The notes under the pieces: model-generated
Databases searched by the model: none
Seen by the model: only the letters and a program-made list of their open reading frames with translations
Told to the model about the DNA's origin: nothing
Position numbers and translations under genes: made by a program
Shown here: in pieces, positions 1 through 64,000 of the stretch
Position numbering within the stretch: position 1 is the stretch's first letter
Layout of the letters: the number at the start of each line of letters is the position of its first letter
From: Serendipita indica DSM 11827
Lineage: Eukaryota > Basidiomycota > Agaricomycetes > Sebacinales > Serendipitaceae
DNA length: 64,000 bases
Direction of reading: 5' to 3'
Assembly (NCBI GenBank): GCA_910890315.1
Contig: CAJVGD010000050.1
Coordinates: 124,001-188,000 of the forward strand

Positions 1-2528
1 CATCATTGGGTTCAGCATCATTGGATTGAATCCCTGTTGCATCTCCCCGCCACCACCCATTGTCATCGCTTTGTCCAGCTGTGCACGCTGCAGCTCGTCA
101 TACTTGCGCTGTCGTTCCTCTGCAATTCGTCGTTCTCGCTCTCGCTCAGTAAGCGCAGCACCAACACCACCCTCTCTATCTCGATCTCTCTGGTGAGCGG
201 TAATTGCGCCAACAAGTCCCATTTGTGGCGGCGGCGGCGCAGTAGGAACGTTGATAAGAGATGCACCAGTCTCGCGAGCATTCGCCTCTTGCTGCTTGGC
301 AGAGCGATTCTGCTTGTCTTGCATACCGGCCTCCAAGAGACCATGCGGCTGGAACGCCATGGTCATTGTCTCGTTGGGTTCGAGTGTGACAAAGGTATTG
401 CGCGCATTGGTCTTTGTCGGGGCCTCTCCAGCGGGATCGAGAACGGTACTCCACATTGGTCGATTCGGCATGGTTTGAACCTGTGGTCGCTCCTGGTAAG
501 TCGGCCGAGAGTGAGATTGATGGGACTCAGGTGGTGCACGTCGTCCAAATTCGTCTGTAGTCTCCACCGTTCGCCTCGGGTAGGCATGAGGATCAGAAGA
601 AGATGGTTGTGAGGCGTGGCCTTGTAGTGAACGAGGTGGTTCCGCGTGGCCTTGTAGTGAACGTGGTTCCGCGTGGCGGTAAGGGTCTGGATGAGGGATT
701 GGACTCGCTCCATTGGAGTATGATGGTCCTGGGATAGCAGGAAGTCTCCGCGATGGTCCACCCCGGGAATCCACGGAACTGTATTGACCATTGGAATGCG
801 CCAACTCCGACATTGGATTGGGGTGCGTAGGGTGTGGTTGCGGCTGAGGCGAAACAATTGTCCCACTCTTTTGTTGGGGCAATTTTGAGGGACCTGCATC
901 GTCATCCGAATCATCGTCGTCCTCTTCTTCCTCTTCTTCCTCGTCGCTACTGGCTCCCCAAGCCCCATGAGCCGTGCTACCTTGCTTGGGCTTGCTACGT
1001 CCAGGCTTGTGTCGGTTATTATCTTTTGCGGCCTGAGTTGCTTCTACATGTGCTTTCCGCTCTGCGGATTTTGCAGAGGGCGCGAACGACGAACGTGTCT
1101 GCTGCGGGTCCTTTCCGCTGTCACTGCTACTCGCAGACGGTGTGATCGGCGCGCCTGGTTTCGCGGTCGTTGGCGGAGGGATCAAATTCCCGTTTTGGTG
1201 CGCGGGTTGCTCGTCGGTAACATTCATATAGTTGATGGCCGCAAACACATCAGCATTGTCGTCTTCATGTTCTTCGTGAGATTTGGCGCTCATGGGCAAC
1301 GGCGACGCAGTGTACTCTTGAACGGACGTCTGTCGACTCTGAGGTGGCAAAAAACTGGGAGTGGTAGGAGCAGAAACCGGAGCGGATGGTGGTGGAGACG
1401 AAGCTATTTTCGACGACGATCCAGTCCGTTTCGGTTCTGGACTAAATGAGGCACTCCCTGTCGCCAAGCCCTCGCTTCGCATCGACGTGTTTCCAACGCC
1501 ACCGCTACTGCTCCCACCAAATGTCGGACTGTACGCATTTTGATTCCTTGGTGTCGTGTATTGAGCTGCTATGTTGCTCGTGCTCGCAAATGGCGAGGCC
1601 GGAATATCTTCCTCGCGTCCCGCCGAATTTTGTCGCTGTCGCTCAAGCGCAGCAAGGCGAGGTGGCAGCGGCTGCATCGGCACTTCTCGAAGAGGCGAAA
1701 ATTCATCCGGTTCATCTATCTGAGACAACATGTAGAGAGCCCCTGCTTCGTCGTAGAGCCGTGCGTCCTCTGACGGCTCAGCGGCGACAGCGGACGTTTG
1801 AGCTGTGGGAGCTGATGAGGGCTGTGCCGCCTAGACCGGAGTTCGGTCAAATAACTGGTAGCCGCTTGGGATTAGTACTCACCGACGTCATTTGTTGAAC
1901 ATTAGTGCCTCTTGATGGCGTGGGAGGTCCTGTGGGAGGTCCTGTGGGAGGTCCTGAGGGAGGTCCCCAGGTGGCAGTAGGTGGAGGCGTTGAAGAGTAA
2001 GAGCCTGGTTTACTGACAGATGCCCCGGATGGGCCTGGATTCTGTCCATTAGCAGCTGTGGAAGCAATGTTAGACGGCGGGACCGCTGGAGGCGCATAAT
2101 TGCGGGTGGAGAGAGGGGAACCAGTGCGAGAGTTGGTATCCACCGATGGTCGTGGTGTCGTTTGGGTCCTCACTGGTACAGACGGGTTGAAAGCTGCGGC
2201 GTTGTCGCGGGAAGGTGACCATGAGCGATCCATGGAAGCCTGGCGTTGCACATGTTTTGCTGTTTCCCCAATAGGAGTAGAAGATGCCGCCGCCTGACCA
2301 TGCGAATCCGCTGTGGATACAGTTGGCCTCCTCCCATACGGCAACTCCGTAGACTGCGAGCTTGGAGCAAAAGATGCAGCACCACCGTTCTGTGCTGGCT
2401 GAGGCTCATAATTCGCGGGCGATCGCTGAGCAGGCACCATCGAATGCATCTCTGCACTTGCCGTACTCGCCTCACGAATCGTCGTTAGCCCATTACGCCC
2501 TTGGATATGGGATCCTTCTTGCGTCTGT

Positions 2529-2560
<32 letters not shown>

Positions 2561-4673
2561 CTGCTGAGGTGTTGGTCTTGACCAAAGTTGAGCGGCGGGA
2601 GTTGAGGGCTGCCGTTGGCAGGAGGCGGTTGAGGAGGTGCATGCATTCGCTGGATCAGGATATCCATCAGCTTGGCTCTGACTTTGGAAGTCTGATGAAT
2701 GCGTGGATCAATGACCTCTGCCAGTTCGCGGTCAAGGAATAGATGCTAAGGATCGATTAGTCAATGTGGTTGGTCGCGATTTTGGGACATACGTCTCTGT
2801 ACGGCCCATATGGATAAGTAAAAAACATGGACTTTGGATCACGTGGATTCCACGAATAACTCTCGGGTCGGCCATAGAGCCGGAAAGCGTCATGAATAGC
2901 TGCAGCGCGTCAGTGGAGGTCATTAGCTCTAGACTACCCTTACCAATAAGCCACTTGATCATCTCACTAGAACCCTGCTTTCCGGGCTCGAGTTCAGGAA
3001 TAATGAGAGCGTATCCTTCACGAGCATCAGGAGCTCGCTCTCTCATTGGCGTAGACGCATACGCCTATTGAATCTTAGAGTCGCGTGCTTCGAAAAGATG
3101 AGGACGTACCTGTTCATCTTTGATCGTGGCTTCAATCTTGAATAGAGAACTCTGATTGATGACTTCGGGTCGTTCGGGATAAACGGCGAAAGCCTGCGTT
3201 ACATCCGTAGTCGTGTACAGCACACGCTTCTTGTCCTTGGTCTTGTTACTGGGGTACATTCCAATCGTCGGCACCCCGACAAAGCCACTGCCATGGCCGC
3301 TATTCGAAGTCGAACTCTTCCCGCCCAAAAAGCTAGAAAGCCTATTTCGTTTCGTGGACCCATCTGGTGAACCCGGTCGACCACTATCAATAGAGGAAGA
3401 GGTTTGCGAACCTGTGGTGATGACCACCCACAGACGCTGCCACTCTGTCGTGCCGCTTATGCGAACTTTGGCCCATCCTTCGAGCTTGCCCTTGTGCAGC
3501 GTGCTATCCGGTTCAAGGAACCGGTTACCATCCATCATGCCCAGCCGGAATAAGTGGCCGGTGTAAATTTCTTCGATTCGCGACTTTTCCCATGATGCAA
3601 GCCGAAGGGCCGTGGCCCACGAGAGCAAAGTCGGAGGGTTGGGGCAAGCAAAAAGAATGAGGTTGGACCCCGCGGTGTTGCTATATGAAACAAGGGGTTA
3701 GCGTTTTCTGAATGTGCTGGCTGCCAAGAGTGTGGCTGACATTGTAATGACATTACTGTGCCGTTGTTCTGGAGAGGTTGTTGTTTGAGGGTTCATGACG
3801 GAACCGAGCACTTGGACAATCTTAACCGAGAGGTGTTAGCAATTCGGGGATGCACATCTTTCGACTTCGTACCGAGTCTGTGACGTTGATATAGGTTGGA
3901 GGGACTTGACGACCTTCTGCATTTGCCTTGTTGATAGCTTCCATCTCCCAAACGCTGAGGGTAGTACCTCCCAACTGAGCCCAGACTTCGATCCATTGGG
4001 CATCCTTGTTCGTAGTGCCATCTGCGTTGCGTTCGTTTCTCCTCACCAGAGGTCCCGAAGCATATACTTTGCCACTATGGGCGACGGTCAGGCCGACGAC
4101 CTGCTGAATCTCTGGATGGACTGCGCCTGTATACTCGTCCTTTGTCGGAATATCACGAATGAGCGCCGATTTCCGTCGTCCAACTGAGCCAGAGTTTGTT
4201 GACGAAACGGATCCTGTGTACGAATGCGACTGCTGCAGGGTTTGTGCGCGGGGGCTGACTAGTTTAGAGGGGCCAGATGTTGTCCTGGCCTGCTGTGGAC
4301 GCATCGAGTCGTTAGCAGCACCCATCGACATCAACGGGCGTCCATATTCGTCCCACTGGGCTGTTTCTGGCCTGCGCTGACTCTGGGCAGCGGCGCTCAT
4401 CGTCTGATAGGCCCGGTCTGGTGCGTGCGCTCTGTCCATTTCCACAGAGTTTTTACGAAAGGACGAGAAAAAGGAGGAAGCACGTGACGTGGAGGAGGAA
4501 TTGCTGACGAGGGGCGATCCAAACTTGTCCTGCTGTGTTTGCGCTGCTTTGAGCGGCCGGGCCATTGGCGTGGTCCCAGGGTTGACGCTGTTGCGGATAA
4601 CGGGCGGCTGATTGGATTGCGGGTAATTATAGCTGGCACCGGGCTGGCCCACATAGCCAGTTTGGCGGCTCAT
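1..4673 (-). CDS. CAF120: CAF120/Skg3-like PH-domain protein (partial)
   Basis: Minus-strand gene that runs off the left edge, so its C-terminus is missing. The first coding exon starts at an ATG at 4673 (MSRQTGYVGQPG). It leads into a PH-like domain containing HPEIQQVVGLTVAHSGKVYA and WIEVWAQLGG. Further exons carry NTAGSNLILFACPNPP and a second PH-like segment (WAKVRISGTTEWQRLWVV) at about 3065-3660, then a conserved helical block ending near 2640. The remainder is low-complexity Ser/Pro/Gln sequence, an acidic run near 900-960, and an RE-rich coiled coil near 70-190. This order matches the fungal Caf120/Skg3 family, known in yeast as CCR4-NOT-associated and bud-neck proteins; the role here is inferred. 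An in-frame ATG at 4718 is a possible alternative start, but it would overlap the divergent EFM4 start at 4705. Confidence 0.72.
605..665. repeat. ~30-bp imperfect tandem duplication inside the CAF120-like ORF
   Basis: The string GCGTGGCCTTGTAGTGAACG occurs twice about 30 bp apart, and a third partial copy follows. On the minus strand it encodes a repeated SLQGHAEP-like peptide in the disordered tail of the CAF120-like protein. The frame is kept. Confidence 0.7.
1918..1968. repeat. 12-bp tandem repeat coding for Gly-Pro-Pro-Thr units
   Basis: Four near-identical 12-bp units (consensus GGGAGGTCCTGT) lie in the CAF120-like gene. Read on the minus strand they encode repeated GPPT tetrapeptides in a disordered linker. 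The unit is a multiple of three, so copy number can change without breaking the frame. Confidence 0.8.
2520..2572. repeat. TTGCTG hexanucleotide repeat coding for Ser-Asn
   Basis: A run of TTGCTG/CTG units. On the minus strand of the CAF120-like gene it is read as alternating Asn and Ser codons. It is a coding microsatellite in a disordered stretch. Confidence 0.8.
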
Positions 4674-4704
4674 TGGAATTCTGGCCAGGTCCAAGTTGCA
4701 CCCA

Positions 4705-5684
4705 ATGTCCTCGGCCATGCATCTCAAGCCGACAAAACTCGGCACAAAATCATAGTAAACACGGTTTAGTATAGTCTACACACATATATTCACACTCGCA
4801 CAGCTGGGACGCCCAGTACACCGAAGAAGTCATCAATTACGACGAGTTGGGAGACGAGGGAGAGATTTGGTCAGTCGAAATACACTCCAACATCCATCTC
4901 TAATCTATCCTCAGGTTTGGGCAGGAATCTGTGGATAAAATGGTACAACTCTCCTCACTATCGATCCCCCGGCCAACGCCAAGCAGGTTGACTGGGCTGT
5001 AGAAAACGTACCTCCACATACCTCTTCAGCATCACCTCCCTTTATATTGGACGTCGGTACCGGGAATGGCATCCTCTGCCTCTCACTTGTCGAAGCAGGA
5101 TACGACCCACACACAATCGTCGGCATTGATTACAGCGAAGGCTCTGTCGAACTCTCCAAGCGTGTAGCAAAAGGCAGAAACGTCGACGGTCTCACCTTTG
5201 AACTGGTCGATTTTATTCATAGTCGGCCAACGCCACTTTCGACTCAGCTGAATGGGCTCTGGGACTTGATGTGAGACAATCCCTCTGTCGTTGTGCCCTG
5301 ATTCACACCCCTCAGACTAGACAAGGGTACATTTGACGCCATTGCACTATATGGGACCCAAGAAGCCAACGAGCAGCATCCAATCGATATATACCCAGAG
5401 CGTGTCGAAGCGCTATTGCCCACAGGAGGGTTCTTCCTCATCACCTGTGAGGAACTACGACTACCCTATTCCTAGCTGATTCCTATAGCGTGCAACTTTA
5501 CCGAAGAGGAAATCAAAACTCACTTTACGACAAAGGCCCCTACCCTCAAGTATCAGTGAGTGCTTATACCATCACCCATTCCCTGCTCATACAATCCCGT
5601 AGCTCCCGCATCCAACATCCGACCTTTACGTTTGCAGGCAAGTCGGGCTCACTATGCTGTTCTGTAGCATTTCGAAAAGAGTAG
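4705..5684 (+). CDS. EFM4: EFM4-type eEF1A lysine methyltransferase
   Basis: Seven exons, about 235 residues: 4705-4754, 4804-4869, 4915-4942, 4987-5270, 5316-5446, 5489-5555 and 5603-5684. The protein starts MSSAMHLKPTKLGTKSYWD, the LxPSKLGTKxYWD opening typical of EFM4/METTL10. The SAM-binding motif I, LDVGTGNG, follows, then GIDYSEGSVELSK and, near the end, HPTFTFAGKSGS. The family methylates a lysine of translation elongation factor eEF1A in the cytosol; the substrate here is inferred. Exon 3 is only 28 nt. All splice junctions are GT-AG and the phases agree. The gene diverges from the CAF120-like gene with 31 bp between start codons and converges on COX11 with 41 bp between stop codons. 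Confidence 0.88.
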
Positions 5685-5725
5685 AGATGGGAGTTGTAGA
5701 TAAAGAGATAAACCAATAAGATACA

Positions 5726-6791
5726 CTAGCTCGATTTCGACTCTGAGGATTCCTCTGTCGACTTTGCATGCTCGTATTCCGACCATCCCATCGATGCGTC
5801 GACCACATCTTTCGGTGCATCAGGCTCAAGCTGACCATGCTTGTTTCGACGAGCTCTGCAAAATGTGAGAGTGGTTCGGAGAGGAAAAGCGTACTCACTT
5901 GAAGAATGTGTAACTCAGTACCACGTCTGTTACATTACGCGCATTGGGATCATCGAGAATATCCTTGTCGATAAAGAAGAAAAGCGGCATGTCGACTTCC
6001 TCTCCAGCGAGTAATTTCTGCTCTTCGAAACAAAAGCACTCGACTTTGGCGAAATACGGTGCGACCTATGTATCGTCAGGTCATCAATAAGTACGATATG
6101 AACCACTCACCCTATCAGGCAAGACATTATAAGTCGCGATACCAATCAAATCTTCGTTGGACGTATTCTTCGCCGTATAAAACGCCAAGCTCGTTTCACC
6201 GGGGAGTACCCAAACATGTTTTTGCTGGGGAGTAAACTTCCATGGAAGCGCGTCGCTCGTCGCAGAGTTGAAAGTAACTTTGATCCTACGCGCTCCAGTC
6301 ACGGGGTGTAGTCTCTCTGGTTCGAATTGTCCCATAGCCGTCTTGGGTGTCCCACCAAAGCCCGTCGCGGCGCAGAATGCACGGTAAAGCGGCACGGCGG
6401 CGTATGTTCCTCCCAAGACGACGAGAATCTATGCATATTGAATTAAATTGATGGGTTAGATGGTAGTACGTACCGTTGCGGTGCTGTACATAAGCAGTGT
6501 CCGATTTCGTTGGGCATGTCGAGCTCGTGCGGCTGCCATAGGGTCGAAAGGACGTTTTGTACCGCTATTATATCGCACATAACCATTCAGTGGAAGAGTT
6601 TTGATAGGTTTTAAGTGAGCCGGCCACTTGCTCGCGGTCCCACTCGTGAAGAACGACCGACTGGAAATGTTGGAATAGCTACGAGAGCTTGTGAGCTATT
6701 AGGAGATTATCAGTCGAGTCCTAAGTAGCTGATATGACCCGCGTACGCAAAAGCTTGCCCATCTCGAGCAGTACGCTCGATGAGGCAGCAT
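5726..6791 (-). CDS. COX11: Cytochrome c oxidase assembly protein COX11
   Basis: CtaG/Cox11 family copper chaperone of the mitochondrial inner membrane, which delivers copper to the CuB site of Cox1. The start at 6791 gives MLPHRAYCSRWASFC, an arginine-rich presequence. After one intron a basic stretch leads into the single membrane segment ILVVLGGTYAAVPLYRAFCA, followed by the conserved FGGTPKTA. The copper motif CFCFEEQ sits in the third-last block, before VDMPLFFFIDKDI and VVLSYTFFK. The C-terminal tail ends at a TAG at 5726-5728. All introns are about 40-55 nt. The key cysteines and the presequence are present, so it looks functional. Confidence 0.93.
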
Positions 6792-7552
6792 CCAAGGTCG
6801 AGACCCAACCCAGAGTCGCGAGTGCTGATGAAAGTCAAAGATATTCAATAGAAAAGTGGTGGCTTTTCCATTGATTTGAAAACAGTCAAGCAACTATGGT
6901 GATCACATCTTGTACTTCGGCGACATTCTCGACGACCGACCATTCAAAGATTAGATGCGGTCAAGTAGGATCCTTATCACGGGTGGATTTCCTAACCAAA
7001 CAAAGCGTCTGTCCACGCAATTCGATAAGGGTCCCATCGAGACTTCGCGTAGTCTACTGTAAATGCAGACTTTTCGAGGCCATAGCTTAGAAACCAGAGC
7101 ATTCGCTATTCAACACTGTACTATCCACGTCCATCAGTCGATCCCACAGGTGATTGGGTCACATCCACTTTGCTTCGCCGCACTTGAGCCAACCGTGATG
7201 CTGAGTATCCTGCTGTCAATTCTGTATACTATTCGACTGGGTGCATATAGCTTGGGCCGCGACAAGACAAGCCGTATCACCGGTCTTAACACCTGTCCAG
7301 GATTCGAGATTATGACATGAAAGGTGAGTATTGACCAGACGGTCATGTCTCATTTGCCATAGGTGGCTCATCAATGAATGCAAATTGCAATCTTGCATAA
7401 GTTTAATAGGCGAATACTGAACTTATATTTTGTTTGAGACGACCTTCATCAATTATGAACAGACTCCATTCCAATTCTGAGTGGAGTTCTCTCCCACGAA
7501 AGCTTGCCGAGTATCTTGCCAGATCTCAATCATTTCGACGTATGGCTCCGGA
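6792..7552. other. Intergenic stretch, no gene recognised
   Basis: It lies between the COX11 start and the 3' end of family copy A. Short open frames occur on both strands, but none has a recognisable motif or a convincing intron pattern. The part next to 7553 resembles sequence just downstream of copy B (around 61640-61700), so it probably includes the 3' UTR of copy A. Confidence 0.5.
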
Positions 7553-9251
7553 TCACGTTTCTCTGGGCTTTGGCTTGTCGTTTTCAAAATCCCACTTCCT
7601 CTGGAAAGCATTGACAATGTTTCCCGAACCCTGCCGAGGCATCTAGTCGAAATATATTGAGCAAGTAGACTCACATAACGGAATGTGAGCAAGTCAGGCC
7701 TGACTTTGTTGATGGTCATCTTGAGCAATTCTTTGCGCCTTGCAGATCCTAGCGGTTCCCAAACCGGTTCATCTGGCACCAAAAGAGCGATCAAGTCGCC
7801 ACGAGAGATTGTACCTATATCAGGTTTAGTCCTCGCCTCATTTGCTATGCTAGACACCAAGCTCGCATGCTTCAGTCGTTCAAACTCTCGTGAGTTTAGC
7901 GGAAGTACTGGCCCATACTGCACGAGATCAAACTGGAGGAGTATCGTTGCCCAAGCGTTCAAATGAGAAGAGATGGCGCACCAACGTAATATCCATGTAT
8001 GAAACACCACTGGCATCACTGCTTCGCTCGGCCCACAGCACATCATGTACTGGGATCCCCCGCGACTTCTGCCCAGATGTCAGCCGATTTTTTGTCACGT
8101 AAGTTCTTAAGACGTACAAAATTAGAAGAGAATCTCAGGAGTAGAGTACCAATGCCAAAGTGCAGAGGTGAGGGTTTCCCATCGAAGAACCAGTTGTAGT
8201 AGTCCACAGGGATGAGTGCCTGGCTGACTGGTTCGGCATCCATCTTCTCTTGGATTGATGCACGATGGTTCAGCGGAAGTAAATCTGACGCTTTACCAAG
8301 CGCTCGGGAATATATCCGACTACAAGTCGATGCACAATCGCTATAATTCATCAGAGGCGACATAAAGAAAAGGAATTCCAGACATTTCTGTGTTAATTGT
8401 GTTGATCATGGTTGTTTTTGTGTCCTCTAGGACCGAATGGTGAGATTCTATCAAGGGCTGCGCCGTCCTTAGGTGGGGGCTGGAGGCGAAGCAAAGCGAC
8501 GGACTGGTAATTTAGTTTCATACCACTCTTGGAGGCTGCTCGCAGATTTGCGCTGATGGTGCACGCTCAAGCGGTATTCAAGTTCTTATTGCCTGGCTAT
8601 GGTTGTCATATCTGGATGCCTGGCTGGTACTTACCCGATAATGGCATTCGCATCTCCCAGGGCCGCTGCGGGTCTCGGTTCAACCACTCTTTCAGCTCGT
8701 CCGTTGAAGCTAACAGCTTTTTATATTTGTCGTCATGTGTCCTATGTGCATCGTGAAACGCCTGGGAGAGTTTAGAACCGACCAAAAGCTCCTGTAACCT
8801 GTGAATCGCATATCTGACTGAATTAAGCTATCTAACCGTCTTAATAGGGTACTCGGCGATGTTTGGGTTGAGATCCGACGAGCGAGCCCTGATTTCTAGA
8901 TAGGTTGTGTCAGGTATTCTTCTATACAGTGTAGGTCTCACCTTGTTCGAATGCAGTGATGAGTACCCTTGAATACTCTCTGTTTGCCTCCCCCGGCCGT
9001 GGTTTGTGTGTTTCGACCAGTGCGCGTAGCCCATCAACGCTTCATCTCTGCTCAATAGAAGAATCTCATATATTATCGACGTACAACTCTTGCTCCAGTC
9101 GTGCTCTGGACATTTCCCGTCAGTTTCTATGTGAATCCAGATGGAACCAGGCGGACCGCTCGCGCATGAGCTCGTGGGCAAGTGCTAGATCTGCATCTTG
9201 ATCCCTTATTAGTTCTATTGTGCTTCCAATCTCGGGCCAACGGTTGCTCAT
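7553..9251 (-). CDS. Uncharacterised multi-exon protein, family copy A
   Basis: I do not recognise this gene. Comparison with copies B and C gives about 12 exons encoding roughly 360 residues. It starts MSNRWPEIGSTIELI at 9251 and ends WDFENDKPKPRET at a TGA at 7553. Conserved blocks, in order, are LRALVETHKPRPGEANREYS, AFHDAHRTHDDKYKKLLAST, ELEYRLSVHHQR, SDLLPLNHRASIQEKM, VDYYNWFFDGKPSPLHFGIG and VWEPLGSARRKELLKM. Introns of about 43-90 nt sit at the same places in all copies. The first donor, GTCCGC, is weaker than the GTACGC of the other copies. There is no signal peptide or membrane segment, and residues are mostly charged and helical. The shared exon pattern and conservative substitutions argue for a real gene. 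Function is unknown. Confidence 0.6.
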
Positions 9252-9399
9252 GGTCGTGGTAGAGGTTCACGCAGGTTGCCAGCCTCCTATGGGAGCTAAA
9301 GAAGTCATACTGTTATGAATTCCCCGTCAACAATTTGAATTTTGTCAGGGAATTGTGGAGATCATAACTTGACCGCCTCCAACCTTGATTTCTTCCAAG

Positions 9400-11087
9400 A
9401 TGGCGACGACATCAGAAACCCCAGCCCGAAATATTGACGCTGAGATTACAAAATATAAAGTAAGTTTTCAAGTTTCATCCATCTTTCGCCATTCCTCGTC
9501 TTTCACCAGCGCCACCGACACGTTTCTGAAGAGCCCATTTCCTTCTCTCATGAGCTGCTTGTGACAGCTCAGCGCTCAAAAACACATATATTACAAACCA
9601 AGCTTCACTTTCCTCTATCAGTTCTTGGACGAGCCCTAAGATTGACACGATTATCAGGTCGCCGCCGAGATCGTGCATAGTGTGATGCAAAAGCTGGTGG
9701 CTGGTGCCGTGGAAGGCAAAAAGGTCCTTGATCTCGTCATTGAGGGAGACGAGGCATTAGAGGCCGGCGCTGCAGGCGTGTATAATAAAAAGGCAAAGGG
9801 CGCGGCGATACAAAAAGGTACGAATATCTTTCATGCATCTGTATGATTCCTCATTATGTGCAGGTATCGCCTTTCCTACATGCATATCGGTCAACAACGC
9901 CGTGGCGCATTTCTCGCCACTCAAGTATGTTACTCAATGGGAAGAAGCGACTATCTGAACAAGCCGTTTAGATCGGATCCACAATCAGATACCGTTTTGG
10001 CAAAGGGAGACGTGGTCAAGATTCAACTCGGTAAGGGTCGTTGATTCGCCAGAAGTCCCTTCACCAAGACATTTGTAGGGGCCCATATCGACGGATATGC
10101 TGCAACCTCTGCCGAGACCCTGATTGTAGGAGCGACAGAGGATGAGCCTGCCACTGGTCGAGCTGCAGACGTCGGTACGTGCAAAGCGTCCGGCTGGGAA
10201 TATATGAATTGATGAATGAACAGTCAAGGCTGCCTGGACAGCAGCAGAAGCAGCTATGCGCCATCTCAAAGTAGGAGAAAAGAATTATGGCGTTACGGAG
10301 ATTGTGGACAAGGTCACCGCGATCTGGGACTGCAAGCCGGTTGAAAGTGAGAAGAGAGCCTTGGTACCAGAGTAAGACTGACCCCTTTAAGACATGCTTT
10401 CTTGCCAATATGAGCGAAATGTCATTGACGGCAAGAAGAAGATTATCCTGAACCCAGGCGAACAGCAAAGGCGTGATGTCCCCAACGAGACATTTGGAGA
10501 AAACGAGGTGTATGGTATCGATATCCTCGTCGTCAGCGCTGCCGACGGAAAGGCAAGTTACACCCAGGCGTTGATGCAGCACGCTAACAGATTACAGAGC
10601 CGTTCAGAGGACTCGAGATGTACAATCTACCAGCGCGTATCCGATGTCAATTATCAGCTCAAGATGAAAACTTCGCGCGCAGTCTTCTCCGAAGCACAGA
10701 AGAAATCGGGCGCGTTCCCATTCAACATCCGATGCCTCGAAGATGAGAAGAAGGCCCGTATGGGCCTACAAGAGGCAGTTCAGCACGGCCTAGTTCGAGA
10801 GTACCCCATCGCGTACGAAGATTTGTTTCTATTCTGAATCTCCTTCTGATAAAACATAGGTACACTGCTCAAGGTACATATGTTGCCGGATTCACTTCAC
10901 GATCGCCCTACTCCCCGGTGGTCCATCTCTCATCACCCAGCCCCCAATCTGGTACAAGCCGGAGAAGGTGAAGACGGAGAAGGAAGTACAGGATGAGCAA
11001 CTCAAAGAGCTACTCGTCCGCCCACTGAGGGAGAGCAAGAAGGATAAAAAGGCGAAGAAGAAGGCAGAGAAGGAGGATGAGGAATAA
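9400..11087 (+). CDS. EBP1/PA2G4-like (M24 aminopeptidase-fold) protein, one frame break
   Basis: Nine exons, about 387 residues: 9400-9459, 9658-9817, 9864-9924, 9972-10030, 10079-10174, 10224-10346, 10392-10552, 10598-10812 and 10860-11087. The family has a methionine-aminopeptidase fold without catalysis and acts in ribosome biogenesis and growth control. Supporting blocks are FPTCISVNNAVAHFSPL, KIQLGAHIDGYAAT, NETFGENEVYGIDILVVS and LKMKTSRAVFSEAQ, and the C-terminus is a lysine-rich tail (KKDKKAKKKAEKEDEE). The seventh intron (10553-10597) starts GCAAGT, a GC-AG intron. Joined exons total 1163 nt, one short of a multiple of three. The frame is lost between VAGF and TIALLPGG at about 10890-10900. 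Everything on both sides is well conserved, so one base is probably missing from the sequence. Confidence 0.85.
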
Positions 11088-11158
11088 GGACGAGCACAAG
11101 GAATGCATACTTGCTCAATTTCAATGAAGTGAATACACTGAAAGCGCCACTCACCAAC

Positions 11159-11513
11159 TCAAATCGTCGCTGCGTCAGGTCCAAATTCGTCCAGTGTCCG
11201 TATTATCAGCTCGACGTTTTCGAGATAGGCATTCAACGTCAGTCTTGCGAGGCGCACAGTTAATGTTTTGAAGGTTCTGTACCCAACTCTGTGAGCAAAA
11301 CGACTTGAGACACTTGGACTACTCACGCGACAAGTTCGTCACCATCCAATGAGAGATCTCGTTTCACTGCATGAGCTTGTAGCTCCTTGTCCACGCTGAT
11401 GACATCCATAGCAATCTTTGCATGTTCTGGTGAAGTAAACGGGATTCGTATCGTGCTGCATCAATCACTTCAGAAGCAAGTCCGACTGAATCCAAGGCAA
11501 ATTTACACTTCAT
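11159..11513 (-). CDS. PCC1: KEOPS/EKC subunit Pcc1
   Basis: Small CTAG/Pcc1 family protein of 83 residues in three exons (11509-11513, 11327-11455, 11159-11276). The KEOPS complex makes the t6A modification of tRNAs, and Pcc1 is its dimerising subunit; it has also been linked to transcription and telomeres in yeast. The protein begins MNTIRIPFTSPEHAKIAMDV and ends LNAYLENVELIIRTLDEFGP, matching the family at both ends and in length (yeast Pcc1 has 88 residues). The first coding exon holds only 5 nt of CDS. The gene lies head to head with RMI1 (104 bp between starts) and tail to tail with the EBP1-like gene. Confidence 0.87.
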
Positions 11514-11617
11514 GCCAGTCTCTTTGAGACATTCTATCACTTTGGAAGTTGATCGCCGATTTCTTTGCAAGGGTGCGGTGGAAAGTGGCAAAGACCGACT
11601 TTGACCTGCCACCCATC

Positions 11618-12943
11618 ATGGCAAGCGCAAGAGTCACCCGTTGGATCGAGCAACGCTATTCAAGGCCCAAACTAGACCCTGTCAGATTCATCTGAATGGC
11701 CTAATATGCTTGACGTTGACTGATACCTAGTCAAACTCGACAGAACTGGGTCGCCGCATGCGTCGAGTTTCTTGAATCCGAACTTCAATTGAGGGAAAAT
11801 GACACAGAGCAGCTCAGCGAACAGGTCCTTTTGCAACTATTGCAGAGCGACCTTTGCGATTCTGCCATGCGAGATACTGGGTTTCCCAATGGTATTCAGC
11901 AAATGAAGAACGGCATCATCGGCACACGGGCAAGTGGAGGGCCTATTCTGGTACAAATAGTTGCCATTACGGATATCGGAGTCAGTGCTTTCACACTCAA
12001 GAACGTACGGCAATCACGGTTGGACAAGGCAGATATGACCGGATTGACAAAGAGAAAGACCTAGACGAGGAAGGAGCCGATGGAGCACAACCCCCAGGCG
12101 AGGATGAGGACGCGACGATGCCACCATACCCCAGGTCCATGCTCTCCCTGCTCATTAGCGATGGCACGGTGACAATTAAAGCCATAGAAGCGAAACGACT
12201 TGATGGTCTTGTACTGGGCGAAACCCCCCTTGGTTGCAAGGTGCGTGCGAAAGAACGAAAAGTTTTGTTCTGACTGCCTCTCTGCAGTTGCTTCTCACCA
12301 ATGTCAGAGTGAGGAATGGAATAGCCATGCTAGATCCATCGAACACACAAGTAGTCGGATACCAAAGCGACGAACTGCAGGCACACTTTGATATCAACTT
12401 CGTCAAGAGTCTGAGAAGAAGGATGGGGTCAGTCATCGTTGCGCACCTGTTTTGTCGACTAATATCACCAGTCAACCGGAAGAGGATCCAGAAGACGAAA
12501 GACTTGCAGAACAGCAACAGCAGCGTCAGGCTGCTCAGCCAGTCGAAGAGAGATCCCGCGCTCAGGCAGCGCAACGGCCTCCTGCCAATAGCATGCGAAG
12601 TGAACAGCAGCAGCTTGCGGGAGTGCAGCTCTCGGAAACTCTGACGGGTGCAAGGCCAATCGTTCCTCAAACGGTCAACGAAAGCTTTGACGATATGCCT
12701 TCCGAACTAGACGATGATTTCCTGGAACAAATAGACGAGGTAGAACAGAAAGTACTGTCTACCCAGCCCTCGACAACACCAACCAACTCAACAAACCCAA
12801 GTCGAGCTCAATCCAACCGCTTAGCGTCAACCATACAGGAAATCTTCGAGTTGGATTCGTCAGAGGAAGAAAAGGAGAACATCAACAAAAGACGGCCTAG
12901 AGCACCAGTAGTGCAGGTGGAAACAATAGAGCTTTCCGACTAA
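11618..12943 (+). CDS. RMI1: RecQ-mediated genome instability protein 1 (RMI1)
   Basis: OB-fold partner of the RecQ helicase-topoisomerase III complex that dissolves recombination intermediates. Exon 1 gives MASARVTRWIEQRYSRPKLD. The second exon starts at 11744 (NWVAACVEFLESELQ), the N-terminal helical layer of RMI1. ILVQIVAITDIGVSAFTL, YPRSMLSLLISDGTVTIKAI and LVLGETPLGCK then form the OB core, followed by LLLTNVRVRNGIAMLDP. The tail is Gln-rich then acidic and ends VETIELSD. Near 12015-12064 the frame changes. A 50-nt GTACGG...AAAGAG intron restores it and is my preferred model, although the segment it removes also reads as plausible protein, so this junction is uncertain. Confidence 0.82.
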
Positions 12944-13084
12944 TTCTGAACACCACAAATGTCATTGCCTTTGCATGTCTAGCGTATGAACGTACACGGT
13001 CATAATGTATGCCGTTCTTGGGAAGACGGTTGTACAGATTGAAAAAAACAGCACGAATAAAATGTGAAAGAGCGCTTTGCCTCC

Positions 13085-16972
<3,888 letters not shown>

Positions 16973-17094
16973 AGCTAGAGACGTCGGCACCGAATAATTA
17001 ACACGGATTTGTGCTGATACTCGAGCCTTGAAGAGATATTTACGCGCCTCTAAAGGCGTAGGCTGCTACGACGTCGGCACGGTGGAGATTCAAG

Positions 17095-18158
17095 ATGGAC
17101 CGTCAACTTGGACGCCGCCTCTGCGGACTACCACCCAGACTAAACGACCAAATACGAAATAAATCGCGTAAAATGGAGTCTGGTTCTACAAACGAACAGT
17201 CATTGGCGACACAGCAGGAACCTATCGCAAATGCCACGCAACCCACCGACTTCAAGGTCTGGCGCCCGCCCAGGGGCAGTTCTACGAGCAGAATAGCGAC
17301 CAGTATGTCGATTTGCACGCCCGAAATGCTTATATCAACCAGATATTGTGTAGATAACCTCCCAGATTCGTATTTTGAGCCCACTACTGGCGAGATTATG
17401 GCACTTCAGCAATCACGGACTGCGGCACGAGAGAGACTTGTGGACGCACCTTTGCGCACCGCAATGATCAGAGAGCGCGAAGAGAAGCAAAAAGAGTCGA
17501 AATATCCGACGGTAAGCTCTCCCTTGGGCGCCCGAGGCGCGTAGCATACGCGTCGTCCTAACTTGTGCTAGACGACAATACGAGTCAAATTCCCAGACCA
17601 AACTCAACTCGAGCGCGTATTCCCTTCCACCGACAAGATTCGATCAGTCTATGCATTTGTGAGAAACTCACTCAGGGAAGATGTCAAGCCTATCAAATTC
17701 GTACTCTGTATGTCACCTGCTTGGCTTGCCGACCTCTTCTGACTCACCACTTCGCAGATCAAACGCCACCGCGACGGGAGCTCAAAGTGTCGGACTTGGC
17801 CGTGCGCGACAAGACGCTTTATCAACTTCAACTTGCCCCATCTTCAGTCTTGATGCTTTCATTCCTTGACGAATCCCTGAATCGTGCGTTTCCTCTGTTT
17901 GCCTAGACATGAGGTTGACGGCCATCCAGACAAGGACGTCCCTGCACCATTATCAGAAGCAGTGCTGGCTCTGGCGGAAGATCTACCACTTCCACCAGTC
18001 TTCAACGAGACACCGCCATCGGAACCTGCGAGTTCCTCGGTCGGCGGTAGCATTGCAGCGCTGGCAGAAAAGAAGATTCCAAAGTGGCTAAAAGTTGGAA
18101 GTAGGTACTCCTGACAACGTTCTGAGGAAGCATACTTATGATTCTTTCAGAGAAATAG
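17095..18158 (+). CDS. UBX-domain protein of the ASPSCR1/TUG/Ubx4 type
   Basis: Adaptor for the Cdc48/p97 ATPase. The conserved LPDSYFEPTTGEIMALQQS is followed by the UBX beta-grasp domain: TTIRVKFPDQTQLERVFPST, VYAFVRNSLREDVKPIKFVL and TPPRRELKV. The tail ends IPKWLKVGKK. Introns fit well: a 51-nt one ends at 17353, a 46-nt one spans 17884-17929 (joining SLNH to KDVPAPLSEAV), and the last leaves only KK and the stop at 18156-18158. The start at 17095 is the longest option; an ATG at 17173 (MESGSTNEQS) is equally plausible. Neither leaves room for the N-terminal ubiquitin-like domains usual in animal TUG, so this is either a short fungal form or an upstream exon is missing. Confidence 0.8.
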
Positions 18159-18566
18159 TGATTAAGATAAAATTCGTGCAATATCTTTTCGTACAGTCTA
18201 TGATCAGTCTGAGGGGCTCTGCCCGTAATCCGAGAGGGCCCTTGGTCTATATGAAGAGACCATGGTCAAAAACTCGATGCTTGGAATCTGATGTGCTGAA
18301 AGTACAGAACCCCAACGCTCAACCATTGCGTTATGAGCTTTGTCAACACTGTGAAACAATTTTATCCATGCGGACCAGCGGCTGTGGAACATGGGGCTCG
18401 GTGTCCATGAAAGCTCATCTCCCACCTCATTGTCCCTTTTCCATAAGATCGCATCGTTATCTTTTGGACTGTAATTCATCCACGCATAACCAAACGAAGT
18501 CTTTGTAGTTGTCCGTTGGCTTCGGAGCATATTCGCGTCGCTGCCAACTCTTCTTCCATGGAGTTA
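18159..18566. other. Intergenic, between convergent gene ends
   Basis: This stretch lies between the UBX gene stop and the F-box gene stop. It holds only unsupported short open frames on both strands. It is probably 3' UTR of both neighbours. Confidence 0.5.
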
Positions 18567-19541
18567 TCACTCCAATGTTTCTGGTTGATTATGAGCTCCC
18601 TCAGTCGAGGGAGCTTCTGGATGAGCCGCCCGATACAGCGTAATTCGTTCTGGTCTGGTGTCAGTTCTTGTCAGTGAATAACAATCATATACACATACCT
18701 CGCGTTCGGCTTCGATATAAGACCAGAAACCAATGCTCAGAGTCGCAACGCAAGGGATTGAAGCCGCTAGCTCGTCCAGTTGCTGATACGCTTCATCAAT
18801 ATCAACATTCCCATTCAACTGGATACGACAGCTCAGATACGACAAAGTCGTACTCGAGTTTATTATCGTACCAATCAAATCTGGGATGGAAACATAAGAG
18901 ATGACCTGCAAGGAGGCCAGATTGACTTGCTTGATGATGGACGCTGTTGGTTGAGTTGTGAGGTCTTTAGTCGTGATGTGTTGGAGATATTTGAATGGGA
19001 GTTGCATGTCTGCAAAGTCTAGCGTCTTGTCGTCTGCATAAACGCCGCGCAACTCAAACGTCTGCAGCAGGACCGCGTTCTCCAGTAGGAAGCGTAGAAG
19101 CGTATTGAACTTGCTTTGATTGCCGTTGACGGACACGGGGTAGTCCACGATGACGAGCCGCTTCACATGGGCAATGTGACGCTTTTGGCAGAGTAGACCA
19201 CCGAGTACTCCAAGCTTGTGTTGAAAAGCCTTGTTGCTTTTTATTTTGGAAACGAGGTCTTCAGCGGTTCCAACTGGTAGCTTTGACAAAATGCCAGTCC
19301 AGCGATTGCCCAACAAGTAGGCAGATTCATAGAATCTACGCAGTCCTACGGCGTAGAATACCCTATTAGTTCTCATGAGAGACAGTACGTCACGAGTTTG
19401 GGAGTATTCTGCTACTTCTTGCAATACCTCTGTCGGCAGAGACAAGACCGTCACCGCAGCATCTGGTTTCGCTGGTGGAATCTGAGGCTCATGGTAGTCC
19501 TCTGTGGGCAAGGCGTCGAGCAGATCCCGAAAGTCGTCCAT
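18567..19541 (-). CDS. F-box protein
   Basis: A single-exon open frame of 324 residues starting MDDFRDLLDALPTEDYHEPQ at 19541. An F-box-like segment (LSLPTEVLQEVAEYSQTRDV, then LSLMRTNRVFYAVGLRRFYE) occupies about residues 33-72. The rest is Leu-rich and irregular, as in Agaricomycete F-box/LRR-like proteins, where the F-box recruits SKP1-cullin ubiquitin ligases and the rest binds substrate. No specific target can be inferred. A short intron near residue 285 is possible (donor GTATGT, acceptor ACACCAG), which would change the last 40 residues. A TATAAAA-like box lies about 68 bp upstream. Confidence 0.7.
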   Translation of the reverse strand: MDDFRDLLDALPTEDYHEPQIPPAKPDAAVTVLSLPTEVLQEVAEYSQTRDVLSLMRTNRVFYAVGLRRFYESAYLLGNRWTGILSKLPVGTAEDLVSKIKSNKAFQHKLGVLGGLLCQKRHIAHVKRLVIVDYPVSVNGNQSKFNTLLRFLLENAVLLQTFELRGVYADDKTLDFADMQLPFKYLQHITTKDLTTQPTASIIKQVNLASLQVISYVSIPDLIGTIINSSTTLSYLSCRIQLNGNVDIDEAYQQLDELAASIPCVATLSIGFWSYIEAEREVCVYDCYSLTRTDTRPERITLYRAAHPEAPSTEGAHNQPETLE

Positions 19542-19608
19542 GACCGGTCAACCCGGTAAAGGTCGAGGCCAAGGTTGGTGCTCTAACGCTGAGCTCCTCA
19601 AGCGAGGG

Positions 19609-19615
19609 TTTTATA
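19609..19615 (-). promoter_or_regulatory. TATA box of the F-box gene
   Basis: TATAAAA on the minus strand about 68 bp upstream of the ATG at 19541. This is a usual distance for a fungal TATA element. Confidence 0.5.
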
Positions 19616-19697
19616 AGTTCCGGATCCGGCGTTTGCACTAAGTCATAATAGGCGCGTTAGACGCGTAAATTTTTTCAGTGGGCGTCAATTCTAGGAG

Positions 19698-20997
19698 CTA
19701 TGCAGCCATCTCAGTGTCCTCATCCTCACTCCCTTCGACATCTTCCCATTCCTCATCATCTCCAGGGTCTAGGTTTGACGATTTGACGCCCATGTCTTGA
19801 AGTTGCTTAACCAGCTCATGAGCATGGCTCAGCATTGCAGTATCGGGGTGATTTTGGTTCCCGAAAAGCTGGTGTTGGTCAGTGACAATCATGGGGTAGA
19901 GAGAAACTTACAGTGATGCATGTATCTAGGCAGTCTCTTGCATCCTGAGCGAGCTCGTTCCAGGAGAGGCCTTCGACTTCGGCACCTCTGGCCTTGGCAT
20001 CCTCGCTCATGAGCAAGAAGCACCAACCCTCGAGGTACCACGCCTCTACCTCTTGGTCGTCGGTCTCGATGATACCAGTCAAGACTGTCAGGGCTTCTTT
20101 ATACATCGAAAGCTCCAGCATCAACCGTGTGAGAGAGAGTCGAGTAGGTACGACTGGAGTTGACGGGTCTCCTAACGGATTTATTAGTTAAAGAGAGGAA
20201 AATGATCTGTGTCTCTTGCCAGCCGGTAGCTCTTTCCACAAAGACCACGACTTTTCCACGAGAGACTTGGCGTCTTCAGGTTTCTGCTGAGACATTCGCA
20301 CAGAAGCGAGAGATTGGAGTACTTCAATGTTTTCTGGATCCGCTTGTATTGCGAGATTGAGAAGGGATTCACAATTCTGCTCTGCCTCGGGCTCCATACT
20401 ACAGGATCATAAGTACGAGCCCCTATGTCAGAAATCTACCCCACCATAGATCTGTAAGCCAGATTTCTGTCATTGCCACCAATGCTTTTGCGATGGTCGT
20501 CCTCGATTGCAAATCATCTGACTGGCCTTGGGTGACGAATAGCGAGCTTTCAGAGTTGTACAATGTATCTACTGCCTTTTGGTAGTGATCCAGGGCTTCC
20601 CTAGGATTCTCACAAAGCTGGGCAAGATGCAAATGCGCCGAAGCCGTGACTGATGGCGGAGAATTGGACGAAATAAGATTATGGAAGAGCTAGTGACGAA
20701 AGTTGACACATGAATACAGAGTCTGCAGGCACACCTTACCTCTTGTGCATTCTCCAAATCTCCGAGTTCTAGTAAAACAACTCCGAAGAGCTCTTTGGCT
20801 TGGGTGTGAGAACCATCGGTTTCAATAACTCTCTTGAGAAACTTTGCGGCGAGCTCGTAGTCGCATTGCTCGACAAGCGACTGGGCCTTTTCAAAGAGGG
20901 CTGCGGCACTTGGCCTGGACGACGCTGCGGCCGAGATATCGGGTGTGCTTATGCGACGCGTGTCTTTTCGTTTGGTTTTCGTCTTCGTACGGCCCAT
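19698..20997 (-). CDS. ACL4: TPR chaperone similar to Acl4 (RPL4 assembly chaperone)
   Basis: Starts MGRTKTKTKRKDTRR at 20997, a basic N-terminus suited to nuclear import, and ends with an acidic tail (DPGDDEEWEDVEGSEDEDTE). In between, several exons carry tetratricopeptide-like helices: ALFEKAQSLVEQCDYELAAK, ELFGVVLLELGDLENAQE, HLAQLCENPREALDHYQKAV, LLNLAIQADPENIEVLQSLA and EAWYLEGWCFLL. The order of TPRs followed by an acidic end matches yeast Acl4, the dedicated chaperone that carries new ribosomal protein L4 to pre-60S particles. The family match is by pattern, so the partner protein is inferred. Confidence 0.75.
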
Positions 20998-22249
20998 CGA
21001 GGATAAAGATTATAACAGGGGAGGATCAAGTTCATAAAAGCCGCACTGCTGGACAATTTCAGAACCATTTTCAAGACTGTACTGCACACCTAATACTTTG
21101 TGGCTGAACTCAGGGCTACTTTGAGCCCAAAGTGTACGGCACCCGCAGGCGTTTGTGGACGCTCGTTGAGCCAGGGGAGCTCCAGAGAATTGCCGTCCTA
21201 TCCGATTTGAACCCACGAGAACACGCCGTAACTGGGGAATTTACGGACTACTCCTGAGAATGACGATGGCTGGGTCTTTGGGTGGTTCAAGCCACCTTGA
21301 AGCCCAACGTTGACCTTGTTAAACCAAGCAATGGCGCTTGTATTTGGGAAGACATTACAAATTCAAAGCGAGTTTAGCTTGAAATGAGTCTCTTAGAGGA
21401 CGTGCAGCAAATCCCGCCTCGCTGCACAAGGCCCACGTGGATAGAACGCGCTAGTAGCGAGGTTTCACAACATTTCTATCGATCGGACATTCTTAGAAGA
21501 TGGTTTGAGAAGTGCGCGACTTGTGCTATGGCTCTGTTACCCCGACGTTTGGAGGCAAAAGTCTGGAATTCGCGCCTAAAGAAGCCCCTGAAGTGACCAT
21601 TTGTGTCTCGGATACCGTATTTTTCCGCATGAATGACACCAGCGACGACACCCACACACCTGAGCTGGGCCATCTCGGCAGCAACTCGAGCACACCAAGG
21701 CATGTTGAAGCGACGATAATATCGGTATTGTGTGTGTCAATCGTCGGGAATCCCTCGAGTTCGGTCGCCACTCCATATCGTGAATTCTGGCGACATTCTT
21801 CCCCGTGGTTTCCTCGAGCACCGCTGGTTGTTGCGCGGGTCACCTGGTATGTCTCCTATCTTTATTTCAGGATTAGGGGGTCCTTTCGGTGCCTGTCTAA
21901 ATGATTATTGACAAAATAGTTTAGTCGCCTGACTGTTCCATACTATTGCCGTTACTTCTGGACCGGTTTGGGAGCATCGACGTAGGTTGCGCGGGAAGCG
22001 ATGATGCTGAATTTAGCGGATCATTGGGTGAGTATCCTATACACTGAGTTAGCGCGACCCGCGGAATTCTCGCAGATTCGTTACTCGGTCTGAACGCTGA
22101 AATTCTGGCCAATTCGCGCCGAATACTTGCATCCATTTCTCCGTACTCGTAACGTAGGTTCATCCGCGCTGATCTATAAAACCCTTCTGACCTCCGTTGC
22201 CAACCATCATCCATCGGTTGGCGTCTCACCCTCACCCTCCTTGGTCAAA
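20998..22249. other. Long intergenic region upstream of the cellulase gene
   Basis: About 1.25 kb between the divergent ACL4 and GH6 starts. I find no gene I can support. A plus-strand ATG frame at 21384-21596 and overlapping frames to 21904 lack motifs. The distal part is probably the regulatory region of the inducible cellulase; I could not assign a specific activator site with confidence. Confidence 0.45.
22174..22181 (+). promoter_or_regulatory. TATA box of the GH6 gene
   Basis: CTATAAAA at 22174-22181, about 70 bp before the ATG at 22250, within a CT-rich leader. It fits a strongly expressed, regulated secreted enzyme. Confidence 0.6.
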
Positions 22250-23933
22250 ATGAAGTTTGCTCTTACAGCAGCCACAGTCGTTGCCGCCTTTATCTCTGGT
22301 GCCGTAGCCCAGACCGCAGGTCAATGGGGACAGGTGGGTTGACGAGACATATCGGTCGGCGACAAGCATGTTTATAGAGCCCTCTAGTGCGGTGGAAACG
22401 GATACACGGGACCGACGCAGTGCCCCAGCGGATGGGTCTGCACGCCCGTCTCTCCCCCGTATGTCCTCACTACTGAATATGGCCATTTCTCATTACTCAT
22501 CAATTAATACAGATGGTACTACCAGTGCTTGCAGGGAACCTCTACGACTTCCTCCTCTTCTCGCTCCTCATCCTCGTCGAGCCGCTCGTCGTCTAGCTCC
22601 AGCTCCTCGAGCCGTAGCACTTCGTCGAGTAGCTCGACCCGTAGCACTTCGACGTCGAGCAGCTCGACCCGCAGCACTTCGACTTCGACTGCAACCACCA
22701 GCGGCTCGACCGTCATCCCGACTGCCACTGGCAATCCCTTCTCGGGCAAGACTGTCTGGCTCTCGACCTACTACGCTGCCGAGGTCGACAGCGCTGCTGA
22801 TCAAGTCTCGGACGCGACCCTCAAGGCCAAGATCCTCAAGGTCAAGGAGATCCCGACCTTCACCTGGCTCGATACCATCGCCAAGGTTGCTACCCTCGAC
22901 GACTATCTCCCAGCTGCTTCTGGCAAGATCTTCCAGCTCGTCGTCTATGACTTGCCCAACCGTGATTGCCACGCCAACGCCTCGAACGGAGAGCTCTTCT
23001 TCGATCAAGGTGGTGCCGCCAAGTACCAGGGCTATATCGATGGTATTGCCGCTGCGGTCAAGAGGAACCCAAGCACGACCGTCATTGCTGTCATTGAGCC
23101 CGACTCGTTGGCCAACTTGGTCACCAACTTGAGCGACCCACGCTGCTCGGCTGCCGCTGATGGTTACAAGTCTTCCACCACCTATGCCCTCAAGACCCTC
23201 GCCGCTGCTGGCGTCTACATGTACATGGATGCCGGTCACGCCGGATGGCTCGGCTGGCCAGCCAACATCTCGCCCGCTGCTGATCTCTTCGTCACGATGT
23301 GGACCAACGGTGGCAAGAGCCCCTTCATCCGTGGTCTCGCTACCAACGTTGCCAACTACAACGCCCTCACTGCTGCCTCGCCCGACCCAGCCACCCAGGG
23401 CAACGCGAACTACGACGAGACCCACTACATCAACGCCCTTGCTCCTATGCTCCGCACCAAGGGATGGAACGCTCAGTTCATCGTCGACCAAGGCCGTTCG
23501 GGTGTCCAGAACATCCGCTCTGCTTGGGGCAACTGGTGCAACATCAAGGGTGCCGGTTTCGGTCTCCGCCCAACCACCAACACTGGAAACCAGTACATCG
23601 ATGCCATCGTCTGGATCAAGCCAGGAGGAGAGTCCGACGGTACCTCCAACACCAGCGCCGTGAGTTCAGGCCCTTATTTTCGTGACTCCTCTGACATCCC
23701 CCGTTCCAGACCCGTTACGATACGATGTGCGGTGGTGAGTTTACAATTTCTACGGTCAATATCACTTTTCTGACGCCACTACAGGCCCAGATGCCAAGAT
23801 CCCCGCCCCAGAAGCTGGACAATGGTTCCAGGCTTACTTCGTCGACTTGGTGTGTAAAAATCTTTCTATTCGGGTCATCTCTGATCAAAAACACAGGTCA
23901 ACAACGCCAACCCAGCTTTCTAAGCTCTTGAAA
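22250..23933 (+). CDS. GH6 cellobiohydrolase with N-terminal CBM1
   Basis: Secreted inverting cellobiohydrolase acting on the non-reducing ends of cellulose. A signal peptide (MKFALTAATVVAAFISGAVA) is followed by a CBM1 module: QWGQCGGNGYTGPTQC, then GWVC and PWYYQCL, with aromatic residues on the binding face. A linker of about 50 residues made almost wholly of Ser, Thr and Arg comes next. In the GH6 domain, DLPNRDCHANASNGE and VIEPDSLANLVTN carry the two catalytic-site aspartates. The end is WFQAYFVDLVNNANPAF. Introns interrupt the CBM (22334-22387 and one from 22460) and the last 60 codons. Codon use is strongly biased to C in the third position, unlike neighbouring genes, which suggests high expression. 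It appears intact. Confidence 0.95.
22600..22690. repeat. 30-bp imperfect repeat coding for the Ser/Thr/Arg linker
   Basis: Repeated units of the type CGTAGCACTTCGACGTCGAG, period about 30 bp, encode the linker motif STRSTSTSSS between CBM1 and the GH6 domain. Linker length is likely to vary between strains. Confidence 0.7.
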
Positions 23934-24634
23934 GTCTCTAAGAGCTATTTGGTGCCCAGCCGATTGCTTATGCGACGCCTTGCCACTCGTTTTACCCATG
24001 TCTTGCATCCCAAAAAGAATAAAATAGGCTTCGACGGCTTCCATGTGTGGGCTTTGAATAAGTCTTGCTGTTGAACCTAGATCCATACGACGGACAAGAG
24101 AACTTGCTTTGACCATATAGTGACAGTGGTGGTTCACCGAACGCACATGCAATAAGTATAATCGCGATCTGACTGAATATTGAGGTGTATTAAAGCCCTA
24201 ACCGCTCACAATAATCCTGGAACGAGAGCCTGCCAGTGACGGTCCCAGAACTCAGGTGCATTGGCAGTAGCCTCGAGAGCAAAGCACGGCAGAATTCCAC
24301 TCGGATATGAGCCGAATCAATGATCCTATTCTTTCCTACTCTAGCTTGTCTCGACCCCGGTACCTTCTTGCTCAGTCTCTCTACCGAGGAATGACTCCAT
24401 GAGCTTGAGATGGTCTGGAGCATATCCATTTCTTATCATGCATTATGCCATGCATCTTTCATCTGAGACTAACCCCCCCGAATTATGTCCTAGTCGAGGT
24501 TCATTTGGATTCAACATCTCAAGGGAAACCGAGGAAGAGATGGTCCCTCCTACTCCAGTGCCAACCTTGATGACGACCAGGAGTTATCTCAAAGCCTGAA
24601 GTAATAGATGAACCTCAGTCATCCAATCGATTAT
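23934..24634. other. Intergenic, between convergent GH6 and TBCE genes
   Basis: About 700 bp with short unsupported frames on both strands. It is likely to contain the 3' UTRs of both genes. No repeat or mobile element was noticed. Confidence 0.45.
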
Positions 24635-26625
24635 CTATGGAAGAACAATCCCTAGACTCCCACCATTCTCGACACCCCACCACGTCAGATCCGCCTGTTT
24701 CGCGAGATCAATTTCACCCCAGGACCCAGTCGGGCTTCCCTCTTGTACCAAATCAACAAATACTCTGATCTGGGTCGTGGGTTTCGCCTTGAATATTTTG
24801 AGGAGTTTGAGTCGCAGTGTCTTGATCGGCATGTTGGGCAAGAGTTGTAGAGATTGTTGAAACTTTTGTTCAGGCCTCTTCGACGTCCCCATTTGCGGGA
24901 CTTCGGTGAGTACGAATACATTGATGGCTTTACTCGGTTAAATGATGTATAACGCAAGAGAAGTTACGCACTAATGAGTCGGCTCTGCAATCGAGTTGTA
25001 TCCACTCTGGGTGCCTCTTCTTCTGGTTCGCCATGGACTATCCACTGCAAGGTGAGAGAGTGAAATCCACGAGAACCCGGTACTTGCGCTCAACCAATTC
25101 TTTCCATCTAGGATGCTCTGACTCTCGCTTATTCCGCTCCACATTCCGAACGATCCATGTCAAATAAAAGAATTCCGCGTCCTTGCGCTCTTCTTCGGAT
25201 ATCTGCACTTGTCAAGTCCCGATATTCTCCCCATGGTGGTGCTTACTGCGCTAGAGTTGAACCGCCGAAGGGACTTGAGTCGCCCGATTACCAAGAGCCG
25301 TGCGTACTTGGAGATTTCTGGGTCTTGAAGGTGTCAGAAATGAACTCCAATTCCTTCTTTGCACTCGCCATTGAAGAGCGGAACGTCCAAGAGCCGCAAG
25401 TTTGAAAGGTTTGGGAACCAAAGCGCAAGAGCATCGACATCATTCCAGCTCGACAACGGGTTGGAATCCAGAAAGAGTGTGTCAGTCTTCGGGAGGACCT
25501 CTGAAGACGTCGGTAGGGGGATGGCTCCGATTTGATTGTCAGAAACCATGAGCGTCGAGAGGCTGCTCAATATTAGCATTACAACTTTCCTCATAGATAC
25601 CACGTTTACCTTCTGAGTGGTTTAATCGCCTTTATAAGGGCATTCCAGTTGGTCAGAACATTTCCGTCAAGGACCAACGAGTCCAGATTTGGCAACGCGC
25701 CCGTGCTTGATGGTTCTTCAAGCGTAGCTAACTCATTGAATCCAAGTTCGAGTCGTCGCAGAGATGGAAATGCACAGACAATCAAGTGCGCCTATACTCA
25801 TAAGCCCCGCCACGAGAATTGAGAATATAGACTCTACCTGTTTCCAGTCAACATTGGTTCGATTAAGGAGCAACTCTACGAGCGATCTACATGAGCCTTG
25901 TAGCGGCGCACTCAGAGGGCGAAAATAGTTGTAGCTGTCAAACGCTATCAGTGCGTTATAAGGAGCCAGTTAGAGACCATACTGCAATGTCAAGCTTTCG
26001 AGATGAGGAAGCTGCTCGCTTAGACGAACAATTTCATTCCAGTCTGAGAAGAGGTTTCGAGATAAATCCAATCGCTTAATGTCTCCAGGCCATTAGTCAA
26101 TAGCCACGCCGAAAGGTAGAACGCACTAGGGCAGACAGGCTGTATATCATCACCGGCCTTCCCAATCATGTAGTTCTCCAGTCCAACCTCTTTGAGCTTG
26201 CTCAGCTGGGCAAACTTGCTGCGCACTTTGTTGAGATTGACCGCCTCGACCTCAATCGCTCCGTCACTAGAACCCAGCACGACTGATTCGACCTTCGAGT
26301 CATCATATCTTTCTTCGATATACTTGTCGCGTAGAGCCTCTGTGAATGTCCGTCCGAGATGGAGAGAGGGTGCTGTGGCACGAAGAAACGAGGCACCAGT
26401 GGGTGATCTGCAAAGCGGTAAGATATGCAAAGGGGTATTAAACAGTCAGGAGAAGGTGCACTTGGCTGTGAAGTAGCGCGTCCCATCGATGGATCCGTCG
26501 TTCTTGCCGCGTTGACCATCATCCCATTCGATACCAAGCCATTGACCTTTTTTGCCTACCAGTGGCCCTACATGACGAATGGTCCCAAAGTCGGAGTGGA
26601 AACAGACACGATCGCCTACAGACAT
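24635..26625 (-). CDS. TBCE: Tubulin-specific chaperone E (cofactor E)
   Basis: Starts MSVGDRVCFHSDFGTIRHVG at 26625. The N-terminal CAP-Gly domain has GQWLGIEWDDGQRGKNDGS with the GKNDG signature, which binds the alpha-tubulin tail. After a TBCE-specific linker (TFTEALRDKYIEERYD, VGLENYMIG), several exons encode leucine-rich repeats such as LPNLDSLVLDGNVLTNWNAL and TDTLFLDSNPLSSWNDVDAL. The C-terminus is a ubiquitin-like domain (MPIKTLRLKLLKIFKAKP). CAP-Gly, LRR, UBL is the diagnostic order for TBCE (yeast Pac2), which helps assemble and dismantle tubulin heterodimers. Many short introns make the exact boundaries in the LRR part approximate. Confidence 0.88.
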
Positions 26626-26999
26626 TGTGGGGAGGTCCAACTTGGCCGGCGCTATCAGGGATTCGAAAGGACGAGGCCTCATACATCCTGGAAGCCGAAT
26701 TTCTCAGCGATTTTGTTTGCTGAGTAATCATTTCGACACTCCTGTCTCGCATACACGGTTAAAATGACAAAAGGCGAGGCCTCCAGCGAGTAATTTCCAT
26801 CAGAGAGTGGATAGAATATCCTGTAATTTCATGTCCAGCATTCGGAGAGCCTGATTTGGTGCTCAGTCATTGACCTGGTCTGCTCCAACCTCAGTGCAAC
26901 TTGGAACCCAACAACGATAGCGGCCCACTCTTGTCCGGATAACAAGTATCGCCCGTTTACAACTATTTGTGTTATTTTCACTTAAACCACTTGCACGCA
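26626..26999. other. Shared upstream region of TBCE and the IVY1-like gene
   Basis: 374 bp between divergent start codons. Nothing further could be recognised. It presumably holds both promoters. Confidence 0.5.
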
Positions 27000-28740
27000 A
27001 TGTCAAAGCGAAGGTCAGGTTCTGCCATTCGAGCACGCACATCGAGCAATGCGTCTACAAGCTCTATGCCATCAGGACCGCCATCTCCAACATTTAGTGC
27101 AACTACAAACGCATCCCAGGTCAACCTGGACGTTGGCCCGGACACTATCATCACCAGGAGAGACCTGCGGCAGTCGATAAACGCATATGAAGACGTATGG
27201 TTTGGCTCCTTGCTACTAGGAATCCATAGCTGATATCTCTTATCATTCTAATAGCTCGTTTCCGATTGCCGTCAGTATCGTGAAGCATTGAGCCTGCTCT
27301 CGAATGCCACTTCTCGATTTGCAACGACATTAGAGAGATGTTCAAGGTGCGATATTCATTATTAATTCTTCAAGGCTGATTTCTAGCTAGACTAAAAGGA
27401 GTCGAGGATTCAGCGGCGATTGGCTTGCAGGCCTATGGCGGGTTTCATCACCTTATGGGAAATTATTGGCAAATCTTGGTACGTTCTATCTTCATATGGA
27501 TGCCCTTGCTCACTTTCTCAGAACTCCACAATTCTTACTAGTTTTGAGGATCCACTCAGCAGCGAACTCAACGCGTACAAACGTGTGGTGTCGGTCAGTA
27601 CTCCGCTAGACCACCTCTCCATCGGCTCATCGCTTACAGGACCGCTCTGCTGCTTATGAGCGAATGCTGTTGGAAAAGAGCAAGGTTATAAAGCAAACAG
27701 AGGCGGAAAGTATAAGCACCGGTCGGCGGAAACAACGAGGTGCGTCCAACGGTACATTTTGATCGCCCTTATGCTTTCTAGATTTACAAGCGTTCAAAAA
27801 AACCTTGTCCGCACTCCAGGCTCATGTCGATGATCTCGACCGGCTCAAGGCGGCTCACTATCAGTCTATCCTTGAACACGAAGCAAAAGTCTGGGATGTC
27901 GTCCTAGACAAGGTATGTATATCCTATTCTATTACCATAAACTCATATTGGTAGACTGGTCTCGTTGTCCGGTCCTCTTTGGATATCTTTGAGCGTCTCA
28001 GTGCTAAAGCGTAAGTGCTCTGCCGGGTTTAGTGCACCAAGTCACACTTTTTCAGATCTGACCCTACTCTTGAGCCGCTGATGCAATCTGTTCTTGACCC
28101 ATTCGATGCCTACGGACCGGTCAAATCCGAAAATGAGATATTCTCAATCTTGCCGCCACTCTCCATCCTCACCAATCCGCACAAATCTCTCCGCGGACCA
28201 TCTCCTTCGCCTCCCGTCAATGGTCATCGTGCTTCGGGTAGCGGATTCTATAGCGTGTCAGATTCTCTCCCTGCTTCGAGTAATTGGGCAGATGCTTCGG
28301 TCAACGCGTGGTCTCAACCCCAATCAGGCTCTGCATACTCATCAACAACCAGTCTCGACCATTACACCTCTCATTCTCCACCTCGTCGACCATCTTCGCC
28401 CCCTTCGACTTCCACTCTTCGAACAACAACCAACAAGCCGAGACCTAGCATCTCCAATTTGGAAGATGCAGCGTCTACATCGGCTACTGAAACGACAGAT
28501 TTGCCGACCACAAGGAGGGACTCTTCCCGTCGAGACACCGTTCTTACCCTCCGCCCACCGCCGCCGGAGCCATTCAATACCGAAAACGCAGACGACACGA
28601 TGAGGATATCGAACCAACTTCATTCGGAGAGGAATGAATCAACCTCGGCGCTGCCCACTCCCAAGAAATCCGGCTTCTCCTTTTCGCGGCTGATGGGTTC
28701 TTCGAGTTCCAACACCCACGGAGTGACCGGTCCTGATTAG
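27000..28740 (+). CDS. IVY1: IVY1-like inverse-BAR phospholipid-binding protein
   Basis: Starts MSKRRSGSAIRARTSSN at 27000. A long helical region follows: TRRDLRQSINAYEDLVSDCR, YREALSLLSNATSRFATTLE, GLQAYGGFHHLMGNYWQIL, ELNAYKRVVSDRSAAYERML and LSALQAHVDDLDRLKAAHYQ. This matches the coiled-coil core of fungal Ivy1, an I-BAR-like protein of the vacuole membrane that binds Ypt7 and Vps33 in yeast. The last exon is a Ser/Pro-rich disordered tail containing KKSGFSFSRLMGSSSS. The call rests on the pattern and order of these helices, so another BAR-like family is possible. Confidence 0.65.
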
Positions 28741-29534
28741 CCTTGATAATTGAATCTTGCCGTGTGGCTTTCTATGTGATCTTTAAGGTAGCTCTATGAT
28801 CGTACCGCGTTGGCAACTATTATCTCGTGTACTGTCTCCTGCTGTCGCAATTGCATGTATCTTTCTGGTTCGGATGGGTTCCGAGTGAGTATGCCACTTC
28901 TCGCCACAACTCAAACTCAGACTCTGCTTTGACAGAGCAAGGCTCAGCCGTATGAATGCATCATTACATTCCAAGCGTCATATTAACATGGCTTTAATAG
29001 TAAATCACATTTTACTGAGCTGCGCAGGGAGGGTGTTTTAATTCGTCGATACAACCTTGGCGAAACCATGGCTGACGCATGGATATTCTCCCGAGCTTTT
29101 CCACGTGGTCGTATTCTCTCAGGGACCAAACGTCGCAGCTCAATTCCTCCGCTCGAATACATGTCTTCGCCGCTCGTCTTCAGATCTCCTGAACGGCGAT
29201 TTCTCTCCCAATCGCTCACACCCGCGGCCGTGTTCGTAAGTAATCAATCCATTGCAGAACCCCTGGTAACCCCTCTGGCAACCTTGCTCCTCCCCCGCGA
29301 GCATTAAAAGCCTCGTTTACCGTGCGGATGGACAGAGACTCCGGACAAGGTCGCCCTAATTTCAGTTCAGCGTCTGACTGGGCTAGTTCATATCCGAGTG
29401 GTATGGAAAGCATACGGGACACACTTGGGTGGACAGAAAGGCCAATGCCCACTGGAGGCTTTGGCGGACGACCGAATGGGATACCTCCAAACTCTTCACT
29501 TCAAGGGAATGGGCATTTTCGGCAAGCAAAGTTG
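28741..29534. other. Intergenic, possible 5' end of the next gene
   Basis: An open frame in phase with the next gene runs back to an ATG at 29328, so part of this stretch could be coding. The peptide there is not family-like. No other feature was seen. Confidence 0.4.
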
Positions 29535-30654
29535 ATGATCAATTCCTGGGCACTCGGGTCCTCGTTTGATCTCCTGCTACTTGGTGCGCACAATATGGGT
29601 CCTGGGTCCTTCCCTGACTCGATCCAGGAATCATATTCGCACAGTGCTATCGATATTACATGCACCATGCAAAGACAGACTACCTACCCAAGCGGTTGTT
29701 CGTCCTCTGCCTCCTCTGCCTCGCGTGGTCAGTTATTCAAACAACAGTTAAATCCAGCTCATGAGTAGCTTAGCTTCAAGTCTGCCATAGGAATGGCCAT
29801 TGTCTATAGTTCGAACGACATTGTCGCACTCTTTAGATGGGCTGATCACTCCCTTTGGGGGTGGATGAAGATTTCTTCATGGTTTCTGGTAAGAGCTCGC
29901 CTACTACACTCACACGTTATTTAACATATGACAGACCTCGTTCTCCGGCGTCATTGTCCACACCTGGTTCTTGAAGCGTATCATCGACAACCAACGATAT
30001 TACACAGGTGCTTGCATGCTACTTCTAATCCTTTCTGGCATGGGGACAACTATAGCTGCAGTACGTGTGTCTTTTTATATCCAATTTGGCTAACAGATAG
30101 GGAAGATCTATTTCGGGGCCGTCTACCATCAAAGCGTCATGCGTGCGACGAGTGAGTCTTCTTTAGAGAACTCAAATTTAATCTCTGACTCCAAGGAGTG
30201 ATCGCAAATGCTAGCCTGACATTCATAGCCAACTTGACCATCACGCTTATCACGCGGGCCTATTCCTTCAGCGGCGCGAAGAGCAAGGAACCCTTTCACA
30301 AATCCATCCTTTTCACCACTATACCCATGACGCTATGCGCCTTCTTGATTGTCATCCTTCTGGCGGCTGGCCAGCGTTCTGGCAACGAGAGGTATGTGGA
30401 CACATCTCCTCGGAAGGTAACCTGATGTCAGTCAGCTTCATTGTGCCCAACTTTCTTCTTGCCAAGTTTTACATCATCTGCCTGTTGCGAGTGCTCAACT
30501 TGCGACCTCGGCGGAGAGTGGCAGATGAACATGCCATGACACACATCAGCGACGTGCGTATTTTATTCTGTTCACCTGATACATTTTCATGCCGTTGTAG
30601 TTTGTGGCGACAAAAACCGACTTTGGCCATCATACTCACGATCATCCGCATTGA
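29535..30654 (+). CDS. Multi-pass membrane protein resembling DUF6534
   Basis: Several exons encode about six or seven hydrophobic helices, including SSFDLLLLGIIFAQCYRYYM, KRLFVLCLLCLA, ISSWFLTSFSGVIVHTWFLK, GACMLLLILSGMGTTIAA and FLLAKFYIICLLRVLNLRPR. The last, with LAKFY and LNLR, resembles the end of the DUF6534 family, which is expanded in Agaricomycetes and of unknown function. The end is THDHPH, stop at 30652-30654. A 48-nt intron with donor GTCAGT after CLA keeps the frame. The ATG at 29535 places the first helix near the N-terminus as the family prefers; an in-frame ATG at 29328 would add 69 low-complexity residues. Confidence 0.5.
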
Positions 30655-30707
30655 TCTCCATTTTGAAAGTGGTGTAGGATTAGCAGGATTGTGTACGAAT
30701 AACATGA

Positions 30708-33357
30708 TTAGGGTTGTGTATCCGGCGAAGAAGGACCCATGGGCTGCAAGCCATAGAGGTCTAGTGTACTCGTAGGAATGGGTGTCGGACTCTTGAAGAA
30801 GAGGTCCACACCCCCGGCCGTCTTTGGAAATGCAATAACATCGCGTATGGAGGGTTCGTTGCATAATATGGATACAAAGCGGTCAAACCCTGTATAAATA
30901 GGATTAGGTCGAATTTGAGGATGATAAATGACTCACCGATAGCCGCACCACCATGAGGAGGGGCACCGCTCTTCAAAGCTTGGAGTAGCTGAGAGAATCC
31001 GGCGCGTTCCTTTTCGTCTAGCTATCGCCAAAGTCAGCTCTGAACAACGACGCAATCGGTTACTTACCTGCAATACTTTCTCAAAGATGTACTCCTGAAG
31101 TCTATGATCATGGATTCTCACAGAGCCACCGGCTATCTCAGTGCCATTGAGCACCAAATCGTAGTGTTGCCCTCGAACCTATTAACACCTTAGAGAGGAA
31201 AACGCTTTGGTCAGCTGGCTCTACCTTTGCGAGGTCAATCCCTCCTTTCAGAAGCAGAGGTATGTCTTCGACCATTGGCGCGGTGAACGGATGGTGTGAG
31301 CTCGCCCATCGTCCATGTGCAAGGAACTCCTTGTCCTCATCGGCACGAGTGAGAAGCGGAAACTCTGTCACCCATAGGAAACGTTTGGATTGTAAATCTT
31401 TCTCTGTATGATTTTTCAGTTGGGTGCCAAGTAAAAAAAAGGTAGCTAACCCGTCGCAAACTCCTTAACCAATGCAGCACGCACACGTCCCAAAGCTGTC
31501 CATCCTCCCTATATGGCATTCATAAGGAGTCCAAAATCTTAGGGGATAAGCTGACCTCGAATGGTGCGTTTGGTCGTAGTGAGAGCAGAGCAACTCCGCC
31601 GTCCTCCATCCCAGGGACGAGACTCTGGAATTCCAACTGCTTTCCGAGGTCTGGGAGGGAAATCGGGATGAACCGGGGATTCTCTGCGGATATTGTAGCG
31701 ACTTTGACCTGTAGCGGTTGATTATTCGGGACCAAATTTTGCTAGAGACGTACCTTTGGAGCGTTGAACTTCTTGACAACTTTATGCTTGCCACCAAGCT
31801 CCGAGTTCGGGATCAAAATTCCATCCAGCGCGAGTCCTCGGCTCTGGAGCGTTTCTCGCGCTTGAGGCTCCAATAAGTCGGTAAGGTCTGTTATCTGAGG
31901 AGACATAAGCTTCATTAAGCGGTGTTTCTATGGTTTACTCGTTTATCCCAGCGGAGATCTGGTTTATCGCTACCGTACTGGAATGCAAGTTAATACTGGT
32001 TGCCGCATGTAAGGTCGCTTACATAGCGCATGGCTTGCTCATAGCGTAGGATTGGAAACTCCAAGGCTTGTCCCAGCGCAGAACGCATGATCCCTTCGAG
32101 TGTTTCTTTGATCTCCCAGCCGCCAATCCTCCACTCTGAGAAAGGAAAAGATGGAGGCGATGAGCTTTTGTTGGTCCCAGCATCCCAACTTATCCATGCC
32201 ATCTCCAGATCGAGTTGCGTGAACTCCGGCTGTCGATCAGCTCTGCCGTCTTCGTCTCGGAAGCAGCGCGCAAACTGATAGTACTTCTCTGTTACACCAG
32301 AGCACATGAGAATTTGCTTTGGTTGTTGGGGAGATTGTGATAGTGCGTAAAACGTAGGACCTTCACTCAATATCCCTTCGACATTATCCCCACTGTCGAT
32401 TCGCTCTGGTCTATTGCTGACGCGCATCGGAACAAGAAATTCTCTCGCGCCTTCAGGAGTTGATTTGAGTAACATGGGCGTTTCCACCTCAATAAAGTCT
32501 GAGATGCCCCATGTTAGAACGATCGTATCAGCTGTGTCCCACTGACCTCGAGCGTGTAGAAAGTTCCGAATTTTGTGTGCAATATCGCTACGAGCCCGGA
32601 GATTCTGCGCTAGACGGGCTCGTCTGAGATCTAGATACCGATGGCTAAGACGAATCTCTTCTCGAGGCTAAGGGAAACATCAGACATGCCAATTTCATAA
32701 CAAGCCACTCACCAGATACTTCTCGTCGTTCGGTTGGAATGGAAGTTTCTCGCTTGCGGGATTCAAAACTTGGACTCGCTCAACGACTACCTCGATTGAC
32801 CCGTTCTTATCCTATTCAAAAAGTCGGACATTGATCTCATTTCCGTGTACTGCCTACGATTTTGCCGGGTGAAGGACGACGACCAGCAATAGTACCGGTG
32901 ACTTGAACAACTGATTGCAGGGGAAGCTCGCGAAGGATCGCTCCTGCAGCATGGCTTTCTTCATTTGAAATCTGCTGGTCTGCATCTGAATTTTGCGATT
33001 GTTCCTGTCGTGAGACCAGCTGAACTTGGCCATGGACATCTTGCAGCACGAAGAATGTTAGTCCTTTGGCAACATTTCTATGCACGGGTAAGTCCCAGTG
33101 TTTTTCGTACAGGACCCATACCGTTTTACGACAATCCAACCGCAGAGATCCACCTTTTGGTTTATCAGAGATTCGTCGAGTTGTCCGCATGTATGTGTTC
33201 TAGGCCTGTATGAGCCTTGGCCCAGAATTTTATTAGAGGAGACCCGTAGACGCGTTTAAAAAGCACTACCAAGGTGAGTCGTGAGTGTAGAGGATTGTCT
33301 TTGTAGCAACTTCGATAAAATCGTGACATGGCGAAGTCTGAGCATCGAAGCAAACAT
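30708..33357 (-). CDS. MSD1: Mitochondrial aspartyl-tRNA synthetase (bacterial type)
   Basis: Starts [20 protein letters not shown] at 33357, a basic presequence without acidic residues. It is spliced to [15 protein letters not shown] and the anticodon-binding OB fold ([26 protein letters not shown]). The class II catalytic core has [40 protein letters not shown] and the motif 2 loop [20 protein letters not shown]. The C-terminal motif 3 region reads GGAAIGFDRFV, then [15 protein letters not shown]. The STPEGAREF and [11 protein letters not shown] strings are typical of bacterial and mitochondrial AspRS rather than the cytosolic enzyme. The stop at 30708 lies 53 bp from the end of the convergent membrane-protein gene. 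It looks intact. Confidence 0.92.
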
Positions 33358-33380
33358 GAACCCGACCGCAACCAGTCACG

Positions 33381-34196
33381 ATGGAAGATGATACACAAAA
33401 AGCAGGAGAACGCAAGGAAATACGTGAAGTTCGTGTCGCAGACCACACAAAGATGAAGGCTTGCATTTCGTTTTGCCTTAGGTATCTCAGCGTGCGTACG
33501 AGTTTAGGGGAATCTTGGGCTTGCACTTGACATGCCCTAGGAGAACGAAGGGGCCACCTTGATGTTGCATACTTTGCCCGCACATTCGAATGGGAATGAT
33601 GATGTTGCTGGAGAGCCGAAACGAAAGAAAGCGAAACTTGCTTCTCCCACTGCGAACATTTCAAGACTCGTTAGCGTTGCCGAGGTTGTGAAACGGGAGT
33701 TCTCTGCATCTCGACAAGCGGAGAGCAAACTTCCTTCTGGCGCCTTACTTCACCAATACAACTATATTGGATGCCTGCCCGACTCTACAAATGGCAAGAA
33801 CAGTCTCGGGTTCTCCTGTGAAAGCTCACCTATGTACAGGCTCCAGCAAGGTGAATGATGATCCTGTTCTCCTCGCTTTGGAAGGCAAGAACCAGTAAGT
33901 ATATATTTATATACAACTTTTTCGTCTAAAGCTGGTTACAGCCTCAAGCGAATCTCCACTGCTTATATGAAGATTTACCTGACCACTGAGCCACGTCCTG
34001 ACCTCGAAGCTCTCGGATGCACGTAGGTTCTCAAGTCAAGGTACCATATCTCATCACTCACGAGGTTTGCTCTAGGTATCAAGAGCCATTGCTGCCGCCC
34101 AAGAAATCGAGGTCAGCGCGTGCTCGAGCGAAGAAACGCGCTGCAAAAGCAGAGGTAAAGGAGAATAGCTCCAAGATAGTACCAGAAGGTGGTTAA
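33381..34196 (+). CDS. Alba-fold nucleic acid-binding protein
   Basis: Starts MEDDTQKAGERKEIREVRVA at 33381. Splicing at a GTGCGT donor joins KMKACISFCLRYLS to ENEGATLMLHTLPAHS. An acidic or basic insert (GEPKRKKAKLAS) follows, then NISRLVSVAEVVKREF, LLHQYNYIGCLP and GKNHLKRISTAYMKIYLT. A lysine/arginine-rich tail ends SKIVPEGG. The strand-helix-strand pattern with ISRLVSVAEVVKRE is that of Alba/Rpp25-like proteins, which bind RNA (for example in RNase P/MRP) or DNA. The specific role is not clear. Four short introns, one of 37 nt. The start codon is only 23 bp from that of the divergent AspRS gene. Confidence 0.65.
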
Positions 34197-34279
34197 GATT
34201 ATTTGGGGACATCCTCGAGCCTGTTTGTGTTTGACGGGGCAGTCTCGAAACTTGGACCTTGCTACAATATTGGCTCATA

Positions 34280-37152
34280 ATGGAGGTCTCGTCTCCGCCT
34301 GCGATTGCATCAGAAATAAATGAAGAACACGAGAAGACCCTCAAACTGTTGAGGAGGGACTGGAAGTGGGCAGCCGCCAGCGACTTTCTGTATAAATTCA
34401 ACCCTATGCTCCGGCTAGATTTCCTAAACTTATCTGTACGTCGAAATACTATCGCCTAGCATATTTTAAACGCGGATATGTGTATGAGACGCGCTTATTC
34501 GACGCGCCGTGCCCTTTGTGGGCTGAGCCAGATCCGTGGAGCTGACAGTTTCCTGGCAGGATGTCGAACACGATATCATTCGCGGTACTTCGGATACTAT
34601 GATGAATGTCCTTCTCAAGATACTTCATGTTCTCACTTCTATTCGTGGCCTCTCGTACGTTATTCGACTATTATAGAGCGCTAAACGCGCGATGGCGGCA
34701 CAAATAACGCGTCTTTACTAGTCCAGACACATGGGAACAGTATCTTCGACGCCTCTATGCTCGCCGAGAACCCGACAACACGATCTGGGGGACTGAAGAG
34801 GAACCAAAGGCCTGGGTAGAACTTGGGTGGCAAAATCGTCTCGAAGTCCTCTATAATCTCTGTGAATGGAATTTCCAGAATCCGTTAAGGGTCAGACAAA
34901 GCATGAAGGACGATAGTGACGATTATACATGGGTACGTCTCCATCCGGCTATGTCCTACGTATTCTGACTTTTATAGCGGACAGTTCCTATCGGAAAGGA
35001 CGTGAAACGTAATGAGTATTGGCAACTTGGTCGTATGTATAATTTGAATCTTTGATTCTTGCGCTCATCTTCGGTAGGGGACCGCCTCTGGATCAAGCGG
35101 CCGACAGCGGAACCAATGCCACCCAAGGATCTGAAAAGAAAAAGACAATCACGAAAGGCTGCTGAGAAGCCGTCGAAAAAAGCAGCAGGCCCTAACGGGG
35201 TCGCCAAACCGGCACCAGTCAAAGGAAAACGAAAGGGCAAGGAACCTCAAAAACAAAAACCTCAGCAGCGAGCCGAATCTAATCCCAAAGCCAAAGTCAA
35301 AGTGTCAACCTCAAAGGCGAAACCAGCACCAAAGCCAGCTGCGCCGTCGGGTACTCGTCTGAGCTCTCGCCTGGCTCGAGGCGCGAACTCTGATGGCTGG
35401 CAGAAGGTTCCTGAAGAATGGTTGCCAGAGGGTGGAAAACAAGATGCCGTATCAGACAAAGACAATGCCAGCGTCGTTTCAGCTCTATTCGATGACGCAT
35501 CCGATTTGACTGATTTATCGGACGACGAGAAGCCTCGAGAAGATAGTGGAACCGGCTCCTCTAAAGCTAATCCACCGGACGACTCGGAGTCTGATCTGAC
35601 TGACATTGACGAACTATCGAACGACTCCGATGCAGAGCTAGCGAACAAGGCGTTCAAGATGGATCTCGACCCCAACGATCCAAACTTTGTTGAGTTTGAG
35701 ACGGTAAATACTGCCCTGCTCTTGAAGCTCTCTGAACCACCTTTAGATTTGTGTCACAAAGGGCGAGTGGGTCGCCTTTGCTGAACAATTTCAATCATCT
35801 CGAAGCCATAATGAAAGACGTCTCTATCGCTACATCATCGAGATAATAGTACCAGAGATGGAGGAGCATCAACGGGTAGGTTCCTCCATTTCCACGTTCT
35901 GTAGCTTTATACTCTCTGCAGGCTCTAGAAGAGAAACAAAAGAAAGATCTTAAGGATATGCTCAGACGAGAAGCTGCTGCTGCAGCTGCTGCAGCTGCCG
36001 AGGCGCGCCCCAAGAGGTCGTCGAGACTGGCGACTCTCGGAGACGAGGAAAAAAGGGCACAAGATTCGGCAGGGTCGGTTGATGGTGACTCCTCCGACTT
36101 TGCTCGAGGTCCTCGTCCTTCCAGAATGAGAAGGGCTGCTGTGCGAGGCGCTCGCTGGATACAGGAGCAAGAGGAAATGCTTGCAGCCATGAGCACGGAA
36201 CAAGAGGAGAATGAAGAGGATGAAGGAGTCGAGCGAGGTACGTCGTATCCGTACCGTCGGATGTTTGTTCACCTAGGTACTAGAAGGTGAAGAGGGCACG
36301 CAGAAGAAGCGCCGTAAAGCGAAAGTTGAAAGTGATCAAGAGGAATATCGTGACGACGAGGATGAAGAGGTCAAGGAAGAAATTGTGGAGACCGTCAACA
36401 GTCGGGGCCGGCCAAGGCGAGCAGCCGCCGTTCAAGCAGACCTGAAACGACCGATCAAGCCTACTCGACGTCGTCGAATTAGGGATGAGTTCGATGACGA
36501 TTTCGAGTCGGATGATCCCTTCTTCCTCAACTGTGAGATTTGCAAAAAGTCGGGTTGGAATGAGGTTGGTCGAGTCAATCCTTCGTTCTTGTAGGCTGAC
36601 ATGCATTCAGGACCGCTCGCAGAACCTCATCTCTTGCAGGGACTGTAGTATTTGGCAACAGTTAGTACATAGATTCCTGCAGGAACTTTGGCTGATATGT
36701 GGCATAGTATGGCTTGCTACGATCGTGCGGACAGGATCGAAGGACGACCGAAGCGCAACTGGGAAGAAGAGCCTTTTGTGTGCTCGGCGTGCCTCGTCAA
36801 GGCTCAAAACAAACGGCCCAAGAGGAACAGACGGGCCAAAGATGCCTCGCCGTCAGATGAGCATGAAGATGAGCAAGTTCCCATCAATGTTGACCAGCAA
36901 GTCAACACCGGGGAGGATGCCATGGTCACATCGCCGTCGAATGAAGTCTCCACTGCTCTCAATGGCATCAATGGCCTCTCAACACCCTCCCAGACAACGA
37001 CGCAGGAGCATTCTCAAGCTTCGAATGACGTGCATTCCCAATCCTACTCCATGCAGATAGAGCCATCGCCTTCCTTTGCAGCTCCTCCGCTTCAGCTTCC
37101 TAATGGCCATAGCCAAATGCAACCCAACCTTCAAATCGCGCACCCAGAATAA
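34280..37152 (+). CDS. PHD-finger chromatin protein with DDT/WHIM-like N-terminus
   Basis: Starts MEVSSPPAIASEINEEHEKT at 34280. The N-terminal third (FLYKFNPMLRLDFLNLSDVE, WEQYLRRLYARREPDNTIWG, LGWQNRLEVLYNLCEWNFQN, VPIGKDVKRNEYWQLGDRLW) resembles the DDT/WHIM layout of RSF1- and CECR2-type remodeller subunits. Long Lys/Ala-rich and Ser/Asp/Glu-rich linkers follow, including an alanine run near 35980. A C4HC3 PHD finger lies at about 36530-36800 (CEICKKSGWNE, LISCRDCSIWQHMACYD, PFVCSACL). The tail is Gln/Ser-rich. By family knowledge the PHD would read histone H3 tails; the complex is inferred. The first intron, about 125 nt, is longer than usual here. Confidence 0.7.
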
Positions 37153-37352
37153 GTTTCGGTGCAATCACACACTACGCATCTCAACGGACAATACCAAGAC
37201 GCGTCGACAGCGTTGAACCATTCCCATAGCTCGTCACGAACAATCATAGATTTTTACTATCGCTACTTGTATACATAACCTTGCCTATCTAATATTCTGC
37301 GGAGTCAAGTGTCTCTCACGATTGGTCATGTTTGATGATACCTCTCCACGCG

Positions 37353-39518
37353 ATGAGCGACTCACCAAATGGCATGCGGGAACGTGATGCGCGACCTGCG
37401 GCCCTTAATCTTTCCGAAGACTCGAAGAAATTTAGTTTGGTGTCTCTGACGGTCCAAACGCCAACGTCGCAGCAAGCTCCGGGAACCATAACGCGCACTC
37501 CGCCTCCGGCAAGATGGAATACCCCCGAATTTATTATATACGGAGTTTTATTCGTGATTGTCTTCCCTATGATGGTATACTCGCCTATGCAGCTGAGCTT
37601 GGGTACGTCGAAATTTGCCCAAGGGTCTTGGTCGCTTGTTAACTTGGCCAAATTGATCATAGAATCCCATCCAAACTATCATTTGTTCAAGCACAAACTA
37701 TCCAAGGGATGGATTCCTGGCCGACTCGTCGTACGTGTCTGCCAACGTGATAGACTCTGCGTCTCAACGACTTGCAGGACAATTCTGATTCACAATACCG
37801 CTCAATACGGGGCAACCTCCTCAATTTGACATTATTGGCGTTAGCGCATCTTGGTCTTTCCCGACTATATGGATTGCTCGCGTCCAGCTTTGGTTCACGC
37901 GCGACAGGCAAGAAGAGCGACAATCTGCATCGTATACCGTTCATGGCCATGTTCGCTGTTGCGTTGGTTATTGGACTCCATGGAGCCAGCTCCCTAAAGG
38001 TGTTTGCCATTATCGGTGGCAACTATTTCTTGGCGAAACAGCTCGGAGGGTCACGAATTGCACCGCTTATTCTGTGGACAGTGAACATTATGGTGCTTTT
38101 GTGCAACGAAATCTACGATGGCTATTCATTCTCTAGTGTCCACTCGAGCCTGGGATTTCTGGTATGTATACACTAGTTCCAAAAGCTATACTCACTCTGT
38201 CGATAGGATGGATATCGTGGTTTCTATCCACGGTGGCATATTTCCTTTAATATCACCATGCTCCGCTTACTCTCCTTTGCAATGGACTATCATTGGGCGA
38301 AAACAAATTCAACCTCTCACGTGAGTCTTTGCTACTTGATAACCATCATTAACAGCTCCTTGCAGTCCCCAGTTCCTCTCAACATACGCCAGCGGACTTC
38401 GACTTCGCACCATCTTGCCAACTACAATTTTGTCAACTACGTCGCGTATACATTGTACCCTCCGCTCTACATTGCCGGTCCAATTATGACGTTTAACGAC
38501 TTTTATTGGCAGGCAAGCTTTTTGTAATTCGCCAAGAAAGAGACTGACAATACCTCTAGCTACGACGGCCGATCTATATCAAGCGGGATGCTCTATTGAG
38601 CTACGCAATTAGATTCCTTATCTGTCTCTTGACAATGGAGACGATTCTGCACTACATGTACATGGTTGCAATCAAGGACACCAAGGCGTGGAATGGCGAT
38701 TCTCTAATGCAGCTGTGCATGATCGGATTCTGGAACCTCATCATCGTTTGGCTCAAGGTATGGATCTCGGGTGACTGTGACCTTTTTTGACATGCACCTA
38801 GCTATTGATTCCATGGCGCTTCTTCCGATTGTGGGCATTGGCGGATGGGATGGAGCCGACAGAGAATATGATTCGATGTATGGCCAATAATTATACTGTT
38901 GCTGGATTCTGGAGAGGGTGGCATCGCAGTTATAACCAATGGCTGATTCGGTACGTCGATCATACACCCGTGTGGCAGAGGACTGATTTTCAAAGGTATA
39001 TATACGTGCCACTCGGTGGAAGTAGCAATGTGATTTTGGCGACGTTGGTGTCGTTTACGTTTGTTGCGCTGTGGCATGATCTCCAGCTGAGGCTACTGGT
39101 ATGGGGGTGGCTGCTCACTCTGTTCATCCTCCCTGAGATGATTCTCGGAAGGGTTTTTAATGCAAAACAGGTGAGAGCGACTTGATTTGGCTGAACACCT
39201 AGCTGACTCTGTCAGTATGGAGGATATTGGTGGTACCGACATTTGCGTGCGCTGGGCGGCGTCGGAAATATCCTCATGCTCATGATAGCCAATCTGGTCG
39301 GGTTCGTTATGGGTCTAGACGGGGTCCAGTACTTGTTTGGTCAGCTCGTCGGCTCGTGGGACGGTCTGTGCGCTCGTCTTGTTTGTTCAGAAATGCTCAT
39401 ATGCGTTCTAGGTGTCGGGTTTTTACTCGTTGTGGTTGCATGCTTGTGGATTGGTGTCCAGTTTATGCTAGAATACCGCGAAGAGGAGAGGCGGCGTGGA
39501 ATCTATCGTAAATGCTAG
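37353..39518 (+). CDS. GUP1: GUP1-type membrane-bound O-acyltransferase
   Basis: MBOAT family, ER membrane. Yeast Gup1 remodels GPI-anchor lipids and affects glycerol uptake. The start at 37353 ([15 protein letters not shown]) precedes the first membrane segment [18 protein letters not shown]. The Gup1 block [18 protein letters not shown] follows, then many hydrophobic helices. Active-site regions are [20 protein letters not shown] and [19 protein letters not shown], the latter with the conserved MBOAT histidine. The C-terminus ends [12 protein letters not shown]. Exon boundaries in the middle (38160-38560) are inferred from frame changes. Length and order match Gup1. An ATG at 37335 is an alternative start. 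Confidence 0.9.
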
Positions 39519-39661
39519 TTTGTTTGTAGGTGTTAATACGATGCGATGCTGGGAAACGTGTCCAGTATGAAGCTCCGAGGGGGGCAAGCGTTGCAACGTC
39601 ACCTCTTGAACTCTGCCTCGTCAGGCCCGTAATCACCAAAAAGTCTTTATAACGCTAGAAA

Positions 39662-40556
39662 ATGTGGATCATTGATTGGTTCTGGGATATACTCGCTCAG
39701 TTTGGTGCGCCGTCTGCGAGGGGATTTGCCAACTCGTCTTGCTCACCGTTGGCCACGTCTGTCCACTACAGGGCTTGCACACAAGAATGCAAAGATTCTC
39801 TTCCTTGGACTCGATAATGCCGGGAAAACTGTAAGCGTTTAGCCTTTGAAAAAGGCGGCACCCCAACAAATTCGTGTAGACGCTCTTGCACATGCTCAAG
39901 AATGACCGGTTGGCAACGTTGCAGCCTACGTTGCACCCTAGTGCGTCTAAATTCTACAATCATCTTTACGGGGGCTCATGTTCTGTGCAGCGTCTGAAGA
40001 ATTGGCGATTGGAAGCGTCAAGTTTACGACGTACGACCTCGGAGGCCATCAACAGGGTACGTCAGTGGATACGTGTACCCAATACGTGTACTAATGTCAT
40101 GTTTAGCTCGTCGTCTGTGGCGCGACTACTTCCCAGAGGTGCATGCCATAGTGTTTTTGGTCGACGCGGCCGACTATGAGCGGTTCCCAGAGTCAAAGGC
40201 CGAGCTAGACGCACTCTTGTCGATTGAGGAGCTGTCAAAGGTTCCGTTCCTCATTCTGGGCAACAAGATTGATGCTCCAGGCGCGGTCTCGGAGGAGTAT
40301 CTGAGACAAGCTCTCGGCCTTTACCAGACGACGGGCAAGGTGCGGTTTTTTTATTGTGAAAGTTGCAGAATATTTACGAGTATGTTTTAGGGCAAGGTTC
40401 CGCTGAGGGATATTCGACCCATTGAAATTTTCATGTGCTCTGTCGTACAGAGAATGGGCTATGGCGAGGGCTTCCGATGGGTCTCTCAATATGTAAGCAG
40501 ATTGTTTACCTTGATTTCAGCGGTGTTTTCTGACCGTTTGTGGACGACAGATCTGA
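39662..40556 (+). CDS. SAR1: Small GTPase Sar1
   Basis: COPII coat GTPase of ER exit sites, about 190 residues. Starts [15 protein letters not shown], the amphipathic N-terminal helix that inserts into membrane. GTPase motifs are GLDNAGKT (P-loop), PTLHPTSEEL (switch I), [17 protein letters not shown] (switch II), LGNKID and [20 protein letters not shown]. It ends WVSQYI, with the last intron placing only Ile and the stop in the final exon (stop 40554-40556). The introns, including 47-nt and 58-nt ones, conform to GT-AG. Confidence 0.95.
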
Positions 40557-41228
40557 GTAATTGTCGAGTGTGCGTTGAGCCCCCCATCTGTCGTTTGAGC
40601 GCCCCCTTCTTTATGCGTAGCACTTGGTCTGTCGACTTACGTATTGGATCCCTTATATACGCGATTTTTGCCATTGTCGAGTGTGCATGCTGCCGATTGC
40701 CAGTAGTGGCAAGCGACTGTTTACTCCCGAACACGACTGCCTCGCGCCGCTGGCTGGTGCATAGGGGGCAAAGGGACGACTAGATCGGACATTTAGAGAA
40801 TGGGGAGAGTGCTATAATACCCCTCGTAGCGTTGCCAGGCGCACCGACGCGTTTGCCCGGACGACTGGCGGTGACGGTAGGCCAACGGGGAGACTGGGGC
40901 CATGTATCCTTTGTAGGAATGAATGCTAATCTGTCCAAAAAGCTGGTTATAGCGAGCAGAGTGTGATTTAAGGAATTTTTTGCGGAAAAATCGAAAAGAG
41001 TGGGTGGGGGCTCTGGGGCCTCTCCTGGGCTCGTCTAGAAGGTCTCAGGCAGTCGCAGATGGGCTGTAGATGTGCTCGACGCTGAGCAGCGCAGCGCCAG
41101 GAAAGCCATCGGATTCAACGCGTGCAAGGTGGTTCAGGCCGGGCGCTTAGGCACCTTGCTAGGGCGCAAACATCTGCTGGCCGCGCCGTTTCCATCGCGA
41201 AAAATCACCCAAAAATTGTCGGAATGCA
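40557..41228. other. Intergenic, promoter region of EPL1
   Basis: About 670 bp with no supported gene. GC-rich near 40850-41200 with several short repeats of CAGCGC type. It probably holds the SAR1 3' UTR and the EPL1 promoter. Confidence 0.45.
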
Positions 41229-44200
41229 ATGCCGCGAAATGAGCAGACAAAGTCATCGACACTACGCAGTCGCCAGCGCATCACAAACAAGACGCGCCTC
41301 CGCGTCGTCCACGGCTCCATCGACGCCGAAACGGTCACAATTGGCGAGACGACGGCCGCGGAGCACTTCACAGCACCCAGGGTGTTGATTCAGAGGATGC
41401 TGCAGTCAGTTTTTCACCTTGTCCGCCCGTCGCTGTTGCGCTGCTGGCCGGCGCTCTCCCAACTTGCTTATGTCAGCACATTCGCTTACCTAATCATTTC
41501 TTTATAGGAACACCATCTCCAGCAAGTCCTCAATGCTTCCAATAATGCTGCAAATATTCCTCAGAAACAGCAACGGCCAGCTACGGCAGACGCGGCGACT
41601 CAGGCCACGCCAGCGTCCCAGGCAGCCGCTCCACCATCAGACGCCAATTTCATCCCAATTCCAGATGCACAGGGTGTCGTCACAAACTACGACGAGCTCT
41701 ATGGCCACAGAAAACATGAAATGTCCTTTGCCATCCTAAAGTTTTCCGATCTCATCGAGGAGACGGTTCGGTTCGGTCTCGCCGGCCGCTCCTATACCAT
41801 GGACGAACGAGACGCGCTGTGGTTGGAGAATTGGAATCAGGTCGCTCGTGGTGAGGGAACCAGTACGGGATCGACACGTCGTTCGAGAGCCAAGGCGGGC
41901 GACGCAGAAGAACCTGTCATTGACGAGGACTGGTTCGAGCTTTGCATGGGCCTCTTTGAAAAGTTTTCGTCAGAACAGTTACCATATCTGCACGTAGTAT
42001 GTGCCATTATCCGAGCCGTGTTCGCCTCTGACCCCCCGTCTAGGACCAATCGTATCCTCAGTTTTCCTTTTTCGAACCCATGTTCCTCCAACCATATTCC
42101 CCATCCCTGTTTGCCTCTTTTCTTGTGCCTCAGGGTCTACCAGATCCAAAGGATCTCTGCGTTATGGCTAGGGCCATCTTTCCTCACTGGCTAGAACGCA
42201 AAAAGGACAGACGTGGTCGCTCCATCATCCCAGACGTCAACGTAAGTGGCTGACATGTTCTGCTTGGTCATCTCTCATCTCGCTCCAGTTGGACGAATCG
42301 GACGAGGGCAATGTCTATGTGTGCTTCCGCCGTCGCGAGGTCAAGCCCACCCGCAAGACGCGCCGAATGGAGACGACGTCCATTGACAAACTCACCCGTC
42401 TCTCGTCCGAGTTTCAGTCTGCGCTGCAATTGGCCAACAAGACGATTGAACGAGAAGAGACGAAGCGGAAATTGTGTCTCGAGGACCATGCCATTTGGAC
42501 GCTTCGATCGCGCATGGTATCTGTTACCAGCAAGTTTCCCGACTTGCGCAATGCAGACGACGACAAGTGGCTGGTCGACAAGGAAAAGGTCAAGAAACCT
42601 CGACCGATTGTCGACACTCGTATGCCGCTTGGGAATATCAGGCAGCCCATGTCGGCTATCCCGCAGGGGCTCGAGGACAATTTCGACTTTGGTCCACCGC
42701 AGATACACCCGCGTGCGCGAAACGAGGATATTCGGTACAAGATCGAGGTAACGTTGCAGTCGAAAAAGGAAAAGGAGCAGATTGGATGGGAAGATACCAC
42801 AGACGTGAGTCTAATCGAACCTCGTGTCGTCCTTTGCTAATGTCTGTATAGGCTCCGCTCCAACACTCTTCTTCTCCTTCAGCTCATTCGTTCCGACCGC
42901 TAGGAGAGTCAAATCAGGCAGAGGTTGGCGCTGTACGAACTGGCAACCATGTCAGCGCGTTCCGTCACCGCGTCGGTAGAGGTGGAAGACGCTATCTCGA
43001 CCGTCAAATGTCTCCCTTTACCACTGCCCCTCTTCCACGACGCGTGCCGACAAAGCCTATCACCCTCCCCTTTGGTCTTCCATCTCTGGTTCCTGCAATG
43101 GCCTTGAGGTCATCGCTCTTCACCGCAGTGCCTGCTGTTGCAAAGTTGGATGATAATCAGCTCTCGAATGAGATTGAGGAAGACTTGGTGAAGAGGATGC
43201 AGGATAGGTGGAAGTTTGATTCAGACGCTTTGTCGGCAGCAGGACGTCCGATCATTGATGATTTCGACTATAGGTTTGTTTACATTTCAACCGTTTACGC
43301 ATCAAAATTGACACTATGATAGATACAGCGTGCAAAGGCACCTGCTTCTCAAAGACAAGGAGTATCTTGTCAATGTCGACCCCTCGAAGCTTGCCGTTGA
43401 CCAAAAGATCAACTTTGCGGCGCCTCTCAATGATGTTCTCAGTGTTCAAGGCGAGCATCAGATGCACCAGCTCCAACAAGCTTCTGCAAATGGCACGGTG
43501 GGCCAGGCGAATGCAACCGCGTCGTTGCAACAAGCACGTCCCCAGCTTGTCAATGGCGTCGCCGTTCGACCTGCTATTTCGACTCAGGGTTTGAGTCAAC
43601 CGTCGCCGTTGAGTGCGGGTACCGTCAACTTGCAGCGCCAGCCACAGGTGGCTGCCGTACTCTTACATCAGCAGATCCTCCGGGAGAAGCAAGCCCAGGC
43701 CCCAGCACAAGCTCAGCCATCAAGCAACGGTACCCCTCAACCATCGCCCACCCAACCGCAAACACCCGTCCAACCCCAGGTGCTTCCGCAGGCGACGACG
43801 AATGGCACGCCTGGTATGCCCGTGTCGTCGTTTGTCCCATTGGCGCTTCCTCCCCAGAATGTAGTGAATGCGACCCCCGTCCAGACGTCGTCGCCTCCAA
43901 AGCAAATGGCCAATGGTGCCTATCTCCCTTCCCCTGGTCCCTCGCCGCTTCCTCCGTCGACGGGGATCGTCTCACCGGATCCTGCGGCTACTGTACGGGT
44001 CAGCACGCCCATCCGAAAGTCGACCATCCCACTTCAGCCTGGCGGTGCGCTGCCCATGAACGGATTCAACCCTGCACAAGCTGGAACTCTCCCCAACAAT
44101 TTCACGGGGTTTCCTAATGGAATGTCTGCGGAAATGTACAACAATCTCCAGAGCATGAAGCTCATTAATCAGCAGCACATGCTCCAGTTCTCGCACCCTC

Positions 44201-44973
44201 CCGTGAACCAGCTCACACCGCAGCAGCAATACATTCAGCAGCAACAACAGCAGCAGCAGCAACAACAAATGCGCTTTCAGCATCAGTTCCAAATGATGCA
44301 GGCGGCGGCCGGTGCGCCTCTTCACATTGGGTTGCAGAATCATTTCGGAGACAATACGGTGCCGAGTCCACAATCGATGATGAACGGGCAACAAAATGGT
44401 CAAGTCGTGCCGAACCCGGCCATGTTTGCGATGGGAGGTCCGACGATGCCCAATAGTGCGATGAACATGACGGTGCAGAACATGAACTTGCAGCTTGGAC
44501 CGCAGAATATTGCGCTTCGTATGCCGCCGAATCGAATGCAGCAGCAACAAGCTGGCGTCATCCCTCGACCGCCGACAGCAATGGGGATGGGCGATTATGG
44601 GATGGGGATGCCGAATGGTGCGTCTCCGTTGATGCCGACGATGCAAGGAATGGGCGTTGGGATGAATCCGGGTGTCAATGTCAATGCTCAAATGGCGGCT
44701 GCCATGTCGATTTCGCGCGCACCGTCGACGCCGCTTTCGATGCGAAATGCAGGGTTGTTGCCGAATGGGATGATGATGGGACGGTCGCCGGTGAATAATG
44801 GGCCGATGCAGAGTCCGATGATGCGACCGACGTCGGCGGCGTCGATGCATTCGAATATGGGGATGCAGATGCCTCCGGGCTCGTTGCCACATTCGCTGCA
44901 GAACAGTCCCGCCAATTTACATCAACCGCCGCTCACGCCACATCTTCGTCAACAGCCTGTCCCGGGGTTGTGA
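41229..44973 (+). CDS. EPL1: Enhancer of polycomb-like protein Epl1 (NuA4/piccolo subunit)
   Basis: Scaffold that binds and activates the Esa1/Tip60 acetyltransferase. The EPcA domain starts MPRNEQTKSSTLRSRQRITN, continues NKTRLRVVHGSIDAE and, after a 51-nt intron, TGVDSEDAAEHHLQQVL. Further matches are FIPIPDAQGVVTNYDELYGH, YTMDERDALWLENWNQ, DWFELCMGLFEKFSSEQLPY, GLPDPKDLCVMARAIFPHWL and VYVCFRRREVKPTRKTRR. The remaining ~550 residues form a Pro/Gln/Met/Asn-rich disordered tail with a polyglutamine run near 44220. Epl1 normally pairs with Esa1, not with the Sas3/Mst2-like MYST enzyme in this window, so the two need not be partners. Confidence 0.92.
44220..44272. repeat. CAG/CAA repeat coding for polyglutamine in EPL1
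   Basis: An interrupted CAG/CAA run encodes about 16 glutamines, split by Tyr-Ile, in the EPL1 tail. The interruptions (CAA, ATT) should limit slippage. Confidence 0.85.
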
Positions 44974-45241
44974 AATGACGAGTCTGGATCTTCTGCGTGG
45001 TGAGTTTATACTTTTTGTGCTCACTATGCGGTTTTATTGATTGTTGATAGCTCTTTCTTTAAACAGTTGTACCAGAACGACTATTGGAGATAAAATTCTC
45101 TGTTCGATGTTGGTCGCCTCACTACTATACTACTTTTCGGTCATCCATGTGCACCCTCTTGTATGTTCCGCCTCGGAACATTGCTGTAACCAATAAACGC
45201 TTTTTTGCATCAATACGTCTGTGCATCAAATCCCCAGGTTT

Positions 45242-45697
45242 CTAGGCTGCACGCTTGCGTTTGGATGGCTCTTGGAGCTCATCCTTTGCAACGTTGTCCA
45301 TGACAGGGGACGGACGCTTTGAAAAGACGATTTTCTTTCGAATTATAGAGACGATGTCAAAGGAGACTTCGTTATCAGGTTCAGCTGTCTTGTTGGATTT
45401 GAGGACCGCGAGAGGTTTCGGAAGGCCTGTGAGCTTTCCTTCCAGGAGATGGTGGCCTATACGAAGTGTTGGTTTAGACTATGCATGAATGTTATTCCAA
45501 GAATGCACGGAGGTGAGACATGCCTCGATGCTCATGTCGAGCATTCCGATTGTTTCTCCAGCGTAATCACCTTCTATCTCGATTGAACCTTGAAGTTCGA
45601 GCAAGACGAGTTCGTTGAACCCGATGGACGCGACGGCTGGTGGGAGCGCATGATCTGGAGAAGGGACTTGGGAGGGAAGTCGGACGGGAATAATCAT
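45242..45697 (-). CDS. CTF8: Chromosome transmission fidelity protein 8 (Ctf8)
   Basis: Subunit of the Ctf18-Dcc1-Ctf8 alternative clamp loader that acts in sister-chromatid cohesion and replication. 136 residues in two exons (45524-45697, 45242-45478), close to the 133 of yeast Ctf8. The conserved strands are FNELVLLELQGSIEIEGDYA and GETIGMLDM, then KPTLRIGHHLLEGKLTGLPK and PLAVL. It ends PSKRKRAA. The only phase-correct intron of normal length (45479-45523) starts GCATGT, a GC-AG intron; every GT donor nearby gives a stop or an intron of 30 nt. It diverges from ARP10 with 143 bp between starts. Confidence 0.87.
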
Positions 45698-45840
45698 TTT
45701 AGTCTCTTCTCCTGGATTCTATTCTCGAGAAGTTCATATATTGGCTGGTTTGGCTGGCTCCAAAGTGAGTCTGTTGATTCAATCAACAAAAAACTTGAAC
45801 TCTGCCACCGCCATCTGTCCTTCAACTCGCGTCCACGACA

Positions 45841-47835
45841 ATGGCAGCCCCACAAGCAGAACCACGGAGACCTACGAGTATGTCTGGTGCAGGTGAAGCA
45901 CGACCGCGTCAATCCTCGTCTTCATATGTCGTCGGGAATGCACCACAGTATACAGCCACGAGGCGGCATTCGCTCTACGGGACCGAAGACAGAATCATCA
46001 TCGACCCGGGTTCACGATTCTGGAAGGTTGGGTTCAGCGGCGAGGGGAAGCCACGCCAGGTTTTCCTCGTAGGCAGTAGGCATGTAGGACACGCGCACGA
46101 CGAGGCTGGGGGTGGTGTGTCACAGCTTTGGCAGTTGGAAGGTCCCAAGACTGCCGAGGAGAGGGAGGAAGCGGACCGGATGCTCGCTGCGAGGCTACAA
46201 GACGCGCTAAGGAGCGTGTTTTTTGAGTGAGTTTGGTGGGTGTCGTGTTTGCGTATGATCTGACGCTCTGTAGGTCACTTATGACCGATCCAAAGTCGAG
46301 GAAAGTGATTATCGTCGAGCATCCGTTACTTCCATTGCGAGTCAAGGATTTGCTCGCCAAAATTCTATTCGACAACCTCAATGTGAGTCAACTATGCATT
46401 TTGATTCGGTACTCACTCGCACTTAGATCCCATCTTTGTCGTTTGCATCGAGTTCTCTGCTCGCGCTTATAGCTGTCGGACGGACGAGCGGCCTCGTAGT
46501 GGATTCCGGTCATCTAGAGACCTACGCACTCCCTGTACGTCGATACGAAGACAGAAGTAAGCATCTAATCCCTTGGGTAGATATCCTCATCTCGACCCAT
46601 GTACCCATTAATCAAGACGACGCCCCGAGCAGGCGCACGACTCACCCAACACCTCCGTGCACTGATACTTGAATTCGGCACTTTTCATCCTCCCTTTGCT
46701 ACCCTCGCAGGCTCGGCGAATACTGCACCACGACCTACACGTATACCCCCGGAAATTCTGACCGATGCCATCATTGAAGACATCAAGACGAGCTGTTGCT
46801 TTGTGGGACGGGTCATGAGCCAAAGCCCGTCAGGTGCTCCCGACACAATGGGCATTGACACAGACATGCCCTCGCCTCGCACCGAAGATCGAATGTCGGT
46901 CGATCCAGAATCTCAACCACACACGCCATTGCGAAGTGGTCCAAACAGTGGGACGCAGACACCCGTACGACAATCGCAGGCAGGATCTTCTGCAAGCTGG
47001 GCTACTCGTTATCAGCGAGATTCTTCGGCTGTAGACTTTTTGGTCCCGGTCAAGCCTCCACCACCACTGTCCGGAACTGGAAGGGGAAGCATTCGTGTAC
47101 CTGGATGGGTTCGCGAGCGAGCTGCAGAGCTACTGTTTGAAGCTGGAGATGTGGATGAAGCAAGTGTTGCTGAAGTCGTACTACAATCACTACTCAAGGT
47201 ATGTTCTTGGATAGGCTTTGGAGATGTGCTCATGTCGTCCGTCAAGACCCCAGTTGACCTGAGAAAGGATCTCATTTCGACCATTGTAGTGATAGGAGGA
47301 ACGGCGATGATGCCTGGCTTCATACCACGACTGCATGACGAGATTGTACGAACGCTCACCAAGGTCACACCGACAGCCTCAGTACGAAGTCCAAAACGGC
47401 GAGCGTATGATCCCTATGAACCTCTACGCGCATTAGTAGATCATGTGGCCATTCTCAATAATCCTTCCCCTGTTCCATCTCGTGCACGTACCGCTGGAAG
47501 TGCGCCTGCTTTTGCGCCGCTTTGCATGTCGTGGGTAGGAGGTTCAATAGCTGGGTACGTCAACTTATCATTTTGTTTTGTGTCTATCATTGGCTGACTA
47601 GTGGATTGGTAGAGCACTCAAGACAGGCGGACAAGAGATATTGCACGACAAGTGGGACGAAGCCTCTGTGGTTATCGAGGAACCAGAGACGCCTCTCCAT
47701 GGACTCGCTACACGGGAGAATAACTTTGTGCTCCCAGATTGGACGCGTGCGCCATTACGTGTCGGTGCACCTCATGCGGGTGTCCACCCACCACGACAAT
47801 ACGGCGTTCCCCTTGATGAGCCAATCACCGTTTAG
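45841..47835 (+). CDS. ARP10: Actin-related protein Arp10 (dynactin pointed-end)
   Basis: Starts MAAPQAEPRRPTSMSGAGEA. Actin-fold blocks include IIIDPGSRFWKVGFSGEGKP (phosphate-1 loop), SRKVIIVEHPLLPLRVKDLL, GLVVDSGHLETYALPVY (phosphate-2 loop), DLISTIVVIGGTAMMPGFIP and APLCMSWVGGSIAGALKTGG (adenosine loop region). Arp10/Arp11 caps the Arp1 filament of dynactin, the dynein activator, which suits a hyphal fungus. An insert of about 120 residues rich in Ser/Pro/Thr (46800-47060) separates subdomains and looks disordered. Introns are short and the gene ends PLDEPITV at 47835. Confidence 0.85.
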
Positions 47836-47894
47836 GCTATTATATGTATGTACTCTAATATAGATATTACGAGCGCGAGGGGATATCGTAAAAA

Positions 47895-49076
47895 TTATTG
47901 AGCTCCATCGACTTCCCGCGAGGCATACGCGGTTGATTCCATCGTCCCATTCACTTCAATACGCGTAGTTGTATCCGAGGACAAGTCTTCGAGTGCCCAT
48001 GCGACAAATTGCGTATGGGTGGGTTGGCCTGGCCCATATCGTTGATACGTCGGCTCCGCTTCGTAGGCTATCTGTGCCACTCGGATCTACGAGCTCATCA
48101 GCCTTACAATTCATGCGTAATGAGCACATACCAAGACGTCAGAAGTCAGACCCTTGATTGGGCTCGCTGCGGAACGAAATCTATGCATTCGATAAAGACT
48201 GCCACGTATTTGAGTCCATGTACTGTCACTAGTGTTCTAATCCTGTGTTAGCCTTTACCGAGGGCGAGGAGATTTCGACTTGCATAGAGCTCTTCCTCAT
48301 AAGGCCAGTCGTCGCTTCCTTTTCGACTGAGGACTTCGTCTGATGCAAGCTCTGGGTCTAAGATTGCTTGGAGAGGGTGGGTGAAGATGCGATCAACTTC
48401 TTGTGTGCATGGTACGAGTGAGGCTAGAACTGAAGGATCATCTAAAAAGAATAGCACGGGTGTGACAACGAGCTTCCACTTTCCATGATTTAGTGGTCTA
48501 GTCTTCATCATAGTGACTAACTTACCTGAGAGAGATACGGTGGAAGCTGGCCGATGTAATGTAGAGCTGGTGATTTTGGATCCAAGCCGCACTCTTCATG
48601 CGCTTCGCGTAGCTAGTGCTGAATGAGCGTTTAGACGTGTGTTGAAGCGTGGATTATACCGCAGTTTCCTTCACATTCGCGTCTTGGGGATCGCATTTTC
48701 CGCCAGGGAACGCGGTCTGTTGACATTCAAAATTTGACTAATGAAGAAGTGTTGAATACATACTTGTCCTGGATGACTTCTGAGGGCCATTGACCGTGTG
48801 GTCAAAAGGACACGCAGTATTTCATTATGTTCATATAAGAGAACAAGAACTGCGGCTGTTTTCTGACTCGGGTATTGATGCCTAGGTTGTATTCAATGTT
48901 ATACGCGTGTTATGTGCCAAAGAAGAGGGCTGGCATTACAGTCTGTCGAGCACGGCATGTTCTTCCGGCGAAGGTGCATAGCTGTACAGTCGTTGGAGCG
49001 CGTGTCGTGTTGAATCGTGCAGGTTTAAATGTGAAAATTCCTTTTCAAAGCTAACCTTTGTCTCGGCCTGTTGCAT
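47895..49076 (-). CDS. PCD1: Nudix CoA diphosphatase (Pcd1/NUDT7-like)
   Basis: Hydrolyses CoA and derivatives to 3',5'-ADP and phosphopantetheine, usually in peroxisomes. The start at 49076 gives MQQAETKVSFEKEFSHLNLH. Exon 2 has KTAAVLVLLYEHNEILRVLL, then TTRSMALRSHPGQ. Exon 3 holds AFPGGKCDPQDANVKETALR, continuing EAHEECGLD: the CoA-type Nudix box with the REAHEECG metal-binding glutamates. Later exons give VVTPVLFFLDDPS and EVDRIFTHPLQAILDPEL. The last exon is less conserved and ends EVDGAQ. No clear C-terminal peroxisome signal is seen, so localisation is open. Confidence 0.84.
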
Positions 49077-50606
49077 AGTCAGTCGACGATGAGTTCAAGT
49101 GTTATTTGAACAGGTATATTGACTATGAAAGTTGTACGAAAATGTTAGCATGTAACTCAGTAAAGATTGTGGGAAAGAGGAGGTTGCTCGAATGCTCAAG
49201 CGTTCTTTGACTTAGGTGGAGGGGGCACTGCCGTCGAGATTGACAGGTTGACGATCTTCGATGTCGCTTGGTGGGTAAAGAGGTAATCTACCCTGCAACG
49301 AAGCTGTGGTCATTCTCTGTTGATTGAGGTCTTACCTTTGGGTACGCTTCGCCAAAAGTGAGTCAAGCAAGCAGGGTACGTGGACAAGCTATGCGGATCA
49401 ACCCACGGAATATCTCAGGTTTTGAATACGAGAGGGAGGGAACGCGAGTTTCTCCGGAGAGGATGATCAAAGTTTCATTACGGCTGCGGAGAAACCTCTA
49501 GGTCTGAACGAATGGATCTCGTCCGGGGATAGCCGCAGAAAGCCTGTTTGTAAAGGAAAGCATATTCCCACCCATGCGACCTGGTGTGCGAAGGGGTTTG
49601 AGGAGCCATGGGCCAATGCTCCGCATATTTTCCAGCGGGAGGGGAGAAGTCCAAGTTTCAAGACGGAGCGAGTTGGATTTGACATTCGGCGAGTTGAAGA
49701 GCACAGAGTCCGGGCGTAGTCAAGCATGCTCGTATGCCCCCGAACGGTTCTCCGGAGAGGAAACGGGACAGGACGATATTGTCGAGTTTGCGCAGACCGA
49801 GATAACGCGTCTGAGATGAAGTTGGGGGCAGCCACTGAATCGCGGTTGGCGGTCCACGCGGATAGGGAGGAGCAAGCGCATGTCGCAATCCCTAGGCGTT
49901 ATCACCGCAAGGAAGAGGCCATATGAACGGTATTTTTAACAATGTGCAATGTTTTGGTAGCGAGCACGGCACGGCTGCCCCTGGTCCTTGCGAAGACTTA
50001 TCGGAGGCACAGAGACAGGGCTGTATACAGTAAATAATTGCCGAATATTCGCTCCTGGATTCTCCATATGGTCGCCGTTAGTGGCCATTACGAACATTGA
50101 GCCCGTTCAGCGAGTTGCAGACAGGGAGCGTGGCTCGACAAAACGAACATCCAAGAGGCGTCCTCAGCAGACATTTGGCATGCGAATGTGAATTATTGAC
50201 TATTTTTTGAGAATTTTTGGACGGGTCGCGGTTACCGTGTCAGGGAACTGAGCTGAGGCTGCGTCCATGAAACTTGGTTTCCAACTCCATCTCGGTCTGC
50301 TTACGTCTGCGTTCCAGCACGCTCGAGACGGCTTCTTCCTCCGAGAGCTGAGCTCTCTGGATCATCTGTACTATAGCGATTCGTTGCCATGGCCGACTTT
50401 CCACTCCCAATCTCAGAGGCCTTTCTAGTGCGCCGCTTCCTCTACAAACCTACAGTATTCTGCGTGCTTATAGGGTCTTATAGGGTACACTCGACAATCC
50501 TGCAATCTCCCAGTCATATAGAAAGGCCGTTATTCGCCCAACCCCGACAAGCTTCACCGTCTCTCTCTATCCACCCCGCAAACAAGGCACAAACTATCAT
50601 TATGGG
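49077..50606. other. 1.5-kb stretch with one doubtful minus-strand gene
   Basis: The only supported structure is the minus-strand exon pair described separately at about 49196-49900. The rest to 50606 is probably the promoter and leader of the PB1-like gene. An upstream plus-strand frame from 50389 ends before the chosen start and is not family-like. Confidence 0.4.
49196..49900 (-). CDS. Possible unrecognised minus-strand gene (3' part)
   Basis: I do not recognise the product. The best evidence is a textbook 43-nt intron at 49293-49335 (donor GTAAGA, branch-like ATGAC, acceptor TTGCAG). It joins LDSLLAKRTQ to RVDYLFTHQATSKIVNLS, ending VPPPPKSKNA at a TGA at 49196-49198. Upstream frames such as NSPNVKSNSLRLETWTSPLP and GGNMLSFTNRLSAAIPGRDP (about 49500-49700) look protein-like, but I could not connect all exons or find a convincing start. 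It may be a small host gene or a decayed one. Confidence 0.25.
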
Positions 50607-53600
50607 ATGCGAATTATACCCACAGATGTACCCACAAGCCCTGTAGAGTCTAGCGCAAAGTCGGTGCGCTCGACCAAGTCTTCCAAGTACAAGGAATACG
50701 ACGTGCGTCGCTTATTCTTCTGCCATTAATTTCGCTTATGCCTCATCGCCTATTAGATATTCCGCCGTTGGGATGACTGTCTAGACTTTCAGCGCACGCT
50801 CGAGGGCGAATATCAGTTCATCGCCCAGCGACGACGAAAGGGTCAGCCTGCTTTGGATCACCATGCCAAAAACACCCTTTACCCAGCTCAACGGGCCGCC
50901 TCTTTTGACTCTCTACCGGTTTGTACACGTCCTTGTTGTGTTGGCCGTATGGTACTCATTCAGCCTGCCAATAGGCCGGCCCTGATCCCAGTTCGATCGC
51001 TCTCGACGTGCACGAGTACATTCCCAAGTTGACCAAAAAGTCCAATCTCTTTCGTGCCAATCACAGCACCGTCTCTCAACGCGGTGAAGAGTTCAAGGCA
51101 ATGATCAACGCGTTGCTCGACGAGGACGCCCACTCGACCATTCGCGAGTTGCGGACGGTACCTATTGTCCGGGACTTTTTTGCCTTATGGCGAAGGGACA
51201 AGGAAGCCGAGCGCAGGAGCGCAAAGACAGCCTCCATTACCTCTCCGCCTTTACCCGGGGCCCCAACTGCACCCACCGTCGTGCCTGTGGTCAATACTCC
51301 CCCGCCGCCGGCCCCCGTACTCGCTCCCAAGTCGGGTCCAGCGCAGTCGACTCCTCAAAGATCACCGACATTGAACCATTTAGCAGATTTCCTGCACACC
51401 CCGGTCACTTCAGTTCCGAAATCACCCAAGCCTGCAGGAAGGAATTCATATGCGACTCCACGCGGTAACATACGACCGAGCACGGCAAATGTCGAATTAT
51501 ATCCATCCAACAGACCACCGGCATCCCTATTCTTGGCAACCTCTGACGCCGCTCCTGGACCATCCACACCTGCAGTTAATGCGGCCAACTCGATACCCGC
51601 GGCAGCTTCGCGGTTTTCCCGAAGTCAAACGCTACCCGTCCCTAATCAGCCTGTAGATCCATTGGATCCTGTTTCCGATGCGGGACTCCGCGCACGAGAG
51701 GGATTAATGCTACGCCCCTTGGCTAGGGAAGATCCATCGTCACAATGGGGAGGATTATCTCGTCCCCCACTTCGAAAGGGGTCCAGTCCAGAGCTTGCGA
51801 GACCATCGACGGCAACCGGAGGAGAGCGGGCGAGAACTCGGGACTATGCTTCCCCGCATCGGCTTCAGGACAACTGGCAAGGTTTCAGCGGTGGAGGGTT
51901 GCAACCAATGCCCATTCATCGTCTTGCACAAAGACAACCCTCGCTGCCAGGGTTGCCTCGAAAAGCCACGCTAAGGGAGAGTCCCTCTGTCGAAGGCGGA
52001 CTTGCGGGGGATGCTCTCAAGCCACTTACATCGTTTCCATTTGATCATCCTCCCGAGTCGCCTGGCTCACCTGGTGTCGCTGTTCCGGCGGCTGGTCGAA
52101 GGAGACTCGACTCGTTGGCTGTGTTGGACCCAGAGATGTATCAAACCCTGGCCTCTCAAGGTCAGGCTATGCAATCGTCACCATCACTATTGCAATTTGG
52201 ACGGTCCCCGTCTATCGGTCATGACACTTCTCAGGTCATCCCACGCGCCCGCAAGACACCCCCCATCCAGGACAGCGGAAACAGGAGTGCGCGTTTCTTC
52301 GTAGATGATCCAAATGGAAATCTTCTCGTTGATGTCGCCAATGGACCGCCTCCTCGGTCTCCCATCTCGGCGGGCATGGGCTCACTCACGTTGGACCCCG
52401 AAATGGGCCGGGTGCGCAAAAATTCGACACATTCTCATGAGAGTGACGAGGGCCAATTTGGGCAAATCGCAAGAGAGAGGTCGGTTCAGAATACGCGCCT
52501 TATTGGCCGACCACCGCCTGGGAAACAACCAATAATGCGTCCGCCTCCCACCGCGCCACTTCCGCCAACGAATGCGAACGTGGACCTAAGATCAGGACGG
52601 AGTGCAGAGGAGCGCGCGTATAACCTGTCCATCATCTCGGGAGCGTCTATTCCCACCCTCTCGTCGAATGCCAGCTCCTCGTCCTTCTCTCAGGCCTCGC
52701 CGCTTTCTCCTACGGCAATGCCCGCCTCTCGCTTTCGGTCACGAGCGTCGATGAGCTCATTGGGAGATCAGCAGCAGCGTCGCTTGTCGCTCGATTCGCT
52801 CATGATGAGTGATGTCGAATTGCCGTACCTGTCGAGGAACCTATCCAACACCCAAAATCACTATTCGCTTAAGAATAAGTCGTCGGATGCCGTATTTGCA
52901 GCGCATAATGCTGTCAACGGGAATGGACCAGCCTCGGCTACGCCTACACCACGAACGTTTGGAGCTGCAAATATTGCAATCGGTGTGGGTGGCGGACGAG
53001 GGTCGTATTCGAGCCAGGATACGGATAGTACTGGGCTAAACGAGGACTCGGGTGCTCTATCATCCGCATCATCCATCCACGCGCCCGCACCTTCGCGTCT
53101 GCATCCACCCACCAAGGCCATCATTGTCTCCAAGACGACCCCTCCGCCTCCTCGCCCACCAAGATCCGCGCTTCGCAATTCGAGCCAGTTTGCTACGGGT
53201 GTGTTGCAGCGATTGGAAGAGACGAGCAATGGCGATTCGAGTGGCTCGCGTCCGCAGACTCCTTTCAACAATTTGCACAAGCAAGAGTCGCATGAGTTTA
53301 TCGATAGCTATTTCCTGACGCCGCAACTTCAGCCCACGACGCTTGACCCACCTGTCGCGCCGTTTGCGATGAGCAACAGGAATACGCGCGACTCGAACAT
53401 GTCGACGTTTTCCAATATTGCACAGTATTACCAATCGCTTCCTGAACGGCCATACGTCCCAGGTGTGCCAGCACAGGAACGACCGGGTGCTGCGGATCAT
53501 CCTCCAAGCGACTTTGAGGCCATGTCTCTGCCGCCCACGCCATTTTCGACCACATTTTTGGATTTGACGGCGCACAACAACGTGCCTACTCTGGCCCCAC

Positions 53601-53962
53601 GCACGTCGTCGCAAACTGTTTCGGGAATGGTCCCCATCAAGGCCGTTCACGCGCAGTCGGAGACGATTGTGCTCTTCAAGATTACCAAGGGGGACACATC
53701 TCTTAGCGACTTGCGTGCCAAGACTCTGCGCAAGCTCCGCGAGGCGGGTATCCCGGGCGAAAGCCTGGAAAGCGTTTCGCTCAAGTATCTCCCGTCAACT
53801 CGGAGTGGAGACTCGGCTCCGTTTGTTGGTCGGCAACGCTCCATGTCCATTGCGTCTGCGGCGGACATTGCCCAAATGGTGGACCTCGACAGCGAGGTTG
53901 AGTGGCAAAAGGCGCTTGCGACGGCAAACCCCGCACAAAAAATTCTTATTCGCGTCATTTAA
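50607..53962 (+). CDS. Large disordered protein with a C-terminal PB1-like domain
   Basis: Starts MRIIPTDVPTSPVESSAKS at 50607. A conserved N-terminal region spans three exons: IFRRWDDCLDFQRTLEGEYQ, DVHEYIPKLTKKSNLFRANH, EEFKAMINALLDEDAHSTIR and VPIVRDFFALWRRDKEAE. About 750 residues of Pro/Ser/Arg-rich sequence follow. The last ~110 residues (ETIVLFKITKGDTSLSDLRA, SLKYLPSTRSGD, VDLDSEVEWQKAL, KILIRVI) resemble a PB1 domain, with an LKY strand and an acidic DLDSE in the place of the OPCA motif. PB1 domains pair with other PB1 proteins in polarity and NADPH-oxidase signalling. I cannot assign a family name. Confidence 0.6.
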
Positions 53963-54512
53963 AAATTGACCAGTGTTGTACCAAAGTTCAACATGGCTCC
54001 ATGCACTAGGATGCAAGTCTCGCAACAGACTGCACTCGGTGCCCTTCTCGTCTCTCCGTGATTAAAGACAATCGTCTATCTGGATTAACGTCTTAACCCC
54101 CTCCTACTGGATCTCACCGGATGCAATCTTTCTCGAGTCGATCCCTTACGAACTCCAATCTCGTCACTCGTCTGTGCGTTTGTACCACTTCAACGATCAT
54201 TATCTCCAATAGACAAAGCCAACTTTGAATATACCTATGTAACGAAGACAATTATTTTCTATTCGCCCCAAACAGCTTGACTGCATCGCTTTGAGGGAAA
54301 ATATCAATGAACGAGCATGACATGAACAGCCAGCGCTATGTGATATCATAACAGGTGCGCTCTGGAATGCGCGAGATGGCCAGCCGCAGGCCACGAGGTT
54401 TGTGCGCTGCGCCGCTCGTGTTGTCGATATAACCGCGCTTCGAGGGACATCTCGATCTACCATCGCGTCCTGATCTCGTCGCACCTCTACATACCTCTCT
54501 CACACGACCAGA
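53963..54512. other. Intergenic, nothing recognised
   Basis: About 550 bp between the PB1-like gene and the HSP20-like gene. There are no supported frames longer than fragments. It is likely 3' UTR followed by the HSP20-like promoter. Confidence 0.5.
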
Positions 54513-55469
54513 ATGCTCCGCTCAGCCCTCGACAAGCCCATCATCAGCTGGGAAGAGTTTGACCGCATCTTCAACGAGGCCTTTAACCCATCCGGTGTCC
54601 CTGCCAAATCCAGCGTTAGTCATGATGGTCTCGGCGTCGTCTCGAGCGTAGACGAAAAGGAAAAGCACAAGCGCGAGGATAGTCTCGCGTCGACGAACAC
54701 CGTGTTCTCGACCATTCCGCGCGCGGCGAGTCCAGAGCCCATCTTATCCGACGCGTCGTTGGATGCAGATTCGTTTGCGGGGTTCATCAGCGAAGAGGAG
54801 ATCCCAAAGATCTATACGCCACTCGCATTCCCGACCACCTTTCCCAAGGTTGGACGTAAAGAGTCGTCGGATAGTTTGCGTTCAGAGACCAAGGCGAGTA
54901 GCGTCTTGTCGTCGTCTGTACCGCCAAAGTCGGTCGTATTTCCGAAGCGCCCGCGGGTCATGTCAAATCAGATTTCGTCGAGGCGGACGATCTCATCTGC
55001 GGGGAGTGTACCGCGTGTGAAGAGGACAAAGACCAAGCCTCGGTAAGTACATTTCATTTTTCCGAAAGAAAGGGGAGTGCTGATGTTTTGGCTGGATGTG
55101 TAGAGTGCAGATGCAGACGACCCCTGATGGCTCTACGACAACCGTGATCGACGTACCGGATATTCTCAAAGACTCTATCAACGTCGACTTTCATCATAGC
55201 CATCTCGTGGTGACTTGGCGAACGGCGACGGTGACGGAGCAAATTCTGCGCGACTCGATGGTGAGGGAGAAGAAGGAGAAGCGGTACACTCAGACCATCA
55301 TGTGAGTTATTCTTGGAGTAGAGATAGTGTGTGATATTGATGTTCGAATAGTGTACCAGAAGGGACCAAATACGAGGATGTCCGGGCCACTCTGAAGCGC
55401 AGTCAATTGACGATCAGCTTCCCTTCGAATCCAAAACTATCCGAGTCTCAGAAGACGTCCTCTCCATGA
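54513..55469 (+). CDS. HSP20/alpha-crystallin-like domain protein
   Basis: Starts MLRSALDKPIISWEEFDRIF at 54513. Residues 1-175 are Ser-rich and disordered, with basic clusters (VKRTKTKPR). Two further exons encode an HSP20-like fold: DIKDSINVDFHHSHLVV-type strands (actual DILKDSINVDFHHSHLVVTW), then EQILRDSMVREKKEKRYTQT and VPEGTKYEDVRATLKRSQLT, ending in ISFPSN. VPEGxxxEDVxAxLxxxxLTI is the typical end of a small heat-shock domain. The long N-terminal extension is unlike canonical small heat-shock proteins, so it may be a divergent regulatory member. Stop at 55467-55469. Confidence 0.6.
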
Positions 55470-55541
55470 GGGATACCACTTACGTTTATTCCTTTACTCC
55501 TTCCGCTGTGCATTTTCTTTATCCATTTTGTTGTATGTATA

Positions 55542-56724
55542 TCATTGATGGAACCCTACTTGTAGACTCATTCGAGCCATCTGAGCCACCGTTTCGCGTG
55601 GTAGTCCAAGCCCCAATGGCGGTGCCGCGAGAAGGAGGGCATACTCCTCGACCAGCGAATTGCGGAAAACCAAGGTATCATCCGTCTAATGGAGATGATG
55701 AGATGGCGCGATATAGATCAGGATAACGTACGCATATGGCAATTGGGAGCCCGTTACTCAACCACCATGAAATGTGATGTTCCGCTATTGTCTCGACTGT
55801 CTTGCACAGCAGATTGGACGACAGACAGATCTCCACTGCCATGGTCTCCTTGTGATTGAGGACGACTGAAAGTGATTCCTCGTGCAGAAAGGTGGCATGA
55901 CCCAGGCGTGCGGGCTTTGCGGAGAGTAAAGTCATTGTGTCTTCCTCTGTGTTTTCCTTTGTCTGTGGCCGTACTCAGAGTCATAAGCGAGCAATAAGGT
56001 AGCTTACCTCGGCAATATGCAGCGTGAGCTTGAGCCCGTTCTCCCTAGCGTATTCGAATGCGGCCAGAAAGTCATCTGCCTTCCCAGCCTGGGAATATGA
56101 GCAACGCTTGACCCTTTCAAAAGCACTTACCATCGGGGTACCACATAGGTCAACTCCAACCACTCTGCGGCCAGCTTCTCTCAATGATATTGCGAGCTTC
56201 ACGTTCTCCATCATGATACCTGGCGACATTCTTCGATCCAGGCTGATGATAAGATTACACTTATCTTTGTCGTACTTCTCCACCTCGTCGAGAACAGTCT
56301 CCAGGTACTCCCGCTTGCTCATAAAGGAGCTCTCGCGCGGAGTCGTGCGCAGCTCGAGATATGTGCACTGGGCAGGTTCGCCTGCACCCAACGACCCAGG
56401 CTCAAGAAACTGTGCAATAGTTGCACGCGTTGCCTTCTTGAGAGCATCCGGAGTGGAAGTAATTGCATATATCGCCGGGAAGAGATCAAAGAACTCGTTG
56501 ATCTCGTTCAATACAACCCCTTGTTCCAGAATCTTGAGCCCTTTTGCTACTGCGCCGTCTGAACCACTCGTGATCTCAGGATGTTGGTTTACTAGCTCTT
56601 GGAGGCATTCCAGAGGTATACATCCGTTGAGGTGGGCGTGTAACTCTGCTTTGGGCAACGCTTTGATGAAGTCGACGTCTTCGGTGCTCAAGGATGCGAG
56701 GGCTTCTCCACCAAAGTCGTGCAT
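55542..56724 (-). CDS. ADAL: ADAL-type adenosine/N6-methyl-AMP deaminase
   Basis: Metal-dependent amidohydrolase. ADAL (MAPDA) removes N6-methylamine from N6-methyl-AMP produced by RNA turnover. Starts MHDFGGEALASLSTEDVDFI. Metal and catalytic residues are visible: the HxH motif in LPKAELHAHLNGC, His and Glu in LKLTLHIAE, and the DD pair in ICTDDTLVF. Family-specific strings are CTYLELRTTPRESSFMSKRE, LIISLDRRM and EICLSSNLLCKTVETIAEHH. The end (QMARMSLQVGFHQ) runs to a TGA at 55542-55544. Two introns separate HIAE from TKENTEED and AIC from TDD. The DNA is convergent with the HSP20-like gene (72 bp). Confidence 0.87.
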
Positions 56725-57110
56725 CTGCGAATGCGAGTCGAGCCCCGGTATGGCTAGACGTGGCTACTCTCCAAGGTGAGTTTCGACCAATGGGCCCAGC
56801 GCCACTCGTCCGAGTCAGATCAGGCTTGGCGGTGACTAAGGCGAGGGGAAAGGTCATCAATCTAATATTGGTTGACTTCAGCAAGTGAGCGTACGACATA
56901 GTCCCAGGGTGAACTATATTATCCAAACCATCACTGAACCTCGTATATCGCATTACCATGGATTGCTTTGTTGGGACAAAACTCGACCACACCCCTTCGG
57001 TGGTGGCATTCCAGTCAGCACTCAGCTCGCGGTTTCAGCGAAAGGTGATATGATTCAAAATAGATGCAAATAACTTATGGATAGACGGCGAACTCCTTGA
57101 AACGTTTCCT
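56725..57110. other. Intergenic, nothing recognised
   Basis: 386 bp between the ADAL start and the SDR stop. It holds only short shadow frames and is presumably the ADAL promoter plus the SDR 3' UTR. Confidence 0.5.
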
Positions 57111-58074
57111 TTACTCGAGTTGTGCGCGAGAGACAATATGATCCCAAACCTTCTCTGTCACCTTGTCGTTGATGCTGTTCCCCAGTGTGAGCTTGTCCGC
57201 ATCCTTCGTAAGCCAAAAGCCTCCCTGACTATAGTACGGGTGAAGCAACGGATAAAGCATCGAAGACGCGGCATCTTCCAGTCTCCGAAGTAGAGGTTTT
57301 GCGAGAGTAGCCGCAAGACTCAGGTACCACGTTTTATGCAGACCTGGCATGTCAGTACCTCCAGGAAAGATGTGGATAAACGCCAAGTCCGGATGGCGTT
57401 CGCCCATGACCTAGAAAGCTCATTAGTGAGATATCCCTGTGAATGGATAATGAAGTCTGACTTTGACGAAGACGTCATTATACGACGCGGTTGTTTTGTT
57501 CACGCTTATCATAGAGAATTTCTTGATGTCCAGATCTTCGAGGTCGACCTTGTTGCTCGTGGCGGCATTGAGGATAATCATTGCTCGTGCATCCTCACCG
57601 GCAGCCCTGTCATTGGAGAGCAGTGGCTGAAGTTCGTAAATGAACTTGGTGCGGGCGTATGTCCGGAGCACATGCGACTCGTCAAGTCCTTCGGTTGTTA
57701 TCTTTTGCGACATTGCAAGAGCCCCGGCACTGCATACGAGCATATTGATCTTGCTGTACCGCTTCTTGATCTCTTCGACGGCAACTCGCACGTTGGATAT
57801 GAACGACACATCGCACTGGATGAACTCGTGTTTGACTGTGATGCTATTTGTCTCGTTCGGAGAGGATGGCTCGGGGAAAGATGCAACGATGCGGTCTGCA
57901 GCGGCCTGGTTTCGTCCGACGATGACAATGTTCGCTCTTCCGTTGGTATAGGTCGCTAAGAGTTTTGCCATAGTCTGACCAATCCCAGAAGTTCCTCCCG
58001 CGAACACGGCCGTAGGAATGTAGCCAAAAGGTGACCGCCTCGTTGAAGGCCTTGATAGTGGAAGGCGATGGCAT
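57111..58074 (-). CDS. Short-chain dehydrogenase/reductase, one frame break
   Basis: NAD(P)-dependent SDR of Rossmann fold. The coenzyme motif is VFAGGTSGIGQTMAKLL, followed by ANIVIVGRNQAAADRIV, FIQCDVSFISNVRVAVEEI, LVCSAGALAM, and an active-site stretch NKTTASYNDVFVK. The last exon has LAFIHIFPGGTDMPGL. The start MPSPSTIKAFNEAV at 58074 fits basidiomycete homologues, but between this N-terminus and GYIPTAVFAGG the frame shifts by one base at a run of four A (58026-58029; T on the coding strand). Three would keep the fr ame open, and there is no intron to explain it. It is either a homopolymer error or a recent inactivation. The substrate is unknown. Confidence 0.75.
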
Positions 58075-58575
58075 GGTATTGAGTGTTAGAATGGGTTTGA
58101 AAAGAAATCGAAGAGCTGTAGAAGTTGGATTATCGACCAGCAAACCATCTCGACCTATTTATGCCCGGAGATGGGAAGCTCGGGAAGCCTGAGGGCGAGG
58201 CTAAGGCTGGGAGTGATCATTCAAGCAGTAACCTCCGGCCCAATTTACCGCAGTAAGAGGCATTGTCGCGCTGATTCGCATGCTACACCTTGGTTTATAA
58301 TCTATGTATCCGCAGCTGATGACTTTGAAAGATAACAGCGGCCACTACGAGGTAATGACGGTTGTAGAGACTGTACTTGAGCAGGAAACAGCGCTTGACA
58401 CTCTGCAATATTTTTGAGGGTCGACATCCGTCGGGTCCAAGTTGCGTTTTCACCCAGGAAACTTTGCTTTACGCTATAAACTGTTTCATGTATATTGATT
58501 CAGTGATGATAACAATTGTAAGACACTTTGTGGTGTCGGCTTTAACTTAGACCTGATGAGGACCAGCTTTGACAA
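58075..58575. other. Shared upstream region of the SDR and APC10 genes
   Basis: About 500 bp between divergent starts. A CATAAATAG element on the minus strand near 58153-58162 is a candidate TATA box for the SDR gene. Nothing else was recognised. Confidence 0.45.
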
Positions 58576-59361
58576 ATGCAGCGCGGACATATAAACCCAG
58601 GGGCGTCAGAACAAGCATGGGCTGTCTATCCAGACATTGGGAACCTCGCGCGATGGTCTGTCTCAAGCTGGAAGTACGGCTTTGGACTCGAATGCTTGCG
58701 AGATAACAATCCGGATACGTTCTGGCAGTAGGTCACTTCTCTTTTGTGATTTCATATTCTGACTCAGTGTAGCTCTGAAGGCAATCAGCCACACTCGATT
58801 ACGCTGGAGTTTCCGAAACGCGTCGCTGTCCAAGTACGGGCATAACTATCGCTTACATGCTCTCATGATGAAAAATAGAAGATCATAGTTCATCTGGATC
58901 AGAAAAAGGACGACTCGTACACGCCAGAGATCATCGGCATCCGCGCCGGAACAAGCTTACGTGACTTGCAAGATGTCCGACAAGTCAACTTTGACAAGCC
59001 GAGTGGATGGGTTGCATTTGATGTGACGAACGATTTGGCAGAGGACGGTCAGACTTTGTGAGCAGCTCCTTTTCCCCTTGTCGAGTTTTGTTCTCACCAG
59101 CTTTGCTCCCGACTCCTATGCGAGAATAGTAAACCGCTGTACGCGTATGTCGTTCAATTGGTCATTATTTCAAACTACATGAACGGCAAAGACACACATA
59201 TCCGTGGTCTCAAGATTGTCGGACCACTGGAGTAGGTTTACTCATGATCCATGCTCGCGCGTAATTGCAACTGATCCACTGACAGGGAGCCACTGTTGGA
59301 TGACACTGAAGTCTTTCCGTTTGTCAGTCCCGAGTTTAAGATGTACGAGACCATACGATAG
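58576..59361 (+). CDS. DOC1: Anaphase-promoting complex subunit APC10/Doc1
   Basis: Processivity factor and D-box co-receptor of the APC/C ubiquitin ligase. Starts MQRGHINPGASEQAWAVYPD at 58576. The DOC-homology domain shows IGNLARWSVSSWKYGFGLEC, LRDNNPDTFWHSEGNQPHSI, VAVQKIIVHLDQKKDDSYTP, GIRAGTSLRDLQDVRQVNF and VVQLVIISNYMNGKDTHIRG. The protein ends KMYETIR, so the C-terminal Ile-Arg (IR) tail that docks into the TPR subunits APC3/Cdc27 is present. The four introns are short. Stop at 59359-59361. Confidence 0.93.
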
Positions 59362-59886
59362 CTTGGACTATCCATTTAAGAACGTAAATGCAACCACGTT
59401 CACTCTATATGATACAATATGTTGTTGGCACCTGAAAGGTTATCGAACCTAGCTCGCCGAGCGCTCGAGCGAAGTCAGATAATCCCAGGTGAAATTGACT
59501 GGGGCCTATGAGGCATATAGTACTGTTCGAGACAATTATTGGCAGAATCTTTCCAGTCCATGGTGCCTAACAGGTGCATTGTTGATCCGCAATTGAGTCA
59601 ATTAATCAACAGAACTTTTAAGCGGAAATAGGATTCTGAACCAACAAAGCCACCTATTAATGAAAGCCAAACTAAAGAACCTAACACGTCGTGTTTCCTT
59701 TCCATCACCTCTATTCCACTCGTACTCTGCATCTTGTCAATGACTTGGCTGTTCGTTTATATCTATATCTAGTCCCCGTGTAATATATCTTTTCTCTCGA
59801 TCATTCAAGCTTGTGTGTGAGAGTACCGCGCCTATCCCTTCAGCTGCTGCGGAGGCCGACAACATGCTTAAACCTCTACCACGACC
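59362..59886. other. Intergenic plus conserved upstream block of copy B
   Basis: No gene seen. The last ~50 bp (about 59835-59886) resembles the sequence just before the ATG of copies A and C, ending in the shared TACCACGACC. It is probably promoter or 5' UTR of copy B. Confidence 0.5.
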
Positions 59887-61639
59887 ATGAATAATACCCG
59901 GTGGCCAGAGATTGGAAGTACGACGGAGCTGATGAGGGCTCAAAATTCAGATCTATCACTCGTTTGCGAGCTCATGCGGGAGCGGTACGCCGAGTTCTAT
60001 TGTGATTAGTATCGCATTAATAGGTGAATATCCAGAGCAAGACTGGAGCAAGAATTGTACGTCACTCATATTTTGTTCACTATACATCTATTTAAGAGAG
60101 ATAAAGCGTTAATGGCCTACGCGCATTGGTCCAAAAACACAAACCACGGGCTGAAGGCGAAAACAGGCAGTACTCAAAGGTGCTCATCGATGCATTCGAA
60201 CAAGGTGAGAGGGCTAATTGGTATCCAAAAGTGCGTAAAACATCTGTCTAGAAATCGAGGTTCGCTCGGGTCCCAATCCGAACATGCCCGAGCACATCGC
60301 GTTAGAGGAGAAGGTGCAATACCCAATTACCAAAAATCACGACTAAGAGACTATTCAGGAGCTGTCGGTCTGTTCGGAACTCGCACAGGTGCTGTATAAT
60401 GCACACGCGACACACGACGACAAATATACAAGGCTATTGGCTTCTACGGGTGAACTCAAAGAGTGGTGGAACAAACAGTGGCACCAAAAGTCGCCCGAGG
60501 GGATGCGAATGCCATTTGTGGGTGAGTGTTGCCCAATCACCAAGATATGACAAGCATAACCAGATATCGAGAACTCGAATATCGCCTAAGTGTGCACCAT
60601 CAACGCACATCCGCGAGGAACCTGAAGGGGTGGTATGAAGTCAAATTACCGGTAGGTCACCGTAAGCGACTTTTCGACTCTAGTTCTATCTGAGGTTTGC
60701 TCAGCCACTGGTGGAATCTCTCCATTCGGCCCTAGAGGACACGAAAGCAATCATGATCAACACAATAAATACCATAATGTTTGTAAATTCTCTTTCCATG
60801 ACGCAGTCTCATCAAATGTAGCGATCGTGCATCAACATGTAGTCGGATTTATTCCCGCGCGCTTGGTAGAGCATCCGATTTACTCCCATTAAACTACCGT
60901 GCATCAATCCAAGGAAAGATGGATCTAGAACTAGTCAGCGAGGCACTCGTCCCGGTGGCCTATTACAACCATTTCTTCGAAGGACGGAGCTTGCCTCTGC
61001 ATTTTGGCACAGGCACTCTTTCTCTCACTTTCCCGGCGCCTTATTCTGTGTGTCCTAAAGATTTGCATGAACCAATTGACTGACCATCTCTGCGAAAGTT
61101 GCGTGAGCCGGATCCACAAGAGTTATTGCAAGCCGAACGGAGTAACGACTTCACGTGGGTCTCTTCTGAAGCTGTCACTCTGGTGCGTTCCTTCTTCTTG
61201 GTCCATAGTTGGTGGTAATACATCTCCAGTTTGAAATTGTGCAATACGGCCCCCTTCTTCCCTTCAACTCGCGAGAGTTTCAACTCTTTAAAACAATCAC
61301 CGGAAATCGAAAATCTATCAGCTTGGTATTCTTTACAGTAAATTGAACAAAGCCTAAACTTGGTATAGCGAACATATCTCGGCGTGAATTAACCGCATTT
61401 TCAAAGCCGGATTCATCAGTCTGGGAACCCCTAGGATCTCCGAGGCGCAAGGAACTTCTCAAGATGGCCATTGGAAAAGTGGATCCACGGTGGCTCACGT
61501 TCCGTGAGGTGAGTATCGAGTCTACTTGCTCAATCTGATTCGATAATTGATGCCTGATCAGGATTCTGAGGACATTGTGGCTGCTTTCATAAGGAAATGG
61601 GATATTGAAAACGACAAGCCAAAGCCCAAAGGAAAGTAA
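59887..61639 (+). CDS. Uncharacterised multi-exon protein, family copy B
   Basis: Paralogue of copy A, same exon plan. Starts MNNTRWPEIGSTTELMRAQN at 59887 and ends WDIENDKPKPKGK at a TAA at 61637-61639. Shared blocks include GLRALVQKHKPRAEGENRQY, SKVLIDAFEQEIEVRS, AHATHDDKYTRLLASTGELK, ELEYRLSVHHQRTS, SDLLPLNYRASIQGKM, VAYYNHFFEGRSLPLHFGTG and VWEPLGSPRRKELLKMAIGK. After HFGTG the donor is GCACTC where A and C have GTACTC, so this intron would be GC-AG or spliced poorly. Otherwise the frame can be followed from start to stop, and most differences from copy A are conservative. No known domain. Confidence 0.55.
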
Positions 61640-62152
61640 CCAAAAATGATACGTCAAATTATCAAGTATGACGAGAGACTGGCAAGCTTTCATGGGAGAT
61701 GAGCCACATAGTATAGAGGAACAATGTATTGGATGAAACCTTCAATGCCCCATCAACTCTGTGTTGAGCCTAAGTGAGCCAGCAAATGATACGAATTGTC
61801 ACGAACATTGTCCTGAATCGTCACGAATCTTCACGAGGTGAACAGTCACTCATACCTGTGTCACGAATAGTCACGGATTGTCACGAATTGTCGCAGATTG
61901 TCATGAATTGTCACGATCTTCCACGAGGTTTCCAAGTCAAGCCTGTATTTTTGTCCGAGTAGGCAGCCCAAACACGTGTAATGACCACTTTCTTCGTCCA
62001 TTGCCCTTCTTCTGCATGTATAGATAGCATTTATATGCAAGTACACGGGTCTCATCCTTCAAATGAAAGTACCGCATCTGTCCTCCGTATATGTACCTTC
62101 TTGCAGGAGCTGTGGTGGAGGCTGATGACTTGCTTGACTCTTTACCACGACC
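61640..62152. other. Spacer between copies B and C
   Basis: The first part (to about 61700) matches the 3' flank of copy A. The middle holds the 10-bp-period repeat listed separately. The last ~50 bp matches the block upstream of the other family ATGs. No gene was seen. Confidence 0.55.
61793..61928. repeat. 10-bp-period minisatellite, consensus TCACGAATTG
   Basis: From 61861 to 61920 six units of exactly 10 bp follow one another (TCACGAATAG, TCACGGATTG, TCACGAATTG, TCGCAGATTG, TCATGAATTG, TCACGATCTT). A second run of about four units lies at 61793-61838, and the two runs are separated by a degenerate stretch. The array sits between two tandem gene copies. Confidence 0.85.
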
Positions 62153-63639
62153 ATGAGTATCCGTTTACCAGAAATTGGGGCACAGTAGAACTGCTGATGT
62201 CTCAAGATGCGGACCAGGCACTTGCCCACGTTCTCATGCGCGAGCGGTACGCCTAGTTTTGTTAGGATCCGTAGACTAATTGTGTGGATTCCCAGAGCAA
62301 GATTGGAGAAAGTGTTGTACGCTAATAGTAGTGCAAAAGAGATCCATCTATTTAACAAGGAGGAAGTGTTGATGGGCTATCATGCATATACAACACATGA
62401 AAGCAAATATACAAAGCTAGCGGTTCAGAGAACGAGATAAAGGAATGGTTAAGCATGCAGTGGAAGTTGCCCTTTGAATGGCGAATGTCATTATTAGGTA
62501 GTTATGCCTAGTCATAATGACAAGCATGAGCAGATGTCGAGAACTCGAATACCGCCTAAGCGTACATCATCAGCGCATATCTGCGGGGTCTCTGCGGCAG
62601 TGCTGTGAAGACGAGCTACCCGTACGTTATACTTTGCCTCCATTTCTATCCGAGATCGAGAACTGCACAGCGACTCATGGAATCTCACCATTCGTCCCTG
62701 GAGGACACGAAAGCAATCATGATCACCACAATAAATGACATAATGTTTGTGACTCCTCTATTCTTATGCTCAGTTTCATGAAACAATAGCGATCGTGGAT
62801 CAACATGCAGTCGATTGTATTCCTGTACATTTAGCAAAGCGTCAGATTTACTTCCGTTGAATCATCGCGCATCACTTCAGGAGAAGATGGATCCAGAATT
62901 GGTCAGCCAGGCAATCATTCCAGTGGACTACTACAACTGGTTCTTTGATGGGCAGCCCTCGCCTCTGCGCTTCGGCATAGGTACTCTTTTCCTTCGATGT
63001 TAGGTGGAAGTCTGTGCGTTTTGGGAAGTGGCCTGAAGCAAATTGACTAACCATCTCTAAAAAAGGTGTTTTGGCCGGATCGACAAGAGATGATGCAAGC
63101 CGAGTGGTGGAATGTCCTCGATGGGAGTTGCCCTAGACATGTCACTCTGGTGCGCCATTTCTTCCTAGTTAGCAATTTGGGATAATACCCTTCCAGTTTG
63201 AACTGGCCCAATATGGTCACTGCTTCCACTAAACTCACAAGAGTATGAACGACTCAAGTCCGCCAGTTTGGTATCCACTACAGCAATGGGACGAAGACTG
63301 AGACATAATATAGAGGAAATCTCTCGGCATGACTTGATCGCCCTCATGGTACCAGACGGGCCGATTTGGGAACCCCTAGGATCTTCCAGGCGCAAAGAAC
63401 TGCTCAAGATGGCCATCGACAGAGTGGACCCATATTGGCTTACACTTTGCTTGGCTAGTCTACTTGCTAAAGTTTTTCACTACTAGATGCTTTAGGAGAA
63501 TTCGGAAAACATCGTGGAAGCTGTTTTGCGGAAATGGGATCTCGAGACGGACAGGCCAAAACCCCGAGAAAAGCAATCCAGAGCGACATGCCGAATTCTG
63601 CGGAGTGGTGGGACGGAACGACTTGGACAAGATACTTGA
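62153..63639 (+). pseudogene. Family copy C, internally deleted and frame-broken
   Basis: Third member of the copy A/B family, in direct tandem with B. It keeps the position of the start codon (62153), the exon starting ELEYRLSVHHQRIS, the exon with SDLLPLNHRASLQEKMDPEL and DYYNWFFDGQPSPLRFGIG, and the final exon (ENSENIVEAVLRKWDLETDR). Relative to A and B, exon 1 lacks one base after PEIG. The region of exons 3-4 (HKPR...FEQEI) is absent. The KLLAST exon and the QYGP exon are each shifted by one base. The last exon reads through the stop used in A and B to a TGA at 63637. Intron positions elsewhere are kept, so this is decay after duplication rather than retroposition. Confidence 0.6.
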
Positions 63640-64000
63640 CAAGTTCCAGAAACGGAGGATTAACCAGACCCTGGTCAAGAGCGGCCTTGGCTATAATTGT
63701 CAAGGGCTGTCTGGAACAAAACCGTTGCAATACTTATTCAAATGGCACAGAATCCAGTCCCCAATGCGTGATCCACTTCCCGATCATCTCAGCATTGACC
63801 CAAGGGGACCATTACAGCAATGGACGTGCTATATGCGTGTGGCGCGGGAAACACCTGCCCATCTGTCAGAATTTTTCAAAGAATAGAAGTAGTTGAATGA
63901 GACGATTCTTTGATATATCACTGTTACTCGTTTGAAACTTGTCTGTAGGTTCGTGACTACGAATTCAACTCCAGCACGCCGAAGGATATCAATTCGCGTC
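63640..64000. other. Right edge, nothing assigned
   Basis: Plus-strand frames run to 63886 and 63896 just after copy C, but neither resembles the other copies' 3' flanks or a known domain. A gene that continues beyond the edge cannot be excluded. Confidence 0.35.

Follow-up and report, generated by a model that had tools for sequence, protein, structure and literature searches.

The 64,000-nucleotide window analysed here (C48:124001-188000, in a genome of 24.7 Mb and 55 contigs) holds several similar, intron-rich stretches, and the question they raise is whether these are real genes and, if so, what kind of protein they might encode. An earlier note had described them as a three-copy family with a 12-exon plan and without a recognisable domain.

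Gene models and extent of the family

Gene models were obtained from a protein-to-DNA spliced alignment written in Python and fitted to the protein of copy A, and the window copies were verified by a coordinate check. Copy A (7553..9251, minus strand) consists of 12 exons plus stop codon, at 9157-9251, 9085-9105, 8942-9039, 8853-8895, 8635-8813, 8505-8584, 8384-8457, 8118-8340, 7982-8068, 7863-7932, 7675-7814 and 7556-7630, and encodes 395 aa without any lesion. Copy B (59887..61639, plus strand) is likewise free of lesions, with 12 exons plus stop codon (59887-59984, 60036-60056, 60107-60204, 60252-60313, 60359-60521, 60572-60651, 60705-60778, 60822-61047, 61099-61182, 61230-61320, 61369-61508 and 61562-61636) and 404 aa. 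Both genes have 11 introns of about 50 nt, their open frames comprise 395 and 404 codons, and the two proteins are 64% identical. The starts, stops and 12 exons proposed earlier for both copies were thus reproduced, and the blocks VWEPLGSxRRKELLKM and YYNxFFxGxxxPLHFGxG, quoted at that time as conserved, are largely kept across nine members. A GG donor used in a hand splice of A was discarded, as the spliced alignment placed a GT donor four bases upstream. The introns of A and B had been reported to share places and phases, which is generally the case; the exceptions are intron 4, which differs between them in both place and phase, and intron 8, which lies one codon apart in A numbering.

The third copy in the window does not conform to the plan of about 12 exons that had been described for it. 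Copy C (62153..63573, extending to ~63.6 kb, plus strand) is decayed: spliced alignment and coordinate check give a 9-exon model with three frame breaks, the region of exons 3-5 is absent, and there is no stop at the family position, so that the frame runs beyond it.

A family size of three also proved too low. With the DNA of copy A as query, at least 21 matching stretches were found in the genome's contigs, and a protein search returned at least 81 matching pieces in the same 24.7 Mb. These correspond to at least 13 places, namely 10 distinct loci plus three places that repeat B or C almost exactly, all of these counts being lower bounds by the search tool's own note. Seven places are on contig C48 (A, B and C inside the window, and G, F, E and D at ~87-118 kb), and two each on contigs C49, C6 and C1. 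Both C49 places (L014) and one at the end of C6 (L016) repeat B or C (window 59887-63640) with very low divergence (dN 0.013 for B and B2, 0.005 for C and C2, 0.023 for C and C3) and were not counted as loci, which leaves the 10 distinct ones. The second copies of B and C possibly represent haplotype contigs or assembly overlap, which may involve C48, C49 and the end of C6. B2 has five frame breaks where B has none, and either this copy is decaying or contig C49 carries errors. A further weak match (C1:1675508, E 0.044) was dropped, since its frame is of low complexity and lacks the FCH motif described below, and a search with the J protein did not return it.

Twelve exons and 11 introns were modelled for each of A, B, D, E, F, G, H, I, J and B2, and the 12-exon plan is thus common to nine of the 10 distinct loci. 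Introns are 39-57 nt long; the outliers are two introns of H (34 and 94 nt), one of F (81 nt) and one of G (142 nt), where these three models are less sure. Positions and phases agree across the models except at introns 4, 8 and 10. Among copies, intron 4 is displaced by a few codons and also changes phase (the stretch in H is uncertain, as model versions disagree, and alignment A4 takes the earlier version), intron 8 is likewise displaced by a few codons, with phase 1 in I, and at intron 10 the exceptions are D, with phase 2 and one codon further on, and F, with a different donor.

Selection on the exons and splicing of intron 10

Do these stretches evolve as protein-coding sequence? With the final models, Nei-Gojobori dN/dS values of 0.11-0.41 (median 0.28) were obtained for 44 of the 45 pairs of the ten loci, dS being saturated in the remaining pair; fitting the models to the protein of A can lower these values a little. 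The values are 0.27 for A and B (bootstrap range 0.20-0.37 with earlier models), 0.22 for A and C, and 0.24 for B and C, and the pair A-B is therefore not near 1. In a DNA alignment of nine loci, with C left out, differences at codon positions 1, 2 and 3 amount to 0.263, 0.236 and 0.427, those at fourfold sites to 0.466, in introns to 0.459 and at splice-site bases to 0.183, and gaps make up 2% of exons and 15.8% of introns. The introns thus change at the fourfold rate, the first two codon positions are constrained, and dN/dS is far below 1, which supports the proposal that the family is real, codes for protein and is under purifying selection. An apparently unusual conservation of the introns (74-78% identity) was an artefact of permissive gap scoring, as the common alignment gives 0.459; in this alignment, matched introns are 61% identical and mismatched ones 54%.

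That the stretches are no genes at all, but a non-coding repeat in dispersed copies or a family that is dead throughout, would agree with the lesions that are present in five of the ten loci (C, E, F, G and I), but it is hard to reconcile with coding-type substitutions, introns at the fourfold rate and constrained splice sites; also, only 13 places, as a lower bound, were found in 24.7 Mb. Dispersed non-coding repeats had been named earlier as an alternative, and no such pattern was seen. We regard this explanation as very improbable, and consider it near certain that the exons evolve as protein and that the gene family is real.

The exon count depends on intron 10 (7815..7862 in A, minus strand; 61321..61368 in B, plus strand), in both copies a GC-AG intron of 48 nt in phase 1. 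Models with 11 exons, in which a 43-nt stretch of exon 10 is coding, were rejected, as they interrupt B by a stop codon, and I and J by frame breaks. Across nine loci, the 43-nt stretch has a dN/dS of 0.89, as compared with 0.21 and 0.25 in its flanks; it contains a CTNA-like branch motif, which is typical of fungal introns, and ends with AG. With a donor five bases further upstream, the frame is kept across intron 10 at phase 1, and splicing clears the sole in-frame stop of B as well as a frame break in I and another in J. Among nine loci, identity in the interior of intron 10 is 63%, similar to the 54-64% of other introns. The 12-exon count is therefore right, because intron 10 is recognised as spliced, with GC-AG in A and B. 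The donor is GC in A, B, E and I, and GT in C, G, H and J, and the family thus represents a case in which paralogues use GC or GT donors at the same site.

The N-terminus and a possible F-BAR ancestry

The sole recurrent domain signal comes from the N-terminus. Eight of nine members match the Pfam FCH profile (PF00611), with a best E of 3.4e-4 and all below the 27.8-bit cut-off; A itself reaches only a sub-threshold E of 0.042, for an FCH-like segment at about residues 27-55, encoded in exons 1-3 (8942..9251, minus strand). When N-termini were searched in isolation, four of five matched (E 4.1e-4 to 4.9e-3) and that of J did not, and the matches are collinear, residues 26-69 falling on profile positions 20-69; as they come from related members, they are not independent. 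None of ten decoys (reversed or shuffled N-termini) matched FCH, and one reversed decoy reached 4.7e-3 against another helical family, a value as good as that of the N-terminus of A in isolation; this puts the FCH margin at about tenfold for the best member and at nil for A. A profile–profile comparison with six F-BAR sequences, which had been taken from search outputs, aligned only a 24-column FCH core (P 0.035, probability 1.5%). Sequence likeness over the whole F-BAR helical region of ~270 residues was not found, as there were only these 24 columns, and PDB sequence searches with the family returned no F-BAR chain and a best E of 0.12.

An FCH profile search of the genome found two exons above the cut-off, on contigs C44 and C1. 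The protein of the C44 gene (L024) matches Imp2 (5e-36) and Cdc15 (5e-32) in the PDB, and this gene has a phase 2 intron in the last Arg codon of WRER/AAIE (the slash marks the intron), which is the codon and phase of intron 1 of the family (in A, 9106..9156, minus strand, in the Arg codon of MRER/ARLE). By a rough estimate, with 11 introns in ~1185 nt, the chance of such an exact coincidence is ~1%. We take the shared intron to be the best single sign of a common ancestry with the F-BAR gene that the sequence offers, at one site. The C1 gene (L023), which is presumably Bzz1-like, shares the RERA-type FCH motif with the family but has no intron at this site.

The likeness to F-BAR proteins of the Cdc15/Imp2/Hof1 type, including the C44 gene, thus consists of the FCH-like segment with its RERA-type motif and, for the C44 gene of this genome, of intron 1 in the same Arg codon of RER/A at phase 2. 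The differences are that family proteins have ~395 aa from 12 short exons, with no likeness found past the FCH core, and that the family has ten loci, whereas the C44 protein as query found only its own gene. A C-terminal SH3 domain is typical of Cdc15/Imp2-type F-BAR proteins; no SH3 was among the Pfam matches of the nine family members (E up to 10, a range in which HMMER filters discard the majority of matches with E above 0.1).

The remaining ~330 residues, past residue ~70, matched nothing in Pfam or PDB searches. A RhoGAP-like tail was considered and dropped, as no RhoGAP was among the matches of the nine members, and DUF3074 (three of nine members, best E 0.021), NCBIfam matches in single members (best E 0.023) and PDB matches at E 0.12 or worse were taken as chance. 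Viral and prokaryotic collections gave 144 and 78 pattern matches with no relative among them, and exon-only AlphaFold models were too poor for use (mean pLDDT 62.7 and 59.7). In the part of the openly licensed literature that was covered, we found no account of such a family and nothing that pairs F-BAR with Agaricomycetes. The assessment that there is no recognisable domain hence applies to these ~330 residues; for the N-terminus it has to be qualified by the repeated sub-threshold FCH/F-BAR signal and by the intron common with an F-BAR gene.

These observations leave considerable room for an orphan helical family of real genes that is unrelated to F-BAR and functions elsewhere, in which the FCH likeness arose by convergence and the intron site is coincidental. 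The sub-threshold FCH scores throughout, decoys within about tenfold, the weak profile–profile comparison and the missing matches beyond residue ~70 agree with it, and we give it a substantial probability that falls somewhat short of an even chance, as it has to treat the intron 1 codon and phase shared with the C44 F-BAR gene as that ~1% coincidence and does not account for repeated FCH matches at collinear positions.

Putative function and turnover of the copies

We read the family as a divergent F-BAR-like one, and it is the F-BAR part of this reading that is evenly balanced. Its real, intron-rich genes have multiplied within one genome by duplication, mostly as a loose cluster, and with the decay of some copies this represents birth-and-death turnover. 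The protein of ~395 aa would begin with a divergent FCH/F-BAR helix that has a common ancestry with a Cdc15/Imp2-type F-BAR gene. Its N-terminal two thirds might form an F-BAR-like helical dimer on the membrane, the C-terminal part of ~130 residues might bind a partner, and the protein could act as an adaptor where cells divide or where endocytosis takes place, or could modulate the ordinary F-BAR protein. A role as an F-BAR-like membrane adaptor with an additional C-terminal part stands, as a prediction, at about even odds. We are more doubtful, and consider it rather unlikely, that the family constitutes a new short F-BAR-like class without SH3, which descends from an F-BAR gene of the cytokinesis type, has acquired a C-terminal region unrelated to it and is being amplified by duplication within a single fungal lineage, and whose members may pair or compete with the ordinary F-BAR protein. 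If the F-BAR link is true, a module of membranes and cytokinesis that normally exists in few copies has become a family that multiplies and is perhaps specific to one lineage, and a protein that would otherwise be an orphan gains a testable function; even without this link, birth-and-death evolution is cleanly exemplified by the ten loci.

Five of the ten loci (A, B, D, H and J) are free of lesions; E, G and I have one each, F has two and C three. As the dN/dS of the broken copies is still low, this suggests that their lesions are recent. In the tree of the ten loci, long tips are joined by short inner branches. A fast-turnover conflict family of any fold, for example in allorecognition or drive, in which selection on variety governs the gain and loss of copies, would be expected to have such clustered and partly broken copies and such a near-star tree with long tips, but dN/dS values of 0.11-0.41 give overall no sign of diversifying selection, and there is no conflict-type domain among the Pfam matches; we judge this explanation to be improbable.

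In the surroundings, a Pfam search covered 10 of the 76 stop-to-stop frames that have 130 codons or more. Six of these had a family at E ≤0.001 (MOZ/SAS, class II tRNA synthetase, actin, adenosine deaminase, short-chain dehydrogenase and F-box, the last below its cut-off) and four had none, and the cluster is placed among what are, by these predicted products, ordinary genes. A short tandem array of TGTCACGAAT-type units lies between copies B and C (window 61859-61916). The copies resemble one another over the ~20 nt that precede the ATG (e.g. window 59840-59886 and 9252-9300), an in-frame stop was seen by eye six codons upstream of the start in eight of ten loci, and several copies have a TTGCAG-like site ~60 nt upstream of the start, perhaps belonging to a 5' UTR intron.
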